Shown: piece by piece, positions 1 through 64,000 of the stretch
Position numbering within the stretch: the stretch's first letter is position 1
How the letters are laid out: every line of letters begins with the position of its first letter
Assembly: GCA_946615865.1 (NCBI GenBank)
Contig: CAMOIJ010000003.1
Span: 1 to 64,000 of the forward strand
Source of the DNA: an uncultured Lachnospiraceae bacterium
GTDB lineage: Bacteria > Bacillota > Clostridia > Lachnospirales > Lachnospiraceae
Reading direction: 5' to 3'
DNA length: 64,000 nt
Translations under genes and position numbers: made by a program
The notes under the pieces: generated by a model
What the model was told of the DNA's origin: nothing
The model's database searches: none
What the model saw: the letters and a program-made list of their open reading frames with translations, nothing else

Positions 1-409
1 GCATCTTTTCTGAAACGCCCCAGGTATCGACAGGAATAAGCGCCTTAACATCCTCGGGATAGCGCAATGCATAGCCAATTGCGATCGCTCCGCCCATCGA
101 TAATCCGGCTAAGACAAAGTCGGTAAGACCGTAATAGCTGACGACAGTTTTTACGCACTCGATATGTGTGTCAAAAAATGAATCCCCTGCCAGGTCATCC
201 GCTCTATCGCTGTTTCCATAACCCAGAAAATCGAATGCGTATACTGTGAAGTCATCTGAAAGCGCCTTGAATACTTCTCTCCAGGACAGCATTGTGCTGT
301 CGCAGCCCGCACCGTGCAGCAGCATAACAGTCTTCGGTCCGGTTCCTTTTCTATAAGCCGCGATATTCCCGTATTGTGTTTTAATGGTTTCTTTCTGAAT
401 CATTTTCAT
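1..409 (-). CDS. alpha/beta hydrolase, 3' end cut by window edge
   Basis: The reading frame is open from an ATG at 409 to the window start, so about 136 N-terminal residues are visible. It shows the alpha/beta-hydrolase oxyanion region LLHGAGCDS, the FDFLGYGNSD strand, and a nucleophile elbow GLSMGG with Ser as nucleophile. GGGAG lies just upstream of the ATG; a second ATG at 403 has better spacing and may be the true start. The substrate cannot be deduced. The acid and His of the triad lie outside the window. Confidence 0.8.
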   Translation of the reverse strand, partial: MKMIQKETIKTQYGNIAAYRKGTGPKTVMLLHGAGCDSTMLSWREVFKALSDDFTVYAFDFLGYGNSDRADDLAGDSFFDTHIECVKTVVSYYGLTDFVLAGLSMGGAIAIGYALRYPEDVKALIPVDTWGVSEKM

Positions 410-473
410 TATCTCCCGTCTTTGTATAGCGGGGTTTTTGGCTACTGTCGATTGCCATTGCTTCCGTATTGGA

Positions 474-517
474 TAAAAAGCTCCCGATTACCGTTTTTTC
501 GTCGTAATCAGGAGCTT
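474..517 (-). terminator. intrinsic terminator of the lipoprotein gene
   Basis: On the minus strand a 12-bp stem (GCTCCTGATTAC paired with GTAATCGGGAGC, loop rich in A) is followed by TTTTTA. It lies about 60 bases beyond the stop of the leftward lipoprotein gene and ahead of the hydrolase gene. Confidence 0.75.
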
Positions 518-575
518 GTTTGCAATGCTCTATTTTGGCAAAACAGTGCTGGCAGATCAGGGAAATCCCGGGATC

Positions 576-1216
576 TTACTCCCCGACAGCAGTCACATAG
601 GGAGTCTCAGTGAGAAAACTCGCGAAGAGAGCGTTGCTGATGAAGGCGTACTCGTCTCTCTGATGTCCGCTTTCGGTCATGGAGTCAGCAAGAAGAGTAA
701 TATTCACGTCGTTTCCGTCTTTGTCTTTGCCCTCATAAGAGAACCCCATGATACCGTTCAGGAAAGCGTCCGTGCTCTCATCATTACCGTGGAATACGCC
801 TTCCAAAGGAGCGCGGCTGCCGTCACGCTGCACAAGGATCTTAGAACCTTCGGGCAGAGCCGTAAAGTAGTTCGTGCCGACGGCGTAGAATACGTCGTCC
901 CCGTCCATGATATAACTTGCGTTGACAAGAGTTTCCTCGGGATAGGTAACATAGCCCATAAGTCCCATTGCTATCCGTTCATTGTTGTAATCAGAAGAAA
1001 CGGTTACGAGGGTGTTGTATACGTAGCCGTCAGGAGAAGGTGTAAGCGCTTCCTTTGTGCCGCTGATGTAGACCGTGGGCGTCTTTTCGATGACATAGGC
1101 AGTAAAACCCGGATCCTTCACGCCGCCTGCTGATCAGACTTGCCGGAACCTCCGCATCCCGCAAGAATTGAAGAGCAGAGAACAGCAGCCAATAAAATAG
1201 AAATGTACTTCTTCAT
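576..1216 (-). pseudogene. lipoprotein of unknown function, broken by a frameshift after the signal peptide
   Basis: From an ATG at 1216, preceded by GGAGAC, the frame encodes a lipoprotein signal peptide ending LAGC and then a Gly/Ser/Lys/Asp/Gln tail, and stops at TGA 1118-1120. A long open frame of 181 codons (576-1121, GTG at 1121) continues one base out of phase. The two frames meet at about 1121, so a single base appears to be missing or extra there. The body has no domain I recognise. If the break is real, the mature protein is not secreted; if it is a sequencing error, the gene is an intact ~210-residue lipoprotein. Confidence 0.65.
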
Positions 1217-1368
1217 TGCTATTGTCTCCTTATTTCGAAAATACTATTATTTCTTAAGTTCTCTCTTCCAGTTGTACTTCCTTGATAAAATAGGTACAAT
1301 TGATTACAGAAAACGTTTAAGTAATTATACCATCTATTCTAAAAAAAGATATACAGATGGGAGAATAC

Positions 1369-1422
1369 ATGGAAAAAAATCAATATTTTGACTATTTCTA
1401 TTCGAAGGTATCAATTCTATGA
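1369..1422 (+). CDS. possible 17-residue leader peptide of the MoxR operon
   Basis: ATG 1369 has a strong ribosome site (GGGAG five bases upstream) and encodes MEKNQYFDYFYSKVSIL. Its TGA at 1420-1422 overlaps the MoxR ATG at 1419 as ATGA. The MoxR start itself has only a weak, distant GAAGG, so this small frame could deliver ribosomes to it by translational coupling. I recognise no family; it may simply be an upstream coupling ORF. Confidence 0.45.
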   Translation: MEKNQYFDYFYSKVSIL

Positions 1423-2345
1423 ACGAAAAGGTGCAAATACTCAAGCGTAATATGGAACAGCGGATCGTCGGCAAGGGGGACGTGATCGACAAGGTCATTC
1501 TCACTCTTCTGTCAGGCGGTCACCTTCTCCTTGAAGATGTCCCGGGCGTAGGGAAGACGTCCCTCGCAAAGGCATTGGCGGATTCTCTCTCCCTCTCCTT
1601 TTCAAGGATCCAGTGCACGCCGGATACGACGCCTTCCGACATCACCGGACTATCCGTTTACAACTCCGCCGAAGGGAAATTCCAGGTCGTCCCCGGCCCG
1701 GTCATGAACAACATCGTGCTGGCCGATGAGCTCAACCGAACATCTCCCAAGACGCAGTCCGCTCTTCTTGAGGTGATGGAAGAGCACAAAGTGACGATCG
1801 ACGGGAAAGAGCAGCCGGTCCCCGAGCCCTTCATGGTGATCGGCACGCAGAATCCGGCCGAAATGGCAGGCACCTACCCTCTTCCCGAATCCCAGCTGGA
1901 CAGATTCATGATCCGATTATCAGTCGGCTATCCTGACCCGAAGGCCTCGGAAGATATGGCAAAGCGTTTCCTTACAGGCCAGCTGCACAGCGCAACGCAT
2001 CCTGTCCTGACAGCCCGGGATGTCAGGGAAATGCAAAGCGAGATCGCGAAAATCAGCATCCATGATAACCTGACGGCCTATGCGGTAAACATCGTCGATG
2101 CCACCAGGAACAAGGCCGAAATTTCCTGCGGCGCATCCCCCAGGGCGCTCCTCTCCATGCTCCGCTGCGCGCAGGCGCTGGCTTTCATGGACGACCGCAG
2201 CTACTGCATACCGGAGGATATCGCCTCCGCGGCCGCTCTTACGCTCCCCCACCGGCTCGTGCTTTCTTCCGGCGCCAGACTCAGCCGCGTGACCGGAGAG
2301 GACATGATCGCAAAGATCCTCTCTCAGACGAAGGTGCAGCGATGA
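1419..2345 (+). CDS. MoxR-family AAA+ ATPase
   Basis: The protein has 308 residues, the usual length for MoxR ATPases. Walker A DVPGVGKT lies near residues 40-47, a Walker B-type NIVLADELNR near 97-106 and sensor-1 GTQNPAEMAGTYPLPESQLDRF near 142. MoxR proteins act as cytoplasmic chaperone-like ATPases, usually working with VWA or DUF58 partners on membrane or secreted proteins; the exact client is unknown. It is first in a tight operon: its stop overlaps the next gene's start (ATGA at 2342). A second MoxR gene starts at 42256. Confidence 0.93.
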   Translation: MNEKVQILKRNMEQRIVGKGDVIDKVILTLLSGGHLLLEDVPGVGKTSLAKALADSLSLSFSRIQCTPDTTPSDITGLSVYNSAEGKFQVVPGPVMNNIVLADELNRTSPKTQSALLEVMEEHKVTIDGKEQPVPEPFMVIGTQNPAEMAGTYPLPESQLDRFMIRLSVGYPDPKASEDMAKRFLTGQLHSATHPVLTARDVREMQSEIAKISIHDNLTAYAVNIVDATRNKAEISCGASPRALLSMLRCAQALAFMDDRSYCIPEDIASAAALTLPHRLVLSSGARLSRVTGEDMIAKILSQTKVQR

Positions 2346-3409
2346 ACCTCCGTATCCACCCGAAAGGCGCAGCCATATACCTCTTCTGCCTTGCGTCCGG
2401 CGTCGCGTTCGCCAGTTTCTACGGCGGCCCGGTATCTTTCGCGTGGCTCAACGCGTGCCTCCTGCTGCTCCCCCTCTCCGTGGCGTACTTTCTCCTGAAC
2501 TATCACTTTCTCCGATTCTACCAGGAAATCGAAGTTCACCGGATCGTCCGCGGCGAGGACCACCGATACCTTGCCAAAATAGAGAACGCCGGGCCTCTCC
2601 CAATCCACAAGATGCGTCTTCGCACCTGGGACGACCGATGCCATCTTTATGAGATCGAGGACGGGCATCAGGTCTCCCTCGGTATTCACGAAAAGAAAGA
2701 ACTGTATTCCGGAATCAGCTGTATTTATGCGGGGTCATACGACATAGGGATCAGGATGGTCGCGTTCACGGATCCTTTTTCCGTTTTCACATTGGAACTG
2801 GACGTCCCCTATTCCTTCAGAGCAGTAGTCAGTCCGCAGATCACGGATATAGCCGACGAGGTCCTCGACCTTGAGAACCAGATCAACAGCACAGGCCTGA
2901 AAAGCAGGCGGCTTCCGGAGGAGACGCCGGGGAGCGGCCTGCGGCCCTATCAGCCTGGAGACCCCCTTCGCGCGATCAACTGGAAGGTCTCAGCGCGGCT
3001 CTCGGAATTGGTGACCCGCGTGCCGGACAAGATGGAAAAGCGCACTGTGACCATCCTGATGCTGGCTGCTTTCGTCCCGGATAAGATGCAGGACCTCGAG
3101 TTCCTGAAAAAGCGGGACTTCTTCCTGGAATTTATCGTTTCCGCCGCCTGGCATTTCGGCAGGCAGGGAATCCCGGTCCGGCTGATCTACCCCGCCGGAA
3201 AGATCAGCGAGTTGGTAGTCGATTCTTATGAGAGTTTTCAGGAGTTTTACGGCACCGCCGCAGACGGCATCTTCTACTATTCCGAAAGTGAATATGATGA
3301 GATGCGGAATCTGGCGGCAGACCTGAGGAGCACGTATGACAAGGATACTTGGATTCTTATCAGAGAAGATCCCGGACCGGGCGAAGATCACTGCGTTATT
3401 ATCGCTTGA
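2342..3409 (+). CDS. DUF58 domain membrane protein
   Basis: The protein has 355 residues. Two hydrophobic segments in the first ~55 residues are followed by a soluble part carrying the DUF58 signature RPYQPGDPLRAINWKVSAR near residues 200-216. DUF58 proteins almost always accompany MoxR ATPases and often have a degenerate VWA-like C-terminal region. It overlaps the MoxR gene by 4 bp and the next gene by 74 bp. The function is inferred from this conserved trio only. Confidence 0.88.
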   Translation: MNLRIHPKGAAIYLFCLASGVAFASFYGGPVSFAWLNACLLLLPLSVAYFLLNYHFLRFYQEIEVHRIVRGEDHRYLAKIENAGPLPIHKMRLRTWDDRCHLYEIEDGHQVSLGIHEKKELYSGISCIYAGSYDIGIRMVAFTDPFSVFTLELDVPYSFRAVVSPQITDIADEVLDLENQINSTGLKSRRLPEETPGSGLRPYQPGDPLRAINWKVSARLSELVTRVPDKMEKRTVTILMLAAFVPDKMQDLEFLKKRDFFLEFIVSAAWHFGRQGIPVRLIYPAGKISELVVDSYESFQEFYGTAADGIFYYSESEYDEMRNLAADLRSTYDKDTWILIREDPGPGEDHCVIIA

Positions 3410-5645
3410 GCTCCGCGCCCTTCTTTTCGCGTTTTCTCTGATCACGATCTGTATAGAGGCGTATCAGGCCGCCGGGGGCAGTGCTTTCCCCCGCGGTCCT
3501 TTCGCTCTGACTGCTGTCCTGGTCTATTTCTTTTACAGTCTCCTTGAGCACTCTTTTTCACTGGTCGTGCGCGGAAAAGCAGCCTCCTTCTTTCCGCTGC
3601 TTCCGGCAGCGCTCCTGCTTCTCCTTCTGCATAAGACAGAAGCCCCTCTCTTTTTGTCCGCCTCTGTGGCATCGGCTGTCGCAGCCAGACTCTTCTTTAA
3701 CCTTGCCCCGCGCATAGAAAAAGTGCTGCTGTACGGTGTCTTTCTGCCGGATGCCGCTACGGTTTATCTCTATTTTGGCAGGCATGCGCTGCAAGGAGCC
3801 TATGCTTCGGACAAGCTGCTGTTCGTTTCCCTCGTGACCCTCACTCTCGCCTCGCTGCAGGAGCTCCTGTTTGAAAAGCCCCTGCTGAGGAGCAGCGGAG
3901 AGGCCTTCCCCTTCTTCTATTTTGCGCTGCTGGGCATCCTTGTGGCCCTGCTTCCCATGAGTCAGCACCCGATCAACTGGACTCCGGTCGCCGAGGCGGG
4001 CGGGCGCATCTTTCATAGGGCTCAGGACATGGTTGACAGCGCGGCCTACCACCTGTCGTCCATGTGGGGCGGCTCCTACACCGCCGGATATAATTCTCTG
4101 GAAGTATCAGGCGGCAAAATAGAGCACTCAGGCCGCACCGAGATCATCCTGAAGACTTCGCAGAAGCCCTATTACAAATACACGGACGAAGAGACCTCCG
4201 AGGACATGAAGGTGCGGCGGACGCTTTATCTCGCAGGTGGTGCGGGCGTTGACAAGACGAAACTGATCAGTTTTCTGAGATTTCTGCACGCCAATGATGT
4301 GGACAAAGAATATGCCTCCCTGTTCTCGCAGTTGTCAGAAGTGAAAGTGGAATACGCCTATCTCAATACCGCCGATGAGATCGCGCCTGTGAATACGATA
4401 TTTATCTATGATGGCTATAAGGCCGGAAGCGGGTCCGTTTATGACGGAAACTCACAAAATGAAGCCGTGCACAAAAAGGGTTACAGGCTTACTGCCCGCT
4501 ATCTCGACATCGACTACGGCAGTCCTTATCTGGCCGGACTCATCAGAGAAGCCGGAGCTGCAGGGCGGGATGAATCCTTGTCCTACGAAGACGCCTGCAG
4601 TTACTTTATGGAATTGTATGGTGTGGAGCTCGGCAGTATTTTGACCGGGGATGAGTATGAGGAAGCTGCTAAAGGATCTTATAGTGCCGCTGATCTCGGC
4701 ACGGATGGCGTGAGTGCCGCGCTGCAGAAGCTGGCGGATCAGATTACAAGCGGCGTCCGGGGGGAGTATGACAAGTGCAGGGTGATCGAGGGCTATCTCA
4801 GGCAGTACTCCTATCAGACAGATACGGTCGGCGGACACGACCCGCTGTCAACTATGAGCACTCCCGCGGGAATGGCCGACATAGCTGACCGTTTTCTCTT
4901 TGAGACCGGGGCCGGTTACTGCGTGCATTATACATCCTCTATGATAATGCTGCTGCGGCTCTCAGGGATACCTGCCAGAGCTGTCTCGGGATACCGCTAC
5001 GTGTACCCCTTCGAGAAAGCGGATGCTTACGAAGTGAGCGGCAACTGCGCGCATATCTGGCCTGAGGCGTATATTCGAGGCGTCGGATGGGTGCCCTTTG
5101 AACCGACCGGCGCTTACAGGACTGCCGAAGAATACACTTGGCGCAGAAAGCCCGCCGCTGCCGGAAACGACTCACAATCCGCTTATGTCCCGCCTGTTCC
5201 GGCTCCGGCGCAAGTACCGGATGTTCCTGACGATGAAAAAACCTCCGGCAGTCTGTCGGGTATGACTTTAGATCAGGCCATGCGGATCGCGCTGCCGACT
5301 GCTTTGAGCATACTTGTTACTCTCGCTTTGTTGATCCTGGGAACACTCTCCGCCGCCAGGCTGCGCTACCTGCGCGCCGCGCCCGAAAAGAAGCTCGACA
5401 TGGATGTAGACATGATCAAAAAAGGCATCCGCAAGCAGTCCGCGGAGGACTTTGCCGACAGAGGCCTTTTATCAGACTATATCGCCAGAGCGCCTGAAGC
5501 GCTCCGACCTGATATCCAGAGAGTATTCGACATTTATTACCGAGTGCTTTATGGGAGCAGCTCTGTTTCAGCTGAGGAAAATGAACTTGCCGCCGGCGTT
5601 CGCGAACAGCTGCACGCAGCTGCAAAAAAGCGGTTGAAACAATAA
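3336..5645 (+). CDS. membrane-anchored transglutaminase-like cysteine protease homologue
   Basis: The protein has 769 residues. The N-terminal ~210 residues contain several hydrophobic helices, followed by an extracellular region with a transglutaminase-like core: Cys529 in GAGYCVHYTSS, His573 in CAHIWPEAY, and Glu589 in WVPFEPT where Asp is more common. A Pro-rich linker, another hydrophobic helix near 650-672 and a short cytoplasmic tail follow (TgpA-like layout). The start at 3336 is backed by GAGGAG six bases upstream but overlaps the DUF58 gene by 74 bp. It is the third gene of the MoxR-DUF58-transglutaminase trio. Confidence 0.88.
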   Translation: MTRILGFLSEKIPDRAKITALLSLELRALLFAFSLITICIEAYQAAGGSAFPRGPFALTAVLVYFFYSLLEHSFSLVVRGKAASFFPLLPAALLLLLLHKTEAPLFLSASVASAVAARLFFNLAPRIEKVLLYGVFLPDAATVYLYFGRHALQGAYASDKLLFVSLVTLTLASLQELLFEKPLLRSSGEAFPFFYFALLGILVALLPMSQHPINWTPVAEAGGRIFHRAQDMVDSAAYHLSSMWGGSYTAGYNSLEVSGGKIEHSGRTEIILKTSQKPYYKYTDEETSEDMKVRRTLYLAGGAGVDKTKLISFLRFLHANDVDKEYASLFSQLSEVKVEYAYLNTADEIAPVNTIFIYDGYKAGSGSVYDGNSQNEAVHKKGYRLTARYLDIDYGSPYLAGLIREAGAAGRDESLSYEDACSYFMELYGVELGSILTGDEYEEAAKGSYSAADLGTDGVSAALQKLADQITSGVRGEYDKCRVIEGYLRQYSYQTDTVGGHDPLSTMSTPAGMADIADRFLFETGAGYCVHYTSSMIMLLRLSGIPARAVSGYRYVYPFEKADAYEVSGNCAHIWPEAYIRGVGWVPFEPTGAYRTAEEYTWRRKPAAAGNDSQSAYVPPVPAPAQVPDVPDDEKTSGSLSGMTLDQAMRIALPTALSILVTLALLILGTLSAARLRYLRAAPEKKLDMDVDMIKKGIRKQSAEDFADRGLLSDYIARAPEALRPDIQRVFDIYYRVLYGSSSVSAEENELAAGVREQLHAAAKKRLKQ

Positions 5646-5663
5646 TGATCTGATACGGAAGGG

Positions 5664-5703
5664 GTCGTCGCATCTTTCTGATTATTCAGCAGGATGCGGC
5701 GAC
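5664..5703. terminator. hairpin between convergent genes
   Basis: GTCGTCGCATC pairs with GATGCGGCGAC across an 18-nt loop, between the transglutaminase stop (5645, rightward) and the end of the leftward gene at 5716. T-rich sequence follows in the + direction. It is probably a shared terminator. Confidence 0.5.
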
Positions 5704-5715
5704 TCCATGTGTTTT

Positions 5716-6237
5716 CTAGTCAATTAACAGCCCGGGAAAGCGGTCGTCTATACTCTTCCAGTCGATCCCAAAGTGTTCCTTAAGGACTCTCTTCTTGACA
5801 CTCCAATAAGTATGGCAGAATCCCAGCCATCCTCCCTCACCTGTCTCGGCTCTGACCAGCCGCTCCATCTCCGGCTCGATCGAAAGATACTGATCCGTGT
5901 ACTCTATCGGATCGCGTCTTTCTCTGCCGGTCCTGTAGTACTCTTCCCGCTCTTCTGTAAACGTTTGGTCACCGCGCAGCAGAGCCGCACAGTCCTTGAG
6001 CCCGATCCAGAATTTGAGTTTTCTCTCCTTATCAGGTTCCTTACTCTCAAGATATGACCTGCAGATTTCCGGGATCATTTCATCTGTGATCCTGTCAAGA
6101 TTGCGGTCAATCATGAGCAGCGGGTATTTCTTGATATCTTCCATGGCATGGCAGAACTCTTCAGCGCTGATTGTGCCATATTTGTATTCATCAATTTTGG
6201 ACTTCAGGAAGCCGTCTCGAAATACTTTTCTATCCAT
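5716..6237 (-). CDS. hypothetical protein, 173 residues
   Basis: This is a soluble, charged protein rich in Glu, Lys, Arg and aromatic residues, with no signal peptide, membrane segment or motif I recognise. It ends the leftward operon yaaA-kptA-SUFU-phosphatase, 31 bases after the phosphatase stop. It is a real gene by frame length and spacing; the function is unknown. Confidence 0.65.
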   Translation of the reverse strand: MDRKVFRDGFLKSKIDEYKYGTISAEEFCHAMEDIKKYPLLMIDRNLDRITDEMIPEICRSYLESKEPDKERKLKFWIGLKDCAALLRGDQTFTEEREEYYRTGRERRDPIEYTDQYLSIEPEMERLVRAETGEGGWLGFCHTYWSVKKRVLKEHFGIDWKSIDDRFPGLLID

Positions 6238-6268
6238 TTCAGCTCTTTCACCTGTGTCTCAGCCCTTA

Positions 6269-6819
6269 TCAGAGCAGATACATCTCCTTCAGTTCCTCTC
6301 TGTCGCGGTCCGACAGGCCAAGCCCCTCGCGGATCAGGCCGTCCATACTGCCGTATTTATCTGCAGCAGCTTCGTAGTAAGCTTTTATGAAATCCTCATC
6401 AGCGCCGAACAGGTACCGAAGCGACTCGTCCGCGAGAGGGCTGTCGGTTCCTGCCTGCTGCTTGACAAAGGCGGTCAGCCTGATCAGTTCCCCCTTCAAG
6501 TGCTCATTCGTTGTAAGGTAATCCGCAATGATCACTTCCCGGGGAATGCCCAGGATCTCTTCAATGATCACGGCGGCAGTCCCGGCCCGGTCTTTGCCGG
6601 CGGTGCAATGCCACAGCATCGCTTTTTTATTACCTTGCAGCAAAAGCCGGACAAATTCAGCATATCCCTTTACCGCATAGTCGCCGGCAAACGCGCGGTA
6701 CATCCTGATCATATAGTCTCTGGCTTCCCGGATCTGATCTGTCGTCCGTCATCTGTTCTCATCCCGCCGAGATCGCGGATGTTGGGAAGACTCTTGTAGT
6801 TTAGTTTCCTGCTGAACAC
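6269..6819 (-). pseudogene. tyrosine phosphatase (Y_phosphatase3 type), internally deleted
   Basis: A GTG at 6819 with an AAGGA-type ribosome site opens a frame carrying the family's N-terminal signature NIRDLGGMRTDDGRQIRSG, which stops at TGA 6709-6711. A second frame starts at the overlapping ATG 6712 (ATGA) and carries the catalytic loop HCTAGKDRAGTAA and the C-terminal helices, ending at 6269. In intact family members about 100 residues separate these two parts; here they are joined directly and one frame apart. That fits an internal deletion. Two peptides translated in coupling remain formally possible. Confidence 0.7.
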
Positions 6820-6837
6820 TTTATTATCCTTTCCTGC

Positions 6838-7533
6838 TCATTGCAAAGCGCTTCTTCTGTTGATATCGACTACTCTGTACTGTATCCCTTTTTCCTCGAA
6901 CTTCTCAAAAAGCGCGTCGGCTCCGTTTTCCATTTTGAACTGCAGCTCTTCCGGATACATCGGGATGATCTCGTAGAAGTTGATCACTTTCCCTGAAGGC
7001 ATCACCAGCCTGATGTCGCCGTTTCTGTTCTCTGCATAGTTCAGCACAACGCTGTTGAACCTTGTGTTTGGAGCATAGGCGGAGCCTTCCTCATCTGACT
7101 GTGTAGTGTGCCCGTAGGATAGCCAGGTATTGCACCAGATCGGAAGCCGAGCTACATCTTTCAATGTTTTGATCGGCCAGTAGTCACTGTCTGTGCCACT
7201 GTTGATGTTCCAATCCTTCGGAAGGTATATCACATACTCTGCGTAGTCGAGCTGATACTTCTGCCACTTCTCGGGTATCGCCATTTTGTAAGCGCCTGCT
7301 CCCATCGTGACGAGCTTGTAGTAAGGATCTTCTTCTGTCGGCTCCACAATGCATACATCAAGGTGTATGTCGGGAGATGCGATCTCATGGAAAACATTTT
7401 TGTAGTTCCCGAACATGTCGCAGATGAAGCTGTCCAGCACTTCGATCTCCGAATCGTCATACAGATACATCGGCAGGCTCGGCTCGACCGCTTTGTCTTT
7501 CTTAGTTTTTTTGAATCTGCTGAATAAACCCAT
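6838..7533 (-). CDS. suppressor-of-fused (SUFU) domain protein
   Basis: The protein has 231 residues. After a basic N-terminus it resembles bacterial SUFU-domain proteins: a central VTMGAGAYKMAIPEKW strand, AEYVIYLPKDW, and the WPIKTLKDVARLPIWCNTW block followed by SYGHT. Bacterial SUFU proteins are often linked to toxin immunity, but no toxin is visible nearby, so the role here is open. AGGAGG precedes the ATG at 7533. It sits 27 bp after kptA and 18 bp before the broken phosphatase, so the genes are probably cotranscribed. Confidence 0.75.
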   Translation of the reverse strand: MGLFSRFKKTKKDKAVEPSLPMYLYDDSEIEVLDSFICDMFGNYKNVFHEIASPDIHLDVCIVEPTEEDPYYKLVTMGAGAYKMAIPEKWQKYQLDYAEYVIYLPKDWNINSGTDSDYWPIKTLKDVARLPIWCNTWLSYGHTTQSDEEGSAYAPNTRFNSVVLNYAENRNGDIRLVMPSGKVINFYEIIPMYPEELQFKMENGADALFEKFEEKGIQYRVVDINRRSALQ

Positions 7534-7560
7534 GCTGCTCCTCCTGTAAGTTCGCTGGTA

Positions 7561-8133
7561 TTACTGTGCCGAGTTGTCTTTTCGCATGTATTTTGCCGGA
7601 ACAGACTTGGTCAGCCATATTCCGTTTGCAGAAAGATAAAACCGGTATCCGTCCTCGCTCATCTTCCTGCAGTCGATCTCATAAATCACAGTTTTTCCGT
7701 GCCGGCTCCCAACTTTCCTCGCTGTCTCCGTGTCCGAAGAAAGATGTACATACAGACGGCCTTTCGGAATCAAGCCCTGCTTATCGATGGATGGAACGAA
7801 TTTCTCTCCCGTCCCGTGCCAAAGAATAGCCGGCGGCACCTTTTCCTCCAACTCGACGTCCACCGGAACGGAGTGCCCCTGATTGGCCCTGATCAGAGTG
7901 TGGTCCTCGTTAAAGGAATACCGCTGCTTCTCGTCTGTACGGACAATCTCTTCAAGCGTCTCCATATCCAATGTGTGCCCGTCTGAATTGTTGACGCCGC
8001 TGATCAGTTCCTGCACATCCGCCCATCCATGTTCATCCAGAGTGATGCCAATGATTCCGGGCCTGTGCCGCAATATCATCGATATGAACTTACTTGTGTT
8101 CTTCATCCGCTTGCCGGATCTCTCGTTACTCAT
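7561..8133 (-). CDS. kptA: RNA 2'-phosphotransferase KptA/Tpt1
   Basis: With the start at 8133 the protein has 190 residues, normal for KptA. It keeps the family's N-terminal SKFISMILRHRP block, the WHGTGEKFVPSI block and RLYVHLSSD, which hold the conserved Arg and His residues of the NAD-dependent transferase. In yeast Tpt1 removes the 2'-phosphate left by tRNA splicing; bacterial KptA has the activity, but its natural substrate is unsettled. The frame is open upstream to 8286, but that part overlaps yaaA and ATG 8133 has GGAGAGA upstream. It lies 25 bp after yaaA. Confidence 0.9.
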   Translation of the reverse strand: MSNERSGKRMKNTSKFISMILRHRPGIIGITLDEHGWADVQELISGVNNSDGHTLDMETLEEIVRTDEKQRYSFNEDHTLIRANQGHSVPVDVELEEKVPPAILWHGTGEKFVPSIDKQGLIPKGRLYVHLSSDTETARKVGSRHGKTVIYEIDCRKMSEDGYRFYLSANGIWLTKSVPAKYMRKDNSAQ

Positions 8134-8158
8134 AGGAGGTCTCTCCATTTCATTTCCG

Positions 8159-8926
8159 TCATTTCCCGGGTTTGCCCGGGACTTCCGTCCGTACAAAAAC
8201 ATACTCTTTATCTGAAGACAGGTCATCCCAGAACTTGTATCCGCTCCAGTCAAATGCCTTGATCTCTTCAGGTTCAGTGATAGCATTTGCTGCCATGTAT
8301 CGCACCATCTCGCCCCTTGCCATTTTGGCGTATACGCCCTTCTGCACTATTATGCCGCCCTCCGGCTCGCCGAAAACACAGGTGATATATCTGTCATCCG
8401 GCTGTAAGTATTTCTCGATGCACTTGGAGTATTCCTTGGAGGCAAGATTAATGATGATCCTGCTGCTGTCAAGGACCTCCCGGTAGAGGATGTCTCCCCA
8501 GAAATCATACAGGTTCTTATGGCCGGAGACCGCAGCCTTTGCCTGCATTTCCAGGCGATACGGAACCACACCGTCCATCGGCTTCACCACTCCGTAGAAT
8601 CCGGACAGGATCCGCAGGTGCTCCTGCACATAGTCATACTGTCCGTCTTCAAAGACCGCCGGTGCCATATAAGTATATTGAATTCCGTCATAAGCCAGCA
8701 AAGCAGGCGTCAGGTTCTTCCGAAGGTCCATGTGCGCGAATCGCTCACTATTTTGGCAGGCGATCTTGTCACTGCATACCCAGAGTTTCTTCTGTTCCTC
8801 ATAGGACAGGCTCTGGATCCATCGCATCAGGATCTCCGTTTTCTCCATGAAAACCGGAAGCTCGGTGCAGGTAAATAAATCTGTATCGATCCGCATCTGC
8901 TTAGCCGGAGATATTATTATCCTCAT
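8159..8926 (-). CDS. yaaA: YaaA/DUF328 peroxide-stress protein
   Basis: The protein has 255 residues. It starts MRIIISPAKQMR and carries the LLAYDGIQYTYM and RILSGFYGVVKPMDGVVPYRLEM blocks typical of the YaaA family. The E. coli member limits free iron during peroxide stress and binds DNA. The start codon at 8926 overlaps the stop of the MATE remnant (ATGA), so the gene was formerly coupled to a transporter gene that is now truncated. It heads the yaaA-kptA-SUFU operon. Confidence 0.9.
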   Translation of the reverse strand: MRIIISPAKQMRIDTDLFTCTELPVFMEKTEILMRWIQSLSYEEQKKLWVCSDKIACQNSERFAHMDLRKNLTPALLAYDGIQYTYMAPAVFEDGQYDYVQEHLRILSGFYGVVKPMDGVVPYRLEMQAKAAVSGHKNLYDFWGDILYREVLDSSRIIINLASKEYSKCIEKYLQPDDRYITCVFGEPEGGIIVQKGVYAKMARGEMVRYMAANAITEPEEIKAFDWSGYKFWDDLSSDKEYVFVRTEVPGKPGK

Positions 8927-9040
8927 CTCAGTTCTCCACCATCAACCAGCTTCCGCCTGAAGCTGAAATATACAAACGCCGACAGCGCCACTGTCAGGAT
9001 GTCCGCCGTCACCTGCGACCAGACGATGCCGTGCGGCCTC
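8923..9040 (-). pseudogene. C-terminal remnant of a MATE-like efflux transporter
   Basis: The last ~38 codons before the stop at 8923 read GIVWSQVTADILTVALSAF followed by a basic tail, matching the final helix of MATE transporters. The coding similarity ends exactly at the palindrome at 9041; beyond it lies the unrelated nagA gene. The rest of the transporter is absent, so this is a 3' remnant left by a rearrangement at the palindrome. Confidence 0.6.
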
Positions 9041-9090
9041 GACCTCTGGGGTAGTTTGTGGACAAGTGTCCACAAACTACCCCAGAGGTC
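9041..9090. repeat. palindromic element copy 1 (50 bp)
   Basis: Perfect inverted repeat, two 24-bp arms around AG, inner arm TGGACA/TGTCCA. It lies between the nagA stop (9093) and the MATE remnant. Confidence 0.97.
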
Positions 9091-9092
9091 TT

Positions 9093-10250
9093 TCAATTCC
9101 TGCCCCGGCAAAATGTCGTCTCTACGGAATAGTCATCCCTTAGGACGACTATGTCGGCGTCCTTTCCGGCTTGAAGAGAGCCCTTCGTGCGCTCCATACC
9201 GATCAGACGCGCGGGATTTAAAGTACACGCGTTGATCGCCGTCTGCCAGGGCACGCCGGCTTTCTCAACGAGATTTCTGAGTCCCTCATTGATCCTCAGC
9301 GTAGAACCGGCGAGCGTTCCTGAATCTACCAGGTGCGCGCTGCCGTCCTCATAGAGTTCGACGAGGTTTCCGCCGAACAGCATCCTCGTTCCGACGGGCA
9401 GCCCCTTGAAGCGGAGCGCGTCAGAGATCATCACTCCGTAATCCGGGCCTTTGCAGGTGAAGAACGCGTGCACCGCATCCCAGCCGGAATGAAGGCCGTC
9501 GCATATAATCTCTCCGAACACATCCTTAAATCGGAAAGCGGCCCCGGGTATTCCGGGCTCCCTGTGGTGGAACGGTGCCATGCCGTTATAAACGTGCGTC
9601 ACACTTCGCGCACCGTTCGCAAAGGCCATCGCCGCCTGGGCACAAGTCGCCGAAGAATGCCCCAGCGACGCCACGATCCCGTTCTCGTTAAGGAAGCGGG
9701 TCAGCCGGTATCCCTCATCGTTTTCGCAGGCAAGCGTCACGATACGGATCAGTCCGTCAGAAGCGTCAAAATATCGCTTGAACTGCTCGAGATCCGGAGC
9801 GACGCAGAACTCTTCCGGCTGCGCTCCCTTGTACTTCTGGCTGAGATAAGGACCTTCCAAATGTATGCCCAGTATCTCCGCTCCCGGAACGCTGTCCCGA
9901 TCAGCCCTCTGCTCCCGCGCGACTTTGGCGACGTTATTCAGCGCCTTTGTAAGCACTTCTTCCGACTGCGTGATCGTTGTGGGGAGAAAACCGGTCACAC
10001 CTTCGCCGACTATGTTTTGCACCCAGTTCCTGAGGCCTTCCTCCTCGGCATCATTCGTGTCGAAGCCGTACGCCCCGTGTGTGTGCACGTCAATGAATCC
10101 GGGCACGATCCGAAGATCTCCGAAATCCATGTCAGCCTGTCCGCTTCCGTAAGGGCGAATTCTCTCTATCTTCCCCGACTCAGTGGAGACCTCGATCTGC
10201 GCCTCCATCCACTCGTTCAGGATCCATACTCTTTTGCTCTGCAGTATCAT
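9093..10250 (-). CDS. nagA: N-acetylglucosamine-6-phosphate deacetylase
   Basis: The protein has 385 residues of the amidohydrolase superfamily. Visible active-site elements: HTH motif His56-x-His58 in DVHTHGA, metal ligand Glu132 in HLEGPYLS, His198 in SLGHSSA, His219 in VTHVYNG, His254 in CDGLH and Asp277 in SDALR. It converts GlcNAc-6-phosphate to glucosamine-6-phosphate and acetate, feeding amino-sugar catabolism and cell-wall recycling. ATG 10250 has GGAGAACG upstream. The TGA lies two bases from palindrome copy 1. No nagB or sugar transporter is adjacent. Confidence 0.93.
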   Translation of the reverse strand: MILQSKRVWILNEWMEAQIEVSTESGKIERIRPYGSGQADMDFGDLRIVPGFIDVHTHGAYGFDTNDAEEEGLRNWVQNIVGEGVTGFLPTTITQSEEVLTKALNNVAKVAREQRADRDSVPGAEILGIHLEGPYLSQKYKGAQPEEFCVAPDLEQFKRYFDASDGLIRIVTLACENDEGYRLTRFLNENGIVASLGHSSATCAQAAMAFANGARSVTHVYNGMAPFHHREPGIPGAAFRFKDVFGEIICDGLHSGWDAVHAFFTCKGPDYGVMISDALRFKGLPVGTRMLFGGNLVELYEDGSAHLVDSGTLAGSTLRINEGLRNLVEKAGVPWQTAINACTLNPARLIGMERTKGSLQAGKDADIVVLRDDYSVETTFCRGRN

Positions 10251-10277
10251 GATCGTTCTCCCTCTGCGTCATCACAT

Positions 10278-10775
10278 TTAAGACTCATATCTGATCTCGC
10301 ATTCTCCCGTCAGGCGGTTCATGATGTATCTTTTCACAAAGTCGTAGTCCTCTTCCGGTACAAAGACACGGAGCTTCTTGATTCCATTCTGAAGTTCGAT
10401 ATATTTTGGCGTAAAGACGGCCGCCTTTGCTTTATCGAAGTCAAAATAGACAGAAGATCTGCCATATCCGCTTTTAACATAGATATCTGACATTTCATAA
10501 CTCTCCTGGGGATCCTCGGCCGAGAGCGCCAGCTTAAAGACCACAAATGTGATCAGCAGGAAAACCGCGTCTGAGCCCGCCATGATCAGAAAATTCGTCC
10601 AGTCTTTGTACTGGACTGCCATGATCACGCCGAAAACCAGTATAAAGGCGGCTATGCCAAGGCATGCCTTGATTCCCATCCACATACCTTTACGATAGTA
10701 CCCCACATCCATGGAGCAGGACCAGGTGTAGAAGCCGTGCGAGTTCTTGGTGATTTTTGTTAAGTCTTCGCTCAT
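10278..10775 (-). CDS. membrane protein of unknown function, 165 residues
   Basis: From ATG 10775 (AAAGGCGG upstream) the protein has a short polar N-terminus, two hydrophobic segments near residues 40-62 and 72-93, and a soluble C-terminal domain of about 70 residues. The frame extends upstream into palindrome copy 2, but that part is not protein-like. The layout resembles small PH-like or YcxB-type membrane proteins; I cannot assign a function. Confidence 0.7.
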   Translation of the reverse strand: MSEDLTKITKNSHGFYTWSCSMDVGYYRKGMWMGIKACLGIAAFILVFGVIMAVQYKDWTNFLIMAGSDAVFLLITFVVFKLALSAEDPQESYEMSDIYVKSGYGRSSVYFDFDKAKAAVFTPKYIELQNGIKKLRVFVPEEDYDFVKRYIMNRLTGECEIRYES

Positions 10776-10875
10776 AACGCCGCCTTTCCGTTTAATGAAA
10801 ATGATTCGTTCTCCGCTATACGAAATATTGTATCGTGTTTCTATAGGGGTTTCAATCGACTGGCGGGAGCAAAGC

Positions 10876-10962
10876 GACCTCTGGGGTAGTTTGTGGACAC
10901 CTGTCCACAAACTACCCCAGAGGTCGATCAAGTCCAAACTACCCCAGAGGTCGATCAAGTTC
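10876..10962. repeat. palindromic element copy 2 (50 bp, 10876-10925) plus tandem right-end duplicate
   Basis: Perfect 24-bp arms around CC. The right end plus flank (27-bp unit starting AAACTACCCCAGAGGTC) is repeated in tandem at 10909-10935 and 10936-10962. The permease stop codon (10961-10963) falls at the end of the second unit. Confidence 0.97.
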
Positions 10963-11866
10963 AAATATTCACTATCAATCCGCATCCGAAAGCGAAAGCC
11001 ATCACAAACGCAATATATAAAGCAAACCGCTTCCAGCCCATAGCAATCTTCAAAGCGCCGAGGTTCGTGATCTTTGTAGCAGGCCCAGTGATCATAAACG
11101 CTGCGGCGGAGCCCATACTCATGCCGCCCGCGAGCCAGGTCTGCAGGAGCGGAATCGTTCCTCCCCCGCAGGCGTAAAGCGGCACACCGATCGTGGCGGC
11201 CATCAGCACGCCCCAGGCCTCGTTTTCTCCGAACACCCCAACCATCATTTCCTGCGGCACATAGCGCTGGAACAGCGCCGACAGCAGAATACCTGCCAAA
11301 AAATACCCTCCGGTCGCCTTGACGTTTCTCCAGAAATTCAGCAGATACCGGATCAGAAGATTCGGATGCGTGTCGCGGCTGGCGCGCTCGGAGAATCCTT
11401 CGAAGTCAAAAAATTCCTTCTCCCGATAGAACGCGAACACCAGCAGTCCGGCCGCGCAGCCGCACAAAAAGCATGAGACAATGCGCACTGCAAGCGCCCT
11501 CGTACCAAGCGCCGCACTGTAAATGATGAGTTGAGGATTGAGCAGGATGGATGCCATCATGAATGCTGCAAGCCAGTCCTCCCGCATTCCCTGTTTTCGG
11601 AAGGAGGCGGCAATAGGAATCGTCCCGTACATACACAGCGGTGAAGCGATCCCCAGCAGGCAGGCCGGTATGATGCCGAGCAGCCCCAGCTTTTTCCCCT
11701 GCAGCCCGACAAAGAGCCCGTGTATTTTGTCCTTGGCGAACACGGAAATCAGTGATCCGATCGCCATGCCGAGGATCCAGTACCGGAAAATCTGCCGCAG
11801 CTGCAGGTCAAAATAGTACCAGATATACACGATCTCCCTGTGAAGGATAGACAGCAGATCACTCAT
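10961..11866 (-). CDS. permease, DUF318/ArsP-like
   Basis: The protein has 301 residues with about eight hydrophobic helices and two family blocks: SPLCMYGTIPIAASF in the first half and VPLYACGGGTIPLLQ in the second, which carry the conserved Cys and Gly residues of the DUF318 (SO_0444/ArsP-type) efflux permeases. Relatives export organoarsenicals or other metal(loid) compounds; the substrate here is unknown. Its ATG overlaps the end of the DUF362 lipoprotein gene by 8 bp, so the two are cotranscribed. Confidence 0.85.
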   Translation of the reverse strand: MSDLLSILHREIVYIWYYFDLQLRQIFRYWILGMAIGSLISVFAKDKIHGLFVGLQGKKLGLLGIIPACLLGIASPLCMYGTIPIAASFRKQGMREDWLAAFMMASILLNPQLIIYSAALGTRALAVRIVSCFLCGCAAGLLVFAFYREKEFFDFEGFSERASRDTHPNLLIRYLLNFWRNVKATGGYFLAGILLSALFQRYVPQEMMVGVFGENEAWGVLMAATIGVPLYACGGGTIPLLQTWLAGGMSMGSAAAFMITGPATKITNLGALKIAMGWKRFALYIAFVMAFAFGCGLIVNI

Positions 11867-12923
11867 CTATTTTGACCAATTCGTAGGTGCGGCTGCCCAG
11901 GCCGATCTCTTCCGCGTGCTCGAGCGTATGGATCCCGTTGCGGCTCTCGATCCGGTTCACGAGTGCTTCACTGTCCGGAGCCTGGTAGACCAGATCCACG
12001 CAGGCCTGATCCAACGCGACAGGGTCTGTGCTCGCCAAAATCCCGATATCATGCATGTCCGGTTCATCCGGGTTTCCGTCGCAGTCGCAGTCCACCGACA
12101 GGCGGTTCATCACATTGATGTAGATGATGTGCTCCTCGCCGACGTGGTCGCGGAAGCCGGACACCATTTCAGCCAGCGCCTCCAGCCACTCATCCTGGTC
12201 GCTGTGCATGATGCTGCCGCTGGTCCTCGTTCCGGCGCTGTGGACATAGACTTTGCCGCTCGGAGAAGAAATGCCAATCCCGACATTCTTGATCGCGCCG
12301 CCAAACCCGGCCATGGCATGCCCCTTAAAGTGGGACAGAATCAACCAATCTGTATAATTCTCAGCGTGGCTGCCGACGATTATTTTGTCCAGCCTTCTGC
12401 CTCCGGTCACGGGCCATTCGACCTCGCCCTCTTCGTCCATCAGGTCAAAATCCGCAATAGCCGTAAACCCGTGGTCTTCCGCCACCTGCCTGTGCATGGC
12501 GGAACTGGCGCGGGAGCCGCCATAGGCCGTGTTGCACTCCACGATTGTTCCATCCAGCTTCTGAACAAGATCCCCGATCAGTTCAGGACGCAGATAGTTG
12601 CTCGCGGGCGGTTCGCCGGTCGATATTTTGACAGCGGTCTTTCCGGAAGGAGTCCAGCCGAGTGCCTCGTAGATCCTGACAAGTCCTTCGGCAGAGATGT
12701 CGGACGTAAAATATACGGCTGCGGGCTCAGGCGACCTCTGGGGTAGTTTGTCTCCAGATGTGCCATCTGCCTCCAAACTACCTCCGAGGTCGCTTGCCTC
12801 TGCAGCGGCGCTTTTCCCCGTTTCTGACGACAAACTACCTCCGAGGTCGTTCGATGCTCCACACCCGGCTAGCAGGAGAATTGATGCAAGAGAAATCACT
12901 GCAAATAGTAAAGGCTTTTTCAT
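11859..12923 (-). CDS. DUF362 lipoprotein with palindrome-derived linker
   Basis: The protein has 354 residues. A lipoprotein signal peptide with lipobox LAGC (Cys21) is followed by a linker of about 45 residues and a DUF362 domain from about residue 70 (FKGHAMAGFGGAIKNVGIG, then a Cys-x-Cys pair in DCDCDGN). DUF362 proteins are poorly understood and often occur with ferredoxins, so an extracytoplasmic redox or metal role is plausible. The linker is encoded by degenerate copies of the palindrome: DLGGSL occurs twice, then DKLPQRS. The permease gene overlaps its 3' end. Confidence 0.85.
   Translation of the reverse strand: MKKPLLFAVISLASILLLAGCGASNDLGGSLSSETGKSAAAEASDLGGSLEADGTSGDKLPQRSPEPAAVYFTSDISAEGLVRIYEALGWTPSGKTAVKISTGEPPASNYLRPELIGDLVQKLDGTIVECNTAYGGSRASSAMHRQVAEDHGFTAIADFDLMDEEGEVEWPVTGGRRLDKIIVGSHAENYTDWLILSHFKGHAMAGFGGAIKNVGIGISSPSGKVYVHSAGTRTSGSIMHSDQDEWLEALAEMVSGFRDHVGEEHIIYINVMNRLSVDCDCDGNPDEPDMHDIGILASTDPVALDQACVDLVYQAPDSEALVNRIESRNGIHTLEHAEEIGLGSRTYELVKIDE
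12733..12848. repeat. degenerate palindromic element inside the DUF362 coding region
   Basis: A complete but diverged copy (12733-12791, 59 bp, right arm with CTCCGAGG instead of CCCAGAGG) and an extra right half (12830-12848) lie in frame in the linker of the DUF362 lipoprotein. Confidence 0.9.
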
Positions 12924-12926
12924 TTC

Positions 12927-13766
12927 TTATAAACTCCTTCCGAGCTGATATGCCTCCTGCGGTGCGCTCCAGTCCGCGTTTCCAAAGGACGTGGATTTCC
13001 CTGCGGATAAACCGGCAAGCACAAACAGCATGCCGATGATAACCGCTGCCATTATGCAGACGACAGGCACAAGCGGGTTCTCTTTTGACCCGCCTTTACG
13101 CCCCAGAACCCTGCAGAGCTGAGCCGCCCGAGTCCCAATCAGCACCCATGTGGACAGCATCAGCAGATTTTCGATAATTACCAGCCAGCCGGCTTTGTCA
13201 TAATCCAGAAATGCAAACGGCACGCGGAAGAACAGATAGTCCGGCATTCCACCCTTGATGAACAGGTACAATCCGAGCCCCGCGGCAAGTGTGGAAAGGC
13301 CGGTGAGCATGTTCTTTGTCCTGCCGCTCCACTTCAGGCCAGCCGTCATTGCCGGGATGTGCACTCCAAGGTGCAGTCCCATCAGCACGAACGCCCAGTG
13401 GGACATGGACAGGTGCATCCTTCTCACGAAGGAGACCGGCGCCAGGCCATACATAAAAGGCACTGCGTAGCCGCTCATGGACATGCCGCAGAACGCCGTC
13501 ATGGCAAAACACAGAACCAGCAGAATACTCAACACTGTCGTCAGGATTCGATAAGGATTATATTTCCCTTTAAAGAGAGCGCCGTACCACTTCCGGTTCA
13601 GGAACTGGTGAACAATGACAAGTATCGTCATGCTCACTCCGATCCATTCGTGCGCCGCTTCCCCTGTGACCTGATAAGCCATGAGGAACAGGAGAACGAC
13701 GGTCAGATCATCCGACCTCTGGGGTAGTTTGTTACCAGTTGTAGAATAATCTACAACTGTCCACAA
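12927..13766 (-). CDS. DUF4405-type membrane protein, 5' end replaced by a palindrome
   Basis: Five or more hydrophobic helices with a TGEAAHEWIG block, HQFLNRKWY and a second HLSMSHWAFVLMGLHLG block match DUF4405 cytochrome-b-like membrane proteins, whose conserved His residues may bind haem. Recognisable sequence starts at DDLTVVLLFLMAYQ, immediately beside palindrome copy 4 (13714-13781). The only upstream start is a TTG inside the palindrome without a good ribosome site, so about ten native N-terminal residues and the start appear lost. It may be inactive, or be translated from the element. It lies just upstream of the DUF362 gene (4 bp). Confidence 0.7.
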   Translation of the reverse strand: MWTVVDYSTTGNKLPQRSDDLTVVLLFLMAYQVTGEAAHEWIGVSMTILVIVHQFLNRKWYGALFKGKYNPYRILTTVLSILLVLCFAMTAFCGMSMSGYAVPFMYGLAPVSFVRRMHLSMSHWAFVLMGLHLGVHIPAMTAGLKWSGRTKNMLTGLSTLAAGLGLYLFIKGGMPDYLFFRVPFAFLDYDKAGWLVIIENLLMLSTWVLIGTRAAQLCRVLGRKGGSKENPLVPVVCIMAAVIIGMLFVLAGLSAGKSTSFGNADWSAPQEAYQLGRSL

Positions 13767-13781
13767 ACTACCCCAGAGGTC
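13714..13781. repeat. palindromic element copy 4 (68 bp)
   Basis: Long class. An inner stem GTTGTAGA/TCTACAAC around ATAA is nested within the outer arms. It forms the 5' boundary of the truncated DUF4405 gene. Confidence 0.95.
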
Positions 13782-13789
13782 GATTTCAC

Positions 13790-14545
13790 TTATTTCAGTT
13801 TGTTGTAATCTTCTTCACTTACTGCCTCGAGCCACTCGTTGCTCGCTTCCTCGCCCGCGATCTCGATAGCCAGATGGGAGAACCAGCTGTCGGGAGCGGC
13901 GCCGTGCCAATGCTTGACTTCCGCCGGAATGTTGATCACGGTGCCGGGAGTCATCTCGACGGCTTCCTTGCCCCACTCCTGGTAGTAACCTCTTCCGCCG
14001 ACGCAGATCAGCATCTGGCCGCCCGCTTTTTTGGCGTGATGGACGTGCCAGTTGTTGCGGCATCCCGGCTCAAAAGTCACGTTGAAGATCGGAATCTGCT
14101 CCGTGGATACCGGTGCCAGATAGCTCTCGCCGACGAAGAACTGTCCGTAAGGGTTGGGCTCGCCGATCGGGAAAAATATAGTATTCTGGTACTTCTCTTT
14201 GTCAGTCAGTGCCGGCGCTTCCTCGTTCCAGACTTCCTTAGCCAGTCTGAACACCGCCCATCCTTTGGGCCAGCCGACATACATAGTCGCGTGGGTGATG
14301 ATGGCTGCGATCTCTTCCTTGGTCACGCCATGCGCCTTCGCGTTCTGCAGATGGTAGGTCAGGGAGGAATCCGTGATGCCGGACGCCATCAGAGATACAA
14401 CGGTAATGATGCATTTTGTCTTCACGTCGATCGCTTCTTCGTTCCAAACTTCTCCGAAAAGCACATCGTCATTGAGATGCGCGAACATGGGAGCAAATTC
14501 GCCTAACTGATTTCTGCCTGCTGTCTGTACGATCTTTTCTTCCAT
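13790..14545 (-). CDS. carboxymuconolactone decarboxylase-like / cupin fusion protein
   Basis: The protein has 251 residues. The N-terminal ~110 residues resemble the CMD/AhpD fold (DVKTKCIITVVSLMASG, then HLQNAKAHGVTKEEIAAIITHATMYVGWP), with one Cys rather than the AhpD CxxC. The C-terminal half is a cupin with metal-ligand motifs WHVHH and VKHWHGAAPDSWFSHLAI. Such fusions occur beside flavodoxins and aldo/keto reductases in anaerobes and are probably redox or detoxification enzymes. Its gene lies between palindrome copies 4 and 5. Confidence 0.85.
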   Translation of the reverse strand: MEEKIVQTAGRNQLGEFAPMFAHLNDDVLFGEVWNEEAIDVKTKCIITVVSLMASGITDSSLTYHLQNAKAHGVTKEEIAAIITHATMYVGWPKGWAVFRLAKEVWNEEAPALTDKEKYQNTIFFPIGEPNPYGQFFVGESYLAPVSTEQIPIFNVTFEPGCRNNWHVHHAKKAGGQMLICVGGRGYYQEWGKEAVEMTPGTVINIPAEVKHWHGAAPDSWFSHLAIEIAGEEASNEWLEAVSEEDYNKLK

Positions 14546-14585
14546 TTTGGTTTTCTCCTCTATTGTTGACCTGTAGGTTTTGTTC

Positions 14586-14654
14586 GACCTCTGGGGTTGT
14601 CCTTGACCTCTGGGGTAGTTTGCAGACAGGTGTCTGCAAACTACCCCAGAGGTC
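14586..14654. repeat. palindromic element copy 5 (50 bp, 14605-14654) plus left fragment
   Basis: Perfect 24-bp arms with a matched change to CAGACA/TGTCTG. An 11-bp left-end fragment (14586-14596) precedes it. Confidence 0.96.
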
Positions 14655-14663
14655 GCTCATTGC

Positions 14664-15143
14664 TTAAAGTACCTCGTCCAGCCAGCGGCGGATCTCCGCT
14701 TCTTTGGGACGGTTGATCTGACGGCCTTTTTCCCACTTCACATCGCCGGTCACATTCTTATGCAGAGCGACATCGCTTCTTCCGACACCGCTGCCGCCAG
14801 ATGTGCAGAAGGGAATGATTTTTTTGCCGCTGAAATCATAACTCTCCAGGAAAGTCTCGATGATCCTGGGCGCTACGCCCCACCAGATCGGGAAACCTAC
14901 GATTACCGTGTCATAGGCTGCCATGTCGAGAACGTCTCCTGCGATCTCGGGCCTTGCAGAGGGATCATTCATCTCCACGCTGCTGCGGCTGTTCTTGTTC
15001 ATCCAGTTCAGATCAGCACCGGTATATCTCTGTTTTGGCACGATCTCATAGAAATCTGCTCCCGCGATCCGGGCAATCTCTTCACCGACTCTTTTTGTCA
15101 CACCGCTTGCGGAAAACACCGCTACTAATACATTCTTTTTCAT
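14664..15143 (-). CDS. flavodoxin family protein
   Basis: The protein has 159 residues with an N-terminal VAVFSASGVTKRVGEEIA FMN-phosphate loop, the VIVGFPIWWGVAPRI hydrophobic strand and FCTSGGSGVGRS, as in Flavodoxin_4-type proteins. It should bind FMN and act as a cytoplasmic electron carrier or quinone/FMN reductase. The start at 15143 is set by AGGAGAAAACGG. It stands alone between palindrome copies 5 and 6; the TetR gene lies upstream on the same strand. Confidence 0.9.
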   Translation of the reverse strand: MKKNVLVAVFSASGVTKRVGEEIARIAGADFYEIVPKQRYTGADLNWMNKNSRSSVEMNDPSARPEIAGDVLDMAAYDTVIVGFPIWWGVAPRIIETFLESYDFSGKKIIPFCTSGGSGVGRSDVALHKNVTGDVKWEKGRQINRPKEAEIRRWLDEVL

Positions 15144-15180
15144 TCCGTTTTCTCCTTATATATTGTCAGTCTCAACCTCT

Positions 15181-15257
15181 GACCTCTGGGGTAGTTTGTA
15201 GACACCTGTCTACAAACTACCCCAGAGGTCGCTCATTACCCCAGAGGTCGCTCATTA
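15181..15257. repeat. palindromic element copy 6 (50 bp, 15181-15230) plus tandem right-end duplicate
   Basis: Perfect arms with matched TAGACA/TGTCTA. The right end plus 8 bp of flank (19-bp unit CCCCAGAGGTCGCTCATTA) is repeated exactly at 15220-15238 and 15239-15257. Confidence 0.97.
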
Positions 15258-15261
15258 ATGC

Positions 15262-15885
15262 TCACTCGCCCAACAGCCGCACCAGACAGCCGTGGGTCAA
15301 TTCATATACGGTTTGATACACATAATCGATTCCTGCTTCCTTCATGGCAGCCTTCTGCTTCTCCGTCACGGAAGTATACGGGTAAATTCCGAACATGAAG
15401 GGAAAGAAGATATAAATGAAGTTCTGAATATCCGTCACGTTCATATTCGGGCAGAACTTTGTGAGCAGCATGCTCATCAGGTGCAGCGACCTGCCGTAGG
15501 AGTGCTTGAAAGATACCAGAAGTTCCTCGCGGCTGTTGGCCTCCATGTCAAAGTTGTTCATGGAGAGCAGCTTGAGGAGCTGCGGTCTGTCTGCCAGGGA
15601 CTGCGCTATTTTGTCAGCCAGCTGCGCTTTCGTGAGCCGCTCATTTTGGTCATGAATTGCCGTCAACTGCTCGTTCCAACGGTCGTACTCCCTCTTGAAG
15701 AGCGCCAGGAAGATCTCTTCCTTCGTCTCAAAATAGTTATAGATCGTGGGACGAGAGAAAGAGGTGATCTTGCCGATCTCCTTGAGTGTGATCTCCCGGA
15801 AGCTCGTCGTCTGGTAAAGCTGCTCACATGCATTTATGATCTCTTCCCGTTTCCGCGCGATCTGTTCCGGTGTTCCTTTTCTCAT
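15262..15885 (-). CDS. TetR/AcrR family transcriptional regulator
   Basis: From ATG 15885 (GGAGGAATAGTT upstream) the protein has 207 residues. It starts MRKGTPEQIARKREEIINAC, with the HTH at about residues 28-50 (ITLKEIGKITSFSRPTIYNYF). The open frame extends upstream into palindrome copy 7, but that part is not native. Two TGACANCGTGTCA operators flank its promoter (separate entry), so it is almost certainly autoregulated. The likely target is the neighbouring flavodoxin/cupin/DUF362 block; the ligand is unknown. Confidence 0.92.
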   Translation of the reverse strand: MRKGTPEQIARKREEIINACEQLYQTTSFREITLKEIGKITSFSRPTIYNYFETKEEIFLALFKREYDRWNEQLTAIHDQNERLTKAQLADKIAQSLADRPQLLKLLSMNNFDMEANSREELLVSFKHSYGRSLHLMSMLLTKFCPNMNVTDIQNFIYIFFPFMFGIYPYTSVTEKQKAAMKEAGIDYVYQTVYELTHGCLVRLLGE

Positions 15886-15918
15886 AACTATTCCTCCGCC
15901 GTGCTCATTCATTGTTTT

Positions 15919-15969
15919 CTGACATCGTGTCAGTATCTGTATTATAGGACTATTCTGACACCGTGTCAA
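15919..15969 (-). promoter_or_regulatory. tetR promoter with two palindromic operators
   Basis: The minus strand carries TTGACA (15964-15969), a 17-bp spacer and TATAAT (15941-15946). The operator CTGACANCGTGTCAG occurs twice: at 15955-15969 over the -35 and at 15919-15933 downstream of the -10, 36 bp apart centre to centre. This layout is typical of repression by the adjacent TetR protein. Confidence 0.85.
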
Positions 15970-15999
15970 CACTTTGTTGGGGCAAACGCCAACAAAAAC

Positions 16000-16067
16000 A
16001 ACCTCTGGGGTAGTTTGTCGACAGTTGTAGAATATTCCACACCTGTCCACAAACTACCCCAGAGGTC
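16000..16067. repeat. palindromic element copy 7 (68 bp)
   Basis: Long class; first base A instead of G, core GTAGAATATTCCACA. It lies between the alpha/beta-hydrolase stop (16081) and the tetR promoter. Confidence 0.95.
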
Positions 16068-16080
16068 AAATAGCCCAAAA

Positions 16081-17487
16081 TCATTTCATCTCAACGGTGA
16101 TCGTCACATCCCCGTTTCCGAGCAACTGCACCATCTCCTCATCAGACTTGTCCGTGACATGGCCGAGTCTGGTATAAGCCCATGAGTTGGAGCCGTAGAA
16201 CACGACGATCTGGTCGCCGGAGTACAGAACGATGTCACCGGACTGTGTGGTCGTCTGGCTGTCGTTTCTGGGCAGGCGCTGTCCGATGGAGCCGACCTGC
16301 TCGAATCCGCCGTACATGGACATCTGAATTGTCAGAGGTCCATTCTGGCACAGTTCCCTGAGCGCCTCCACGGATTCATTGTCTTCCCATTCCACTTCTA
16401 CAGGTGTTTCTCCGATTGTCATCTGCAGCATTGCTTCACCCTCCTCGCTGTCTGAAACCACTTTGTCACCGCTGAGCTGTCCCTCAAGATAGGGCAAAAT
16501 ATAGCTCATCGCATCCTCAAACGGCTGTCCGAAGAACTCGTGCCCGCCGTCCTTGATCACATAGAATTCGCAGTCCGGAATGATCTCTCTGGCCGCCTCG
16601 GAATAAGAGAGCGGAACTGTGTTGTCTTTGTCGCCGTGAAGAAGCAGCATGTGCCCCTGATAGGAAGAAAGCAGCTGGTCAAAATCCACCGTCCACAGAT
16701 CGGTGATGTAGTTTTTGCCAACATGGATCCAGCCGCCAAACAGGCTGACATCTTCCGGAACATCGTCCTCGGACTGATACTGCTCTGCTCCGCTGTCATC
16801 CTTTGCAGACAGCGCAGGATACATGAGAATCATGCCCGCGATCTCGTCCTGATGCGTGCTGCCCACAACGGTCGTGACAAGTCCGCCCATGCTGCCACCG
16901 AGAAGAACGATCTTGTCAGGGTCGACAAAGTCCCAGGTTTTAGCAGCCGCCAATACCGATTCCAGGTCAGACGCTTCGGTCAGAATGGACATCTCGCTGT
17001 TACTTCCGTCACTTCTGTTTCCTCCGACTGTACCGCCGCGGAAGTCAAAGACATAAGCCGCATAACCGGCCTCTGCCAGCCTCTCTGCGTACCGCTCGCC
17101 GGATGTGTGATCATTTCCGAGCTCGTGGGAGAAGATTACCAGCGGCACTTTTTTGCCATCCTCAGTTGCAGGCACATATGCGATGCCGTAAATCCTGTCA
17201 TCGCCGTTCTGCACCCAGATTTCCTGTGTTGTATATGTTCCTGTGGACATAGCCTCTTCTCCTTCTGCCGCCTGCTGATCGGCCTCTTGCTGTGTGACCT
17301 CTGGGGTAGCTTGTTCAGAAGCCACCTCCGGGGTATCTTGCTCCGGGGTATCTTGCTCTGCAGTTTCCGTACTGCTCTCTGCGGCCTCTTTACTGCCGCT
17401 GTCTTTGGCCTGAGCCGAGCCGCACCCGGCAAGTACAAGGCAAAAGATCAAAGCCAGCGATATGATTCCCATAAATCCTTTTCTCAT
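16081..17487 (-). CDS. lipoprotein: alpha/beta hydrolase fused to a cyclophilin-like domain
   Basis: The protein has 468 residues. A signal peptide with LAGC (Cys22) is followed by a linker rich in Glu/Gln/Thr with repeated TPE units (about 45-66, encoded by palindrome fragments) and an alpha/beta-hydrolase domain (about 85-335): oxyanion region IFSHELGNDH, nucleophile Ser199 in GGSMGG, acid in LLHGDKDNTVP, His in DGGHEFFG. The C-terminal ~115 residues match the cyclophilin-like fold (TIGETPVEVEWEDN, GGFEQVGSIGQRLPRND, GDIVLYSGDQIVVFYG). It should be an outer-face esterase or peptidase-like enzyme; the substrate is unknown. Confidence 0.85.
   Translation of the reverse strand: MRKGFMGIISLALIFCLVLAGCGSAQAKDSGSKEAAESSTETAEQDTPEQDTPEVASEQATPEVTQQEADQQAAEGEEAMSTGTYTTQEIWVQNGDDRIYGIAYVPATEDGKKVPLVIFSHELGNDHTSGERYAERLAEAGYAAYVFDFRGGTVGGNRSDGSNSEMSILTEASDLESVLAAAKTWDFVDPDKIVLLGGSMGGLVTTVVGSTHQDEIAGMILMYPALSAKDDSGAEQYQSEDDVPEDVSLFGGWIHVGKNYITDLWTVDFDQLLSSYQGHMLLLHGDKDNTVPLSYSEAAREIIPDCEFYVIKDGGHEFFGQPFEDAMSYILPYLEGQLSGDKVVSDSEEGEAMLQMTIGETPVEVEWEDNESVEALRELCQNGPLTIQMSMYGGFEQVGSIGQRLPRNDSQTTTQSGDIVLYSGDQIVVFYGSNSWAYTRLGHVTDKSDEEMVQLLGNGDVTITVEMK
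17296..17360. repeat. palindrome left-half fragments inside the hydrolase lipoprotein gene
   Basis: Three diverged left halves (GACCTCTGGGGTAGCTTGTT, then ACCTCCGGGGTATCTTGCTC, then a shorter one) are read in frame as ATPEV, DTPEV and DTPEQ in the linker after the lipobox. Confidence 0.8.
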
Positions 17488-17537
17488 AATTAACTCCTTA
17501 TTGATAGCAATCGGGACAGCCTCTGCCGCCGAACCGT

Positions 17538-17750
17538 TTACGCCTTCCTGAGCTGATAGCTCAGATAATCAAGTCTATCGATGCAGGCCTGCGACTCGTG
17601 AAGCCTGTCGAGCTGCTTCCTGCGGCACTTTGCGATCAGCTTTTCTGTTTTTTGACTGTCCCCCTTTTGGATGCTGGAAACGATCATTTCAGTTTCTGAC
17701 TCTCCGCACCCTGCTGCAAGTAGAATTTCCGCGATCTCATTAAGTGCCAT
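17538..17750 (-). CDS. small conserved protein beside LysR gene, paralogue of 21478
   Basis: From ATG 17750 (TAAGGAG upstream) it has 70 residues. It shares with the 74-residue protein at 21478 the pattern AGCGESE...IQKGDSQKTEKLIAKCRRKQLDRLHESQACIDRLDYL, that is, a helical hairpin with a conserved Cys-Gly, a basic Cys-Arg patch and a Leu-His-Glu-Ser-Gln motif. Both copies are divergently transcribed from a LysR-type regulator gene. The function is unknown. An upstream extension of the frame to 17966 runs through the LysR promoter and is not native. Confidence 0.8.
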   Translation of the reverse strand: MALNEIAEILLAAGCGESETEMIVSSIQKGDSQKTEKLIAKCRRKQLDRLHESQACIDRLDYLSYQLRKA

Positions 17751-17795
17751 GTCAAAATACTCCTTATTTAATTGGTTTGTCTCTGTTATGGCTCT

Positions 17796-17857
17796 ATTAT
17801 ATCCGCGGATTTTCCTATAATCAAATACTTGATATCTATACCTTCCTATGCTAATAA
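17796..17857. promoter_or_regulatory. divergent promoters of small protein and LysR gene
   Basis: Leftward: TTGATT (17819-17824), 17 bp, TATAAT (17796-17801). Rightward: TTGATA (17829-17834), 17 bp, TAATAA (17852-17857). The two -35 boxes are only 4 bp apart, so a LysR dimer bound here would touch both promoters. Confidence 0.7.
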
Positions 17858-17888
17858 TGAATACGAGCAACAAGAAAGGAGTTTTCAT

Positions 17889-18764
17889 ATGGATATACGC
17901 ACTATGCAATACTATCTGGCTGTGGTGCGGGAAGGCACGATCTCCGCGGCGGCCCAGGCCCTGCACGTCGCCCAGCCCTCTCTGTCACGGCAGATGAAGG
18001 AGCTTGAGGAAGAACTCGGCGTGTCCCTTTTTGTGCGCGGAAATCGGAAGATCACCCTCACCGAAGAAGGCATGGTACTCCGCAAAAGGGCGGAAGAAAT
18101 GGTTCGCCTGATGCAGATGACCGAGGAAGAAATCTCACAGATCAAGAACCATATCTCGGGCTCCGTGCGGATCGGAGCCGGCGAGTCCTGGTCCTTCCAT
18201 TACCTGTCGCGCGCGGCGGCAAGTATTGCTTCGGAGCACCCGGATATCCGCTTTCATATCACCAGCGGCGACACACAAGACCTGATGGATGAGCTGAACA
18301 ACGGACTGATCGACTTCGCCGTGATCTTCACCAATGTAGACCACACTCTATATCAGTCCATTGAGCTGCCGGCTGAGGACTCTTTTGGCCTGCTTATGCC
18401 AAAAGATTGCCCACTCGCAGAAAAGTCGGAAATCCGGTTATCCGACCTCAGAGGTCTCCCAGTCATTATTTCAAGAGGAGCTGTGTCTCACTATGCCGGC
18501 TCGGAAGAACTGTCGTCGCTCAACATCGTCGCGACTTACAACCTGGTCTACAACGCATCACTGCTCGTGGAGGACGGACTCGGATACGCCATCTGCTTCG
18601 ACAAGCTGATCAACACGACCGGGGACAGCCCGCTGTGCATGCGGCCGATCGTGCCCGCCATGAAGTCCACCGGATACCTGATCTGGAAGAAGTATCAGGT
18701 CTTCTCCCCGGCAGTGCAAATGTTCATCGACCGGGTCCGCGAGGACAATCGACCTCTGGGGTAG
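17889..18764 (+). CDS. LysR-family transcriptional regulator
   Basis: From ATG 17889 (AAAGGAG upstream) it has 291 residues. The N-terminal HTH (MDIRTMQYYLAVVREGTISAAAQALHVAQPSLSRQMKELEEELG, in two blocks) is followed by a PBP2-like effector domain. The last codons, Asn-Arg-Pro-Leu-Gly-stop, are supplied by a palindrome left half at 18751, so the native C-terminus was replaced at this point. It is divergent from the 70-residue small protein and probably controls it and the downstream redox genes. Confidence 0.9.
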   Translation: MDIRTMQYYLAVVREGTISAAAQALHVAQPSLSRQMKELEEELGVSLFVRGNRKITLTEEGMVLRKRAEEMVRLMQMTEEEISQIKNHISGSVRIGAGESWSFHYLSRAAASIASEHPDIRFHITSGDTQDLMDELNNGLIDFAVIFTNVDHTLYQSIELPAEDSFGLLMPKDCPLAEKSEIRLSDLRGLPVIISRGAVSHYAGSEELSSLNIVATYNLVYNASLLVEDGLGYAICFDKLINTTGDSPLCMRPIVPAMKSTGYLIWKKYQVFSPAVQMFIDRVREDNRPLG

Positions 18765-18866
18765 TTTGTCCCCACTTGTGGAAAAACGGCCTCTGGCAAA
18801 ATCGACCTCTGGGGTAGTTTGTGGACAGATGGCCACAAACTACCCCAGAGGTCTTTCATGGAGGTC
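18751..18866. repeat. palindromic element copy 8 (50 bp, 18804-18853) with left and right fragments
   Basis: An incomplete left half at 18751-18780 provides the LysR stop codon. A full copy follows at 18804-18853 (one inner mismatch, TGGACA/TGGCCA). The end GAGGTCTTTCAT is then repeated. Confidence 0.93.
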
Positions 18867-18881
18867 TTTCATTCGGCGGAC

Positions 18882-18922
18882 TTGAAAAAAGTATGGAGCC
18901 AAAATATAATAACAAGTGTTAT
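18882..18922 (+). promoter_or_regulatory. promoter and operator of the TetR-CPBP operon
   Basis: TTGAAA (18882-18887), 17 bp, TATAAT (18905-18910). The palindrome ATAACA-AG-TGTTAT (18909-18922) overlaps the -10 and the likely transcription start, a natural binding site for the TetR protein encoded next. Confidence 0.75.
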
Positions 18923-18942
18923 AGTATCGTGAGGTGACTTTA

Positions 18943-19497
18943 ATGCCCAAAAAACCGACAACAACAAGGGCGGCCATGATAGAAGGCGCATTTCAACTGA
19001 TCAGAGAAAAAGGACTTGAATATCTGACAGCAAGAAATCTTGCCGCTTTTCTCGGATGCTCTACCCAGCCCATCATGTATCAATTCCCTAATCTAGACAT
19101 GCTGAGAGACCTGGCTTATCAGAAGGCAGATGCGTTCCACAGCGAATACATACTGGCAGGCGGAGATCTTTTGGAGATAGGAATGCGATATATCCGATTT
19201 GCAGAAGAAGAGCCGCAGCTGTTCCGATTTCTTTTTCAATCCGGCCGGTTTTCGGGATCCAGTCTGGAAGATTTGATCAAATCGCCGGAATCGGCTGATC
19301 TGCTTACTGTAGTAAGTACTGAAGAAGGATTGGCGACAGAAGACGCCGCGCTCTTTTTTGAACCTCTGGCAGCTCTTGTTCATGGTTACGCCAGTCTGAT
19401 CGCAAACAACGGAATGAGGTATGATCCAGCCTCAATCCGAGAATCATTGGCTTTGATCGAGGAAGGAATAAGAAAAGGTAAAAATAGTAATGACTAA
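18943..19497 (+). CDS. TetR/AcrR family transcriptional regulator
   Basis: From ATG 18943 (GTGAGGTGA upstream) it has 184 residues. The HTH lies at about residues 22-45 (YLTARNLAAFLGCSTQPIMYQFPNLDML), followed by a helical ligand domain resembling the TetR_C WHG type. It overlaps the CPBP protease gene by 8 bp, so the two are coexpressed and probably autoregulated through the palindrome at 18909. Confidence 0.9.
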   Translation: MPKKPTTTRAAMIEGAFQLIREKGLEYLTARNLAAFLGCSTQPIMYQFPNLDMLRDLAYQKADAFHSEYILAGGDLLEIGMRYIRFAEEEPQLFRFLFQSGRFSGSSLEDLIKSPESADLLTVVSTEEGLATEDAALFFEPLAALVHGYASLIANNGMRYDPASIRESLALIEEGIRKGKNSND

Positions 19498-20224
19498 ACT
19501 GTATCAAAAAAGCGAAATCACTTTTGCGATCCTGTGGATCGTTGCCTATGTTGTCCTGAGCAGCTATGCGGACCAGCTTTCCTTGTCCATTGGCATAGTG
19601 AAATCCGTAACGGCTGTGCTGCAGATCGCGATGTCTCTGGTCCTGTTTTTCTGGATCCGAAACAATAACCTGAGCGAAAAACACGGTTTTTGCAGGCCCA
19701 TTGTTCCTGCAAGGCAGTTTTTGTATTATCTGCCGCTGGTTATTATCGCATCGACCGCTGTCTGGGGCGGGATCGGGCTTCAATATGGCTTCCCGGATGC
19801 ACTCATGTATGCGATCAGCATGTGCTGCGTCGGTTTTCTGGAGGAGGTAATCTTCCGCGGATTCCTGTTCCGGGCAATGGAAAAAGACAACCTGGAAACG
19901 GCGATCATCGTATCTTCGCTGACTTTTGGCATTGGACATATTGTTAATCTTTTTAACGGCAGCGGAAGGGATACGGCTTCGTCTGTGATCCAGATTGTGT
20001 TTGCCGTTCTGGTCGGATTCGTGCTCGTACTGATCTTCTATTATGGAAAATCGCTGGTTCCGTGCATCATTTTCCATTCGGCAAATAATGCGCTCAAAGT
20101 GTTCGAGGTAAACGGGAGCTTCAGTCCACAGGCAGAAATGGTGATGAATCTTGTGGTAATCTTCGTCGTTCTGGGAGGATACGTATTCTATCTGATTAAG
20201 GTATTTCCGGGGAAGTCAGAGTGA
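19490..20224 (+). CDS. CPBP-family intramembrane protease
   Basis: The protein has 244 residues with about seven hydrophobic helices. It contains the family motifs in order: EEVIFRGFLFR near residues 118-128, FGIGHIVNL with the catalytic His, and the C-terminal FHSANNA. CPBP (Abi/CAAX-like) proteases cut membrane proteins; bacterial members act in bacteriocin self-immunity or signalling. Its partner here is the upstream TetR regulator. It ends 35 bp before palindrome copy 9. Confidence 0.88.
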   Translation: MTKLYQKSEITFAILWIVAYVVLSSYADQLSLSIGIVKSVTAVLQIAMSLVLFFWIRNNNLSEKHGFCRPIVPARQFLYYLPLVIIASTAVWGGIGLQYGFPDALMYAISMCCVGFLEEVIFRGFLFRAMEKDNLETAIIVSSLTFGIGHIVNLFNGSGRDTASSVIQIVFAVLVGFVLVLIFYYGKSLVPCIIFHSANNALKVFEVNGSFSPQAEMVMNLVVIFVVLGGYVFYLIKVFPGKSE

Positions 20225-20258
20225 ACTACCCATCGCCTACGGATTAGGATAACTAGAA

Positions 20259-20376
20259 GACCTCTGGGGTAGTTTGTGGACAGGTGTAGGATATTCTACA
20301 GTTGGGGACAAACTACCCCAGAGGTCGCTTTCATTTCCAGTTGGGGACAAACTACCCCAGAGGTCGCTTTCATTTG
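20259..20376. repeat. palindromic element copy 9 (68 bp, 20259-20326) plus 39-bp tandem duplicate
   Basis: Long class. The right half plus flank is duplicated as two exact 39-bp units, 20299-20337 and 20338-20376. The second unit runs into the LysR gene's 3' end (stop at 20370). Confidence 0.97.
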
Positions 20377-21248
20377 GAAAAAGTTGTCTCTATCTGCTTC
20401 AGGAATCTCTCCGCGATAGGCGTGAAGCTCTGGTACTTATTCCAGATTAAGTACATCTTCATCTCCAGGTGTGGATAGAGCGGCAGGAAAACCATGCCGC
20501 TGCCCGGGGAAGTATCGATCAGGTTGTTCAGCGTCAGCAGGACCCCCAGCCCTTCCCGGGCAAACATGGAGCCGTTATAGGCCAAGCGGAAGGAGCCCTC
20601 CAGACGCAGCCGGGAGAAATGCTCTTTTGCCCAAGGGCGAATGTCGTTTTCCCAGCTCTGTTCAGACGTGAATAGCGGGACCCCCGCCAGGTCCTCTGCG
20701 GTAATGCGTTCCTTCTTAGCCAATTCCGAATCTGCCGGAACGACTGCCCCGAAATAATCGGCTTCCGGAAACTGGACATAATTGTATTTTCTCACATCCG
20801 GAATTTCGAAGATCGCGGCAAAATCCAGCAGTCCCTTATCCAGCTTCTCCGTGACCTGCTCCGTATCGCCGCTGGTGATGTGGTATCGAAGGTCCGGATA
20901 CACTTTTTTGAACTTCCGGATTTCCCGGGCAAGGTATCGGATCTGCCAGGACTCCGCGAGGCCAAAATACAGTTCTCCGCCTGTGATATCATCCAGAGAC
21001 AGAAATTCCTGCTCGATCTTATCCGCCATGGACACCAGATCCTCTGCCCGGTCACGCAAAAGCACACCTTCCTCTGTCAGGGCAATGCTGAAGCTGTGCC
21101 GGGTAAACAATTTTTTGCCAAGCTCTTCTTCCAGGCTTTTCAGCGCCTTGGAAAGCGTCGGCTGCGTCACATGCAGTTGTTCTGCCGCCCGGGACATATT
21201 CTCTTCTCTCGCCACTGCAAGAAAATATCTCAAAGTTCGAATCTCCAT
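20370..21248 (-). CDS. LysR-family transcriptional regulator
   Basis: From ATG 21248 (GGAGGAAGAAGCGT upstream) it has 292 residues. The HTH (MEIRTLRYFLAVAREENMSR, AAEQLHVTQPTLSKALKSLE) is close in sequence to the LysR protein at 17889; both effector domains begin with GLAESWQIRY or GAGESWSFHY. It is divergent from the small protein at 21478 and the redox cluster that follows, which it probably activates. The TGA lies inside the duplicated palindrome flank. Confidence 0.92.
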   Translation of the reverse strand: MEIRTLRYFLAVAREENMSRAAEQLHVTQPTLSKALKSLEEELGKKLFTRHSFSIALTEEGVLLRDRAEDLVSMADKIEQEFLSLDDITGGELYFGLAESWQIRYLAREIRKFKKVYPDLRYHITSGDTEQVTEKLDKGLLDFAAIFEIPDVRKYNYVQFPEADYFGAVVPADSELAKKERITAEDLAGVPLFTSEQSWENDIRPWAKEHFSRLRLEGSFRLAYNGSMFAREGLGVLLTLNNLIDTSPGSGMVFLPLYPHLEMKMYLIWNKYQSFTPIAERFLKQIETTFSK

Positions 21249-21275
21249 ACGCTTCTTCCTCCTCCGGGTCAAAAC

Positions 21276-21362
21276 GACCTCTGGGGTATCTTGTTCTCCT
21301 CGGTTAAATCGACCTCTGGGGTACCTTGTTGCAGGTCAAACGACCTCTGAGGTAGTTTTTGT
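21276..21362. repeat. three tandem left-half palindrome fragments upstream of LysR
   Basis: GACCTCTGGGGTATCTTGTT (21276), GACCTCTGGGGTACCTTGTT (21311) and GACCTCTGAGGTAGTTTTT (21342) occur 31-35 bp apart with no right arms. They lie between the divergent lysR and 21478 genes. Confidence 0.85.
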
Positions 21363-21477
21363 TCTTGATATACCAAAAAAGAATATCACGATATTCATTA
21401 TACCCATTAGCGAGGTATCTGTTAAGCCCCTATAATAAACTCACAGACATCAAAGAAGTGTATGGGAGATACCACAC

Positions 21478-21702
21478 ATGAAGGAAGAACTGGAAAAAAT
21501 ACTCACAAACCTCCACGATGCCGGCTGCGGAAGTGGGGAAGTGGAAAAAGCAAAGCAGCTCTATGAATCAGGCGATACAAAAGCTCTGCTCCGCTACTTC
21601 CGAAAATGTCGGTGCAGCAGGATGGAGGAGCTCCATGAGAGCCAGCGGAAAGTGGACTGCCTGGATTTTCTGATCCGGCAGACAGTCAAAACACTACAGT
21701 AA
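21478..21702 (+). CDS. small conserved protein beside LysR gene, paralogue of 17538
   Basis: This 74-residue protein shares with the 17538 protein the AGCGSGE start, the Gly-Asp-Thr-Lys turn, a RKCRCSRMEELHESQRKVDCLDFLIRQ core and its overall length. TATAAT at 21431-21436 is a likely -10 without a good -35, as expected for a LysR-activated promoter. It precedes the YcjY-like hydrolase gene by 21 bp and is probably cotranscribed with it. The function is unknown; the extra Cys residues could bind metal. Confidence 0.8.
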   Translation: MKEELEKILTNLHDAGCGSGEVEKAKQLYESGDTKALLRYFRKCRCSRMEELHESQRKVDCLDFLIRQTVKTLQ

Positions 21703-21723
21703 AAAGCAATAAGGAGAAAAACC

Positions 21724-22725
21724 ATGATCAGAAAAGAAGAACTCACCCTCACAAAAGAATGGGACAAGACCTTCCCGAAAAGCGAAAAAGTCGATCACTC
21801 TAAAGTGACCTTCGTAAATAGATACGGCATCACACTTGCAGCAGATATGTACGTTCCAAAGAATGCGGAAGGAAAGCTTCCGGCCATCGCAGTGAGCGGA
21901 CCTTTTGGCGCCGTTAAAGAGCAGTGCTCCGGTCTGTATGCCCAGACTATGGCGGAGCGCGGATTCGTTACGGTTGCTTTTGATCCGTCTTTTACAGGCG
22001 AGAGCGGCGGCAATGTGCGCTACATGGCATCTCCGGACATCAATACAGAAGATTTCATGGCGGCGGTTGACTTCCTGTCCCTGTGCGATCGAGTTGATCC
22101 GGACCGCATCGGTATCATCGGTATCTGCGGCTGGGGCGGCATGGCCCTGAACACGGCAGCCCTCGATACCCGCATCAAGGCAACGGTTGCTTCTACCATG
22201 TACGATATGACCCGCGTGAATGCTAAGGGATATTTTGACTCTGCAGACAGCGAGGAGGCCCGCTACCAGGCGAAGGCAGCCATGTGTGCCCAGATGTTGG
22301 AAGACCTGAAGAACGGTGAGTATAAGCTGGGAGGCGGTGTCGTCGATCCCCTGCCGGAAGACGCGCCTTTCTTCGTGAAAGATTACTACGATTATTATAA
22401 GACCGGACGCGGCTACCATGCCCGTTCCCTGAACTCCAACGGCGGCTGGAATGTCATCGGCTGCGAGAGCTTTATCAATCAGCCGATCCTGCAGTATAGC
22501 AATGAGATCCGCAGCGCGGTCCTCATAATCCACGGTGAGAAGGCGCACTCCTGCTATTTCTCACGGGACGCCTATGCGAACATGATCAAAGACAGCAAGT
22601 ATACGGACAACAAAGAACTGATGATCATTCCGGATGCGGTCCACACCGATCTCTATGACGGCGGTGGCAAAAAAGCGATCCCGTTCGACAAGCTGGAATC
22701 GTTCTTCAATCAGTATCTGCAATAA
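21724..22725 (+). CDS. alpha/beta hydrolase, YcjY-like with Cys nucleophile position
   Basis: The protein has 333 residues. The nucleophile elbow is GICGWGG with Cys135 where Ser is usual, and the catalytic His307 lies in DAVHTDLYD; the DPSFTGESGG region is typical of the YcjY/dienelactone-hydrolase-like branch, which has such a Cys. It may be an esterase, dehalogenase-like or dienelactone-type enzyme; the substrate is unknown. AAGGAG precedes the ATG at 21724. It is followed 16 bp later by an exported aldo/keto reductase. Confidence 0.88.
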   Translation: MIRKEELTLTKEWDKTFPKSEKVDHSKVTFVNRYGITLAADMYVPKNAEGKLPAIAVSGPFGAVKEQCSGLYAQTMAERGFVTVAFDPSFTGESGGNVRYMASPDINTEDFMAAVDFLSLCDRVDPDRIGIIGICGWGGMALNTAALDTRIKATVASTMYDMTRVNAKGYFDSADSEEARYQAKAAMCAQMLEDLKNGEYKLGGGVVDPLPEDAPFFVKDYYDYYKTGRGYHARSLNSNGGWNVIGCESFINQPILQYSNEIRSAVLIIHGEKAHSCYFSRDAYANMIKDSKYTDNKELMIIPDAVHTDLYDGGGKKAIPFDKLESFFNQYLQ

Positions 22726-22741
22726 TAGTCGATGAAAAGAT

Positions 22742-23773
22742 ATGAATTCAGGAAATCGCCGGCGTAAAGGAAAGCTCTGTTTTGCCCTGGCTGCCATAAT
22801 GCTGCTCCTCGCCGGATGTGCAGCGGGCGGTGCATCAGAATCTAGTGCCGCGGAAAAAACGGATGTTGCCTCTTCGCCTGAGGAAGAGCAAAGAGAAACC
22901 TCCGGCGGCGGAAATACCACAGCCACTCTTTCTCAGTCCGAAGGCGTATTTGATCTCGAAAAAAGGACCGTGCTCTTAAACAGCGGATATGAGATGCCTG
23001 TGATCGGACTTGGAACGTGGACTCTTTCCGACGACGAGGCTGAGAAGTCCGTGTACCATGCATTGAAGTCCGGGATGCGCCTGATCGATACGGCCAGATA
23101 CTATGGTAATGAAGTCGGGGTCGGTCGCGGACTTCAAAAAGCGATCGACGAGGGAATCGTCACACGGGAAGAAGTATTCATCACCACCAAGATTTACAGC
23201 GGCAACTACGAACGTGCAGGCGGGATCATTGAGGACGCCCTGAAAGATCTGAACGTGGATTATATCGACCTGCTCCTGATCCACCAGCCGGGAGCCGATG
23301 ATGAAGGCGTCTACAGGGCTATGGAAGAAGCCGTGGGCGCCGGCAAGCTCCGGTCGATCGGAATCTCCAATTATTACACGAAGGAGCAAGTTGACGAGGT
23401 GCTGTCTTTTGCCACGATCACGCCGGCGGTCATCCAGAACGAAAACCATCTATACTATCAAAATACAGAATTGCAGGATTACGTTCGTCAGTATAACATC
23501 GTGATCGAATCCTGGTATCCTTTCGGAGGCCGGGGCCACACTTCCGAGCACTTTGGGAATGAAGTGATCGAAGAGCTGGCTGACAAATACAGAAAGTCTT
23601 CTGCCCAAGTTATCCTTCGGTGGCAGATTCAGGCAGGGTTTATTGCCATCCCGGGGTCTTCTAATCCGGATCATATTGCGGAGAATTATGATGTCTTTGA
23701 TTTTGAATTGACGGATACTGAGATGCAGAGAATTCGGAATCTCGATCGCCAGATGCGGTATGAGAACTGGTAA
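22742..23773 (+). CDS. aldo/keto reductase with lipoprotein signal peptide
   Basis: The protein has 343 residues. A signal peptide with lipobox LLAGC (Cys26) and a Ser/Glu-rich linker precede a full aldo/keto reductase barrel from about residue 72. The tetrad is visible: Asp and Tyr in LIDTARYYGNE, Lys in ITTKIYS, His in LLIHQPG; the NADP-binding end has IPGSSNPDHI. A lipoprotein AKR is unusual because NADPH is cytoplasmic. Its closest neighbour in sequence is the cytoplasmic AKR at 25769. It ends at a terminator at 23791. Confidence 0.88.
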   Translation: MNSGNRRRKGKLCFALAAIMLLLAGCAAGGASESSAAEKTDVASSPEEEQRETSGGGNTTATLSQSEGVFDLEKRTVLLNSGYEMPVIGLGTWTLSDDEAEKSVYHALKSGMRLIDTARYYGNEVGVGRGLQKAIDEGIVTREEVFITTKIYSGNYERAGGIIEDALKDLNVDYIDLLLIHQPGADDEGVYRAMEEAVGAGKLRSIGISNYYTKEQVDEVLSFATITPAVIQNENHLYYQNTELQDYVRQYNIVIESWYPFGGRGHTSEHFGNEVIEELADKYRKSSAQVILRWQIQAGFIAIPGSSNPDHIAENYDVFDFELTDTEMQRIRNLDRQMRYENW

Positions 23774-23790
23774 AACAACTTAAAATTATG

Positions 23791-23827
23791 AACCGGGAAC
23801 AGCTTGATGCTGTTTCCGGTTTTTTTG
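23791..23827 (+). terminator. intrinsic terminator after the exported AKR
   Basis: AACCGGGAACAGC pairs with GCTGTTTCCGGTT (one mismatch) around TTGAT, followed by TTTTTT. It closes the 21478-23773 operon. Confidence 0.85.
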
Positions 23828-23835
23828 TGGTAAAG

Positions 23836-23932
23836 AGCCTCTGGGGGGTAATAAGACCTCTGAAGACCTCTGGGGTAGTTTGTCGACAGGTGATGATTAT
23901 TCCACACCTGTCCACAAACCACCCCAGAGGTC
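23836..23932. repeat. palindromic element copy 10 (68 bp, 23865-23932) with two left-end fragments
   Basis: Two short left fragments (23836 and 23855) precede a full long-class copy. The core is in the reverse orientation (GATTATTCC). One arm mismatch (ACCACCCC). Confidence 0.94.
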
Positions 23933-23946
23933 TCTTCATTCTTTGC

Positions 23947-24834
23947 TTACATCGGGAAAGCAACAGCTTCCGCATAAAGTTTCTTCAAAATATCGAGAAA
24001 AGCCTTTACGCTAGCTCGGTTGTCATCTCTGTGAGTGCAGAGGACACAGGAGAAGCTTTCCCGGCAGTCAAAGGGAATCCATGCGAACTGGCCGCTGTGA
24101 TCATTGAGAAAACCCGGTGCCAAGCAGACGCCCCGCCCGGCCGCCACATTGGTGAGCGTCGTGTCGTGGTCCGCGCTATTGAAATAGTCGATCTTTCCTG
24201 TAGCGATCAGCCTGTGCTGAACTGCTTTCAGAGCCTGCGGAGATCCTCCGCCAACCATCAACGTCCGGCCATACAAGTCTTCTTCGGTGATCAGGTTTTT
24301 GGCAGCGAGAGGGTCGTCCCGCTGTGCGATCAGGTAGATGTGGCTCTCAAACAGATCGTGAACGTGAATACCGGGAATCTGCCTGGTCTGTTCTTTCAGA
24401 GCAAACACAATATCGACCTCTTTGCGGAGAAATGACTCCACTCCGCCCTCATACTGGAACACCGGGAGAATCTGGACCTCGGGATTAGTTTCCGCGAAGA
24501 GGCGCATAGCCTCAGGCAGGAAAAACACTGCCGGCCGCACCATCAGGCTGATGGAGATGCTGTCCTTGTATTTCGCGCTGAAGTTCTGCCCCTGCTCGAT
24601 GGCGCGCTTGAGATCCTCCCTCATGGATGTGAGAAAAGTTACAAACTGAGCGCCGGCTGGCGTGAGCGCCGCGCCTTTGCCATTCCGCTCAAAAATCGTA
24701 AACCCGATTTCCTCTTCAAGGAGTCTAATCTGGTAAGAAAAAGTCGGCTGGCTGACAAAAAGATTGTCCGCCGCCCGGCTGAAGTTCAGCGTGTGTGCAA
24801 CTTCTATACAGTAATCGATTTGTTTGGTGGTCAT
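23947..24834 (-). CDS. LysR-family transcriptional regulator
   Basis: From ATG 24834 (AAAGGAG upstream) it has 295 residues. The HTH (MTTKQIDYCIEVAHTLNFSR, AADNLFVSQPTFSYQIRLLE) precedes an effector domain with an MVGGGSPQALK region. It is divergent from the flavodoxin gene at 25137 and probably regulates it and the AKR behind. An upstream frame extension into palindrome copy 11 is not native. Confidence 0.92.
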   Translation of the reverse strand: MTTKQIDYCIEVAHTLNFSRAADNLFVSQPTFSYQIRLLEEEIGFTIFERNGKGAALTPAGAQFVTFLTSMREDLKRAIEQGQNFSAKYKDSISISLMVRPAVFFLPEAMRLFAETNPEVQILPVFQYEGGVESFLRKEVDIVFALKEQTRQIPGIHVHDLFESHIYLIAQRDDPLAAKNLITEEDLYGRTLMVGGGSPQALKAVQHRLIATGKIDYFNSADHDTTLTNVAAGRGVCLAPGFLNDHSGQFAWIPFDCRESFSCVLCTHRDDNRASVKAFLDILKKLYAEAVAFPM

Positions 24835-24860
24835 GGCTGGCTCCTTTTCTTTTAATCGAC

Positions 24861-24968
24861 CTTTCAATCGACCTCTGGGGTAGTTTGTGGACAGATGTGG
24901 AATAATCATCACCTGGTAACAAACTACCCCAGAGGTCGTTTGCGCTCCCCCAGAGGTCGTTTGCGCTC
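24861..24968. repeat. palindromic element copy 11 (68 bp, 24870-24937) plus 21-bp tandem right-end duplicate
   Basis: Long class. The right end with 10 bp of flank is repeated exactly (24927-24947 and 24948-24968). A partial left start (TCGACCTTTCAA) lies just before it. The element sits in the 302-bp divergent region between lysR and flavodoxin; the remaining ~168 bp is AT-rich and probably holds the LysR site and promoter, but I could not place the boxes. Confidence 0.96.
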
Positions 24969-25136
24969 AGTTATTTAATATTTAAATCAATTATATAGTG
25001 TTTGAATTGGACTTTGCAATAATACACCAGTTAAAATGAGACCATAAAGAAACGCAAAACTGCATACAAGACCGGCCGGCAAGCCTGGTCAAAACAGAGA
25101 ATAAACTTATAAAGACTAACTAAGGAGGACAGTAAA

Positions 25137-25658
25137 ATGGCAAAGACACTGATCGCATTCTTTTCAAGAGCAGATGAGAACTATTTTGGCGGCGCGATGC
25201 GCTATGTAAAGGTAGGCAACACCGAAATCGTAGCGGGAATCATAAAGGACCTGACCCCGGCGGATTCATTCAAGATTGAGATGAAGAATCCCTACTCTCC
25301 CGTTTACATGACTTGTATCGAAGAAGCGAAGAAGGACCTTCGTGCAAAAGCCCGTCCGGAACTTGTCAGCATGCCTGAGAGCATCGACGAATATGACACC
25401 GTGATCCTCGCTTACCCGAACTACTGGGGAACGATGCCGATGGCCGTCTACACCTTCCTGGAGAGCTTTGATTTCTCCGGCAAGACTATCCTTCCGCTCT
25501 GCACCAACGAAGGAAGCGGCATGGGCTCGAGCGAGCGCGAGATCAAGAAGACCTGCCCCAGCGCAGATGTCAAGAAAGGCCTGCCCATCACCGGCAGCGC
25601 AGCCGCAGGTTCTAAGAGCAGCGTGGAGCGCTGGCTGAAGGCGAACGGACTGATCTGA
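25137..25658 (+). CDS. flavodoxin family protein
   Basis: The protein has 173 residues. The FMN phosphate loop is FFSRADENY, followed by GNTEIVAGIIKDL, VILAYPNYWGTMPMAVYTFL and CTNEGSGMGSSEREI, as in Flavodoxin_4 proteins. AAGGAGG precedes the ATG at 25137. It is cytoplasmic; an exported relative is encoded at 28958. It is probably an FMN-dependent electron carrier or reductase in the LysR-controlled redox set. Confidence 0.9.
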   Translation: MAKTLIAFFSRADENYFGGAMRYVKVGNTEIVAGIIKDLTPADSFKIEMKNPYSPVYMTCIEEAKKDLRAKARPELVSMPESIDEYDTVILAYPNYWGTMPMAVYTFLESFDFSGKTILPLCTNEGSGMGSSEREIKKTCPSADVKKGLPITGSAAAGSKSSVERWLKANGLI

Positions 25659-25672
25659 GAAAAACGTAAAGG

Positions 25673-25740
25673 GACCTCTGGGGTAGTTTGTCGACACCTG
25701 TAGAATAATCATCACCTGTCAACAAACCACCCCAGAGGTC
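25673..25740. repeat. palindromic element copy 12 (68 bp)
   Basis: Long class, core TAGAATAATCATCACC. It lies between the flavodoxin stop and the AKR ribosome site. Confidence 0.96.
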
Positions 25741-25768
25741 ACCTCCCACCCCTTGAAAGGAGAACACC

Positions 25769-26611
25769 ATGGAATACATCACACTGAACAATCAAGTTAA
25801 ATGCCCTGTCGTCGGAATCGGAACTTTCATGCTTTCTCCCGCTGAGGCTCAGAAAAGTGTAAGGGAAGCCCTGAAAATGGGCTATCGCCTGATCGATACC
25901 GCCAATGCTTATGTAAACGAGCGTGCCGTGGGACGCGGCATGAAGGAAAGCGGAGTGAAGCGCGAGGAAATCTTCCTCTCCACCAAGCTCTGGCCCAGCG
26001 AATATGAGAATGAAAACGCCGTCGATGAGACGCTGGAGCGCCTCGGCGTGGAATATGTGGATCTCCTCTATATCCACCAGCCCGCAGGCAACTGGATGGC
26101 AGGATACAGACAGTTGGAGAAGGCCTACAGAGAAGGCAAGGCCAGGAGCATCGGCATCTCCAATTTCGAAGGCAAATACATCGAGGAACTGCAGACCAAA
26201 TGGGAAATCGTTCCGCAGTTCATTCAGGTGGAGGCGCATCCCTATTTTGCCCAGGACGAGCTCAGAAAGACGCTGGACAAATATGACATCAGGCTCATGA
26301 GCTGGTATCCGCTCGGACACGGCGACAAATCCCTGATCCAGGAGCCGGTTTTCACAAGGCTGGCACAGAAATACGGCAAAACATCGGCCCAGGTCATTCT
26401 TCGCTGGCACACGCAGATGGGCTTTGTCGTGATCCCGGGCAGCAAGAATGTCGATCACATCCGCGACAACATGGACATCATGGACTTCTCACTTACCGCC
26501 GAAGAGATGGCTGAGATCGCGAAACTCAACAAGGGCACCCGCTACTACATAAGGACCGATGAGGCGCTTGCCGGTTTTGCATCCTGGAGACCGGCGTTCG
26601 AACAGGCATAA
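25769..26611 (+). CDS. aldo/keto reductase
   Basis: The protein has 280 residues of the AKR5/2,5-diketogluconate reductase-like type. The tetrad is visible: Asp-Tyr in DTANAYVNE, Lys in LSTKLWP, His in [16 protein letters not shown] and [10 protein letters not shown] form the NADP pocket. It reduces carbonyls with NADPH in the cytoplasm; the substrate is unknown. AAAGGAG lies nine bases before the ATG. It is first of three genes before the next palindrome. Confidence 0.92.
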
Positions 26612-26652
26612 TACAGATCAAAAAAGACACAGTTTCGGAAAGGAGATGCCTT

Positions 26653-27213
26653 ATGGATGTCTTTGAAAAACTGAGGAATGGGGATCCGGTGGATATGAAG
26701 TCTGCGGAATACCGCCCCGCCGTCGAAGAATTACACAGAGCAAATAAGGCGCTCTTCCACCTAAACCATGCCGAGCCGCAGACGGAAGGATGGAGCCGCG
26801 CTTTCAGAGAGCTGTTTGACGGACAGCAGCCTGAAGGCCTTGGCCTCTTTACGCCGGCTCAGATAGATTTTCCGAAGCAGATTACCTTTGGAAAGCATGT
26901 TTTTATCAATCACAATTTCACTGCCATGTCGATCGGCGGGATCAAACTGGGCGACAATGTCCAGATCGGCCCCCATGTGACCATTGTGACCACAAATCAT
27001 GATTTTAAAAATCGCAATGAACTTCGATGCCGCGAGGTCATCGTCGGAAACAATGTCTGGATTGGCGCGGGCGCCAGCATCATGCCCGGCGTCCATATCG
27101 GAGACAATGCAGTGATTGCGGGCGGCGCTGTTGTAACACAAAACGTGCCTGCCGCTGCCGTGGTCGGCGGAAATCCGGCAAAAATTATTCGACAGTTGGA
27201 ACAACCAAAGTAA
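26653..27213 (+). CDS. sugar O-acetyltransferase (LacA/Maa type)
   Basis: The protein has 186 residues of the left-handed beta-helix acetyltransferase fold. Hexapeptide repeats are clear in the second half ([20 protein letters not shown], then [20 protein letters not shown] and [19 protein letters not shown]). The N-terminal Mac domain is degenerate relative to maltose acetyltransferases, with an [11 protein letters not shown] segment. It transfers acetyl from acetyl-CoA to a sugar or similar hydroxyl. A second family member lies at 58375. Confidence 0.9.
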
Positions 27214-27308
27214 AAGAAACAACGGATGCTGACATTGCTGAGAAAATCGATGAATCGAATTCAGCCGGCCAGGCAGAGCCTGAATCTGAGGAAGGAGCCA
27301 CATCAACT

Positions 27309-27722
27309 ATGGGATATGATTTCAGGGAATTTCCAAATGTGAACATCACAGGGATCGATCTTGCATTCCTGAGTGATGAGGAGCTTGCCGTTCTATATGC
27401 GCAGGCAAAATATTGCCAGGCAATGACGGACGCGGATATCGAAGTCATGCGTGAGCTGGTCTCGGAGGATAAGACCTTTACCCATATGAGCGGGCTGCAG
27501 CAGACAAGAGAAGAGTATTTTGCCGATGTCGCTGACGGAAGCCTTAATTACTTCACGATTGAGATCGCAGATCCTGTGATCATGGTGGATGGCGATATGG
27601 CACAGCTCACTTACACTTCTGTCCTGAATGCCAACGCATACGGGGCAAGAGGAACCTTCCATATGAAAGGCACGCATCACTATGAGAAGCGGGACGGAGC
27701 CTGGATCATTGTAAATCCGTGA
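27309..27722 (+). CDS. NTF2/SnoaL-like protein
   Basis: From ATG 27309 (GGAAGGAG 11 bases upstream) it has 137 residues. From FLSDEELAVLYAQAKYCQAM onward it has the SnoaL/DUF4440 pattern: helix, FTHMSGLQQTREEYFADVADG, and beta strands ending in HHYEKRDGAWIIVNP. It is a paralogue of the protein at 29709. The frame is open upstream and reads an acidic Glu/Ser/Ala stretch (from about 27213) that could be a lost N-terminal part. The ligand or reaction is unknown. Confidence 0.75.
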   Translation: MGYDFREFPNVNITGIDLAFLSDEELAVLYAQAKYCQAMTDADIEVMRELVSEDKTFTHMSGLQQTREEYFADVADGSLNYFTIEIADPVIMVDGDMAQLTYTSVLNANAYGARGTFHMKGTHHYEKRDGAWIIVNP

Positions 27723-27726
27723 AAAC

Positions 27727-27827
27727 GACCTCTGGGGTAGTTTGTCGACAGCTGCGATAGACCTCTGGGGTAGTTTGTCGATAGTTGTGGAATAATCCTC
27801 ATGTGTCGACAAACTACCCCAGAGGTC
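27727..27827. repeat. palindromic element copy 13 (68 bp, 27760-27827) preceded by a left half
   Basis: A 33-bp left half (27727-27759) stands directly before a full long-class copy; both read GACCTCTGGGGTAGTTTGTC. It lies 4 bp after the stop of the NTF2-like gene. Confidence 0.96.
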
Positions 27828-27857
27828 AAGCACAAGCACAAGAAGAAAGGACTCCTT

Positions 27858-28829
27858 ATGAAAACAAGAATGCTGCGGGATATCGAGGTATCCGAGGTGG
27901 GTATGGGCTGCATGGCGCTCTCCCACGGATACGGAAAGATCCCTCCTGAAACATACAGTATCGAAGCGATCCGGAATGCCTATGACCACGGCTGCACCTT
28001 TTTTGACACGGCTGAAGTGTACAGTCCGAATCTCGCGGGAATCGGCCACAATGAGCTGATCGTTGGAAAGGCCCTCAAAGATATCCGGGAAAATGTGGTG
28101 ATCGCCACAAAGTTAATGCCTTCACGGATGGGTTCTCTGTTCGGAGGCGGAATGTATAAGACTGTGAAGGAGCATCTGCTCGCTTCGCTTGACCGTCTGC
28201 AAACAGATTATGTTGATATTTACTACCTTCACCGGACACACGGCGTCTCGGTCGAAAAGATTGCCGAAGCAATGGGCAGGCTGATCGACGAAGGCCTGAT
28301 CCGCGGCTGGGGCCTCTCCCAGGTGGATGTGGACGTGATCGACCGCGCACAGAGGATCACGCCTCTTGCGGCGATCCAGAACATCTACTCCATGGTGGAA
28401 CGGGATTCCGAAGCAGAGATCATCCCCTACTGCATAGAGAACAATATCGGCTTCGTGCCCTTCTCTCCAATCGCCAGCGGCCTTCTCTCCGGAAAGATCA
28501 CCCCTCAGACACAGTTTGAGAGAAACGACGACGTGCGCAACTGGGTACCGCAGCTCTCGCGGACCAACATAGCAGGCAACCAGCCCATCGTTGAGATGCT
28601 GAAGAGCTTTGCGGAAAAGAAAAATGCGACCCCGGCCCAGATCTCTCTGGCCTGGATGCTGCACAAATATCCCAATGTCGTCCCGATCCCCGGATCAAAA
28701 AATAAAGAACGAATCGTAGAAAACCTGAATTCCTCAGGTGTTGAACTGACCGATGAAGAATTTACTGCGCTTGAGGGATCTCTGAATGCACTGAAAGTTT
28801 ACGGACACCGTGGACTTGGCGGTTTTTAA
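27858..28829 (+). CDS. aldo/keto reductase (AKR13/YajO-like)
   Basis: From ATG 27858 (GAAAGGAC upstream) it has 323 residues. Tetrad: Asp-Tyr in FFDTAEVYSPN, Lys in VIATKLMPSRM, His in YYLHRTHG; SPIASGLLSGKI and PIPGSKNKERI are the typical late motifs. It is a cytoplasmic NADPH-dependent oxidoreductase of unknown substrate. It stands as a single-gene unit between palindrome copies 13 and 14. The frame is open upstream through the palindrome, but that extension lacks a ribosome site. Confidence 0.92.
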   Translation: MKTRMLRDIEVSEVGMGCMALSHGYGKIPPETYSIEAIRNAYDHGCTFFDTAEVYSPNLAGIGHNELIVGKALKDIRENVVIATKLMPSRMGSLFGGGMYKTVKEHLLASLDRLQTDYVDIYYLHRTHGVSVEKIAEAMGRLIDEGLIRGWGLSQVDVDVIDRAQRITPLAAIQNIYSMVERDSEAEIIPYCIENNIGFVPFSPIASGLLSGKITPQTQFERNDDVRNWVPQLSRTNIAGNQPIVEMLKSFAEKKNATPAQISLAWMLHKYPNVVPIPGSKNKERIVENLNSSGVELTDEEFTALEGSLNALKVYGHRGLGGF

Positions 28830-28831
28830 AA

Positions 28832-28928
28832 TGACAAAGCGACCTCTGGGGTGACAAAGCGACCTCTGGGGTAGTTTGTCGACAGGTGTAGAATAATCCA
28901 CATGTGTCGACAAACTACCCCAGAGGTC
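28832..28928. repeat. palindromic element copy 14 (68 bp, 28861-28928) plus 20-bp tandem left-end duplicate
   Basis: The unit TGACAAAGCGACCTCTGGGG is repeated exactly (28832-28851 and 28852-28871): 9 bp of flank plus 11 bp of the left end. The inner arm pair is CGACA/TGTCG, so the outer stem is perfect. Confidence 0.97.
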
Positions 28929-28957
28929 ACCCACCCACCACAACACAGGAGGCAAAT

Positions 28958-29707
28958 ATGAAAAAAGGAATTGCACTTATTTTGACAGCAGCTCTGCTCC
29001 TGACCGGCTGCGGCGGAGCATCTGCACAGGCAAACACGCCGGAAAAGACCGATGCAGCACAGGAAGAGGCTGTAGTAACTGAAGAGGCATCAGCGGACGA
29101 AGCCCAGCAAACGGAGGCGCAAGAGCCGGCTGCAGCAGCAGAAAACGCGGTTGCAGAGGCACCTCAGGAAACCACCGCCGCTGCTTCCGACACTCTGGTC
29201 CTCTATTTCTCCCGGACCGGTGAGCAGTATGTAGTCGGTGTCATCGATAAGGGCAACACCGCCATAATTGCTGAGATGATCGCGGAGCAGACTGGCGCTG
29301 ATCTTTTCGAGATTTTGCCTGCGGACGACCACTACCCCATGACCTATGAGGCTCTGACAGACGTGGCAAAACAGGAACAGAACGAAAAAGCCCGCCCCGA
29401 ATACAGCGGCACTCTGCCGGATCTGTCAAAATACAGCACGATCTTTATCGGTTCTCCCGTATGGTGGGGCGACTGGCCGATGATCATGTACACGGTGTTT
29501 GAGAACAACGATTTCTCCGGCAAGACGCTTATTCCTTTCTCCACTCACGAAGGAAGCGGTCTCTCCGGATTTGATAAGAAACTCGCAGGAGCCTGCCCCG
29601 ACTCGACCATCGGGAAAGGTCTGGCTATAGAAGGTAACGACGCCCAGAATAATCAGGAGAAAGCGAGGGAATCCGTCAGCAGCTGGCTTGCGGAGCTTGG
29701 GTTTTGA
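28958..29707 (+). CDS. lipoprotein flavodoxin
   Basis: From ATG 28958 (ACAGGAGG upstream) it has 249 residues. A signal peptide with LLTGC (Cys18) is followed by an Ala/Glu/Thr-rich linker to about residue 77 and a flavodoxin domain: LYFSRTGEQYVVG, GNTAIIAEMIAEQTGADLFE, FIGSPVWWGDWPMIMYTVFE and THEGSGLSGFDKKL. It should be an FMN protein anchored on the outer face of the membrane, a plausible partner for the exported AKR. It is followed almost without a gap by an NTF2-like gene. Confidence 0.9.
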   Translation: MKKGIALILTAALLLTGCGGASAQANTPEKTDAAQEEAVVTEEASADEAQQTEAQEPAAAAENAVAEAPQETTAAASDTLVLYFSRTGEQYVVGVIDKGNTAIIAEMIAEQTGADLFEILPADDHYPMTYEALTDVAKQEQNEKARPEYSGTLPDLSKYSTIFIGSPVWWGDWPMIMYTVFENNDFSGKTLIPFSTHEGSGLSGFDKKLAGACPDSTIGKGLAIEGNDAQNNQEKARESVSSWLAELGF

Positions 29708-29708
29708 T

Positions 29709-30086
29709 ATGGCAGGACGAAATGATATACAGTTGATCCGCGAAGCATATATCCGGATGTATGAAAGCATGATCACCAAGGATGAGGCAATTCTCAGGGA
29801 TGTGCTGGATGACAGCTTTGTGCTGGTGCATATGACCGGCATGCGTCAGTCCAGGGAAGAGTTTATTAATGCCATTCTGGACGGAACACTGAATTACTAT
29901 TCAGCCGAACATGAGCACATGCCTGTGGAGATTAACGGAGACACGGCAGTCCTCACCGGGCAGTCCTATGTTGCAGCGACTGTCTTTGGCGGCGGAAGGT
30001 CCAACTGGCGCCTGCAGCAGAAATGCAGCTTAAAGAAAGTTGACGGCGCTTGGAAAATCACCCGCAGTGTCGCAAGTACGTATTGA
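29709..30086 (+). CDS. NTF2/SnoaL-like protein
   Basis: From ATG 29709 it has 125 residues; a TTG at 29688 inside the previous gene is an alternative. It matches the 27309 protein in pattern (LVHMTGMRQSREEFINAILD, GTLNYYSAEHEHMPVEINGD, KVDGAWKITRSVAS). The ribosome site is weak and the start is two bases after the flavodoxin stop, so translation is probably coupled. The function is unknown. Confidence 0.82.
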   Translation: MAGRNDIQLIREAYIRMYESMITKDEAILRDVLDDSFVLVHMTGMRQSREEFINAILDGTLNYYSAEHEHMPVEINGDTAVLTGQSYVAATVFGGGRSNWRLQQKCSLKKVDGAWKITRSVASTY

Positions 30087-30091
30087 CAACT

Positions 30092-30185
30092 AAATAGCGA
30101 CCTCTGGGGTAAATAGCGACCTCTGGGGTAGTTTGTGGACAGATGTGGAATAACCCACATCTGGGGACAAACTACCCCAGAGGTC
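30092..30185. repeat. palindromic element copy 15 (68 bp, 30118-30185) plus 19-bp tandem left-end duplicate
   Basis: The unit AAATAGCGACCTCTGGGGT is repeated exactly (30092-30110 and 30111-30129). Core GTGGAATAACCCACA. Confidence 0.97.
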
Positions 30186-30211
30186 AATTACACACGATAA
30201 AGGAGCCAATT

Positions 30212-31039
30212 ATGAAAAAAGAGGTAATGATCGTTACAGGCGCAGGGCAAATAGGCATGGCACTTGCCCGCAGGATCGGGTTTGGAAAAAAGATTATCCT
30301 TGGAGACAAAAACCTGAAGAATGCAGAGGCCATAGCGGAAATTATGAACAACGCCGGATATGATGTAATTCCCTTTCCGACGGATCTCTCTTCCAGAGAG
30401 GATATTCTGGCTATCATTGCCAAAGCACAAGAATATGGGGAAATCAAATATCTAATTAATGCGGCTGGTGTATCGCCTTCTCAGGCTCCTGTTGAAGCGA
30501 TCCTGAAGGTAGATCTCTACGGTACAGCTGTCCTTTTGGAAGAGGTCGGAAAGGTCATCGCCGAGGGCGGTGCAGGTGTAACAATCTCTAGTCAGTCCGG
30601 CTGGCGCATGCCTCAGCTGACCCCGGAGGAAGACCGCCAGCTTGCCATGACGCCGACAGAGGAACTGCTGAATCTCCCTCTCCTGCAGCCTGAAAACATC
30701 AAGGATACTCTGCATGCTTACCAGCTTGCTAAGCGCTGCAATGAAAAGCGCGTTATGTATGAGTGCATTCGCTGGGGCGAGCGCGGAGCAAGACTCAATG
30801 ACATTGCCCCGGGCATCATCGTGACACCGCTGGCAGTTGATGAGTTTAACGGCCCCAGAGGTGACTTTTATAAGAATATGTTTGCCAAGTGCCCGGCTGG
30901 AAGGCCCGGCACAGCGGATGAAATGGCCAATATCGCAGAACTTCTGATGAGCGACGCAGGCGCGTTTATCACCGGTTCAACTTTCCTTGCGGACGGCGGC
31001 GCAACAGCATCATATTATTACGGTCCGCTGCAGCCTTGA
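30212..31039 (+). CDS. short-chain dehydrogenase/reductase
   Basis: From ATG 30212 (AAAGGAG upstream) it has 275 residues. It has the TGxGxIG nucleotide loop (VTGAGQIGMALARR), LINAAGVSPSQA and a late ITGSTFLADGGATASYYY end. The usual Ser-Tyr-Lys site appears as SSQSGWRM and HAYQLAKRCNEKRV with Tyr and Lys in YxxxK spacing. It probably reduces a ketone or oxidises an alcohol with NAD(P). It is followed 31 bp later by an AKR-ferredoxin fusion. Confidence 0.9.
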   Translation: MKKEVMIVTGAGQIGMALARRIGFGKKIILGDKNLKNAEAIAEIMNNAGYDVIPFPTDLSSREDILAIIAKAQEYGEIKYLINAAGVSPSQAPVEAILKVDLYGTAVLLEEVGKVIAEGGAGVTISSQSGWRMPQLTPEEDRQLAMTPTEELLNLPLLQPENIKDTLHAYQLAKRCNEKRVMYECIRWGERGARLNDIAPGIIVTPLAVDEFNGPRGDFYKNMFAKCPAGRPGTADEMANIAELLMSDAGAFITGSTFLADGGATASYYYGPLQP

Positions 31040-31070
31040 AGAAACGGAAACGGCAGAAGGAGGAACAAAG

Positions 31071-32201
31071 ATGGAAAACAGTAAATTCTTTACGGAAATA
31101 CACGGCAACTTCGGCTTCGGCTGCATGCGGCTGCCGATGAAAAACGGTCGTGTCGATTACGCGGAATTCTGCCAAATGGCAGATGCCTTTATAAATGCCG
31201 GTTTTAACTATTTTGACACGGCCCACGGATATATCGGCGGGCAGTCTGAGACAGCGATCCGCGATTGTGTAGCAAAACGTTACGATCGAAGCAAGTTCCT
31301 TCTGACCAATAAGCTGACGGATCCTTATTTCAAAAAACAGGAAGATATACGTCCTTTCTTTGAAAAACAGCTTGCCTGGTGCGGTGTCGAGTACTTTGAC
31401 TTCTATCTGATGCATGCCCAGGACCGGAATAACTATCAGAAATTTAAGAAATGCAGAGCATATGAGACCTGTTATGCATTAAAACAGGAGGGCAAAATCC
31501 GCCACTTTGGCATTTCTTTCCATGACAAGGCGGATGTCCTTGATATGATCCTGACGGAGCATCCGGAAATCGATATTGTACAGATCCAGTTCAATTACGT
31601 GGATTACGAAGATGCCTCCGTGGAAAGCCGCAAAGTCTACGAGGTCTGTGAAAAGCACGGTAAGCCGGTCATAGTTATGGAGCCGGTTAAAGGCGGAAGC
31701 CTTGTGAATCTGCCGGAGGAGGCTGATCAGGTCCTTCGGGATCTTCACGGCGGCAGCAATGCCAGCTACGCTATTCGCTTCGCTGCAAGTTTCCCGTACA
31801 TAGCAATGGTACTCTCCGGCATGAGCAACATGGAGCAGATGCAGGACAACCTGAGTGCCATGAAAGATTTTCAGCCGCTGAACGAGATCGAGATGGAGGC
31901 AGTCCAAAAGGTCTGCGGAATCTTCAGAAACCTGAATCTCATTCCCTGCACCTCCTGCCGCTATTGTATCGAAGAAAGTGAATGTCCAAAGGGAATCCGG
32001 ATTCCGGACCTTTTCGCGTCCTTGAATGCCCATGAGGCATTCCACAATTGGAATACTGCGTACTATTACAACAGTGTCATCACCGGAAGCGGACATGGAA
32101 AAGCTTCGGAATGCATTAAATGTGGAAAATGCGAGAATGTCTGTCCGCAGCATCTGCCAATCCGGGAGCTTCTTAAGGACGTTGCCAGGACGTTTGAATA
32201 A
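31071..32201 (+). CDS. aldo/keto reductase with C-terminal 4Fe-4S domain
   Basis: From ATG 31071 (AGGAGG upstream) it has 376 residues. The AKR barrel has YFDTAHGYIGGQSE, LLTNKLTD and FYLMHAQDRN. The C-terminal ~100 residues carry a ferredoxin-like CTSCRYCIEESECPKGI motif and a second CIKCGKCENVCPQHLPI motif, enough for two 4Fe-4S clusters. This AKR-ferredoxin fusion is common in anaerobes and lets the enzyme take or give electrons through ferredoxin. It is the second gene after the SDR. Confidence 0.92.
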   Translation: MENSKFFTEIHGNFGFGCMRLPMKNGRVDYAEFCQMADAFINAGFNYFDTAHGYIGGQSETAIRDCVAKRYDRSKFLLTNKLTDPYFKKQEDIRPFFEKQLAWCGVEYFDFYLMHAQDRNNYQKFKKCRAYETCYALKQEGKIRHFGISFHDKADVLDMILTEHPEIDIVQIQFNYVDYEDASVESRKVYEVCEKHGKPVIVMEPVKGGSLVNLPEEADQVLRDLHGGSNASYAIRFAASFPYIAMVLSGMSNMEQMQDNLSAMKDFQPLNEIEMEAVQKVCGIFRNLNLIPCTSCRYCIEESECPKGIRIPDLFASLNAHEAFHNWNTAYYYNSVITGSGHGKASECIKCGKCENVCPQHLPIRELLKDVARTFE

Positions 32202-32913
32202 AAAGTGAAAAGCTGAAAAGCGACCTCTGTGAAAAGCGACCTCTGGGGTAGTTTGTGCCAAGCCCGATCAGCACATAAAGTGCAGCAGAATTCACATGGC
32301 CGGCAGGGTAAGCGACCTCTGGGGTCGCTTTAACCTCAGTCGTGCTATTTTTTGCCTTCTCGTAACAAACCACCCCAGAGGTCTCTTTAGCATCAGCTGA
32401 ACAAACTACCCCAGAGGTCGTTTCAACCCCAGCGTCGGCTGAACAAACTACCCCAGAGGTCGAGGTCGATTCAGCCCTTCTGCCCCTGAGGTATTCCCCC
32501 AGATCCTTCACCGGTCTTGGCAGAAACTTCACCGATGAGAGGACGCAGCCACACAGGGAAAGGATATATTTTGACACGTCCCAGGTCGAATCATCATACA
32601 AATTGTGCAGGAAAAGCATAAAAAAGAGCAAAAAAATAAAACCCTTGTCAAAAAGGATGACAATCTCGTTGCTTGTGAGGCAGACATTGAGTCCCAGCAG
32701 CAGAATTCCTCCCAGATAAAGGGCAGATCCCGTCTTCAGCGCGCGGCCGGTCAGGCGCAGGTAGTACAGGAAGAGCCCCGCCGTTCCCAGAACGAAAACA
32801 GGGAATGTAAGTCCCATCCTGTTCCTGTATAGACAAAAGGTGTATAACAGAGCGTAAATTCCGCTCAGCAAAAACAGCTTGTCAAAAGACAGCTTTCCCG
32901 TTTCGTTATTCAT
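32173..32913 (-). pseudogene. DUF4153/DUF4173-like membrane protein truncated within a palindrome cluster
   Basis: From ATG 32913 the first ~150 codons encode several hydrophobic helices ending FLPRPVKDLGEYLRGRRAE, as in the N-terminal half of DUF4153/DUF4173 proteins. The next ~60 codons are made of palindrome fragments (TSGVVCSADA repeated, TTEVKATPEVA), then YVLIGLG, the start of the next native helix, and then palindrome sequence again. The rest of the protein (usually several hundred residues) is missing. It follows XRE and DUF2975 genes in an operon, a usual context for this family. Confidence 0.75.
32213..32467. repeat. cluster of palindrome half elements
   Basis: Left halves lie at 32222, 32238 and 32313 and right halves at 32364-32383, 32400-32419 and 32442-32461, with an extra GAGGTC at the end. 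No adjacent left-right pair forms a standard 50- or 68-bp element. The cluster fills the 3' part of the truncated DUF4153-like gene. Confidence 0.88.
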
Positions 32914-32917
32914 AGGA

Positions 32918-33139
32918 TCATTCCTCCTCAGAATCCTTCACATACTCAAACAGATCCCCAGGCTGGCAGTCAAGGATCTCGCAAAGTGACTCGATCGTTG
33001 ACACTTTGATCGCCTTGGCTTTGCCGTTCTTCAGGATCGACATATTCGCGAGTGTGATACCCACGCGGTTTGCAAGTTCCGTCACGCTCATTTTGCGTTT
33101 TGCAAGCATGACATCTATGTTAAAAACCAGATGGCCCAT
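32918..33139 (-). CDS. XRE-family regulator (YozG-like)
   Basis: The protein has 73 residues, almost all HTH: MLAKRKMSVTELANRVGITLANMSILKNGKAKAI then STIESLCEILDCQPGDLFEY. GAGGGGAGAG precedes the ATG at 33139. Proteins of this size and sequence are regularly encoded next to DUF2975 membrane proteins, as here. It may bind the 18-bp inverted repeat at the operon promoter. Confidence 0.9.
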   Translation of the reverse strand: MGHLVFNIDVMLAKRKMSVTELANRVGITLANMSILKNGKAKAIKVSTIESLCEILDCQPGDLFEYVKDSEEE

Positions 33140-33203
33140 GGTTCTCTCCCCTCTTCTATCTGAATCCCCCGTCTTCTATAACTAAGCGAAAGCGACGGGT
33201 AAT

Positions 33204-33683
33204 TCACACCGTCAGATCGTTCTCCTCCTGAATTTCCGCCGCTTTAGCAACCAGATGGGAAAGGGCCGCGGCGCAGATGGATATTGAAATTCCGATGAAA
33301 ACGATAATGCAGATCACCAGCATTACAGCGGCTGCAGACATATCGAGCAGCAGGAAAATAATATTCGCCAGAAAGACAAAAACAGCATCTGCCATGGAAA
33401 GATAGGATACCCACTTCAGGTATTCAGCATTCTCATAGGAGAAAGATCTGTCCCTGCGTATGTTGTCCGCGATCTTCCATCCCAGGACCAGCACTGCATA
33501 GCAGGGAATCGCGCTGATCCAGATGAGAATCAGCCAAGGCAGCACATTCTTCTCCAGCATAGAATTCTGGCGAACGAGATATGCCGCAAACCGCGGCATG
33601 ATGACGGTATAGGTGAGCAGGCCGCAGAAACCGACCCCCACAATTATAAACTTGAGCCATTTAGCTAGTGCATCCTGCTTCAT
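33204..33683 (-). CDS. DUF2975 membrane protein
   Basis: From ATG 33683 (AAAGGAC upstream) it has 159 residues with four hydrophobic helices and the LGWKIADNIRRDRSFSYENAEYLKWVSYLSMADA block of DUF2975, read in two parts. It is paired with the XRE regulator downstream and the DUF4153-like gene after that. Such pairs may sense envelope or membrane state; the function is not known. Confidence 0.87.
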   Translation of the reverse strand: MKQDALAKWLKFIIVGVGFCGLLTYTVIMPRFAAYLVRQNSMLEKNVLPWLILIWISAIPCYAVLVLGWKIADNIRRDRSFSYENAEYLKWVSYLSMADAVFVFLANIIFLLLDMSAAAVMLVICIIVFIGISISICAAALSHLVAKAAEIQEENDLTV

Positions 33684-33749
33684 AGATGAACGTCCTTTCC
33701 GGATCGGCAGTTGTTGCATGTCTTACACTCTGCCCCTTCCTACATTATG

Positions 33750-33816
33750 ACAATAACAGCCGACAGCAATAAAGTCAATAATTATTTATTGTTTTACGAT
33801 AAATAATTATTGACTT
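33750..33816 (-). promoter_or_regulatory. promoter of the DUF2975-XRE operon with an 18-bp perfect inverted repeat
   Basis: Leftward -35 TTGACT (33773-33778), 17 bp, -10 TATTGT (33750-33755). A perfect inverted repeat with 18-bp AT-rich arms (33772-33789 and 33799-33816, 9-nt loop) overlaps the -35 and extends upstream. It could be the operator of the XRE protein. Confidence 0.75.
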
Positions 33817-33830
33817 CTGTGGTGGTGAGA

Positions 33831-33909
33831 GACCTCTGGGGTAGTTTGTGGACAGGTGTCCACAAACTACCCCAGAGGTCTCCTCAATACCCCAGAGGTC
33901 GCTTCAATA
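33831..33909. repeat. palindromic element copy 16 (50 bp, 33831-33880) plus tandem right-end duplicate
   Basis: Perfect arms around GG. The right end with 9 bp of flank is repeated (33870-33889 and 33890-33909, two mismatches). Confidence 0.96.
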
Positions 33910-33964
33910 TGGTAGAATAACCCCTATCAATACCACTACAGGAAGCGTCGGGAAAGGGAATGAG

Positions 33965-34669
33965 ATGAACATGACAGAACCGGCCATCAAATACGAAAAT
34001 ACAGTCCCTGGTACATTCGTGCGCAGGATAAACCGCTTTGTCGCAGAGGTGATGATTGACCAGAAGACCGAAAGGGTCCACGTAAAGAATACCGGCCGCC
34101 TGCGGGAGCTGCTGCTGCCCGGCGCGAAGGTCACGCTGCAGAAAGCGTCTGATCCGAGCAGGAAGACAGCCTATGATCTTATCTCCGTCTATAAGGCGGG
34201 GCTGGAATGGGTCAATATCGACAGCCTTGTGCCCAACAAGCTTATGAAGCAGTATCTCATGAGCTTAGACTATGATGTGGTGAAACCGGAATATACTTTT
34301 GGGAATTCCCGATTCGATTTCTACATGGAGCGGGATGGCGAAAAGTATTTGACAGAGGTCAAGGGCTGTACTTTGGCGGCAGATCTTGAGCGCGGGATCG
34401 GGTTCTTCCCGGATGCGCCGACAGAGCGGGGTGTAAAGCATTTAGATGAACTGGCCGCCGCTGCCAAAAAAGAGTATCACTGCCAGGCTGCCTTTGTGAT
34501 CCAGATGAACGGGATCCACACTGTTTTGCCAAATGATGATACGCACCCGGAGTTCGGGCAGGCGCTTCGCAGAGCCGCCGCGGCCGGAGTTCAAGTTGCC
34601 TTCTACGAATGTCATGTTGAAGCGGACAGTATAAAGATAACGGGCATTAACGACAACCCAAAGGAATGA
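33965..34669 (+). CDS. sfsA: SfsA-family DNA/RNA nuclease-like protein
   Basis: From ATG 33965 (AAAGGGAATG upstream) it has 234 residues, the normal SfsA length. It shows FVRRINRFVAEV, HVKNTGRLRELLLPG, and the PD-(D/E)XK-like core SRFDFYMERDGEKYLTEVKGCTL plus FPDAPTERGVKHLDEL. E. coli SfsA was named for maltose-gene stimulation and binds DNA; the core suggests a nuclease. It starts a three-gene operon with an HD protein and an OGG1-like glycosylase. Confidence 0.93.
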   Translation: MNMTEPAIKYENTVPGTFVRRINRFVAEVMIDQKTERVHVKNTGRLRELLLPGAKVTLQKASDPSRKTAYDLISVYKAGLEWVNIDSLVPNKLMKQYLMSLDYDVVKPEYTFGNSRFDFYMERDGEKYLTEVKGCTLAADLERGIGFFPDAPTERGVKHLDELAAAAKKEYHCQAAFVIQMNGIHTVLPNDDTHPEFGQALRRAAAAGVQVAFYECHVEADSIKITGINDNPKE

Positions 34670-34684
34670 GAGGGCTTACGGCCG

Positions 34685-35275
34685 ATGAAAGAAAACGAAG
34701 AATTATCACTGATCGAAGATGCGGCCGCATATGTTCAGGAGCTCTTTCGCACAAATGCGGGTGGTCACGACGCCGATCACACTATGCGCGTCTACAGGAA
34801 TACACTGCGGATCGCGGAAAACGAGCCGGATTGCGATGTCCGAATCGCCGCACTGGCCGCGCTCCTTCATGATGCGGACGACCATAAATTGTTCAGTACG
34901 AAGAATAACGCGAACGCGAGAGCCTTTCTGGAGGCGCATCAGGTGCCGCGTCAGACGATCGACCGGATCTGCAGAGTGATCAATTCTGTGTCTTTTAAGC
35001 AGAACAAAGGAAAAGCGCCCGACACTCCCGAGGGGAAAGTCGTGCAGGATGCGGACCGCCTGGACGCCATGGGGGCCATCGGCGTTGCGAGAACTTTTGC
35101 CTATGGCGGCGAGCACGGCCGGTCAATGGCTGAGTCCGTCCAGCATTTTTATGACAAGCTTCTGCGCCTGAAAGAGCTTATGAATACAGAGACCGGCAGG
35201 CAGATGGCTGAGCAGCGGCATGCTTTTCTGGAAGCTTTTTTGAGGGAATATTTTGAAGAGGAAGGGGCAAAATAG
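34685..35275 (+). CDS. HD-domain phosphohydrolase
   Basis: The protein has 196 residues. HD-domain ligands are visible: His in GGHDADHTMRVYRNT, His-Asp in AALLHDADDHKLF and a late Asp in VVQDADRLDAMGAIG. It resembles the YedJ/YpgQ family of metal-dependent phosphohydrolases acting on nucleotides or nucleic acids. It lies 15 bp after sfsA, and its stop overlaps the glycosylase GTG by one base. Confidence 0.9.
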   Translation: MKENEELSLIEDAAAYVQELFRTNAGGHDADHTMRVYRNTLRIAENEPDCDVRIAALAALLHDADDHKLFSTKNNANARAFLEAHQVPRQTIDRICRVINSVSFKQNKGKAPDTPEGKVVQDADRLDAMGAIGVARTFAYGGEHGRSMAESVQHFYDKLLRLKELMNTETGRQMAEQRHAFLEAFLREYFEEEGAK

Positions 35276-36090
35276 TGACCATACGAATAACTGATGATTT
35301 TGACCCGGACCGGATCGCGCAGAGCGGCCAGTGCTTCCGCTGGGAGAAAACGGAAGGTGAAACCTGGCGGATCATTGCAGGAAAGGCCTGCCTGTACTTG
35401 ACTTCGCTGGGCGATGACTTATATGAGTTTGAGTGTACGGAAGACGAATATGAGAACTTCTGGCGGCAATATTTTGACCTGCAGGAGAACTATCAAAATA
35501 TACGCAGCCGAATCGACCACGAAGAGGATCCCTTTCTGTGGCAGGCGGCGGAACAGGAAAAAGGCATTCGCATCCTGCGGCAGGACCCCTGGGAGATGCT
35601 GATCACTTTTATCATCTCGCAGAACAGGAATATACCGGCGATCAAGAACTCCGTAGAGCTGCTCGCGGAAAAGTGCGGTGAAAAGAGGATCGACTCCAAA
35701 GGCAAGGGCTTTTACGCATTTCCGGAGCCCGCTGCGCTGGCGGCACTTCCTGAAGACGATCTGAAATCCTGTAAACTTGGGTACCGGTGCAAATATGTGC
35801 ACGCGGCTGCAGAAGCAGTCTCAAATGGGGACATTGACCTCTGGAGTCTCCTGGTTGCAGACGAAACTTCCACAATTAACGCATTGACGAAGCTGTTTGG
35901 CGTGGGAACGAAGGTAGCAAATTGCGTCTCTCTTTTCGGGCTGCACCACGTCAATGCCTTCCCGGTCGATGTCTGGATCCGGCGCGTCCTGGATGAACAA
36001 TACCCTGACGGCTATCCATATGAAAAATATGCGCCTTATAACGGGATCTACCAGCAGTACATGTTCGCGTACTACAGGCACAAAGACTGA
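35275..36090 (+). CDS. 8-oxoguanine DNA glycosylase, OGG1 type
   Basis: The protein has 271 residues. The N-terminal OGG_N domain begins with FDPDRIAQSGQCFRW, followed by the HhH-GPD domain (SQNRNIPAIKNSVELLAEKCG). The catalytic Lys213 is in GVGTKVANC and the Asp232 in FPVDVWIRR. It excises oxidised guanine from DNA in base-excision repair and cuts at the abasic site. The start is a GTG overlapping the previous stop. DNA-repair genes beside the redox clusters suit an oxidative-damage theme. Confidence 0.92.
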   Translation: MTIRITDDFDPDRIAQSGQCFRWEKTEGETWRIIAGKACLYLTSLGDDLYEFECTEDEYENFWRQYFDLQENYQNIRSRIDHEEDPFLWQAAEQEKGIRILRQDPWEMLITFIISQNRNIPAIKNSVELLAEKCGEKRIDSKGKGFYAFPEPAALAALPEDDLKSCKLGYRCKYVHAAAEAVSNGDIDLWSLLVADETSTINALTKLFGVGTKVANCVSLFGLHHVNAFPVDVWIRRVLDEQYPDGYPYEKYAPYNGIYQQYMFAYYRHKD

Positions 36091-36096
36091 GGGGGA

Positions 36097-36210
36097 GAAA
36101 GCGACCTCTGGGGTAGTTTGTCGTCCCAAGGCGGGTGAAAGCGACCTCTGGGGTAGTTTGTTAACAGGTGGGAATTATTCCACATCTGTCCACAAACTAC
36201 CCCAGAGGTC
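36097..36210. repeat. palindromic element copy 17 (68 bp, 36143-36210) preceded by a left half
   Basis: A left half with flank (36097-36136) and the full copy share GAAAGCGACCTCTGGGGTAG at a 40-bp period. The core is in reverse orientation (GGGAATTATTCCACA). It lies just after the glycosylase stop. Confidence 0.95.
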
Positions 36211-36235
36211 GATTGCGCTTAATTCACCATATCGT

Positions 36236-36862
36236 TCAGAAAATCTGTCCGGGCAGCTTCAGTTTCTCCTTGGGAGGGAAATCCCGATCGAACGCCTCCA
36301 CGTCTGCATCATCCACATAGTAGCCCTGGGGCGTCTGGTATACGCCGGTGATGCCGTCTAGGTACCCCGGGATCAGTTCTTTGCAGAGGAAGAAGGAATC
36401 GTCCGCGCCCTCCGGCAAGTCGTGATATCGGATGCCGAAATTGTGGGCATAGTCAAACCCGCTCTTGCCGTAGAAACCTATATTGCCCTCAAACAGTACT
36501 GCGCCAACCCCCATGGCAGAAGCCTGCTCAAGCGAATAATCCAGCAATTTTTTGCCGTATCCGTGCCGCTTAAGTTCCGGTGTGATGCCGATCGGTCCCA
36601 TGGTCAGAACAGGGATCACTCTGCCGTCGTCGGCGTTAATGACCGTGCGCATGAACATGTTTTGGCCGATCAGCACGCCGTCCTTTTCCATTACGAAATC
36701 CAGTTCCTTCACAAACGCCGGATCGTCCCGGAGCACATGGATCACATAGTGCTCGCTGCAGCCCGGGCGGTACACGTTCCAGAATGACTCGCGGACAAGG
36801 TTTTCGACTGCTCTCTGCTCTTCTTTCTTTTCCTGGCGGATGGTATAGTCATTTGTATTCAT
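36236..36862 (-). CDS. GNAT N-acetyltransferase (YhbS-like)
   Basis: The protein has 208 residues. The acetyl-CoA-binding block is VLTMGPIGITPELKRHGYGKKLLDYSL, with GVGAVLFEGNIGFYGKSGF as the late signature. AGGAGG precedes the ATG at 36862. The N-terminal EEQRAVENLVRESFWNVYRPG matches YhbS-like acetyltransferases of unknown substrate. Confidence 0.9.
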   Translation of the reverse strand: MNTNDYTIRQEKKEEQRAVENLVRESFWNVYRPGCSEHYVIHVLRDDPAFVKELDFVMEKDGVLIGQNMFMRTVINADDGRVIPVLTMGPIGITPELKRHGYGKKLLDYSLEQASAMGVGAVLFEGNIGFYGKSGFDYAHNFGIRYHDLPEGADDSFFLCKELIPGYLDGITGVYQTPQGYYVDDADVEAFDRDFPPKEKLKLPGQIF

Positions 36863-36904
36863 TTTTTAGCCTCCTGAATTTTGTTGACACCAAATGCTTC
36901 TCAG

Positions 36905-36939
36905 CGGGAGGTTTGTTCAGATTGCCTGCAAACCTCCCG
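36905..36939. terminator. hairpin upstream of the GNAT gene
   Basis: CGGGAGGTTTG (36905-36915) pairs perfectly with CAAACCTCCCG (36929-36939). It sits between the 3' end of the GNAT remnant at 37043 and the start of the GNAT gene at 36862, and may be a terminator or leader structure. No long T-run follows. Confidence 0.4.
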
Positions 36940-37042
36940 GTCAGCCCGCAATCTCCGTTTTGTTGTACTTTTTCAAACAGTACACTCCTTATAAATATAT
37001 TTAATCAAGCCTTTTCGGCTCAATTATCCAAATACAAATGTG

Positions 37043-37250
37043 TCAAAATATCGTCAAAGCCAGTTCAATCTCGTCTTCGTCTTCGACACCCGTTGCCTGA
37101 AATCCCTTGTTCTCATACAACTTTCTTGCAACGGGGTTTTCTTTGTTGCAGGTCAGGGCAACTCTGTCGGAAGTGCCGAACGGTTTCGTCCTGATGTAGT
37201 CGAGCACCCGATCGAGCGCCGCGCTGCCATAGCCGCGCCCCTGCAAAAAC
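37043..37250 (-). pseudogene. C-terminal remnant of a GNAT acetyltransferase
   Basis: The frame ending at 37043 reads LQGRGYGSAALDRVLDYIRT, then RVALTCNKENPVARKLYENKGFQ and an acidic end: the motif A loop (Q-x-x-G-x-G/A) and the C-terminal half of a GNAT. Similarity starts exactly where palindrome copy 18 ends (37251), and nothing beyond the palindrome supplies the missing N-terminal half. The gene was cut at the element. Confidence 0.78.
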
Positions 37251-37347
37251 GACCTCTGGGGTAGTTTGTGGACATCCGTGGAATAATCCCCATCTGGGGA
37301 CAAACTACCCCAGAGGTCGCTTTTCTCCCCCAGAGGTCGCTTTTCTC
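37251..37347. repeat. palindromic element copy 18 (68 bp, 37251-37318) plus 20-bp tandem right-end duplicate
   Basis: Core GTGGAATAATCCCCATC. The right end with 9 bp of flank is repeated exactly (37308-37327 and 37328-37347). It marks the break in the GNAT remnant. Confidence 0.97.
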
Positions 37348-37352
37348 CCCCT

Positions 37353-37898
37353 TTACAGTTCCATCCTCATATAGACCAGTTCCTGATACCCCGTAAACCG
37401 GGATTTGAATCCCTTCGGGTTCCGTCCGTATTCAACAAACCCTGCCTTACGGTACATTGCGATCGCCGGCTCGTTCTCTGCGACGACGCTCAGTTCGATC
37501 TGCTCATAACCCGCTGCCCCGGCGCATTCGATGCAAGCGCACATCAGAGCTGTTCCGATTCCGAGATTCCAGTACTGACGGTCCACACTGATGCCAAAAT
37601 CTGCCCTGTGCCGAATCTTCTCCCTTCCTCCGACGGCGTCAAATCCGGCCAGTCCTGCCACCACTCCGTCAACTTCTGCAAGAAGCTCAATTCCACTGTC
37701 GCTGTCCGTTTTCTCCTGCAGAAACCGGCCTTCCTGCTCTGCAGTCATGGTACTCTCATCCGGGTAAGAAAGCAGATAGTCGGTCTGCTCGTGAGTCAGA
37801 ATAAAATTGGCGAGCACAGCCTCTCCGTCTCTCTCTTCGCCGTTTCTCAGTGTGCATTCTCTGCCGTCTTTCAGTGTTATTTTCTTGTAGTATTTCAC
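37353..37898 (-). CDS. GNAT N-acetyltransferase
   Basis: The protein has 181 residues. It has the GNAT core ADFGISVDRQYWNLGIGTALM followed by CIECAGAAGYEQIELSVVAENEPAIAMYRKAGF. The late ENEPAIAMYRKAGF block is typical of RimJ/YhhY-like acetyltransferases. The acceptor substrate is unknown. The ribosome site at the 37898 ATG is GGAGAAAATAGTGAA. It ends 6 bp from the palindrome duplicate. Confidence 0.9.
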   Translation of the reverse strand: MKYYKKITLKDGRECTLRNGEERDGEAVLANFILTHEQTDYLLSYPDESTMTAEQEGRFLQEKTDSDSGIELLAEVDGVVAGLAGFDAVGGREKIRHRADFGISVDRQYWNLGIGTALMCACIECAGAAGYEQIELSVVAENEPAIAMYRKAGFVEYGRNPKGFKSRFTGYQELVYMRMEL

Positions 37899-37911
37899 TA
37901 TTTTCTCCTTG

Positions 37912-37948
37912 TCGGAATCAAACGACCCCAGAGGTCGCTTGATTCGAA
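37912..37948. repeat. collapsed palindrome remnant at the XRE gene 3' end
   Basis: GACCCCAGAGGTC (37924-37936) looks like an element with its middle deleted, and is flanked by an imperfect inverted flank (GGAATCAAAC and GCTTGATTCG). It supplies the last codons (Ala-Thr-Ser-Gly-Val-Val-stop) of the XRE membrane protein. Confidence 0.7.
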
Positions 37949-38544
37949 AGCCTCATTATTCCAAGCGTTTTGATCACCAACAGGGCAAAATATATAATCC
38001 CCGCATAAGGCTGCCTGGCGGCAATGAAAACAGCCACTCCCACAATGGACAGCACCATTCCTGTAATCAGTCGGTGCCTGTTCCATACCGGATGATCGAA
38101 TTTCAGGATGATCAGTCCGCACAGGCCGTTCAGCGCTATGGCCGCAATCGTTATCAGAAATACATTCTTTACCCAGAACTGAACGCCGGTCAGCCCAAAC
38201 AGGGACACAGCCTCCGCGGAATCCGCACCGTTTCCAAACACAGGCACAAGCAGCAGAATTCCCGCAAATAGATCCAATGCGCCGCATATGAACGAAGCGG
38301 TTCTGCCGGCATATTCCTGCTTTTCCTCTTCCGCCGCGGAAATGATCTCTTGCGGGCAGATGAGTTCGTCGATCGAGACCGAAAAGTAACGCGAAATCTC
38401 TTTCAGCGAATCGATGCTCGGATATCCCCGGCCGGATTCCCATTTGGAAATGGCCGTCCTCGAAACGAACAGATCCTGCGCAAGCTCCTCCTGCGTCAAT
38501 TTTTTGCCTTTTCTTAATTCCTGAAGCTTTTCATTGAACTCCAT
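37918..38544 (-). CDS. XRE-family regulator with membrane domain
   Basis: From ATG 38544 (GGAG eight bases upstream) it has 208 residues. The HTH_3 domain is at about 3-60 (LQELRKGKKLTQEELAQDLFVSRTAISKWESGRGYPSIDSL). About four hydrophobic helices follow. The last residues ATSGVV and the stop come from a palindrome remnant, so the C-terminal end is probably not native. It follows the PAP2 gene with a 1-bp gap. It probably senses a membrane-linked signal. Confidence 0.85.
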   Translation of the reverse strand: MEFNEKLQELRKGKKLTQEELAQDLFVSRTAISKWESGRGYPSIDSLKEISRYFSVSIDELICPQEIISAAEEEKQEYAGRTASFICGALDLFAGILLLVPVFGNGADSAEAVSLFGLTGVQFWVKNVFLITIAAIALNGLCGLIILKFDHPVWNRHRLITGMVLSIVGVAVFIAARQPYAGIIYFALLVIKTLGIMRLSNQATSGVV

Positions 38545-38545
38545 A

Positions 38546-39214
38546 TTATTCTCCATGCAGGTCATCCAGTTGGGCAAAATACTGATAGAGCCGAAAGAGC
38601 CCGAAGTTCAGCAGAACAGCCCCGATAATATCCGTTGCCCAATGAACGCCTGCTGTCAGTCTCCCAATCACCATGAACACTGAAAATGCGATCACAAACA
38701 CGGTGGTTACCTTCCGGACAAACGGTTTCTCGATCCTCCGGTCAATCTGGAACTTCAAGGTCGGCATCACGCTTAGGACCAGAAGCGTTGTCGACGAGGG
38801 GTAAGAAGCCTCCAAAACGCCGTTTATCAGGATCGGCCTGTAATTGATGGGCACCATTTCAAAGAACAGATAGCAAAATATTACCAGAATATAGTAAAGC
38901 CCCAGAAGTATAATATCCCGATCGACCCGGAAAAGGCTTCTCCGCTCGACCAGTTGGACCGCTCCAAGTGCCGCAAAACACAGGCAAACTGCGATCGGGA
39001 CAAGCCCGAGCCAGTCCGTGATCGTGTACAGGGTCATGTGGACTCCGGTCAGGCCATGGAACCACTGGTTGAAAGTCGCAAAGCCAACTGCTGTTCCGTT
39101 CGGTCCGACTGTCTGCACGTCAACTCGCGTGATCATGAGCGTCCACAGCAGGAAAGCAGTCAAAATACTGATTCCTGTCCATAGACATCTTCTAATGTTC
39201 CGATTCATTTTCAT
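38546..39214 (-). CDS. PAP2-superfamily phosphatase
   Basis: The protein has 222 residues and about six hydrophobic helices. The PAP2 active-site motifs are present in diverged form: INYRPI in place of KxxxxxxRP, YPSSTTLL for the PSGH block, and GRLTAGVHWATDIIG for the SRxxxxxHxxxD block. It should remove phosphate from a lipid such as undecaprenyl pyrophosphate or phosphatidate on the outer face. It is cotranscribed with the XRE membrane regulator. Confidence 0.85.
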   Translation of the reverse strand: MKMNRNIRRCLWTGISILTAFLLWTLMITRVDVQTVGPNGTAVGFATFNQWFHGLTGVHMTLYTITDWLGLVPIAVCLCFAALGAVQLVERRSLFRVDRDIILLGLYYILVIFCYLFFEMVPINYRPILINGVLEASYPSSTTLLVLSVMPTLKFQIDRRIEKPFVRKVTTVFVIAFSVFMVIGRLTAGVHWATDIIGAVLLNFGLFRLYQYFAQLDDLHGE

Positions 39215-39215
39215 G

Positions 39216-39265
39216 ATTTATTCCGCCTTTCTGCCTGTACTTCATGTACATCTGACGGAATAAAT
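39216..39265. promoter_or_regulatory. nested palindrome upstream of the PAP2-XRE operon
   Basis: ATTTATTCCG (39216-39225) pairs with CGGAATAAAT (39256-39265), and inside it TGTAC/GTACA around TTCAT. It lies immediately upstream of the PAP2 start, so it is a candidate operator or leader hairpin. A second small palindrome TGACACG-AAA-CGTGTCA lies at 39313-39329. Confidence 0.5.
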
Positions 39266-39341
39266 GGTACTGAAGAGCACCTAACTCCACAAGAAACGGG
39301 CTTTCACATCCGTGACACGAAACGTGTCATCGGCAGCAAAC

Positions 39342-39420
39342 GACCTCTGGGGTAGTTTGTCCACACCTGGGGACAAACTACCCTAGAGGTCGTTTAATCC
39401 CCCCAGAGGTCGTTTAATCC
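39342..39420. repeat. palindromic element copy 19 (50 bp, 39342-39391) plus 20-bp tandem right-end duplicate
   Basis: Short class with two arm mismatches (GGGGAC, CCCTAG). The right end plus 9 bp of flank occurs twice (39381-39400 and 39401-39420). The first copy has the CCCTAG change and the second the consensus. Confidence 0.95.
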
Positions 39421-39422
39421 CA

Positions 39423-39839
39423 TTACGCATGATTCCCGGTTTTCACACACCAATCTGCAATTTCAGCGATGAGTTTCAAGGGAAGCTCTTCAGAATAAGG
39501 AATCCGAATCGAGCCTTTACTGTATTTGAGTCCGGCCTGATCTAATTTCCCGGAGAAAAACTCAACCGCTTCCGGCCCGGGATACAGACCGATGTGCTTT
39601 TTCTGTGCCGCAAAATGGATAATATTTTGGCCTTTCCAATATGTCGGCATCGACCATGATATCTTCTCCGTTGCGTCGGGCAGGCTGCTTAGGAGCACTT
39701 GCCGCACACTTTGAAGCTGGCCACGGATATCTTCGTCCTGTGAGGCGATGTAATCCTCGACCGTCTCCGGCGCTTTCCCGCAATAATGGCCTTGATTCTC
39801 TTTTTTAAATGAGCGTCCGCATTTTGGACATTTCCACAT
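39423..39839 (-). CDS. DUF1801 protein with N-terminal zinc ribbon
   Basis: From ATG 39839 (GGAGG upstream) it has 138 residues. It begins with a Cys-x-x-Cys...Cys zinc-ribbon piece (MWKCPKCGRSFKKENQGHYCG), followed by the DUF1801/YdhG-like domain (VEDYIASQDEDIRGQLQSVR, WSMPTYWKGQNIIHFAAQKK, IGLYPGPEAVEFF). DUF1801 proteins have a YdhG/frataxin-like fold and unknown role. The TTG-rich upstream region contains palindrome fragments. Confidence 0.88.
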   Translation of the reverse strand: MWKCPKCGRSFKKENQGHYCGKAPETVEDYIASQDEDIRGQLQSVRQVLLSSLPDATEKISWSMPTYWKGQNIIHFAAQKKHIGLYPGPEAVEFFSGKLDQAGLKYSKGSIRIPYSEELPLKLIAEIADWCVKTGNHA

Positions 39840-39878
39840 ATATACCTCCACATCAAAATATACAGTCGTGCTCCAGTC

Positions 39879-39992
39879 GACCTCTGGGGTAGTTTGTTCC
39901 TTATGGCTGAAATTCCCGTATCTTTAATATACCATTTTAAGTGACCTCTGGGGTAGTTTTTCCACACCTGGGGACAAACTACCCCAGAGGTC
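39879..39992. repeat. palindromic element copy 20 (50 bp, 39943-39992) and an isolated left half (39879-39898)
   Basis: The left half GACCTCTGGGGTAGTTTGTT stands 64 bp before a full short-class copy whose inner arms are TCCACA/TGGGGA. Confidence 0.94.
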
Positions 39993-40072
39993 GATTTCAA
40001 GCTATAATAAAAATACCGGCAGGTATGTGCTCCGGTGCGTAGGTATGAATTCAGATATGGGAGATGAAGTTG

Positions 40073-40846
40073 ATGGATCGGCAGAAGGTTTTTGACTACA
40101 TCAAAAAGAAATACAAAGTACAGCCTGAGTATCCCTGGCGCACTTCCCCGGACAGCGCCGTTTTCCGGCACGCGGACAATAATAAGTGGTTTGCCTTGGT
40201 GATGGATGTACAGGGGAACAAAGTTGGGCTCCATAGCGCGGATTTTGTAGATGTGATCAATCTCAAGATCGATGACATGCTCTTCCGGGATATTGTCATC
40301 CGGGAAGCCGGGATCATGCCTGCCTACCACATGAACAAAATGCACTGGATCTCTGTTTTGCTGGACGGTACAGTGCCGTAGAACCGGGTCTTTGACCTGA
40401 TTGACATGAGCTTTTTGGCGACGGCGTCAGCAAAGAAGAAAGAGAAGATCCGGCCTCCGAAGGATTGGATCATTCCGTCGAATCCGAAGTACTATGATAT
40501 CATACATGCCTTTGATGATACGGATATCATCGACTGGAAGCAGGGCGCGGGGATCAAAAAAGGGGATACCGTCTATTTGTACGTAGCAGCGCCGTACTCG
40601 GCTGTAATGTACAAGTGCAAGGTGCTGGAAACCGACATTCCTTACAGCCACGCGAACAAATACATCACGATCAAAGCATTGATGAAGATCAAGCTTCAGA
40701 AGCGCTATGCGCCGGACAGATTTACGTTTGACGTCCTTAAGGCGGAGTATGGGATCTACGCCGTTCGCGGACCGCGCGGCATTCCGAATTCCCTGAGCGC
40801 GGCACTGAAGAAGGATAAAGGACTGCGCAGTGAGGAATCTAAATAA
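40073..40846 (+). pseudogene. MmcQ/YjbR-EVE-like fusion protein interrupted by an in-frame TAG
   Basis: One frame runs from ATG 40073 (GGGAG upstream) to 40846 with a single amber codon at 40379-40381. Before it is an MmcQ/YjbR domain (MDRQKVFDYIKKKY, HADNNKWFALVMDV, GYHMNK-like AYHMNKMHWISVLLDGTVP). After it the frame continues NRVFDLIDMSFLATASAKKK, the normal YjbR C-terminus, then a second domain starting DWIIPSNPKYYDIIHAF that resembles EVE/PUA-like modules. The simplest reading is a nonsense mutation in a 257-residue two-domain protein. Confidence 0.8.
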
Positions 40847-40872
40847 GAAGGAGACTCCAAGGAGCTAAGTCG

Positions 40873-41319
40873 ATGAAAATCATGGTCAGCGCCTGCCTCG
40901 CAGGTGAGAATTGCAAATATAACGGCGGGAACAACCGCAGCGGGAAGGTTCTGAGGCTGATGGACGCAAACGAAGTGCTCACAGTCTGCCCGGAGCAGAT
41001 GGGCGGGCTTCCCACGCCGCGCGTTCCCTCAGAGATCAGGGACGGCATAGTCACCGCCAAAGACGGCCGGATCGTGGATGCGCAGTTCCGCGCCGGCGCC
41101 GCAAAGTGTCTGGAAATTGCCAAAAGAGAGCAGCCGGACCTGATCGTGCTGCAATCGAGGAGTCCCAGCTGCGGAGTGAAGCAGCGGTACGACGGCACAT
41201 TTTCGGGAAAGCTGGTGGATAGAGCCGGTGTGACCGCGCAGCTCCTTATGGATAACGGTTTTCGCTGTATTGATGTGGAGGACCTGGGCGAAGTTCATGA
41301 TGGTGTAATTCTCTCATAG
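40873..41319 (+). CDS. DUF523 protein
   Basis: The protein has 148 residues. It has the family's conserved Cys motifs: VSACLAGENCKYNGGNN at the start, CPEQMGGLPTPR, and SRSPSCGVKQRYDGTFSGKL. DUF523 proteins are small, cytoplasmic, probably metal- or thiol-dependent, and uncharacterised. AAGGAG lies upstream of the ATG. It is followed by a strong terminator. Confidence 0.9.
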   Translation: MKIMVSACLAGENCKYNGGNNRSGKVLRLMDANEVLTVCPEQMGGLPTPRVPSEIRDGIVTAKDGRIVDAQFRAGAAKCLEIAKREQPDLIVLQSRSPSCGVKQRYDGTFSGKLVDRAGVTAQLLMDNGFRCIDVEDLGEVHDGVILS

Positions 41320-41330
41320 CGCAGAAAAAC

Positions 41331-41379
41331 AGCCGCCTTCGCTGCCGGAATTCTGGCCCGACAGTAAAGGCGGCTTTTT
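41331..41379 (+). terminator. intrinsic terminator after the DUF523 gene
   Basis: AGCCGCCTT pairs with AAGGCGGCT, followed by TTTT. It closes the rightward YjbR-DUF523 unit. Confidence 0.85.
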
Positions 41380-41412
41380 GATTGGGTTAATATAGTCGAC
41401 TGCTCTTGAGAA

Positions 41413-41964
41413 TTATTCAGTTGTCTTAGAGAACAATCCCTGTTCAGCGTTCTTGGAATCCTGCCAGCGGAGTTTGTCGCCTTCCTTCATGAAAGCGCCG
41501 CTCGTCTTCTCTTCGCCGGAAATGGTCTCGTTTCCTTTGTCGTCAACAGTGTGGATTGAGTAGCTGCCGTCCTCATAGGAAAGCATGCCGGAAGTGGGGT
41601 CATATTCGCCGTGGATCGTCCAGATCGCCGTCTCTGTGGCACTTCCGCCCCAGTGAACTGTAATATCATAGCTGCCATCCTCATTTTTCACGACATCCAT
41701 GGAAGCCCTTTTGCTGACCTCATCCTCCCATGAACCGGACAGGTCCATGTCACCTACGAAATCTCCCAGGAGGTTTTCGGGTTCTGCTGCCTCGGCTGCT
41801 TCCTTGACCGTTTCCTCGGCCGCTTGCTGAGCGGCTTCCGCTTCCTTGGCGGCTTCCTGAACAGCCTCCTGCGGTGCAGCCGGGGTTTCCTGTTTCCCGC
41901 CGCAAGCGGTCATGGCATATACGCTGATGATAAGAGTGGTCAGTATAAATAATTTCTTTTTCAT
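41413..41964 (-). CDS. lipoprotein of unknown function
   Basis: The protein has 183 residues. A signal peptide with lipobox MTAC is followed by a helical Ala/Glu/Gln-rich linker (about 25-65) and a beta-rich domain of ~115 residues (MDLSGSWEDEVSKRASMDVV, WGGSATETAIWTIHGEYDPT, GMLSYEDGSYSIHTVDDKGN). The last part resembles small lipocalin-like or DUF-type bacterial lipoprotein domains that begin with a GxW motif. AGAGGAAAAAC precedes the ATG. Confidence 0.8.
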   Translation of the reverse strand: MKKKLFILTTLIISVYAMTACGGKQETPAAPQEAVQEAAKEAEAAQQAAEETVKEAAEAAEPENLLGDFVGDMDLSGSWEDEVSKRASMDVVKNEDGSYDITVHWGGSATETAIWTIHGEYDPTSGMLSYEDGSYSIHTVDDKGNETISGEEKTSGAFMKEGDKLRWQDSKNAEQGLFSKTTE

Positions 41965-42092
41965 TCGTTTTTCCTCTGCAATTTGTGCTGTGTTGACTGT
42001 TTCTACAAGTAAATATACGTTTGAGTTTGTACGGTTCCTTGCAAGTCTGAATTATAGTACCTTCTTTAGTTCCGTCTGTCAAATGAACGATC

Positions 42093-42188
42093 GACCTCTG
42101 GGGTAGTTTGTCCACACCTGTGGACAAACTACCCCAGAGGTCGCCCAATGCACACCTGTGGACAAACTTCCCCAGAGGTCTCAATATG
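42093..42188. repeat. palindromic element copy 21 (50 bp, 42093-42142) plus 38-bp tandem duplicate
   Basis: Perfect arms with matched TCCACA/TGTGGA around CC. The right half plus flank is repeated as units 42113-42150 and 42151-42188 (a few changes). It is the last element in the window. Confidence 0.96.
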
Positions 42189-42255
42189 TGGTAAAATGAC
42201 AACCAGAAAATTCTCCGAAGAAGGAAATTCTCCAGAAAGGATCAGGAATAGGAAA

Positions 42256-43260
42256 ATGGATAAATTTAAAGGCAAAAACGCTATCCCGCAGGAAGAGTTC
42301 TCTTTCGCCCAGAGTGTGATCGCGAAGCTCGGCGATTATTTCTCCAACAGGGTCGTGGGACAGGAAGAGCTCAAGAAGTCGCTGATCACGGCTGTAGTGG
42401 CGGACGGGCATATTTTGATCGAGTCGGTGCCCGGTCTCGCCAAGACCACCGCGGCGAAGGCGATCTCCGACGCCGTCAGCGGCAAGTTTTCGAGGATCCA
42501 GTGCACGCCGGACCTGCTGCCCAGCGACATCATCGGCACGCAGATCTACCACCAGGAGACCGGGAAGTTTGAGACGATCTTCGGCCCTGTTTTCGCCAAT
42601 TTCGTGCTGCTCGACGAGGTGAACAGATCCAGCGCCAAGACCCAGAGCGCCATGCTCGAAGCGATGCAGGAGCGCCAGGTCACCATCGGCGGGATCACTT
42701 ACAAGATGCCGCAGGACATCTTCATCGTCATCGCGACCCAGAACCCCATTGAGCAGGAAGGCACCTACCCTCTCTCCGAGGCCCAGACCGACCGTTTCAT
42801 GATCAAGGAGAAGATCACCTACCCGTCCGCGGACCAGGAGATCATCATTATGAACAAGATCGAGAACGGCACCATCAACAGCAAACTTCCCGCAGTGCTC
42901 ACTCTCGAGGACGTGGACAAGGTGCAGGATATCGCCGACAAGGTCTATGTGGACCACTCTGTCAAAAAATATATCGCCGATATCGTGACGGCCACCCGCT
43001 ATCCCGAACAGCACATCGACAAGAAGATCGCCGGTTATATCAGGATCGGCGCAAGCCCCCGCGCGACCATCAACTTCCTCAAGATCGCCAAGGCGAACGC
43101 GCTGATGAACGGCCGCACCTATGCGATCCCCGAGGACGTCAAGAACATGCGCCACCAGGTGCTGCGCCACAGGATCGGCCTGAACTACGCGGCCGTCGCC
43201 GACAATGTCTCCGTGGAAACGATCATCGATAAGCTTGTCAATTCGGTACCTACGCCATGA
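42256..43260 (+). CDS. MoxR-family AAA+ ATPase (second copy)
   Basis: From ATG 42256 (AGGAATAGGAAA upstream) it has 334 residues. Walker A SVPGLAKTT, Walker B NFVLLDEVNRSSAKTQSAMLEAMQE, sensor-1 IATQNPIEQEGTYPLSEAQTDRF and the lid GASPRATINFLK are all present. Compared with the copy at 1419 it is closer to the classical MoxR group that works with VWA proteins. It opens a six-gene operon whose members overlap by 4-20 bp. The frame is open upstream through the palindrome, but no ribosome site supports an earlier start. Confidence 0.95.
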   Translation: MDKFKGKNAIPQEEFSFAQSVIAKLGDYFSNRVVGQEELKKSLITAVVADGHILIESVPGLAKTTAAKAISDAVSGKFSRIQCTPDLLPSDIIGTQIYHQETGKFETIFGPVFANFVLLDEVNRSSAKTQSAMLEAMQERQVTIGGITYKMPQDIFIVIATQNPIEQEGTYPLSEAQTDRFMIKEKITYPSADQEIIIMNKIENGTINSKLPAVLTLEDVDKVQDIADKVYVDHSVKKYIADIVTATRYPEQHIDKKIAGYIRIGASPRATINFLKIAKANALMNGRTYAIPEDVKNMRHQVLRHRIGLNYAAVADNVSVETIIDKLVNSVPTP

Positions 43261-44141
43261 GTTTAGATCTTAATTACGATTATCTCGACCGGGTGCGGCG
43301 CGTCGCCGCGCTCTACACAAAGCGGAAGACCTCTGATCTTCTCGAAGGAGACTACAGTTCCATGCAGCATGGACGCAGTCTTGATTTTGATGACCTCAGG
43401 GAGTACCGCTACGGAGATGATGTCAACTACATAGACTGGAAATCCTCCTCCCGGGTGGGCAAAACATTGATCCGACGCTATTTTGCCGACAGAAAGCATG
43501 ACGTGCTGTTCATTGGCGACACTGGGAAGAAAATGACGGGCGACACGCCCGCAGGGGAGTCCAAGGAGCAGATCGCGCTGATGGCTTTCGGCGTGGCGGC
43601 TTATCTTCTGGGCAAGCAGGGGGTGAACTACGCCCTTTCCTGCTGCGGCAGCGAGAGTTCCAGGGTCAGTTCCTTCACCTCCGGCCCCATGCACCTCGAG
43701 GAGCTGATCACCGAGTACCATAAGGCGCTCGAGTGCGGCGTGCCCAAGCAGAGCTTCTACGACACGGTCTCCAGTGCCGCAGGTCTTTTCGAGCGGCACA
43801 TGGTAATGATCATCATCACAGACGCGGAGGGGCTCGCCGAGATGGACGAGACCCTTGTCAGGCGCCTGATCTACTATAACGATGTCTACATTTTCAAGAT
43901 CGAGGACGCGCTTCTGACAGCGGACGGCGCGTTCGACCTTGAGGACGACCGCTTTGTAGATCCTTTCCTGGCCATCTGCTGGGACCTCCGGCAGGAGGAA
44001 CTGAAGATCAGGGAGGATCTGGAGCGCACCGCGGATCATCTTCTCACCCGGAACCGCATCTTCTTCAAGAGCGTTTCCAAAGAGGAAGAGATCGTCGACA
44101 CCCTCATCGATCTGTTCGGCCGCAGAAAGGAGGTACAATGA
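43257..44141 (+). CDS. DUF58 domain protein
   Basis: The protein has 294 residues. It has LLEGDYSSMQHGRSLDFDDL, REYRYGDDVNYIDWKSSSRV (the DUF58 signature) and a VWA-like FIGDTGKKM segment. Unlike the DUF58 protein at 2342 it has no membrane helices, so it is cytoplasmic or peripheral. It overlaps MoxR and the next gene by 4 bp each. Confidence 0.92.
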   Translation: MSLDLNYDYLDRVRRVAALYTKRKTSDLLEGDYSSMQHGRSLDFDDLREYRYGDDVNYIDWKSSSRVGKTLIRRYFADRKHDVLFIGDTGKKMTGDTPAGESKEQIALMAFGVAAYLLGKQGVNYALSCCGSESSRVSSFTSGPMHLEELITEYHKALECGVPKQSFYDTVSSAAGLFERHMVMIIITDAEGLAEMDETLVRRLIYYNDVYIFKIEDALLTADGAFDLEDDRFVDPFLAICWDLRQEELKIREDLERTADHLLTRNRIFFKSVSKEEEIVDTLIDLFGRRKEVQ

Positions 44142-45022
44142 AGTATTCCATAGATCTTCAGTCTCCTTTCTCCTTCTCTCCCTATTGGTACGCGGTTGGG
44201 ATCGCGCTGATCGTCCTGGCACTGCTGCTCCGCTTCGGCTTCAACCGGCTCTTCGCCGTGAAGCTTGACTCTCCTTTCCGGATCGACAAGCTCCGCCGGG
44301 ACTGCCTCCGTCAGGTTGGAAAGATCGAGCAGGCCTATAATAACAAAGAGATCGACTCCCGATCTGCCCACCAGCAGATGAGTCAGGAAGTCCGAAGGTT
44401 CGTTCACAATGTCACCGGCCTTGAGACGGGAACCATGGTCCTGGAGGACCTGAGCAGGCTGGGACGGCCCGAACTGGCGGAACTCATCAGAGAATACTAT
44501 GAGCCTATGTTCGCCCGCGCTTCTTTTGTCGACGCCGGCGCTTCCCTGGAGAAGGGCAAGGCCCTGGTGGACAAGGTCTACGGGCGAGCCATAAAAGAGC
44601 AGAAGATCCGCCGCACCGCGGAGCGTCAGTCTTCCGTCAACAGATTTCTCAACAAAGCCACTCGGATAACGCCCCGTTTCCTGCGAAAATTCCTGGTGCT
44701 GCCCAAGATATGCCACAACTCCCTCACCTGGATGGAGCGTATCCAGCTTGCTTTCGAGGCGGGGGATCTCGATCCTCACAGCACAGTCGAGAATATGAAC
44801 AGAGCTGTACGGAGTTTCGTCTATGCCGTGACAGGCGCCGGGGACGAGGAAGAGGCCTTAGCGAAAGCCCGCGAAACCGCCCTCCGAAACAGCGCGCCCG
44901 GCATCGCGAGGACTATCAGAAAATGCTATGACCCCGTTTCACCGGACTGCAGTCACGAGGAAGCGCGGCGCATGATCAATAAAGGTAAGGAGCTGATCAA
45001 AGATGAGTGTAAGTTTTCATAA
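44138..45022 (+). CDS. membrane-anchored protein with two copies of a helical domain
   Basis: The protein has 294 residues. A hydrophobic helix at about 17-40 is followed by two similar helical domains (about 48-148 and 188-292). Shared pattern: charged helix, VRRFVHNVTG versus VRSFVYAVTG, a middle loop, LAELIREYYEP versus IARTIRKCYDP, and an end LEKGKALVDK versus INKGKELIKD. I know no name for it, but its position between DUF58 and the VWA protein matches the membrane subunit of MoxR operons. It overlaps the VWA gene by 20 bp. Confidence 0.8.
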   Translation: MKYSIDLQSPFSFSPYWYAVGIALIVLALLLRFGFNRLFAVKLDSPFRIDKLRRDCLRQVGKIEQAYNNKEIDSRSAHQQMSQEVRRFVHNVTGLETGTMVLEDLSRLGRPELAELIREYYEPMFARASFVDAGASLEKGKALVDKVYGRAIKEQKIRRTAERQSSVNRFLNKATRITPRFLRKFLVLPKICHNSLTWMERIQLAFEAGDLDPHSTVENMNRAVRSFVYAVTGAGDEEEALAKARETALRNSAPGIARTIRKCYDPVSPDCSHEEARRMINKGKELIKDECKFS

Positions 45023-46988
45023 TCCCTGGGCACTCATTCTCGCGGCGCTTCTTACCGCCGCGGTATGTTTTGCCGCGTTTAAACTCAAGAAAAGGCCTGA
45101 CAGCAAGGCTTTTATTAAAGCCGCCAACACGGCCCGCATCAAGGCGAACCCGCTCTACAGGCGCCGCCTCATAGAAGCTGTGATCTTCCGGGTCCTGACA
45201 GCCGCAGGGCTGATCCTGGCGATCGTGGCCGCCTCTTTTCTCGTCGCGCGGCCCTTTAAAAGAGACACGATCAAGGACACTGTCAACCGCAGAGATGTTT
45301 TTCTGTGCGTAGACCTGTCCTCCTCCAACTATGAGGGTGTGCAGAATCTCGTACAGGCCTTCCGGGAAACTGTGACGGGCCTCGACGGCGACCGCATCGG
45401 GATCTCGCTGTTTAACACTTCCAGTATCCAGTTTGTCCCGATGACAGACGATTACGATTTTGTCCTCCGCAGGCTGGATTCCCTGGAGGGATATCTGGCT
45501 GCCCAAGAGGAATTTGAGACTTCCTACGCGCAGAAGTACGACTCTGTATACGATATCCCGGACTCCGAGAGAGCCCGCTACGAGGAACTGAACAAGATCC
45601 TTTCCTCTTTTGACGAAGGTCTGACGGCAGGTTACGAAATGAAGGGCACTTCCGCCATCGGCGAAGGCCTGGCCTCCTGTCTCTTCAGCTTCCCGGAGCT
45701 CACTGAGGAAGAGCGGACAAGGGTCATCATATTCGTTTCAGACAACCGGCCTGAACTTCTCGGCGACCCGCTTGTGACGCTGAAAGACGCCGCGGGCATG
45801 TGCGCCTTTGACAAAGTAACTGTATTCGGCATCGATCCCGCGAACCCGGAGAGCGATGGGGCTATGACCGTTGCCGCCGAGATGCAGGAAGCCGTGGAAT
45901 CCACAGGCGGCAAGTTCTACGGTCCCGGCACTGCCCTGTCCGCCGAGGAGATCCTCGCAGACATCCAGTCCCTCGAGCGCAAGATCACCAGTACAGCCAC
46001 TGCCACCGAAGACACAGATCTTCCGACAGTGTGGTTCTATGTGCTCGCCGCGGGCTTTGTGCTGATCGTTCTGACGACCGCTTATTTTATCCTGCGCAGA
46101 GGCGTCACGAGAGGGAAACTCTCCCGCAAAGTGACAGCCATTGTGATACTCGCATGCATGGCGGGCGGCGTCGTCGGCGTTGGCCTCAGGCCCATGTATC
46201 TGAGCCCGGACGCGGAGATCCGCACCAACAACCTGGACGTCGCTTTTGTGGTGGATACCACCATCAGTATGTGGGCTGAGGACCACAAGGGCGGCAAGCG
46301 CATGGATGGCGTCCAAAAAGACATTCAGATGATCATGGACGCCCTTCCCGGGAGCAGTTTCTCCGTTATCAGTTTCAGCAACGGCGCGGAGATCCTGACT
46401 CCTTTCACTCAGGATATTGTATCCGTCAGCGATATAGTATCCGATCTGGATATGCCGTCCTTTACTACCTCTCAGGGCTCGTCCCTGAACACTGCCTTCG
46501 AGGCTCTGCGCATTACAGCGGAGTCCGCGGCGGCAAAAAAGGGAAACCGCAGGACTATCGTCTTTCTTTTCAGCGACGGCGAGACCACTGACGGCTCCAC
46601 TCTCATGAGCTTCAGCGAGCTGCACGGGCTGGTGGACAACGGCGCGGTCCTCGGTTACGGCACAGCGGCCGGCGGCCGCATGAATTACCCCGGACGGGGT
46701 TATATCAAAAATGTGTCGGACGGCACGATCGCCCTCTCCCATATCGACGAGGACGCTCTGCGGCAGGTCGCCGGCGACTTGGGACTCCTCTACATCAACG
46801 AGACCAGCGACCCGGGCAGCGCTCTCTCCACGAGGCTGCAGACGATCCGGCTGATGAGCCGCGACGCCTTTTTCGCCGACGGCAACCGGACAGGCTATCT
46901 GGAGACCTACCACTACTTTGCGGCCTTCGTAGGTCTGCTGCTTCTGGTCTGGCTCTTTTTGACCATTTACAGAGGGGGGGTGGCGTGA
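45003..46988 (+). CDS. membrane protein with two von Willebrand A domains
   Basis: The protein has 661 residues. N-terminal hydrophobic helices (about 7-23 and 60-80) precede VWA domain 1 with MIDAS start DVFLCVDLSSSN (about residue 98). Two helices near 342-402 follow, then VWA domain 2 with NLDVAFVVDTTISMW (about residue 409), and a final helix near 640-658. BatA/BatB-like proteins carry one VWA each; this looks like a BatA-BatB fusion. It is probably the metal-dependent partner of the MoxR ATPase at the membrane. Confidence 0.93.
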   Translation: MSVSFHNPWALILAALLTAAVCFAAFKLKKRPDSKAFIKAANTARIKANPLYRRRLIEAVIFRVLTAAGLILAIVAASFLVARPFKRDTIKDTVNRRDVFLCVDLSSSNYEGVQNLVQAFRETVTGLDGDRIGISLFNTSSIQFVPMTDDYDFVLRRLDSLEGYLAAQEEFETSYAQKYDSVYDIPDSERARYEELNKILSSFDEGLTAGYEMKGTSAIGEGLASCLFSFPELTEEERTRVIIFVSDNRPELLGDPLVTLKDAAGMCAFDKVTVFGIDPANPESDGAMTVAAEMQEAVESTGGKFYGPGTALSAEEILADIQSLERKITSTATATEDTDLPTVWFYVLAAGFVLIVLTTAYFILRRGVTRGKLSRKVTAIVILACMAGGVVGVGLRPMYLSPDAEIRTNNLDVAFVVDTTISMWAEDHKGGKRMDGVQKDIQMIMDALPGSSFSVISFSNGAEILTPFTQDIVSVSDIVSDLDMPSFTTSQGSSLNTAFEALRITAESAAAKKGNRRTIVFLFSDGETTDGSTLMSFSELHGLVDNGAVLGYGTAAGGRMNYPGRGYIKNVSDGTIALSHIDEDALRQVAGDLGLLYINETSDPGSALSTRLQTIRLMSRDAFFADGNRTGYLETYHYFAAFVGLLLLVWLFLTIYRGGVA

Positions 46989-47857
46989 TGAATCCGGATT
47001 TTGAAAAGATCAAAAACGTGCTCGCCATAATCCGCAGAGTCCTCCTCACCGTCTGCGCTCTTGTGATCACGGCGGGAGCCCTCATTCTGCTGAGGAGCCT
47101 CATCAACGCGGAATTTCTGCGCAGCTACAACAGCGGTCGCTATTCCCCGATCCCCGAGAATATCCTGCCTTATCTCCCCTTCGGCGAGAACTATGTGGCG
47201 CCTTACAATCTCGGAAATGTGGAATACCAGCGAGGCAATTACGACAAAGCGATCTATTACTATTCTCTGGCATATCAGAATGGTCCGCCGGAACATCCCG
47301 AACACGATGAGGAATGTAAGATCCGCGTGAATCTCGCTCTGTCCATGTGCCACACGATCGATTTCGACAACCTGGATTACTCCGACGCGGAGGCAGTCGC
47401 AGAGGCGATGACCACGCTGCAGCAGGCGCGCGCTATTTTGACTGAGGCGGAGTGTGCCAGTGAACCCGTTGGCAGCGACGACGGTCATTACCGCGACGCG
47501 GATAAGCTCAAGCACGACATCGACAGGATGCTCGAGCAGATGCAGAACCAGTCCGATTCCAACGAGGACGGCGGAAACGGCGGAGACGGCCAGGACGAGA
47601 ATCAGGACGGCGGTGAAGGTCAGGATGAAAATCAGGACCAGAGTGACGGCGGCGGCGACCAGGACAAGAAAGACGCCCAGAGTCAGAAGGAAGAAGAACA
47701 GCGGGTCAAAGAAGAGCAAGCCCGCCAGGAGAAGCTCAAGGAAGACCTCCGTCAGCAGAAAGAAGACCTCAAAGACGGCAGCAGCTCGTCCTCCTATGAT
47801 TATGAGTACATAGACGGCGGAGACGCCCAGGGATACGGAGAAGGAACACTATGGTAA
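46985..47857 (+). CDS. membrane-anchored TPR protein with acidic tail (BatC-like)
   Basis: The protein has 290 residues. One hydrophobic helix (about 14-38) is followed by a TPR-type segment (YNLGNVEYQRGNYDKAIYYY) and more helices, then a low-complexity Asp/Gln/Gly-rich stretch (about 185-235), a Lys/Glu/Gln coiled-coil-like segment and a Ser/Tyr/Gly tail. This matches the TPR subunit that follows VWA proteins in Bat/MoxR operons. It overlaps both neighbours. Confidence 0.87.
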   Translation: MMNPDFEKIKNVLAIIRRVLLTVCALVITAGALILLRSLINAEFLRSYNSGRYSPIPENILPYLPFGENYVAPYNLGNVEYQRGNYDKAIYYYSLAYQNGPPEHPEHDEECKIRVNLALSMCHTIDFDNLDYSDAEAVAEAMTTLQQARAILTEAECASEPVGSDDGHYRDADKLKHDIDRMLEQMQNQSDSNEDGGNGGDGQDENQDGGEGQDENQDQSDGGGDQDKKDAQSQKEEEQRVKEEQARQEKLKEDLRQQKEDLKDGSSSSSYDYEYIDGGDAQGYGEGTLW

Positions 47858-48819
47858 CCGGAAAGAAAAAACTGATCACAGCGGCCGCGGCAGGCTGTCT
47901 TGCACTGGCTTTGGCCGGGATTTCTTCCCTGACAATGGCCGGCAGCCCGGCACTGGCGGCTGAGGACAAGACAGAGGACGTCATGCACGGCCCGGACGTG
48001 CCCCCGAAAGGGATGCGCTACGACGAGTGGAAAGGATTTGAGTACACCAAAGATACAGAGTTTGACCTCAGGACCTTCTGGACCATTACAATGTATGATC
48101 ACTCAAAGCCGGAGTCTCACGACCTGTTCCGGGATCCCGAGAACGTCGAAGACGCGGTCCTTAAGATCGTCGACGCGAAATCGGAGCCTGTGGGCGGTGA
48201 GATGAAGCTGCGCTCGGGCGGATTTGTGGACATCACTGTCGAGCTCTACTGGACCGGGACCATGAACGGGGTCGAGAGTACCTACGCCTATGAGCACTAC
48301 TACAAAGATCCCTTTTACGTCCAGTGGTCTGAAAACGCGGCCTATCCCTGCGACGCCTACACCGGCACTTCCCTTCTGAACTACTTCAGTTCCAACGATG
48401 ATGCGGCGGACGACAGCATAAGCCCCGGACAAGCCTCGGCTTCTTCCATGGCGGAGTCGGACATCACCTGGAACGGGCGCACTTACAGGCTCTTTGCCCA
48501 GTCGGATATCCGCAACGCTTCTTTTTCCGACTGGAACGAGAGGCAGGACGGCGACAAATACCGCTTCACCTGTCCGGCCGCTCTAGAGACAACGCTCACA
48601 TTCCGCGTGCCGGCCGACTACGACGGGCTGGTCCTCGCCATTGACAAAGACATCACCGATGAACGGGATTACCACCTCACGGAAAACGGCGAATATATCA
48701 GTTCCTCAGATCTCTATGCGGACATCCTGACGAGGAGCGACGGAACCAAACAGTCGGCAGATGACTTCTACTTCATACGCGTCTCGGATCTGCTGGAGTA
48801 TTTCAAGGATAAGCATTGA
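47851..48819 (+). CDS. exported protein of unknown function in the MoxR operon
   Basis: The protein has 322 residues. A Sec signal peptide ends around Ala-Leu-Ala-Ala (residues 30-37). The mature part is rich in aromatic and acidic residues with no cysteine pairs beyond two scattered Cys; blocks include DVPPKGMRYDEWKGFEYTKD and FRVPADYDGLVLAIDKDITD. I do not recognise the domain; it resembles the secreted substrate-like or DUF4352-like proteins at the end of such operons. It overlaps the TPR gene by 7 bp. Confidence 0.75.
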   Translation: MVTGKKKLITAAAAGCLALALAGISSLTMAGSPALAAEDKTEDVMHGPDVPPKGMRYDEWKGFEYTKDTEFDLRTFWTITMYDHSKPESHDLFRDPENVEDAVLKIVDAKSEPVGGEMKLRSGGFVDITVELYWTGTMNGVESTYAYEHYYKDPFYVQWSENAAYPCDAYTGTSLLNYFSSNDDAADDSISPGQASASSMAESDITWNGRTYRLFAQSDIRNASFSDWNERQDGDKYRFTCPAALETTLTFRVPADYDGLVLAIDKDITDERDYHLTENGEYISSSDLYADILTRSDGTKQSADDFYFIRVSDLLEYFKDKH

Positions 48820-48841
48820 ATCCTAAAGGAGAACGGACGAT

Positions 48842-49663
48842 ATGAGCAAATACAAACTCGCCGCTTTCGACATGGACGGAACTTTTCTGGACTCTCATAA
48901 GGAGATCCGGCCTTCCACAGTGGAAGCCTGCAAAAGAGCGTCGGACGCAGGCAAGATCCTCGCCATCGACACAGGGCGCGCAGTCTCGGAACTGACCCTC
49001 TATCCCTTCGGGGAGATGGGAATCCGCTACGGGGCCTGCACTTGCGGAACGGTGATCTACGACTTTGAGCAGGACCTCGTCCTTGCCAAAAAAGTGATCC
49101 CCGCAGAGTTCATCCCGATTCTGGCGGAGGCCTCCGCGAAGGAGGATCTGATGCTCCAGGTCATGGTGAACGGCATCTCCTATGTGGAAGCCGCTGACGT
49201 GGCGAATATGCCCCATTTCCAGATGGCTGTATACCAGCCGCTCTACGAGGCGACCACTTCCCTTGTGGATGATGTGCGGGCCTTCGCCATCGAGCATGCG
49301 CACGAAATCAACAAAATGAACATGTACCATGCGACCCCTGAGGGGCGCCTGCGGACGCAGGAGCGATTGGCACATCTTCCTTTGGACTTCACCTATGCCG
49401 AGCAAACTTCCTTCGAGGTCACTCCTCAGGGCGTGTCCAAAGGCACGGGACTCGTCGATCTGTGCGAGGTACTGGGCGTTCCGATCGAAGAAGCCATCGG
49501 CGTAGGCGACGCCTTCAACGATGTCCCCATGCTGGAAATGGCAGGCCTTGGCGTCGCTATGGGCAACTCCAACGAAGCGGCTTTGCAGGCTGCCGATGTG
49601 GTGGTCGGCGACAACGATCACGACGGCATCGCTGAGGTGATCGACCGGTATCTGATGGGATAA
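48842..49663 (+). CDS. HAD hydrolase, Cof/IIB subfamily
   Basis: The protein has 273 residues. HAD motifs: FDMDGTFLDS (nucleophile Asp10), TGRAVSEL, Lys in the GVSKGTGL segment, and GVGDAFNDVPMLEMAGLGVAMGNS. The Cof-type cap lies between motifs II and III. Such enzymes dephosphorylate sugar phosphates, flavin or pyridoxal phosphates. AAAGGAG precedes the ATG. It is 22 bp after the MoxR operon's last gene and may be cotranscribed. Confidence 0.94.
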   Translation: MSKYKLAAFDMDGTFLDSHKEIRPSTVEACKRASDAGKILAIDTGRAVSELTLYPFGEMGIRYGACTCGTVIYDFEQDLVLAKKVIPAEFIPILAEASAKEDLMLQVMVNGISYVEAADVANMPHFQMAVYQPLYEATTSLVDDVRAFAIEHAHEINKMNMYHATPEGRLRTQERLAHLPLDFTYAEQTSFEVTPQGVSKGTGLVDLCEVLGVPIEEAIGVGDAFNDVPMLEMAGLGVAMGNSNEAALQAADVVVGDNDHDGIAEVIDRYLMG

Positions 49664-49710
49664 GAACCTTCATCCTTGTCAGCGAATATCACCAAGGAAA
49701 TCATTAACCC

Positions 49711-50907
49711 ATGAAAAGCATAAAAAGCATCTACAAGATCGGCCACGGCCCTTCAAGTTCCCACACAGTAGGCCCTTATCGCGCCGCCAAGATCTTCGCC
49801 GGCCGCTATCCCGCTGCTGACAGTTTCCGCGTCACGCTCTACGGCTCTCTCGCCTTCACCGGCGAAGGCCACGGAACCGGCAAAGCGATCCGGTCAGCTC
49901 TTCCGAACTCCGAGATCCTCTTCAACCGCACCGAGCGCGGTCTTCCGCATCCCAACACGATGCTCTTTGAGGCCCTCCGCGGCGGCGAATTGCTGGGCAG
50001 CGCCCGGATCATCAGCATCGGTGGGGGCTCCATCCGCATCGAAAACGAGGCCTCCGAGGAAGAGATTGAAATCTATCCGCAGGAGAATTTCTCACAAATG
50101 CTGGAATCCTGCCGCAGTCAAAACATTGATCTCCCCACCTTCATCTACAAGATGGAGGGCCCCTCACTCCGTCCCTACCTGGAGAGAATCTGGGAGGCCA
50201 TGAAGACTTCCGTCGAACGCGGCCTTGCCGCGGAAGGAATTCTTCCCGGCGGCCTTAATGTGGCCAGAAAAGCCAAACTTCTCTATGAAAAACGCTGCTA
50301 CAACGAGAGCGCCGACGTAACTATGAACCGCGTGATCGCCGCCTACGCCTACGCAGTCAGCGAAGAAAACGCCGACGAGAACATCGTTGTCACCTCGCCG
50401 ACCTGCGGCAGCTGCGGCGTTCTGCCATCAGTAATGTACTACATGTATAAAGACCGCGGCTTTCCGGAAAACGAGATCCTGGATGCTCTTGCTGTTGCCG
50501 GACTTGTCGGCAACGTGATCCGCACTAACGCCAGCATTTCCGGCGCTGAATGCGGATGCCAGGCGGAGATCGGAAGCGCCTGCTCCATGACAGCCGCCGC
50601 TGTGGCCACCCTCTACAAACTCAACATCGACCAGATCGAGTATTCCGCCGAGATCGCAATGGAACATAATCTCGGCCTTACCTGCGACCCTGTAAACGGC
50701 CTGGTGCAGATCCCCTGCATCGAGCGCAACGCCGTCGCAGCTATGCACGCGATCACCGCAGTGAACCTCTCCCGCTTCCTCTACACCACCCGTAAGATCT
50801 CATTCGACGAAGTCGTCGCGACCATGTACCGCACCGGCCTCGACATGGACGAGAAATACCGGGAGACTTCCCATGGAGGGCTGGCGGTGATTTATAGCAG
50901 GAAGTGA
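49711..50907 (+). CDS. sdaA: L-serine dehydratase, iron-sulfur, single chain
   Basis: The protein has 398 residues. It joins the beta-type N-terminal domain (KIGHGPSSSHTVGPYRAAKIF) to the alpha-type catalytic domain. The Fe-S cysteines are visible in SPTCGSCGVLPS and SGAECGCQAEIGSACSM. It converts L-serine to pyruvate and ammonia and is oxygen-sensitive, which suits an anaerobe. The length is slightly shorter than E. coli SdaA. A bidirectional terminator follows. Confidence 0.93.
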   Translation: MKSIKSIYKIGHGPSSSHTVGPYRAAKIFAGRYPAADSFRVTLYGSLAFTGEGHGTGKAIRSALPNSEILFNRTERGLPHPNTMLFEALRGGELLGSARIISIGGGSIRIENEASEEEIEIYPQENFSQMLESCRSQNIDLPTFIYKMEGPSLRPYLERIWEAMKTSVERGLAAEGILPGGLNVARKAKLLYEKRCYNESADVTMNRVIAAYAYAVSEENADENIVVTSPTCGSCGVLPSVMYYMYKDRGFPENEILDALAVAGLVGNVIRTNASISGAECGCQAEIGSACSMTAAAVATLYKLNIDQIEYSAEIAMEHNLGLTCDPVNGLVQIPCIERNAVAAMHAITAVNLSRFLYTTRKISFDEVVATMYRTGLDMDEKYRETSHGGLAVIYSRK

Positions 50908-50944
50908 GGCAGAAGCTTACTTTATAGAATGCAGGATTTATGAC

Positions 50945-50982
50945 AAAAAGGACCGGGAAAAGCGATTCCCCGGTCCTTTTTC
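50945..50982. terminator. bidirectional intrinsic terminator
   Basis: AAAAAGGACCGGG and CCCGGTCCTTTTT form a perfect stem around AAAAGCGATTC, between the serine dehydratase gene and the convergent HD gene. Confidence 0.88.
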
Positions 50983-51024
50983 TTATGCGGCTTATTTGAT
51001 TATTCTCAGATACTTCTGCTGCAC

Positions 51025-51561
51025 TCATCTTGAGTATTCCCTGAACATCTCCAGATACTCCTGTTCCACTTCTGCAAAAGGTCTCACAGCATAATCAGGC
51101 ATGACCTGCAGCTTCGGCGCTTCATCACCCGGTCGTTCTCCCAGAAGAATTGTCAAGTCATACCAGAGCAGAGCATCATCTATGGCCTTAAGCTGTACCT
51201 GCTCTTCTGCTGTCAATGAATCCCCAAGAAACTTCTCGTAAATCAGATCGAGCAAGTGGTTTTCATGCTCACAGTACTCCGGCAGCTCTTTCTTGAATGG
51301 GCGCGGAATGTCTGACATGTAACACTCACTTGCATCATGCAGAAGGCAGCCGAGGACCAAGCGATCGGAAAACCCTCGGGCAGCTGCCTCCTTCGCGCAG
51401 CACAGGCAGTGCTCTCCGACGGACCAGAAAGTCTTCACATGGCCGTTACCACGGGTGATCAGAGACAGCGCGTGAGCGATGTCTTCGATGCAGATTGCTT
51501 CTTGGTCGGGATTTGTCGGCTCGAAATGCTTGCCGGTGTAGGTGGTGATGTAGCTGCTCAT
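51025..51561 (-). CDS. HD-domain hydrolase (YfbR-like)
   Basis: The protein has 178 residues. It has VGEHCLCCAKEA, the HD pair in LVLGCLLHDASECYMSDIPRP and a late acidic helix (AIDDALLWYDLTILLGERPG). The HDASE...DIPRPFK motif is shared with YfbR-type 5'-nucleotidases and related phage HD proteins. The likely reaction is hydrolysis of a nucleoside monophosphate. Confidence 0.88.
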   Translation of the reverse strand: MSSYITTYTGKHFEPTNPDQEAICIEDIAHALSLITRGNGHVKTFWSVGEHCLCCAKEAAARGFSDRLVLGCLLHDASECYMSDIPRPFKKELPEYCEHENHLLDLIYEKFLGDSLTAEEQVQLKAIDDALLWYDLTILLGERPGDEAPKLQVMPDYAVRPFAEVEQEYLEMFREYSR

Positions 51562-51684
51562 GTGGTTCCTCGTAGATGTTGAGTTTGTTTACAGTTGAGT
51601 GATGGATACATTTTACACACTTCTAAGTCAACTATCCATCTTAATGATAAGAATTCTTCTGTAGATGAACTTTATAGATGCCAC

Positions 51685-51871
51685 TGCCGTTTGAGTGCCC
51701 TTCAACTACCTACAAGGGCACTCAAACGGCAGAAATAAAGAAATCAGGCATTATTGCCGCTGAAGTGCCCTTCGACAACCTCCAAGGGCACTCAAACGGC
51801 AGAAATAAAGAAATCAGGCATTATTGCCGCTGAAGTGCCCTTCGACTACCTCCAGGGGCACTCAAACGGCA
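51685..51871. repeat. 60-bp tandem hairpin repeat
   Basis: The 391-bp gap 51562-51953 holds a hairpin with arms TGCCGTTTGAGTGCCCTT and AAGGGCACTCAAACGGCA (51685-51702 and 51714-51731) followed by near-identical 60-bp units starting at 51721 and 51781 and a partial unit to 51871. Each unit carries GAAGTGCCCTTCGA and AGGGCACTCAAACGGCA, so each can fold. The rest of the gap is AT-rich upstream sequence of the HD gene and a short stretch before the mscS stop in which I see nothing. Confidence 0.9.
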
Positions 51872-51953
51872 CTAAAGAAGAAACCAGCCATGTCGCCACA
51901 TAAAAAAAGGCAGTCGCTCAAACCGAGCGGCCGCCCCAACAAATACTTATGCT

Positions 51954-52871
51954 TCACCCCTGGTGCACCACCACCTGCGGGAACGGAATCTCAATACCCT
52001 TCTCCATAAAGAGCGCCCAGATGTCCCTGGTGAGCTGGCGCTGCGCCTTGAAGACATCTTCTTCCCTGACGTCGACGATGAACTTGAGGTTCACGCCGCT
52101 GTCCGCCAGCGCGGTCACGCCCAGGAAGACCGGCTCTTTCTGGTAGAGGTCTTTGTGGGCCTCATACATCAGCGGCAGACCTTCCGCAATAACTCTATCC
52201 ATTTTCTTCAGGTCTGTATCGTAGGCTACGCTGACCTCGCAGGCCGCTACAGATCTGTTGCGGGAACGGTTCTGGAAATTGCGGATGTCCGAGTTGTTGA
52301 CGATCTTCAGGTTGCCGCCCGCGTCCTCGATCGTCGTCGTGCGGACGCCTATATTGCGCACCGTGCCCCGGAAATCATCCAGAATGATGATATCTCCGTT
52401 GACGTACTGCCCCTCAAAGATGATGAACGCGCCGGTTATGATATCCTCGATCAGGCTCTGCGCGCCGAAACCCAGTATCAATCCGACAATGCCGATACCA
52501 GCCAGCACAGCAGTAGTATTGACGCCAAGGATCGCAAGTCCCCAGACCACGCCGATGATCACGATCAGATAGTGGAATGTGCCCGCCAACAGATCACCGA
52601 TCGTCTGAGCCCGCAAGCTCTTTTTGCCAAAATACTGAATGATCCACTTGACCACCACATTGATGACCCAGAGCACGCTGAACATAAGCAGCACTGTCAA
52701 AATATGGGCCACCGTAATTCTGCCGCTCCGCTCGATCAGGAAATAGCTCTTTTCCAGATCGCGGATCTTTTCCCTCGTCTCCATAGACACGGGAAGCCAC
52801 TGCGGGTTGAGCAGCAAAATGATCAGTATAACAGCGATCAGTGTTCCGATCATCGTCCTATTCTTTTTCAT
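51954..52871 (-). CDS. small-conductance mechanosensitive channel (MscS family)
   Basis: The protein has 305 residues. Three hydrophobic helices precede the pore-lining TM3 (GIGIVGLILGFGAQSLIEDI) and the MscS beta domain (GQYVNGDIIILDDFRGTVRN, TTTIEDAGGNLKIVNNSDI). The C-terminal alpha/beta domain ends with FPQVVVHQG. It should open under membrane tension during hypo-osmotic shock. The gene is alone between the repeat region and the large surface-protein gene. Confidence 0.93.
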   Translation of the reverse strand: MKKNRTMIGTLIAVILIILLLNPQWLPVSMETREKIRDLEKSYFLIERSGRITVAHILTVLLMFSVLWVINVVVKWIIQYFGKKSLRAQTIGDLLAGTFHYLIVIIGVVWGLAILGVNTTAVLAGIGIVGLILGFGAQSLIEDIITGAFIIFEGQYVNGDIIILDDFRGTVRNIGVRTTTIEDAGGNLKIVNNSDIRNFQNRSRNRSVAACEVSVAYDTDLKKMDRVIAEGLPLMYEAHKDLYQKEPVFLGVTALADSGVNLKFIVDVREEDVFKAQRQLTRDIWALFMEKGIEIPFPQVVVHQG

Positions 52872-52937
52872 AATCCATGTCCTCCTGCTTGTACTGTTTT
52901 GACCTGCTTTGCAGATAGTTTCATTTCCAAATAAGCG

Positions 52938-55900
52938 TTATGGATAAACTTCGGACAATTCCCGAATATCCGTGACGAAATTCAGATTAATACCAAGCCC
53001 CTCACCCTGAATGTCGTACTCATCGTCTCCTTTTGCGATCGCGTGGAAATACAGGCTGTAGCGCGTGCAATCCGAATCGGGCGGTATAAGATTATTGATC
53101 GTGTCCGAATAGGTGTACGTATCGTCGTCTTTCACGAACCACGCGTCGATATTTCCACTCCTGATCTCCTCAGAATAAACGGAAGTATCGCTGTCCGCGT
53201 AGTACCAGAAAACTTCGACCCGGTCGAAATTCAGAGTGTAATCGTGCGGATCACCCCATTCTTTTTCCAGATTTAGATCACAGCTGATGTTGGCAATATC
53301 GCCTGTCCCGCTCACTTCAAAGTCGCCCTGTGTCAAATAGCATTCCATCGGCACCACGCTTTTTTCCTCTGTGAACTCCGACGTCAATTCTACTTCGTCC
53401 AGCGTGTATTTGAGATGGATCGTGACATCCACTGTTCCGCTGTCCATGATCGGGCGGAAATTAATGTAGTTATCGGGATCAGGATCAAAGACATTCATAC
53501 TGCTATTCAAATCATCGCCGGGTCCGTCAATAGTATCCATCCGGAAGGTACGAACTGTGCCTCCAATTTCAGCGCTGATCTCCGCATAAGACTCAATATC
53601 CGTTGCGAGTTTACCGGCGATCGAATAGTTCACCATCAGGTGATCAAGTTCTCTCCACCCGTAAACAGGACCGATTTCGACCACAGGAACCCCGACAATG
53701 ACACCCGGAAAGTTTCTTATTTCAGTGTAGGTATATAACTCATCAGGTGAATCGTATATGTCATCACCGTTTATATCGGCGTAGAAATGGAGTTTAAATC
53801 TCAACGCATCCGGATCCGGCGGCGCGGCATCCAGGCCTTCGTACCAGAAAGAATATCCCTGGATCATGTTGCCGTCAGCATTAGGCCCGCTGTTATAAGG
53901 TCCCGTGAAGACCTGGGGATCGCCCTTGCTCTTGCTCCATATAGTTTCAGTGCCGACGGGTATATCATTCCCGTGGGAATCAACCTCAAACCATTCGATT
54001 TCAACCTTCGTGAAATCGAGACTATAGGAATGAGGATCATCCGCTTTATAGACCATATTCACTTCATAGCCTAAGTTCAGCTTATCTATACTACCACTCA
54101 CTACTCCCGGCACCGTTTCCAGATAAGCGGACATGAACTCAGGATTGCCCGGGAACTCAAACTCTTTCACTTTTGACTCACCACCCAGCTCATAATTGAC
54201 TGTGATCGTGGTGATCCACTGTCCGCCGCTGAAAATCGTAAGATGGCCGCCGGCATTGTCTTCAACCGTCTTGGTTCCGGCACCGATCACCTCAGGCAAA
54301 GTGTGCTCATAATGATCGGAAGCCGACGGATCATATGTGATCTCAGCCTGAGATGTGATGTTCGTCGCGTCATTTGCCGTGATATCATACCCGAGTTCCA
54401 AATGATCGACCATCTGATACCAATATAGGTGATCAAAACTCAACTCCGGCTCCACCAGCGTGACGCCGGGCAGCGGTATAGATGCCATCTCCACAGAAAG
54501 CGGGCGATGGACTTTGTAAACGGCTCTATCCGGATCGATTGTATCGGTACCCGTTCCTTCTGTATGGCAGATCAGGTAATAATGCGTCGCTCCTTCCGCG
54601 TCCGCGAGAGGCGTGGCGTCCAGAGTTCCCTCATAGTGGAAAGTCAGATTTTTATGGTCCCCATCGATCACAGGTCCTGTAGGGCCGGTTACCGGGCTGG
54701 GATCCAAACCGTTCCAAACGGTCCTTGTACTTCCGATCTTATTGCCTTTCTTATCTTTCCATCCTATATCGATTCCGGTCACATTTATATTGTATTCATG
54801 GCGGTCATCGGCCGGATATTCGAAAACAATGTCCGCTGTAACTGCCTGGCTGTCAACGTCAGTTCCGCTTCCCGAAACTCCCAGGCCATATAACGACAGG
54901 TTCCCCTTGAACTCCGGCGGCATTGAAACGCTGACAGTGCGCGTCCTGTTTTCTCCGTGCAGCGTGTAGTTCAGTTCCACTTCAACCGTCCAGGAGTCGC
55001 CGCTGTGGTGCCACCACAGTTTATCTGAGCCGTCCGCATTCACGCTGATCGGGCCCGATCCTGTTTGTTCAGTCATTGTAACCGTCTTTGAGGAATCGAT
55101 ATCAGACGTCACTGTCGCGACTGACCTGATATCCTCGGCGTCACCGGGCGTGATCGTATATCCGACTTCAATATGATTGAGTTCGTCCCACAAATAAATG
55201 TAGTTGATCGTCACCTCCAGATCCTTTTCGATCTCACAGGGCGTCGACCGCCCGAATGTCGGTTCGTGAATCGTATATACAGTCCCGTCCGTATCGGTTC
55301 CGGTGCCCTTCATGTAATAGTCGAGGTAGAAATGCGTGGCTCCCGCTGCATCCGCGGGCGGAACGACGTTGAGAAGGTCGTGGTAATCAAATGTCAAAAC
55401 CTTGTAGTCCCCATCAGTTGTCGGTCCTGTGGGTCCCGTGATCGGAGAGGTTCCGGTGCCGTTCCAGACTGTTTTTTTGGTACTGCCGACTTCCTCGTAT
55501 GTACTGCCGCCTCCGCTGAGAGGGACCTCCTTCATCCAGCCCATCTCTATTTTGGCAAATGACACGTCATAGGTATGGCGGTCATTCTTTCCATACCTGA
55601 ATTTAATCGTATCGCTGACGACTTTATTTGTAGTCGAGCTGTTTCCCGACAGATACTGCGGATCCAGCCACAGGAAGTCCATGAACTCCGGCTGCGCCGT
55701 ATTGCTGACGGTGAGAGTCTTGCTCTCCCCGTTAAGCGTATACGCAAGCGTCACGTCTGTTTTCCATTCGTCCGCGCTCATATACGTGATCTTCCCGTAA
55801 CCGTCCGCGTTTGCGTCGATCGTTCCGGCGCCCGTCTTGGAGGGCATACCGACCGTCATAGACGGATCCCTCATAGAGGTGACAGTGGAGTAGGATGTGA

Positions 55901-56534
55901 TAGATTCCCCATCGTTAGCTGTGATATTATACTCCACCTCAATGTGACCCAGGCAGTACCAGTAATAAACATGAGCGATGCTCACAGTGGGATCCTTGTA
56001 GGTCGGTTCCTCCGGCTCTACAGGTAAATCAGGCTCAGTCGGGCTGCTTGGCTCGTCTTCAGGTTCGGATGTCTCCGGTGAATCCTCCGATGTCTCCGGC
56101 GAGTCTTCCGGCTCATCGAGCTCATCGGGCGAATCCGGCGTTTCAGAACTGCTTGTGGAAGCCGGTGTCTCAGGCGTCACAGGCTCTTCCGGCTTTTTGG
56201 GTTCTTCAGGAGTTTCCGGAATGTCCTTGTGCTCCTCCGGGTTTATCGGGGGCTCCGGCATATCGGGCTCAGAAGGTTCCTCCGATTTCGTCTCTGATGT
56301 GACTACCGTCTTCTTTTCATCAGTCTGGGGCTCCGTTCCCGGCATCTCCCCGCCGGGACGAGTGGACACAAGCAGCAGGAGCAGCAGCCCGATGAGCGCA
56401 AAAAACAGGAACCGCTTCGGGCTGTTCCTTCTTTCCGGCCCGCGTGTCCCATAAATTCCTTTATGATGTTTTCCGCCCTTTATCGGTTCGTACGGCTCCG
56501 CATACTCCGGGTACTGGTCGTTGATCTCACGCAT
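52938..56534 (-). CDS. large surface protein with four ~255-residue repeats
   Basis: The protein has 1198 residues. A basic cytoplasmic N-terminus, one hydrophobic helix (about 41-58), a Pro/Glu/Thr/Ser-rich stalk (about 60-182) and then four tandem repeats starting near residues 184, 440, 697 and 950. Each begins with a pattern like YYWYCLGHIEVEYNI, then an Ala/Thr/Ser strand, Glu-Phe-Met, and a conserved VE(I/M)xW segment; repeats 1 and 2 also share ITGPTGP/VTGPTGP and GATHYYL-type strands. The repeats look like beta-rich Ig-like or adhesin modules. No LPxTG motif is present; anchoring is by the N-terminal helix. AAGGGGAAG precedes the ATG. Confidence 0.85.
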   Translation of the reverse strand: MREINDQYPEYAEPYEPIKGGKHHKGIYGTRGPERRNSPKRFLFFALIGLLLLLLVSTRPGGEMPGTEPQTDEKKTVVTSETKSEEPSEPDMPEPPINPEEHKDIPETPEEPKKPEEPVTPETPASTSSSETPDSPDELDEPEDSPETSEDSPETSEPEDEPSSPTEPDLPVEPEEPTYKDPTVSIAHVYYWYCLGHIEVEYNITANDGESITSYSTVTSMRDPSMTVGMPSKTGAGTIDANADGYGKITYMSADEWKTDVTLAYTLNGESKTLTVSNTAQPEFMDFLWLDPQYLSGNSSTTNKVVSDTIKFRYGKNDRHTYDVSFAKIEMGWMKEVPLSGGGSTYEEVGSTKKTVWNGTGTSPITGPTGPTTDGDYKVLTFDYHDLLNVVPPADAAGATHFYLDYYMKGTGTDTDGTVYTIHEPTFGRSTPCEIEKDLEVTINYIYLWDELNHIEVGYTITPGDAEDIRSVATVTSDIDSSKTVTMTEQTGSGPISVNADGSDKLWWHHSGDSWTVEVELNYTLHGENRTRTVSVSMPPEFKGNLSLYGLGVSGSGTDVDSQAVTADIVFEYPADDRHEYNINVTGIDIGWKDKKGNKIGSTRTVWNGLDPSPVTGPTGPVIDGDHKNLTFHYEGTLDATPLADAEGATHYYLICHTEGTGTDTIDPDRAVYKVHRPLSVEMASIPLPGVTLVEPELSFDHLYWYQMVDHLELGYDITANDATNITSQAEITYDPSASDHYEHTLPEVIGAGTKTVEDNAGGHLTIFSGGQWITTITVNYELGGESKVKEFEFPGNPEFMSAYLETVPGVVSGSIDKLNLGYEVNMVYKADDPHSYSLDFTKVEIEWFEVDSHGNDIPVGTETIWSKSKGDPQVFTGPYNSGPNADGNMIQGYSFWYEGLDAAPPDPDALRFKLHFYADINGDDIYDSPDELYTYTEIRNFPGVIVGVPVVEIGPVYGWRELDHLMVNYSIAGKLATDIESYAEISAEIGGTVRTFRMDTIDGPGDDLNSSMNVFDPDPDNYINFRPIMDSGTVDVTIHLKYTLDEVELTSEFTEEKSVVPMECYLTQGDFEVSGTGDIANISCDLNLEKEWGDPHDYTLNFDRVEVFWYYADSDTSVYSEEIRSGNIDAWFVKDDDTYTYSDTINNLIPPDSDCTRYSLYFHAIAKGDDEYDIQGEGLGINLNFVTDIRELSEVYP

Positions 56535-56638
56535 AGGCTTCCCCTTTTCCTATGTCCCGCTGCGGGTTCCCCATAATCTGATCTATGATCGGGATTTGTT
56601 AAATATAAGACATGAAAATGAAATATTTCGTTAACAAT

Positions 56639-56667
56639 ATACTACTGGGCGTCCGCCTCAATGTCAA
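56639..56667 (-). promoter_or_regulatory. promoter of the four-repeat surface protein gene
   Basis: TTGACA (56662-56667), 17 bp, TAGTAT (56639-56644), read leftward, about 105 bases before the ATG at 56534. Confidence 0.65.
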
Positions 56668-56689
56668 CAAGATTGGTCAAAATAGCAAA

Positions 56690-56717
56690 GAAAAAAGCCC
56701 GTGATTTCGTCACGGGC
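56690..56717 (-). terminator. intrinsic terminator of the MFS gene
   Basis: On the minus strand GCCCGTGA-CGAAA-TCACGGGC is followed by TTTTTT. It lies 13 bases after the MFS stop. Confidence 0.88.
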
Positions 56718-56730
56718 CACAGACTCTCTC

Positions 56731-58218
56731 TCATTTCTCGTTATTCTCCCTGATCCTCTTTCGGTCCTCCTCGGAATACTTCTCGACATCCATTTTCCAC
56801 AGGAGAATGATGGAAATCGTAAAGGCGATCAGGTCCATCCCCAGATAAGTAAAGATCAGTACATTCTCCACCGCTGCCGGCTGTCGTACCAGCGACGCGT
56901 CGTACCCGGCAAGGCCAAGAAGGCCGCTTACAATACCTACTGCAAGGCCCCAAAGTCCCACCATGATCGCGCTGTAGACAGACATCGTGAAGCCGTCGCT
57001 GCGAAATCCGTTCTCTGCCTCCAGGTGATCCAGGACGTCAGAAATGAGCGCCAGCAGGATAAACTGCGAAGGCACAATACCGATCGCCTTGAGCGCCACG
57101 CCGGCGCACACTATTTTGAAATCATGTACGCCGAGGAACGCGGCCAGCCCGCCTGCCAGCGACAGGATCAGCCCGGTGACGATGGATCGCTGTTTGCCGA
57201 ACTTGTTGGCGAGAGGCCACACTATGAACATACCAAACGCCGCGGGAAGGCCGCCGATCAGGCCAAGGGCGCTCATCAATGCTCCTGAAGCTTTTTCAGG
57301 GTCTTCCGCCCATAGAACGCTTTCAAACATCCACCGCGAGTAGAAGCTCATGGAAGTGTTCTTGATCAGCTGTCCCATCAGATAGAACAGCACATACAGC
57401 ATGACCATCCACCAGTAGCGGCTGCGGAAGCAGGCCTCCCTGTGCCTTGCGGCCGGAATCTCCTCCTCTCCGGGCTGCTCCATTGTCTCCTCCGTTATGC
57501 GCTCCCTTGTGAAAAAGAACTCAGTCAGTATCCCGGCAGCCGTAACAAGGGCCAGGACAATCGCCAATGTTCTCCAGTGACGATAGGACGCCGCGGCGTC
57601 GAGTTCCCTTCCGTCGTACACGAACATGTAACTCTGCAGGAGGACCGGCACGAGAATGCTCGCCCCTATACCTGCCGCCGCCACAAGGGCCGCGTTGGAC
57701 GTCGTCGCCAGAATCCCCCTCTTATTGCTGTCCCGGGTCGAGAGCGATACCATCGAACTGTGCGCAGTATAATAGCAGGGATACGCAAACGCGTAGTACA
57801 GGTTGTAACTAAAAGCGATCCAGATCATCTCCAGGATAGTTCCGTTGTTGGGAGATGAAAAGATGAGCAAAATAGCGACGATCAGGAGAGGGATCGACGC
57901 CAGCATATAAGGACGGGCCTTTCCCGCTTTCGTCTTCGTGTTGTCGATCCACCTGCCGATCGTGAGATTTCCAAACACCACAAAGATCACCGATACGATC
58001 GGAAGAAGCGCCGCGAACGCGCCGAAGGCGTGTTTGGTCCATCCCAGGACGTCCGCGTAATATCTTGTCAGATACGCGCCGAAGATCGCGTTCGTCAGCA
58101 TCGCGCAAAAAGGCGCAAGAAAATAGCCGAGAGCGATCTCCGGCAATCTGATCTCGTCGCTGCTGATCTTAGTATGAAACGCGGGCTGCTCAACGATCTT
58201 TTTCAAAAAATCCATCAT
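56731..58218 (-). CDS. MFS sugar:cation symporter, GPH/MelB-like
   Basis: The protein has 495 residues and 12 predicted helices. The GPH-family features are the N-terminal IALGYFLAPFCAMLTNAIFGAYL start, GNLTIGRWIDNTKTKAGKARPYM with the signature Asp-x-Thr loop, and the DSNKRGILATTSNAALVAAAG block. It probably imports a glycoside or uronide with H+ or Na+. No glycosidase or regulator is adjacent, so the substrate is open. The start at 58218 has GGGGAAG immediately upstream. Confidence 0.88.
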   Translation of the reverse strand: MMDFLKKIVEQPAFHTKISSDEIRLPEIALGYFLAPFCAMLTNAIFGAYLTRYYADVLGWTKHAFGAFAALLPIVSVIFVVFGNLTIGRWIDNTKTKAGKARPYMLASIPLLIVAILLIFSSPNNGTILEMIWIAFSYNLYYAFAYPCYYTAHSSMVSLSTRDSNKRGILATTSNAALVAAAGIGASILVPVLLQSYMFVYDGRELDAAASYRHWRTLAIVLALVTAAGILTEFFFTRERITEETMEQPGEEEIPAARHREACFRSRYWWMVMLYVLFYLMGQLIKNTSMSFYSRWMFESVLWAEDPEKASGALMSALGLIGGLPAAFGMFIVWPLANKFGKQRSIVTGLILSLAGGLAAFLGVHDFKIVCAGVALKAIGIVPSQFILLALISDVLDHLEAENGFRSDGFTMSVYSAIMVGLWGLAVGIVSGLLGLAGYDASLVRQPAAVENVLIFTYLGMDLIAFTISIILLWKMDVEKYSEEDRKRIRENNEK

Positions 58219-58374
58219 CTTCCCCTGTATTGTGTAATAGTCTGATGGCTGTTAATAAATTATAACATTTCGAGTTGGTTTCCGCCCGAATCGGCCGCGA
58301 ATTCTCCCTCCTTCCATACAATATTTTCCTTTTTGCGGATATAATAAAAAGAGCAAGCTTAAGGAGGGTATCCC

Positions 58375-59040
58375 ATGAACAATATTGAACGCAGAGACAG
58401 CGGCATTCTGTACATTTCCGATGAATCCGTTTTTGAACAGCAAAAACGCGCCCGCCGTCTCACCCAGAAACTCAACACAATGGACCGATCTGATTTCGAG
58501 GGCATCAGCGCTGTCGTTAAGGAACTGCTCGGCAAGTCAGAGGGCGCCTTTATCAATCCGCCTTTTTACTGCGACTACGGCTTCAACATTGAAGTCGGCA
58601 AGAATCTGTTCTGTAATTACAACTGCACCATTATTGACGTGGGCAAAGTAGTGATCGGCGACAACTGCCAAATCGCCCCCGGCGTCTCCATCTATACGGC
58701 CGGCCACCCGGTCCATCCCGCCGCGCGCAACACTGCCTATGAGTACGGGATCGACATCACGATCGGCAATAATGTCTGGATCGGAGGAAACTCTGTCATC
58801 CTGCCCGGCGTCCATATCGGCGACAATGTCGTGATCGGCGCCGGAAGCGTCGTCACCAAAGACATTCCTTCCTGGTACATCGCCGCGGGAAATCCCTGCA
58901 GGCTGATCCGCAAGATCACCGAAACTGACCGCTATACCTACTTCAAGGGCACGGTGGCTGACCCGGAGTGCGAAGCCGACATGCGGCGCATGTGGGAGGA
59001 AAACACGGATCCCGTGAAATACCCTACTGCCGAGGACTGA
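58375..59040 (+). CDS. sugar O-acetyltransferase (Maa/LacA type)
   Basis: The protein has 221 residues. The Mac domain (DESVFEQQKRARRLTQKLNTMDRSD) is followed by hexapeptide repeats (FNIEVGKNLFCNYNCTIIDV, GDNCQIAPGVSIYTAGHP, IGNNVWIGGNSVILPGVHIG, GDNVVIGAGSVVTKDIPSW). This is the complete maltose/galactoside acetyltransferase layout. The catalytic His is in TAGHPVHP. It has a strong AAGGAGGG ribosome site and a TATAAT at 58340-58345. A terminator follows at 59068. Confidence 0.93.
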   Translation: MNNIERRDSGILYISDESVFEQQKRARRLTQKLNTMDRSDFEGISAVVKELLGKSEGAFINPPFYCDYGFNIEVGKNLFCNYNCTIIDVGKVVIGDNCQIAPGVSIYTAGHPVHPAARNTAYEYGIDITIGNNVWIGGNSVILPGVHIGDNVVIGAGSVVTKDIPSWYIAAGNPCRLIRKITETDRYTYFKGTVADPECEADMRRMWEENTDPVKYPTAED

Positions 59041-59067
59041 ATCACAAACTAAATCAAATGCAAATAT

Positions 59068-59115
59068 AGCCCCGGGCAGTTAGTAATATTCCACTAATAC
59101 CAACTGCTCGGGGCT
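59068..59115. terminator. terminator between convergent genes
   Basis: AGCCCCGGGCAGTT pairs with AACTGCTCGGGGCT (one mismatch) around a 20-nt loop, between the acetyltransferase and the convergent HAAS gene. Confidence 0.75.
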
Positions 59116-59153
59116 TCATTCCTTAACCCTTTGTCATAGAGAATCCCTCTCTA

Positions 59154-60287
59154 TTATACGGGCTCGCCATACCGGCTTTCTATCACTTTTTTGACAGCTC
59201 CCGCCGCGATCCAGATCAGCCACGAGATACCCCAAAGGCCCGTCATGAAACTGATGCCGAAATAGAGACATGTCACGATTTCCCAGTAAATGGGCATCAG
59301 GGTGCGGAGATTGTTGTCTCTGTAGTAAAACTTCTCTTTCCTGCCCTTATTGCCCTTTCTGCCTGTGCTGACATAGCGCCTGCCGCCTGATGTGCCGCCA
59401 TAGCCGGCGCCGCCTGCATCTGAGCGATCATTAAATGTACCGCTGTACGCTTCGCGGTTCATGCTTCTTGCCCTGGCCGCCCGCTCCTGGGCTTTCCTGA
59501 GCCTCTTGTACAGCGCCTTCTTCGAGCCGTGGTAGACAAGCAGGAAAACTCCCGCCCCGACTAAAACAAGCATCAGCGCCGGTCCGAAATTGTCGCCGAA
59601 CAGAATTGCCGGAACGATACTGAGAATGATCATCACAATGCCTGTGACCTTCTGCTTCGTACTCTCGTTCTCGGCGATCCTCTCCTGGTCCGCCACGATC
59701 TCCTCCGCCTCTCTGTCAAGTTCGAGGGGCTCCGAGTCGATAAACTTCCAGGGCTTATTATAAGCGCCTGAGATCAAAAAGCAGGCCACCGCCGCCGCGA
59801 TGAACACGAACAGCAGCGCTATGCCAAAAGATTGCACCGCTCCGCTGAGCCAGTTATCCCCGGGAATATCCAGAAGGATCGGTCCGGTCACAGATGTGAT
59901 GCACAAAAAGATCCCGAAGCACTTTAACATCGCCGCGAAGTTCCCGACGCCCAGATAGTCGCATACTTCCCCGGCGGAGATCACTCTGAACTGTTCGTGA
60001 TCTTCCGGAATGGGATCATCCGCGGTTCTCTCCTCGCTCTGCCGGGCAGAATTCTGCCGCGCTTCTCCCATATATTCCTCAATCCCGAGGGTCTGCGCCA
60101 GTTCCTCAAGGTTTCCAAACTCCGAGATCACAGTTCCGACCGCCTCGTTCTCACCGCAGCCCTCCGCGATCAATTCCGTATATTTGTCTTCCATCATCGC
60201 CGCGAGCTCTTCGTAAGCCTTGCGGACTTCCGGCGTATCAGGAAGACCTGCAAACATCGTACTCAGATAGTTTCTGATCGTTTCCAT
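59154..60287 (-). CDS. HAAS/DUF1700-type membrane protein
   Basis: The protein has 377 residues. The N-terminal ~75 residues form the HAAS domain (TIRNYLSTMFAGLPDT, AVGTVISEFGNLEELAQTLG), which partners with PadR regulators. About six hydrophobic helices follow, with a Gly/Arg/Ser-rich stretch before the last pair. The gene lies 12 bp after the PadR gene; this pairing is standard, so it is probably the membrane partner or antagonist of that regulator. Confidence 0.88.
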   Translation of the reverse strand: METIRNYLSTMFAGLPDTPEVRKAYEELAAMMEDKYTELIAEGCGENEAVGTVISEFGNLEELAQTLGIEEYMGEARQNSARQSEERTADDPIPEDHEQFRVISAGEVCDYLGVGNFAAMLKCFGIFLCITSVTGPILLDIPGDNWLSGAVQSFGIALLFVFIAAAVACFLISGAYNKPWKFIDSEPLELDREAEEIVADQERIAENESTKQKVTGIVMIILSIVPAILFGDNFGPALMLVLVGAGVFLLVYHGSKKALYKRLRKAQERAARARSMNREAYSGTFNDRSDAGGAGYGGTSGGRRYVSTGRKGNKGRKEKFYYRDNNLRTLMPIYWEIVTCLYFGISFMTGLWGISWLIWIAAGAVKKVIESRYGEPV

Positions 60288-60299
60288 GCTGTCTCCTTT

Positions 60300-60665
60300 C
60301 TACCTGGCGCCGCCATCGGTCAGCGCTCTCGTTCCTGTCACAGAGATGAAGTGCTCGACCACTTCCTTAGTCAGATTCCACTCCTCGCATTTCTCTCTGT
60401 AATACTCTCTTCCCGCATCGGTTATGCTGTAGTAAGTGCGCCGCTTTCCGTTCTCCGCGCTGCGGCTGAAAGAGACGATGTAGCCGTTCTTCTCCATGCG
60501 CGTGAACGCCGAATAGAGCGTGGTCTCCTTGATCACATACTTCCCGTCGGAGAGCTGCCGGATCATCCTTGAGATCTCATAACCGTAGGAAGGCCTGTCC
60601 AAAAGAAGGTATAGAATGATCGTATCATTATATCCGCGAATTACATCGCTGCTGATCGTAGTCAA
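60300..60665 (-). CDS. PadR-family transcriptional regulator
   Basis: The likely start is TTG 60665, which has GGAGGAAGG seven bases upstream and gives 121 residues; an ATG at 60692 has no ribosome site. The winged helix is TIILYLLLDRPSYGYEISRMI, LSDGKYVIKETTLYSAFTRME, NGYIVSFSRSAENGKRRTYYSIT. It probably represses its own operon with the HAAS protein by binding the palindrome at the promoter. Confidence 0.9.
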   Translation of the reverse strand: MTTISSDVIRGYNDTIILYLLLDRPSYGYEISRMIRQLSDGKYVIKETTLYSAFTRMEKNGYIVSFSRSAENGKRRTYYSITDAGREYYREKCEEWNLTKEVVEHFISVTGTRALTDGGAR

Positions 60666-60756
60666 GTGCCTTCCTCCTTTCCTGCGTGCCATATATTGAC
60701 AGTCGGTGTATCGCCTGTCGTTACAACGTCTGTCGTAGTATATCTGTCGTAGTAAG

Positions 60757-60785
60757 AATATAGCACTATATAGCGCATTTGTAAA
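60757..60785 (-). promoter_or_regulatory. PadR-HAAS promoter with operator-like repeats
   Basis: Leftward TTTACA (60780-60785), 17 bp, TATATT (60757-60762). The spacer and -10 contain the imperfect palindrome CTATATAGTGCTATA. Downstream (60690-60756) ACGACAG or its variant occurs three times in the leader. Both are candidate PadR sites. Confidence 0.65.
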
Positions 60786-60851
60786 GGGGGTGGAGAAGAG
60801 GATATATTCTTCATACGTTTTTTGGCCCGTTACGTACCTGATTTTTACAGC

Positions 60852-60881
60852 AAAGACCGGACTCACTGGAGTCCGGTCTTT
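60852..60881. terminator. perfect hairpin with short T-run
   Basis: AAAGACCGGACT and AGTCCGGTCTTT surround CACTGG. It lies about 70 bases upstream of the PadR promoter and could end transcription entering from either side. No gene stop is near. Confidence 0.5.
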
Positions 60882-60950
60882 GTGTGATCTGAATCTAATA
60901 TAAATCATTGTATCCGGCATGAGGATCAGCCTGAGCGGTTACTTGTTCTC

Positions 60951-61330
60951 CATCGGATTTGACTTAAGGCCATATTTGGATGTAGCCCTTTTTGGCGTTT
61001 CTTGCCGGGTGCCCCATCGGATTCAACTAAAACCATATGTGGATGTAGCCTGTTTTGGTGTTTATTGGTTTGTACTACATCGGATTCAGCCAATGTCTCG
61101 ATTTGGATGTAAAATTCAAGCAAGACAAGCTTTGCGAAATCCATCGGATGTGGCGAAAAACTGGAATAGATGTAGAAATTCAGTTGAACTGACATTTCGA
61201 GCTACATCCGATTTGGCAACAAGCCGGAAATGGATGTAGAGTTTGTGCCAGACAAGCATTTTGAACTACATCCGATTTGACGACAAGCCGAAAAGGATGG
61301 AGATTTTGTGCTGGACACGCCTTAATCCTT
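60951..61330. repeat. six degenerate hairpin units, 63/64-bp period
   Basis: The 694-bp gap between PadR (60665) and the SRAP gene (61360) contains CATCGGATT or CATCCGATT at 60951, 61015, 61078, 61142, 61205 and 61269, each followed 15-20 bases later by GGATGTAG or a close variant. The two boxes are inverted, so each unit can fold (CTACATCC with GGATGTAG). Spacing alternates 64, 63, 64, 63, 64. Sequence between the boxes is related but diverged. I see no gene in it. Confidence 0.88.
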
Positions 61331-61359
61331 CACGCTTAATACAACAGCCTTGAGTTTCT

Positions 61360-61947
61360 CTAAAATTCAAAACTTATCTGCTCGTACGGCCTCTCCGCCT
61401 TCAGCATCGGCAGCTCCTTTGTCAAAATATCGCCGGCCTTTGCAGCGTCGCTCACCCAGGGAAGCACTTCATCCCCGGTAAGGATGAGCGGCATCCGGTC
61501 GTGCACCGGCTCCATGGAGGCGTTCGCCTCTCTGGTCAGCACGACAAACCTCTTCTCCTCGCCGTAAGGCCGGAAGATTCCCGCCAGATAGAGGATCGGC
61601 CGGTCAGGAAGGGTGAAGATCACCTTTTCTTTCTTTTTGTCCCATTCGTAGAAGCCCGCTGCCGGCAGCGCACAGCGCCGCCCGGCAAAGCTGTCCGCAA
61701 ATGTCGGCCGGTCTTTCACACTCTCCGCCCGAGCATTGATGAGGAGCCTTCCCTTGTCAAATCCCGGAAATCCCCATAGAAGAGGCTCCATACAGACGCC
61801 GCTTCCGGTTCCGGCGGCAATCGCCGCCGCGCTCATTCCAGGCGTATAGTCCCCTGCCCGGAGCCTCATGACCTCGCCAGCCAGGTCGGGGAAGTCCTCG
61901 AGAAACGCGTCCTCCGCGTCGTCATTCCAGAAGTACCTGCCGCACAT
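61360..61947 (-). CDS. SRAP/YedK-family DNA-protein crosslink protein
   Basis: The protein has 195 residues. It begins MCGRYF with the catalytic Cys2, followed by LINARAES, LPAAGFYEWDK and the late VHDRMPLIL, all SRAP-domain signatures. SRAP proteins (HMCES in humans, YedK in E. coli) cross-link to abasic sites in single-stranded DNA to shield them. The ATG lies 2 bp after the PNP stop, so it is the last gene of the GNAT-MazG-PNP operon. Confidence 0.94.
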   Translation of the reverse strand: MCGRYFWNDDAEDAFLEDFPDLAGEVMRLRAGDYTPGMSAAAIAAGTGSGVCMEPLLWGFPGFDKGRLLINARAESVKDRPTFADSFAGRRCALPAAGFYEWDKKKEKVIFTLPDRPILYLAGIFRPYGEEKRFVVLTREANASMEPVHDRMPLILTGDEVLPWVSDAAKAGDILTKELPMLKAERPYEQISFEF

Positions 61948-61949
61948 CT

Positions 61950-62777
61950 TCAGATTCTCCTGACGACTTCCTTTACAAGTCTCTGAAGCTCTTTGCCGGC
62001 GCGGTTCGCCACCTTCTGGATCTCCTCATGTGAAGTCTCGAAGGTCGTATTTACGATGGCCATATCCGTTATGCAGGTGATGCCCATGATCCGCATGCCC
62101 ATGTGCTTGAGCGCAACACCCTCGCAGCCCGTGCTCATTCCTACCGCGTCTGCGCCGAGCATCGCGTACATCGCGACCTCGTTGGGCGTCTCATAGGCGG
62201 GACCTGTGATCTGAAGATAGAAGCCATCCTCAAGTTCAATGCCGAGGTCATCCGCTGTCTTATGCAAAAGCTCCTGCAGGTCTTTGTCATAGATCGCGCT
62301 CACATCGGGGAAGCGGACGCCCAGTCTGTCGTCATTGGGGCCGATCAGCGGCGAAGGCACAAATGCCGTGTTCTGGTCGTTGATGCACATCAGTGTGCCG
62401 GGATGGAAATTCTTGTTGAGGCCTCCAGCAGCATTGGTCAGGATGATCACGTCTACACCCAAAAGCGCCATGACACGCACCGGCAGCACTACTTTCTGCA
62501 TGGGATAGCCCTCATAGAAATGCACTCGGCCGTTCATCAGGACCACCGGGATCGAATCGATATAGCCGAAGATGTACTCTCCCTTGTGGCCTTCCACTGT
62601 CGAGCGAGGGAATCCCTCGAGTTCGGAATAGGGAATTCTGGTCACAACTTCGATGTCATCCGCCAGTCCGCCGAGGCCGGATCCAAGCACGATACCTACC
62701 TTCGGCACAAAGTCTGTGCGCTCGCGCACTGCGTTCAGAGCCAGTTCATAATCCTTCAAATTTGCGTTATCTGCCAT
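61950..62777 (-). CDS. purine-nucleoside phosphorylase
   Basis: The protein has 275 residues of the trimeric PNP-I type. It has VGIVLGSGLGGLADDIE (phosphate site), GRVHFYEGYPMQKVVLPVRVM, TNAAGGLNKNFHPGTL and GPAYETPNEVAMYAMLGADAVGMST. It splits purine nucleosides with phosphate to give free base and ribose-1-phosphate in purine salvage. AAGGGGAAC precedes the ATG. Confidence 0.95.
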   Translation of the reverse strand: MADNANLKDYELALNAVRERTDFVPKVGIVLGSGLGGLADDIEVVTRIPYSELEGFPRSTVEGHKGEYIFGYIDSIPVVLMNGRVHFYEGYPMQKVVLPVRVMALLGVDVIILTNAAGGLNKNFHPGTLMCINDQNTAFVPSPLIGPNDDRLGVRFPDVSAIYDKDLQELLHKTADDLGIELEDGFYLQITGPAYETPNEVAMYAMLGADAVGMSTGCEGVALKHMGMRIMGITCITDMAIVNTTFETSHEEIQKVANRAGKELQRLVKEVVRRI

Positions 62778-62815
62778 TTTGTTCCCCTTTCTAAATCTCG
62801 CCGGTCATTCCCGGT

Positions 62816-63322
62816 TTATTCTTTCCTGAATCCCTTGCGCCTCTCAGCGACGTCGATCAGTTCCTTCGCCTCTTCCATGGCGGCTGCCAGATACGGCTCC
62901 TGCCATTCCCGTCCTTCTTTTTCCGCCCGTTTGATCTCCTCCCAGGCGGCGTCTTTCTCCGCTTCCGAGCTGTATTTTGCCCCGCCGAAGAGATGCGGAT
63001 GCCTGCGCACCATCTTGTCCGCGGCAGTCTTCGCCACATCCTCCAGTGTAAAGAGCCCCTCTTCCTCCGCAAGGCTCGCGTGGAAGATCACCTGGAAGAG
63101 CAGGTCGCCCAGCTCCTCCCTCAGATTCTCGGGATCGCCCGTAGCTGTCAAAATATTGATCCCGCACACGACCTCCGCAGCCTCCTCAATGCACATCGCC
63201 TTGATGCTCTCATGGGTCTGTGTGCTGTCCCAGGGGCATCCGTCTTTGGCGCGGAGGCGCTCTATGATCGTTTTCAGTCTTTCCATTTCACTCATTCTGC
63301 TCATTTCCCCGGCCTGCGTCAT
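62816..63322 (-). CDS. mazG: MazG-family nucleotide pyrophosphohydrolase
   Basis: The protein has 168 residues, about half of E. coli MazG, so a single MazG domain. It has RLRAKDGCPWDSTQTHESI, the metal-binding EEAAEVVCGIN and LREELGDLLFQVIFHASLAEE. It hydrolyses NTPs or dNTPs to NMP and pyrophosphate, probably removing aberrant nucleotides. Its ATG overlaps the GNAT stop (ATGA). Confidence 0.93.
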   Translation of the reverse strand: MTQAGEMSRMSEMERLKTIIERLRAKDGCPWDSTQTHESIKAMCIEEAAEVVCGINILTATGDPENLREELGDLLFQVIFHASLAEEEGLFTLEDVAKTAADKMVRRHPHLFGGAKYSSEAEKDAAWEEIKRAEKEGREWQEPYLAAAMEEAKELIDVAERRKGFRKE

Positions 63323-63891
63323 TTGTGTTCACCGATCATTTTCTCCATCCAGATCATGCTGTACCACCGCCCGAACTTGTATCCGCACTGGTGGAAAGTG
63401 CCGACCGTTCTGTATCCCAGATGTTCGTGAAACTGCGCGCTGTTGTAGTCCAGGTATTCGTCCGCTTCATCCGGATATCCGATGCAGGCGTAGAGATTGA
63501 GGATCCCCCGCACCTTCAGGGCTTCCTCAAGGGCCTCGTAGAGTTTTCTTCCAAGGCCTCCGCCGACCGCTTCGCGGTCCAGGTAGATCGTCATCTCGCA
63601 GGAGCGGTCGTAAGCCGCCCTATCCTTGAAGACGCCGGCATACGCGTATCCCTCGATCACTCCGCCGCGCTCGATCACCAGATAAGGATAGCGCTCCTTT
63701 ATATGCGCGATCCTGCCCCTGAACTCCTCGAGTGAAGGCACATCGTATTCGAAAGTGATGGCTGTCTTCTCAACATAGTAGGCGTAAATCTCCAGAAGAC
63801 GGGGAGCGTCATCTACTATCGCCTCTCGGATGCGGATCCCGGCTTGAGAAGCCGCGGTTCCGCCGTGCTGACCTGTTCTCATCTCATTCAA
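63319..63891 (-). CDS. GNAT acetyltransferase (phosphinothricin-acetyltransferase-like)
   Basis: The protein has 190 residues. It has IREAIVDDAPRLLEIYAYYV, KTAITFEYDVPSLEEF, YAYAGVFKDRAAYDRSCEMT, VGGGLGRKLYEALEE (acetyl-CoA loop) and LGYRTVGTFHQCGYKFGRWY, the classic PAT/MnaT pattern. Family members acetylate phosphinothricin, methionine sulfone or related amino compounds. It is the first gene of the operon. The last ~110 bases of the window beyond it show no gene. Confidence 0.92.
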   Translation of the reverse strand: MNEMRTGQHGGTAASQAGIRIREAIVDDAPRLLEIYAYYVEKTAITFEYDVPSLEEFRGRIAHIKERYPYLVIERGGVIEGYAYAGVFKDRAAYDRSCEMTIYLDREAVGGGLGRKLYEALEEALKVRGILNLYACIGYPDEADEYLDYNSAQFHEHLGYRTVGTFHQCGYKFGRWYSMIWMEKMIGEHK

Positions 63892-64000
63892 CCTCCAAAC
63901 CCTATATTTAATAATACCGCATCCCCGGATTATTTCATACTTTTGTTTCTCATAAGGATTTAGCAGGGGCTTTGTGGTATTCTATAAGTGCAGAACTTTT

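Follow-up and report, generated by a model that had tools for sequence, protein, structure and literature searches.

The palindromes concentrated in one part of this Lachnospiraceae DNA are probably copies of a non-autonomous, hairpin-forming element whose partner is a RAYT/TIRYT-like transposase of the genus, a Y1 (HuH) enzyme of single-stranded DNA. In a survey of 62 genomes of the genus, with the transposase clade defined by at least 50% identity to P0001, arms of the palindrome were found in all 12 clade-bearing genomes (1-217 each) versus 4 of the 50 clade-less genomes (2-15 each), the latter four being assemblies that are 71-87% complete. The clade is encoded outside the window, which is the whole 64,000-nucleotide stretch analysed here (contig CAMOIJ010000003.1), yet the genome that contains the window encodes it, as do 11 relatives.

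Palindromes in the window and in the genus

Each element has a variable core between a 19-bp arm and the reverse complement of that arm. A sequence-only reading had listed 21 complete copies; all were recovered at the positions and in the size classes it gave (50 bp, n = 9; 68 bp, n = 11; 59 bp, n = 1), and all lie inside 9041-42180 (Table 1). Its description of the right end as an exact reverse complement holds for the 14 copies in which both arms are exact but not for the remaining seven (12733, 14605, 16000, 23865, 25673, 39342 and 39943), which carry 1-3 mismatches in an arm. A search with the 19-bp end at up to three mismatches returned 59 arm matches in the window, spanning 9041 to 42180, against 0.01 expected from shuffles; the same search gave zero matches in 1-9040 and 42189-64000, bearing out the reported absence from both flanks. 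Besides the 42 arms belonging to complete copies there were 17 further arms at this threshold, and eleven-base ends at up to one mismatch numbered 69 in total, which makes the earlier figure of more than twenty fragments a fair one. Location is mostly intergenic: 20 of the 23 window clusters that measure 40 bp or more overlap no predicted gene. Scanning IMG/VR with the exact arm gave 0 matches.

Table 1. Palindromes, single arms and associated features in the window.
Feature	Position	Strand	Observation
Complete palindrome, 50 bp	9041..9090	.	DNA fold -27.5 kcal/mol, z -10.5
Complete palindrome, 50 bp	10876..10925	.	Tandem end copy to 10952
59-bp copy, degenerate right arm	12733..12791	.	In 5' part of predicted DUF362 protein gene (11859-12833 -)
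Second degenerate arm near 59-bp copy	12830-12848		
Complete palindrome, 68 bp	13714..13781	.	
Complete palindrome, 50 bp	14605..14654	.	Arms share one change; partial arm also at 14586; palindrome-gene-palindrome in G032
Complete palindrome, 50 bp	15181..15230	.	Tandem end copy to 15249
Complete palindrome, 68 bp	16000..16067	.	
Arm within predicted gene (16081-17487 -)	17296..17314	.	Product with TPEV-type repeats near N-terminus
Complete palindrome, 50 bp	18804..18853	.	Solitary arm at 18751; 68-bp copy at orthologous site in G077 and G003
Complete palindrome, 68 bp	20259..20326	.	Tandem end copy to 20365
Three degenerate arms, single orientation	21276..21360	.	Different hairpin family there in G032
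Complete palindrome, 68 bp	23865..23932	.	
Complete palindrome, 68 bp	24870..24937	.	Followed to 24958 by a 21-bp tandem duplication that L170 and L057 lack
Complete palindrome, 68 bp	25673..25740	.	
Complete palindrome, 68 bp	27760..27827	.	Solitary arm at 27727
Aldo/keto reductase gene flanked by two palindromes	27858..28829	+	Single 68-bp palindrome replaces palindrome-gene-palindrome in G032
Complete palindrome, 68 bp	28861..28928	.	Tandem end copy from 28841
Complete palindrome, 68 bp	30118..30185	.	Tandem end copy from 30099
Single-arm cluster over 3' part of predicted gene (32173-32913 -)	32222..32461	.	Tandem end copy 32222-32256
Complete palindrome, 50 bp	33831..33880	.	Partial arm to 33900; about 2.2 kb between partial arm and palindrome in G079 and G032
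Complete palindrome, 68 bp	36143..36210	.	Solitary arm at 36103
Complete palindrome, 68 bp	37251..37318	.	Tandem end copy to 37338
Complete palindrome, 50 bp	39342..39391	.	Palindrome-gene-palindrome there in G032
Complete palindrome, 50 bp	39943..39992	.	Solitary arm at 39879
Complete palindrome, 50 bp	42093..42142	.	Half-palindrome copy ending 42180, absent at same place in G003 (L204)

The window's own genome holds 148 arms at up to two mismatches. Exact arms in the stretches of it that were retrieved number 89: the window accounts for 42, and nine other contigs together carry the remaining 47. The confinement to one region proposed from the sequence therefore stands inside the window but fails genome-wide, and an absence of copies elsewhere in the genome, which had been named as a point against mobility, was looked for and did not occur. 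Arms are also present in 15 other genomes of the genus, while 46 of the 62 are without any. In G035 many arms read GTCG or GTCA where others read GTAG.

DNA folding gave z values of -7.6 to -11.6 for all five copies tried, with arms fully paired in four and a mismatch in the arms of one. Three outer core pairs covary among 162 fifty-bp copies, which come from related genomes and are not independent (Watson-Crick in 139, 145 and 125 copies; best shuffles 108, 111 and 109), and the central core pair is Watson-Crick in 2 of the 162 versus 54 in shuffles. Divergence between orthologous copies (20 pairs) was 2.6% in the arms, 7.3% in the flanks and 9.0% in the core, the arm value being lowered by the limit of three mismatches per arm; the set comprises 20 of 29 anchored sites, the other nine being left out where the relative lacks a single complete copy. 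The slower evolution of the arms, the covarying core pairs and the presence of one complete copy in a relative too at those 20 sites are what would be expected of fixed functional hairpins, serving as transcription ends, mRNA stabilisers or protein-binding sites, that are held by selection and are not mobile. We consider this unlikely, since the distribution follows the transposase clade, most genomes of the genus are armless, and the armless relatives G001, G008, G011, G028 and G061 have the same gene neighbours and no palindrome at clusters 4, 5, 11, 14 and 17. In addition, a different hairpin family occupies two of the sites in G032, an Rfam search of 8900-42400 gave no match, and no run of five T directly follows the stems of the printed copies as judged by eye.

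Association with a Y1 transposase clade

The association of the element with the transposase extends to position. An arm lies within 210 bp of the gene in seven of the eight clade loci first retrieved; among 12 other Y1 loci, some of which reach the contig end before 1 kb, one has an arm within 1 kb (L160, at about 0.6 kb). The closest arrangement is that of form B, an approximately 70%-identical form of the transposase found in G003, G077, G079 and G081, where an arm precedes the gene by 31-62 bp and an inverted arm follows it after 6-95 bp. The arms are inverted on both sides at all four form-B loci, and the search proposed earlier for a Y1 gene flanked by the same palindrome was thus successful in these relatives; form-A loci have arms of the same orientation. 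The homologue in G021 has no arm anywhere in its 6.4-kb contig.

The proteins of the clade contain HuH, FQ and YIHQNP motifs with an HuH-Y spacing of 60 residues. The Pfam Y1_Tnp profile matched with 53 bits in L145, and NCBIfam REP_Tyr_transpos was the top match in four clade members at 63-77 bits, below its cut-off of 80. Helix-turn-helix matches in the clade were absent or below cut-off, PADLOC gave no match to the transposase, and a PDB sequence search with it gave no match at E <= 1. The three Y1 matches of the window's genome (E <= 0.001) are on contigs C20, C21 and C73, in agreement with the earlier statement that the window holds no transposase.

That genome has one clade homologue, which is of the other form than the one bracketed by full palindromes and is flanked by variant single arms only, with the nearest full palindrome 11 kb away; form B was not found in this assembly, which is 88% complete. 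The variant flanking arms, together with the bunching of exact arms on ten of the 106 contigs in the retrieved DNA, are consistent with a region imported as a block from a palindrome-rich donor, the palindromes having come along and being no longer mobile here. Such an origin is distinctly unlikely given that the G+C content of the palindrome-bearing island (0.515) is similar to that of the flanks (0.523 and 0.541), that identity to four relatives is similar in the island (90.7-92.9%) and outside it (89.7-94.5%), and that G003, G032, G077 and G079 have largely colinear, palindrome-bearing stretches.

Because the genomes are related, transposase and palindromes could also be co-inherited with no causal link needed. 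Under the preferred reading, in which the palindromes belong with the transposase, the enzyme would recognise the hairpin when it is extruded from a single strand, probably that of the lagging-strand template, and would copy or move it into intergenic DNA.

Edge duplications, empty sites and gene-content breaks

Many of the partial arms are local tandem duplications of a palindrome end and not independent insertions. Tandem duplication of a palindrome end plus flank was detected in 107 of 525 pairs, against a mean of 1.5 and a maximum of 5 in controls; the duplicated edge typically comprises 8-13 arm bases and 6-10 flank bases. A duplication of 21 bp at the 24870 copy is polymorphic between species and shows how hairpin elements can shed fragments. 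Reading the arrangement X-partial arm-X as a 6-10 bp target duplication was rejected as the main interpretation because, in the window copies viewed, the far side of the complete copy lacks X and one tandem duplication suffices. The end duplications may arise from copying errors at the foot of the hairpin.

Among 405 clusters, neither a clean empty site with intact flanks nor a target-site duplication was found. Thirty-two of the clusters were flagged as empty; tandem expansions and sites whose flanks differ account for most of the 21 inspected, and no flanking direct repeats were seen by eye beside the window copies. The closest candidates, L170 versus L235 and L106 versus L071, were not accepted because their flanks are changed and loss by deletion is as likely. 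Comparison of orthologous loci, as had been suggested, thus yielded the same gene neighbours without a palindrome in armless relatives but no clean empty site. These comparisons show no transposition event, and transposition of the palindromes is an inference.

The density of breaks in gene content between species is roughly fivefold higher in the island (31 per 79.7 kb aligned) than outside it (5 per 63.9 kb). By hand count both boundaries are within 20 bp of a palindrome in 15 of 31 events (12 of 25 distinct sites), and at roughly half of the break sites palindromes do not flank both sides. A breakpoint statistic from the same comparison as the hand count, in which 36 of 62 boundaries lay no more than 15 bp from a palindrome, as do 17.4% of unique intergenic bases, was dropped as a test, since the masking used in this comparison pushes the ends of blocks to palindrome edges and since events are shared between genomes. 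Of 17 segments compared, four show a palindrome-gene(s)-palindrome arrangement in one species and a single palindrome at that place in the other. No inversions were found between palindromes on one contig.

The dense breaks and the four differing segments are also what would be seen if the palindromes were recombination sites of an integron-like cassette array, at which an integrase inserts or removes the genes between them. This is very improbable: the 29 proteins scanned, out of 42 predicted for the island, include no integrase or recombinase, genes run in both directions, and the near-perfect, symmetric palindromes are found between gene pairs of all four orientations, some of them inside genes or beside Y1 transposase genes. 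With the palindromes taken instead as a transposase-linked element, recombination or slippage between neighbouring copies may cause loss of the intervening DNA, and parts of the region would consequently act as gene modules delimited by palindromes. As the palindrome-gene-palindrome differences suggest, short repeats could modularise gene content by a simple route that needs no integrase. A stronger proposal is that palindromes of a Y1 transposase turned part of the chromosome into an integrase-free cassette array, in which individual genes become removable and exchangeable units because hairpins that are nearly the same stand at most gene joints, such that turnover is driven by the palindromes and not merely tolerated; we put it forward tentatively, as a possibility that is doubtful at present.

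Relation to known repeat systems

The sequence-only reading had proposed a REP- or MITE-like mobile palindrome. The elements resemble REP/REPIN sequences with their RAYT (TnpA-REP) in being high-copy, mostly intergenic and hairpin-forming, in being tied by presence and position to a RAYT-like Y1 clade, and in flanking the cognate gene, as in form B. This part of the proposal is largely upheld, but they have no unpaired GTAG (GT[AG]G) foot, GTAG occurring only inside the paired 19-bp arm, and the arms and core constitute one long hairpin rather than a pair of REPs separated by a spacer. MITEs of DDE transposons are short inverted-repeat elements without genes that occur in many copies. The palindromes share these properties, but the linked transposase is of the Y1 and not the DDE type and no target-site duplication was seen. 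Integron attC sites are asymmetric with unpaired extrahelical bases, and their cassette genes are mostly in one orientation. The likeness to an attC array is that a palindrome lies between most genes of a gene-swapping region; the differences are the symmetry of the palindromes, the mixed gene orientations and the lack of an integrase among the proteins scanned. No paper listed by literature searches describes such palindrome families in Clostridia in its title or abstract opening.

The likeness to TIRtrons and TIRYTs, the TIR-associated Y1 transposases (PMC3733652), comprises a Y1 protein about 250 residues long with a probable C-terminal extension, which in TIRYTs is helix-turn-helix-like, inverted repeats with a four-G run on both sides of the gene, and repeats also dispersed in the genome, some of them self-complementary. 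The motif GGGGWSAS is present in some but not all published TIRs. The arm GGGGTAGT differs in matching it only in the first five bases, GGGGT, whereas the repeat GGGGACAG at L160, another Y1 locus of the genus, fits it; the elements described here further differ in being long, near-perfect palindromes of two size classes with a variable core. The element thus fails the definition of a GTAG-REP and fits the published TIR motif in part, and is a variant within the known REP/TIR-type elements. According to the available text of a 2018 survey, 20 of 26 TIRYTs are placed in Y1 subclass 2.1, the largest subclass of class 2 (RAYT), and no REP-like sequences were found beside subclass 2.1 genes (PMC6006769). 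If the clade belongs to subclass 2.1, the genus supplies a large, well-defined substrate population for that group, with several variants of transposase and repeat that make recognition testable.

Palindromes in the window, the genome and the genus

The palindrome consists of a 19-bp arm, a variable core and the reverse-complement arm. The 19-bp end matched 59 times in the window at ≤3 mismatches versus 0.01 expected, and all 59 matches lie between 9041 and 42180, a stretch referred to here as the island. The 21 complete copies of the sequence-only reading were recovered where and as it had listed them, with both arms exact in 14. When five copies were modelled as single DNA strands, two of 50 bp were predicted to form a 23-bp stem closed by a loop of four bases at −27.5 kcal/mol (z about −10.5), and three of 68 bp gave −19.8 to −30.5 kcal/mol. 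Judged on gene predictions made in this analysis, 20 of the 23 clusters of ≥40 bp in the window overlap no predicted gene. The arm at 17296 lies inside the gene at 16081-17487 and overlaps the TPEV-type repeats of its product; a similar repeat at 11249-11331 of locus L179 is longer than in locus L034. Among the proteins scanned, window 14600-32200 encodes four aldo/keto reductases, three LysR regulators and two flavodoxins.

The window's own genome, G000 (2.68 Mb, 106 contigs, 88% complete), contains 148 arms at ≤2 mismatches. The stretches fetched from it hold 89 exact arms spread over ten contigs, 42 of them in the window, and the earlier proposal of a single region therefore fails genome-wide. 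The exact arms outside the window, on contigs C1, C14, C20, C38, C39, C48, C50, C79 and C98, are often bunched within a few kb, and inexact arms are possible on further contigs. Arms were found in 9 of 60 relatives, all nine of the same genus, in 16 of 62 genomes of the genus and in 0 of 24 genomes from the order's other families. A contig-database scan returned at least 104 stretches with the arm; all 80 listed have a Lachnospiraceae title, many carry the name RUG, a label for rumen genomes, and the title of one isolate gives a roe deer omasum as its source. The exact arm was absent from IMG/VR.

Core pairing and partial arms

The fetched DNA yielded 231 distinct complete copies, whose core measures 12 bp in 162 cases and 30 bp in 53. 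Covariation is seen in the outer three core pairs of the short class, which are Watson-Crick in 139, 145 and 125 of 162 copies versus 108, 111 and 109 in the best of 500 shuffles; because the genomes that supplied the copies are related and many copies are orthologues, these and the following shuffles overstate the evidence. The innermost pair was Watson-Crick in 2 of 162 versus a shuffle mean of 54, indicating that a perfect centre is avoided. The outer three pairs of the long class showed no covariation, and its centre avoids pairing too (7 of 53 versus 26 in shuffles). Comparison with the related genomes G079, G077, G003 and G032 anchored 29 sites, 20 with exactly one complete copy; the other 9 were set aside. 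Orthologous copies diverged by 2.6% in the arms, a value biased down by the 3-mismatch limit, by 7.3% in the flanks and by 9.0% in the core (17 pairs of equal core length). Site 18804 is of the short class in the window and of the long class in G077 and G003, and thus size class can change in place.

Many partial arms consist of a palindrome end and its flank duplicated in tandem. Of 525 pairs of neighbouring arms on one strand, separated by a spacer of ≥5 bases, 107 showed this arrangement, compared with a mean of 1.5 and a maximum of 5 in an upstream-shuffled control. Of the 112 pairs in a previous set, 75 had a flank part of 6-10 bases and 74 a period of 15-21. The window holds eight such pairs, and the duplication beside 24870 is missing at the same place in loci L170 and L057. 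End duplication is a well-supported reading for many of the fragments, and its natural cause would be slippage, or a switch of template, at the base of the extruded hairpin.

Possible gene modules in the island

With palindromes masked, comparison of the window with the same four relatives revealed gene-content breaks of >300 bp at a density of 31 in 79.7 kb of island alignment versus 5 in 63.9 kb outside. Sequence identity was similar within and outside the island, and no inversions on one contig were found. By hand count, both boundaries lie ≤20 bp from a palindrome for 15 of 31 breaks and 12 of 25 distinct sites. Seventeen of the 31 changed segments, mostly those at palindromes, were inspected. 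Four have gene(s) between two palindromes in one species and one palindrome in the other, and two have different genes between palindromes (Table). In four the extra DNA is bounded by a partial arm at one end and a palindrome at the other, and in the remaining seven it has a palindrome at a single end or no arm at all (G003 at 36084). Palindrome-bounded gene modules are moderately supported, although about half of the break sites lack a palindrome on at least one side, which counts against them. One example is 41297-41310, where there is no palindrome and about 480 bp of G079, G077 and G032 are missing in the window. Loss between repeats would explain the differences at palindromes more simply than gain.

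Table. Gene-content differences at palindromes and arm counts in genomes with the transposase clade
Feature	Window position	Observation
Aldo/keto reductase	27858-28829	Absent in G032, single 68-bp copy instead
Segment	10953-18750	Absent in G079, one copy instead
One copy in window	14605 and 39342	Extra gene between two copies in G032
Different genes between palindromes (2 of 17 segments)	25659/32470 and 39333/39993	Seen in G079
Arms per clade-bearing genome		G000 134, G003 145, G077 191, G079 217, G032 134, G081 46, G035 95, G067 15, G071 12, G021 21, G005 4, G024 1

A Y1 transposase clade, probable mobility and known systems

A Y1 search of 41 genomes of the genus returned genes of two kinds, short IS200-like ones and longer RAYT-like ones. 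One RAYT-like clade, delimited by ≥50% identity to the transposase P0001 (locus L145, contig C20 of G000), is present in 12 of 62 genus genomes. Arms occur in all 12 and in 4 of the 50 without it (G007 4, G013 2, G010 10, G023 15), counts that are not a test because the genomes are related. An arm lies ≤210 bp from the gene at 7 of the 8 clade loci first fetched, the exception, in G021, having none; of 12 other Y1 loci, 1 (L160) has an arm within 1 kb, with several loci cut short by contig ends. Two forms make up the clade. Form B, which shares ~70% identity with P0001 and occurs in G003, G077, G079 and G081, lies between arms in inverted orientation, one 31-62 bp upstream of the gene and the other 6-95 bp downstream; full palindromes stand 327-1096 bp upstream and 58-738 bp downstream. 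The arms near form A (G000, G003, G032, G077, G079) are all single, and the G000 assembly (88% complete) shows form A only, a gap in the transposase argument for the window's genome. At the DNA level the form-A genes of G000 and G003 (L145 15356-16114 versus L147) share 99.3% identity; aligned blocks of the two genomes average 91-93%, and the gene may have moved or recombined recently.

Read by eye, different hairpins flank further Y1 genes of the genus (L154 and L163, L160, L164). Of the two clade genes in G035, one (L152) lies beside arms matching that genome's own arm variant and the other (L153) beside a further variant. Together these patterns suggest but do not prove that every transposase is paired with a repeat of its own. 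A second hairpin family, with GGGGACGGTTCTTCTGACA, was observed in two G032 loci (L170 ~10790-10866, L207 ~6360-6429), sharing intergenic sites with the window palindromes opposite window 21276 and 36103; a similar motif flanks the Y1 genes of L154 and L163.

In the armless relatives G001, G008, G011, G028 and G061, ordinary spacers separate the same neighbouring genes at clusters 4, 5, 11, 14 and 17, as they do at cluster 13 in G021 and G010, which have a few arms elsewhere; this is a contrast of presence versus absence, but spacer alignment is poor. Mobility, as first proposed from the sequence, is supported by distribution; no event was caught, in that none of 405 clusters offered a clean empty site with intact flanks.

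Judged by titles and abstract starts, none of the papers returned by literature searches describes a comparable palindrome family in Lachnospiraceae/Clostridia; two of them, PMC9482736 and PMC6776889, mention RAYT once each. REPINs are defined in PMC3116915. TIRtrons are described in PMC3733652 as Y1 genes bracketed by inverted repeats rather than GTAG repeats, some repeated in the genome. PMC6006769 assigns 20 of 26 TIRtrons to subclass 2.1, and next to genes of that subclass it reports no REP-like sequences. The present clade appears nearest to subclass 2.1 in its length, its FQ motif and the 60 residues between HuH and Y, although its YIHQNP box resembles that of 2.6. The palindromes are a RAYT/TIRYT-linked family, known in kind and new in detail and host.
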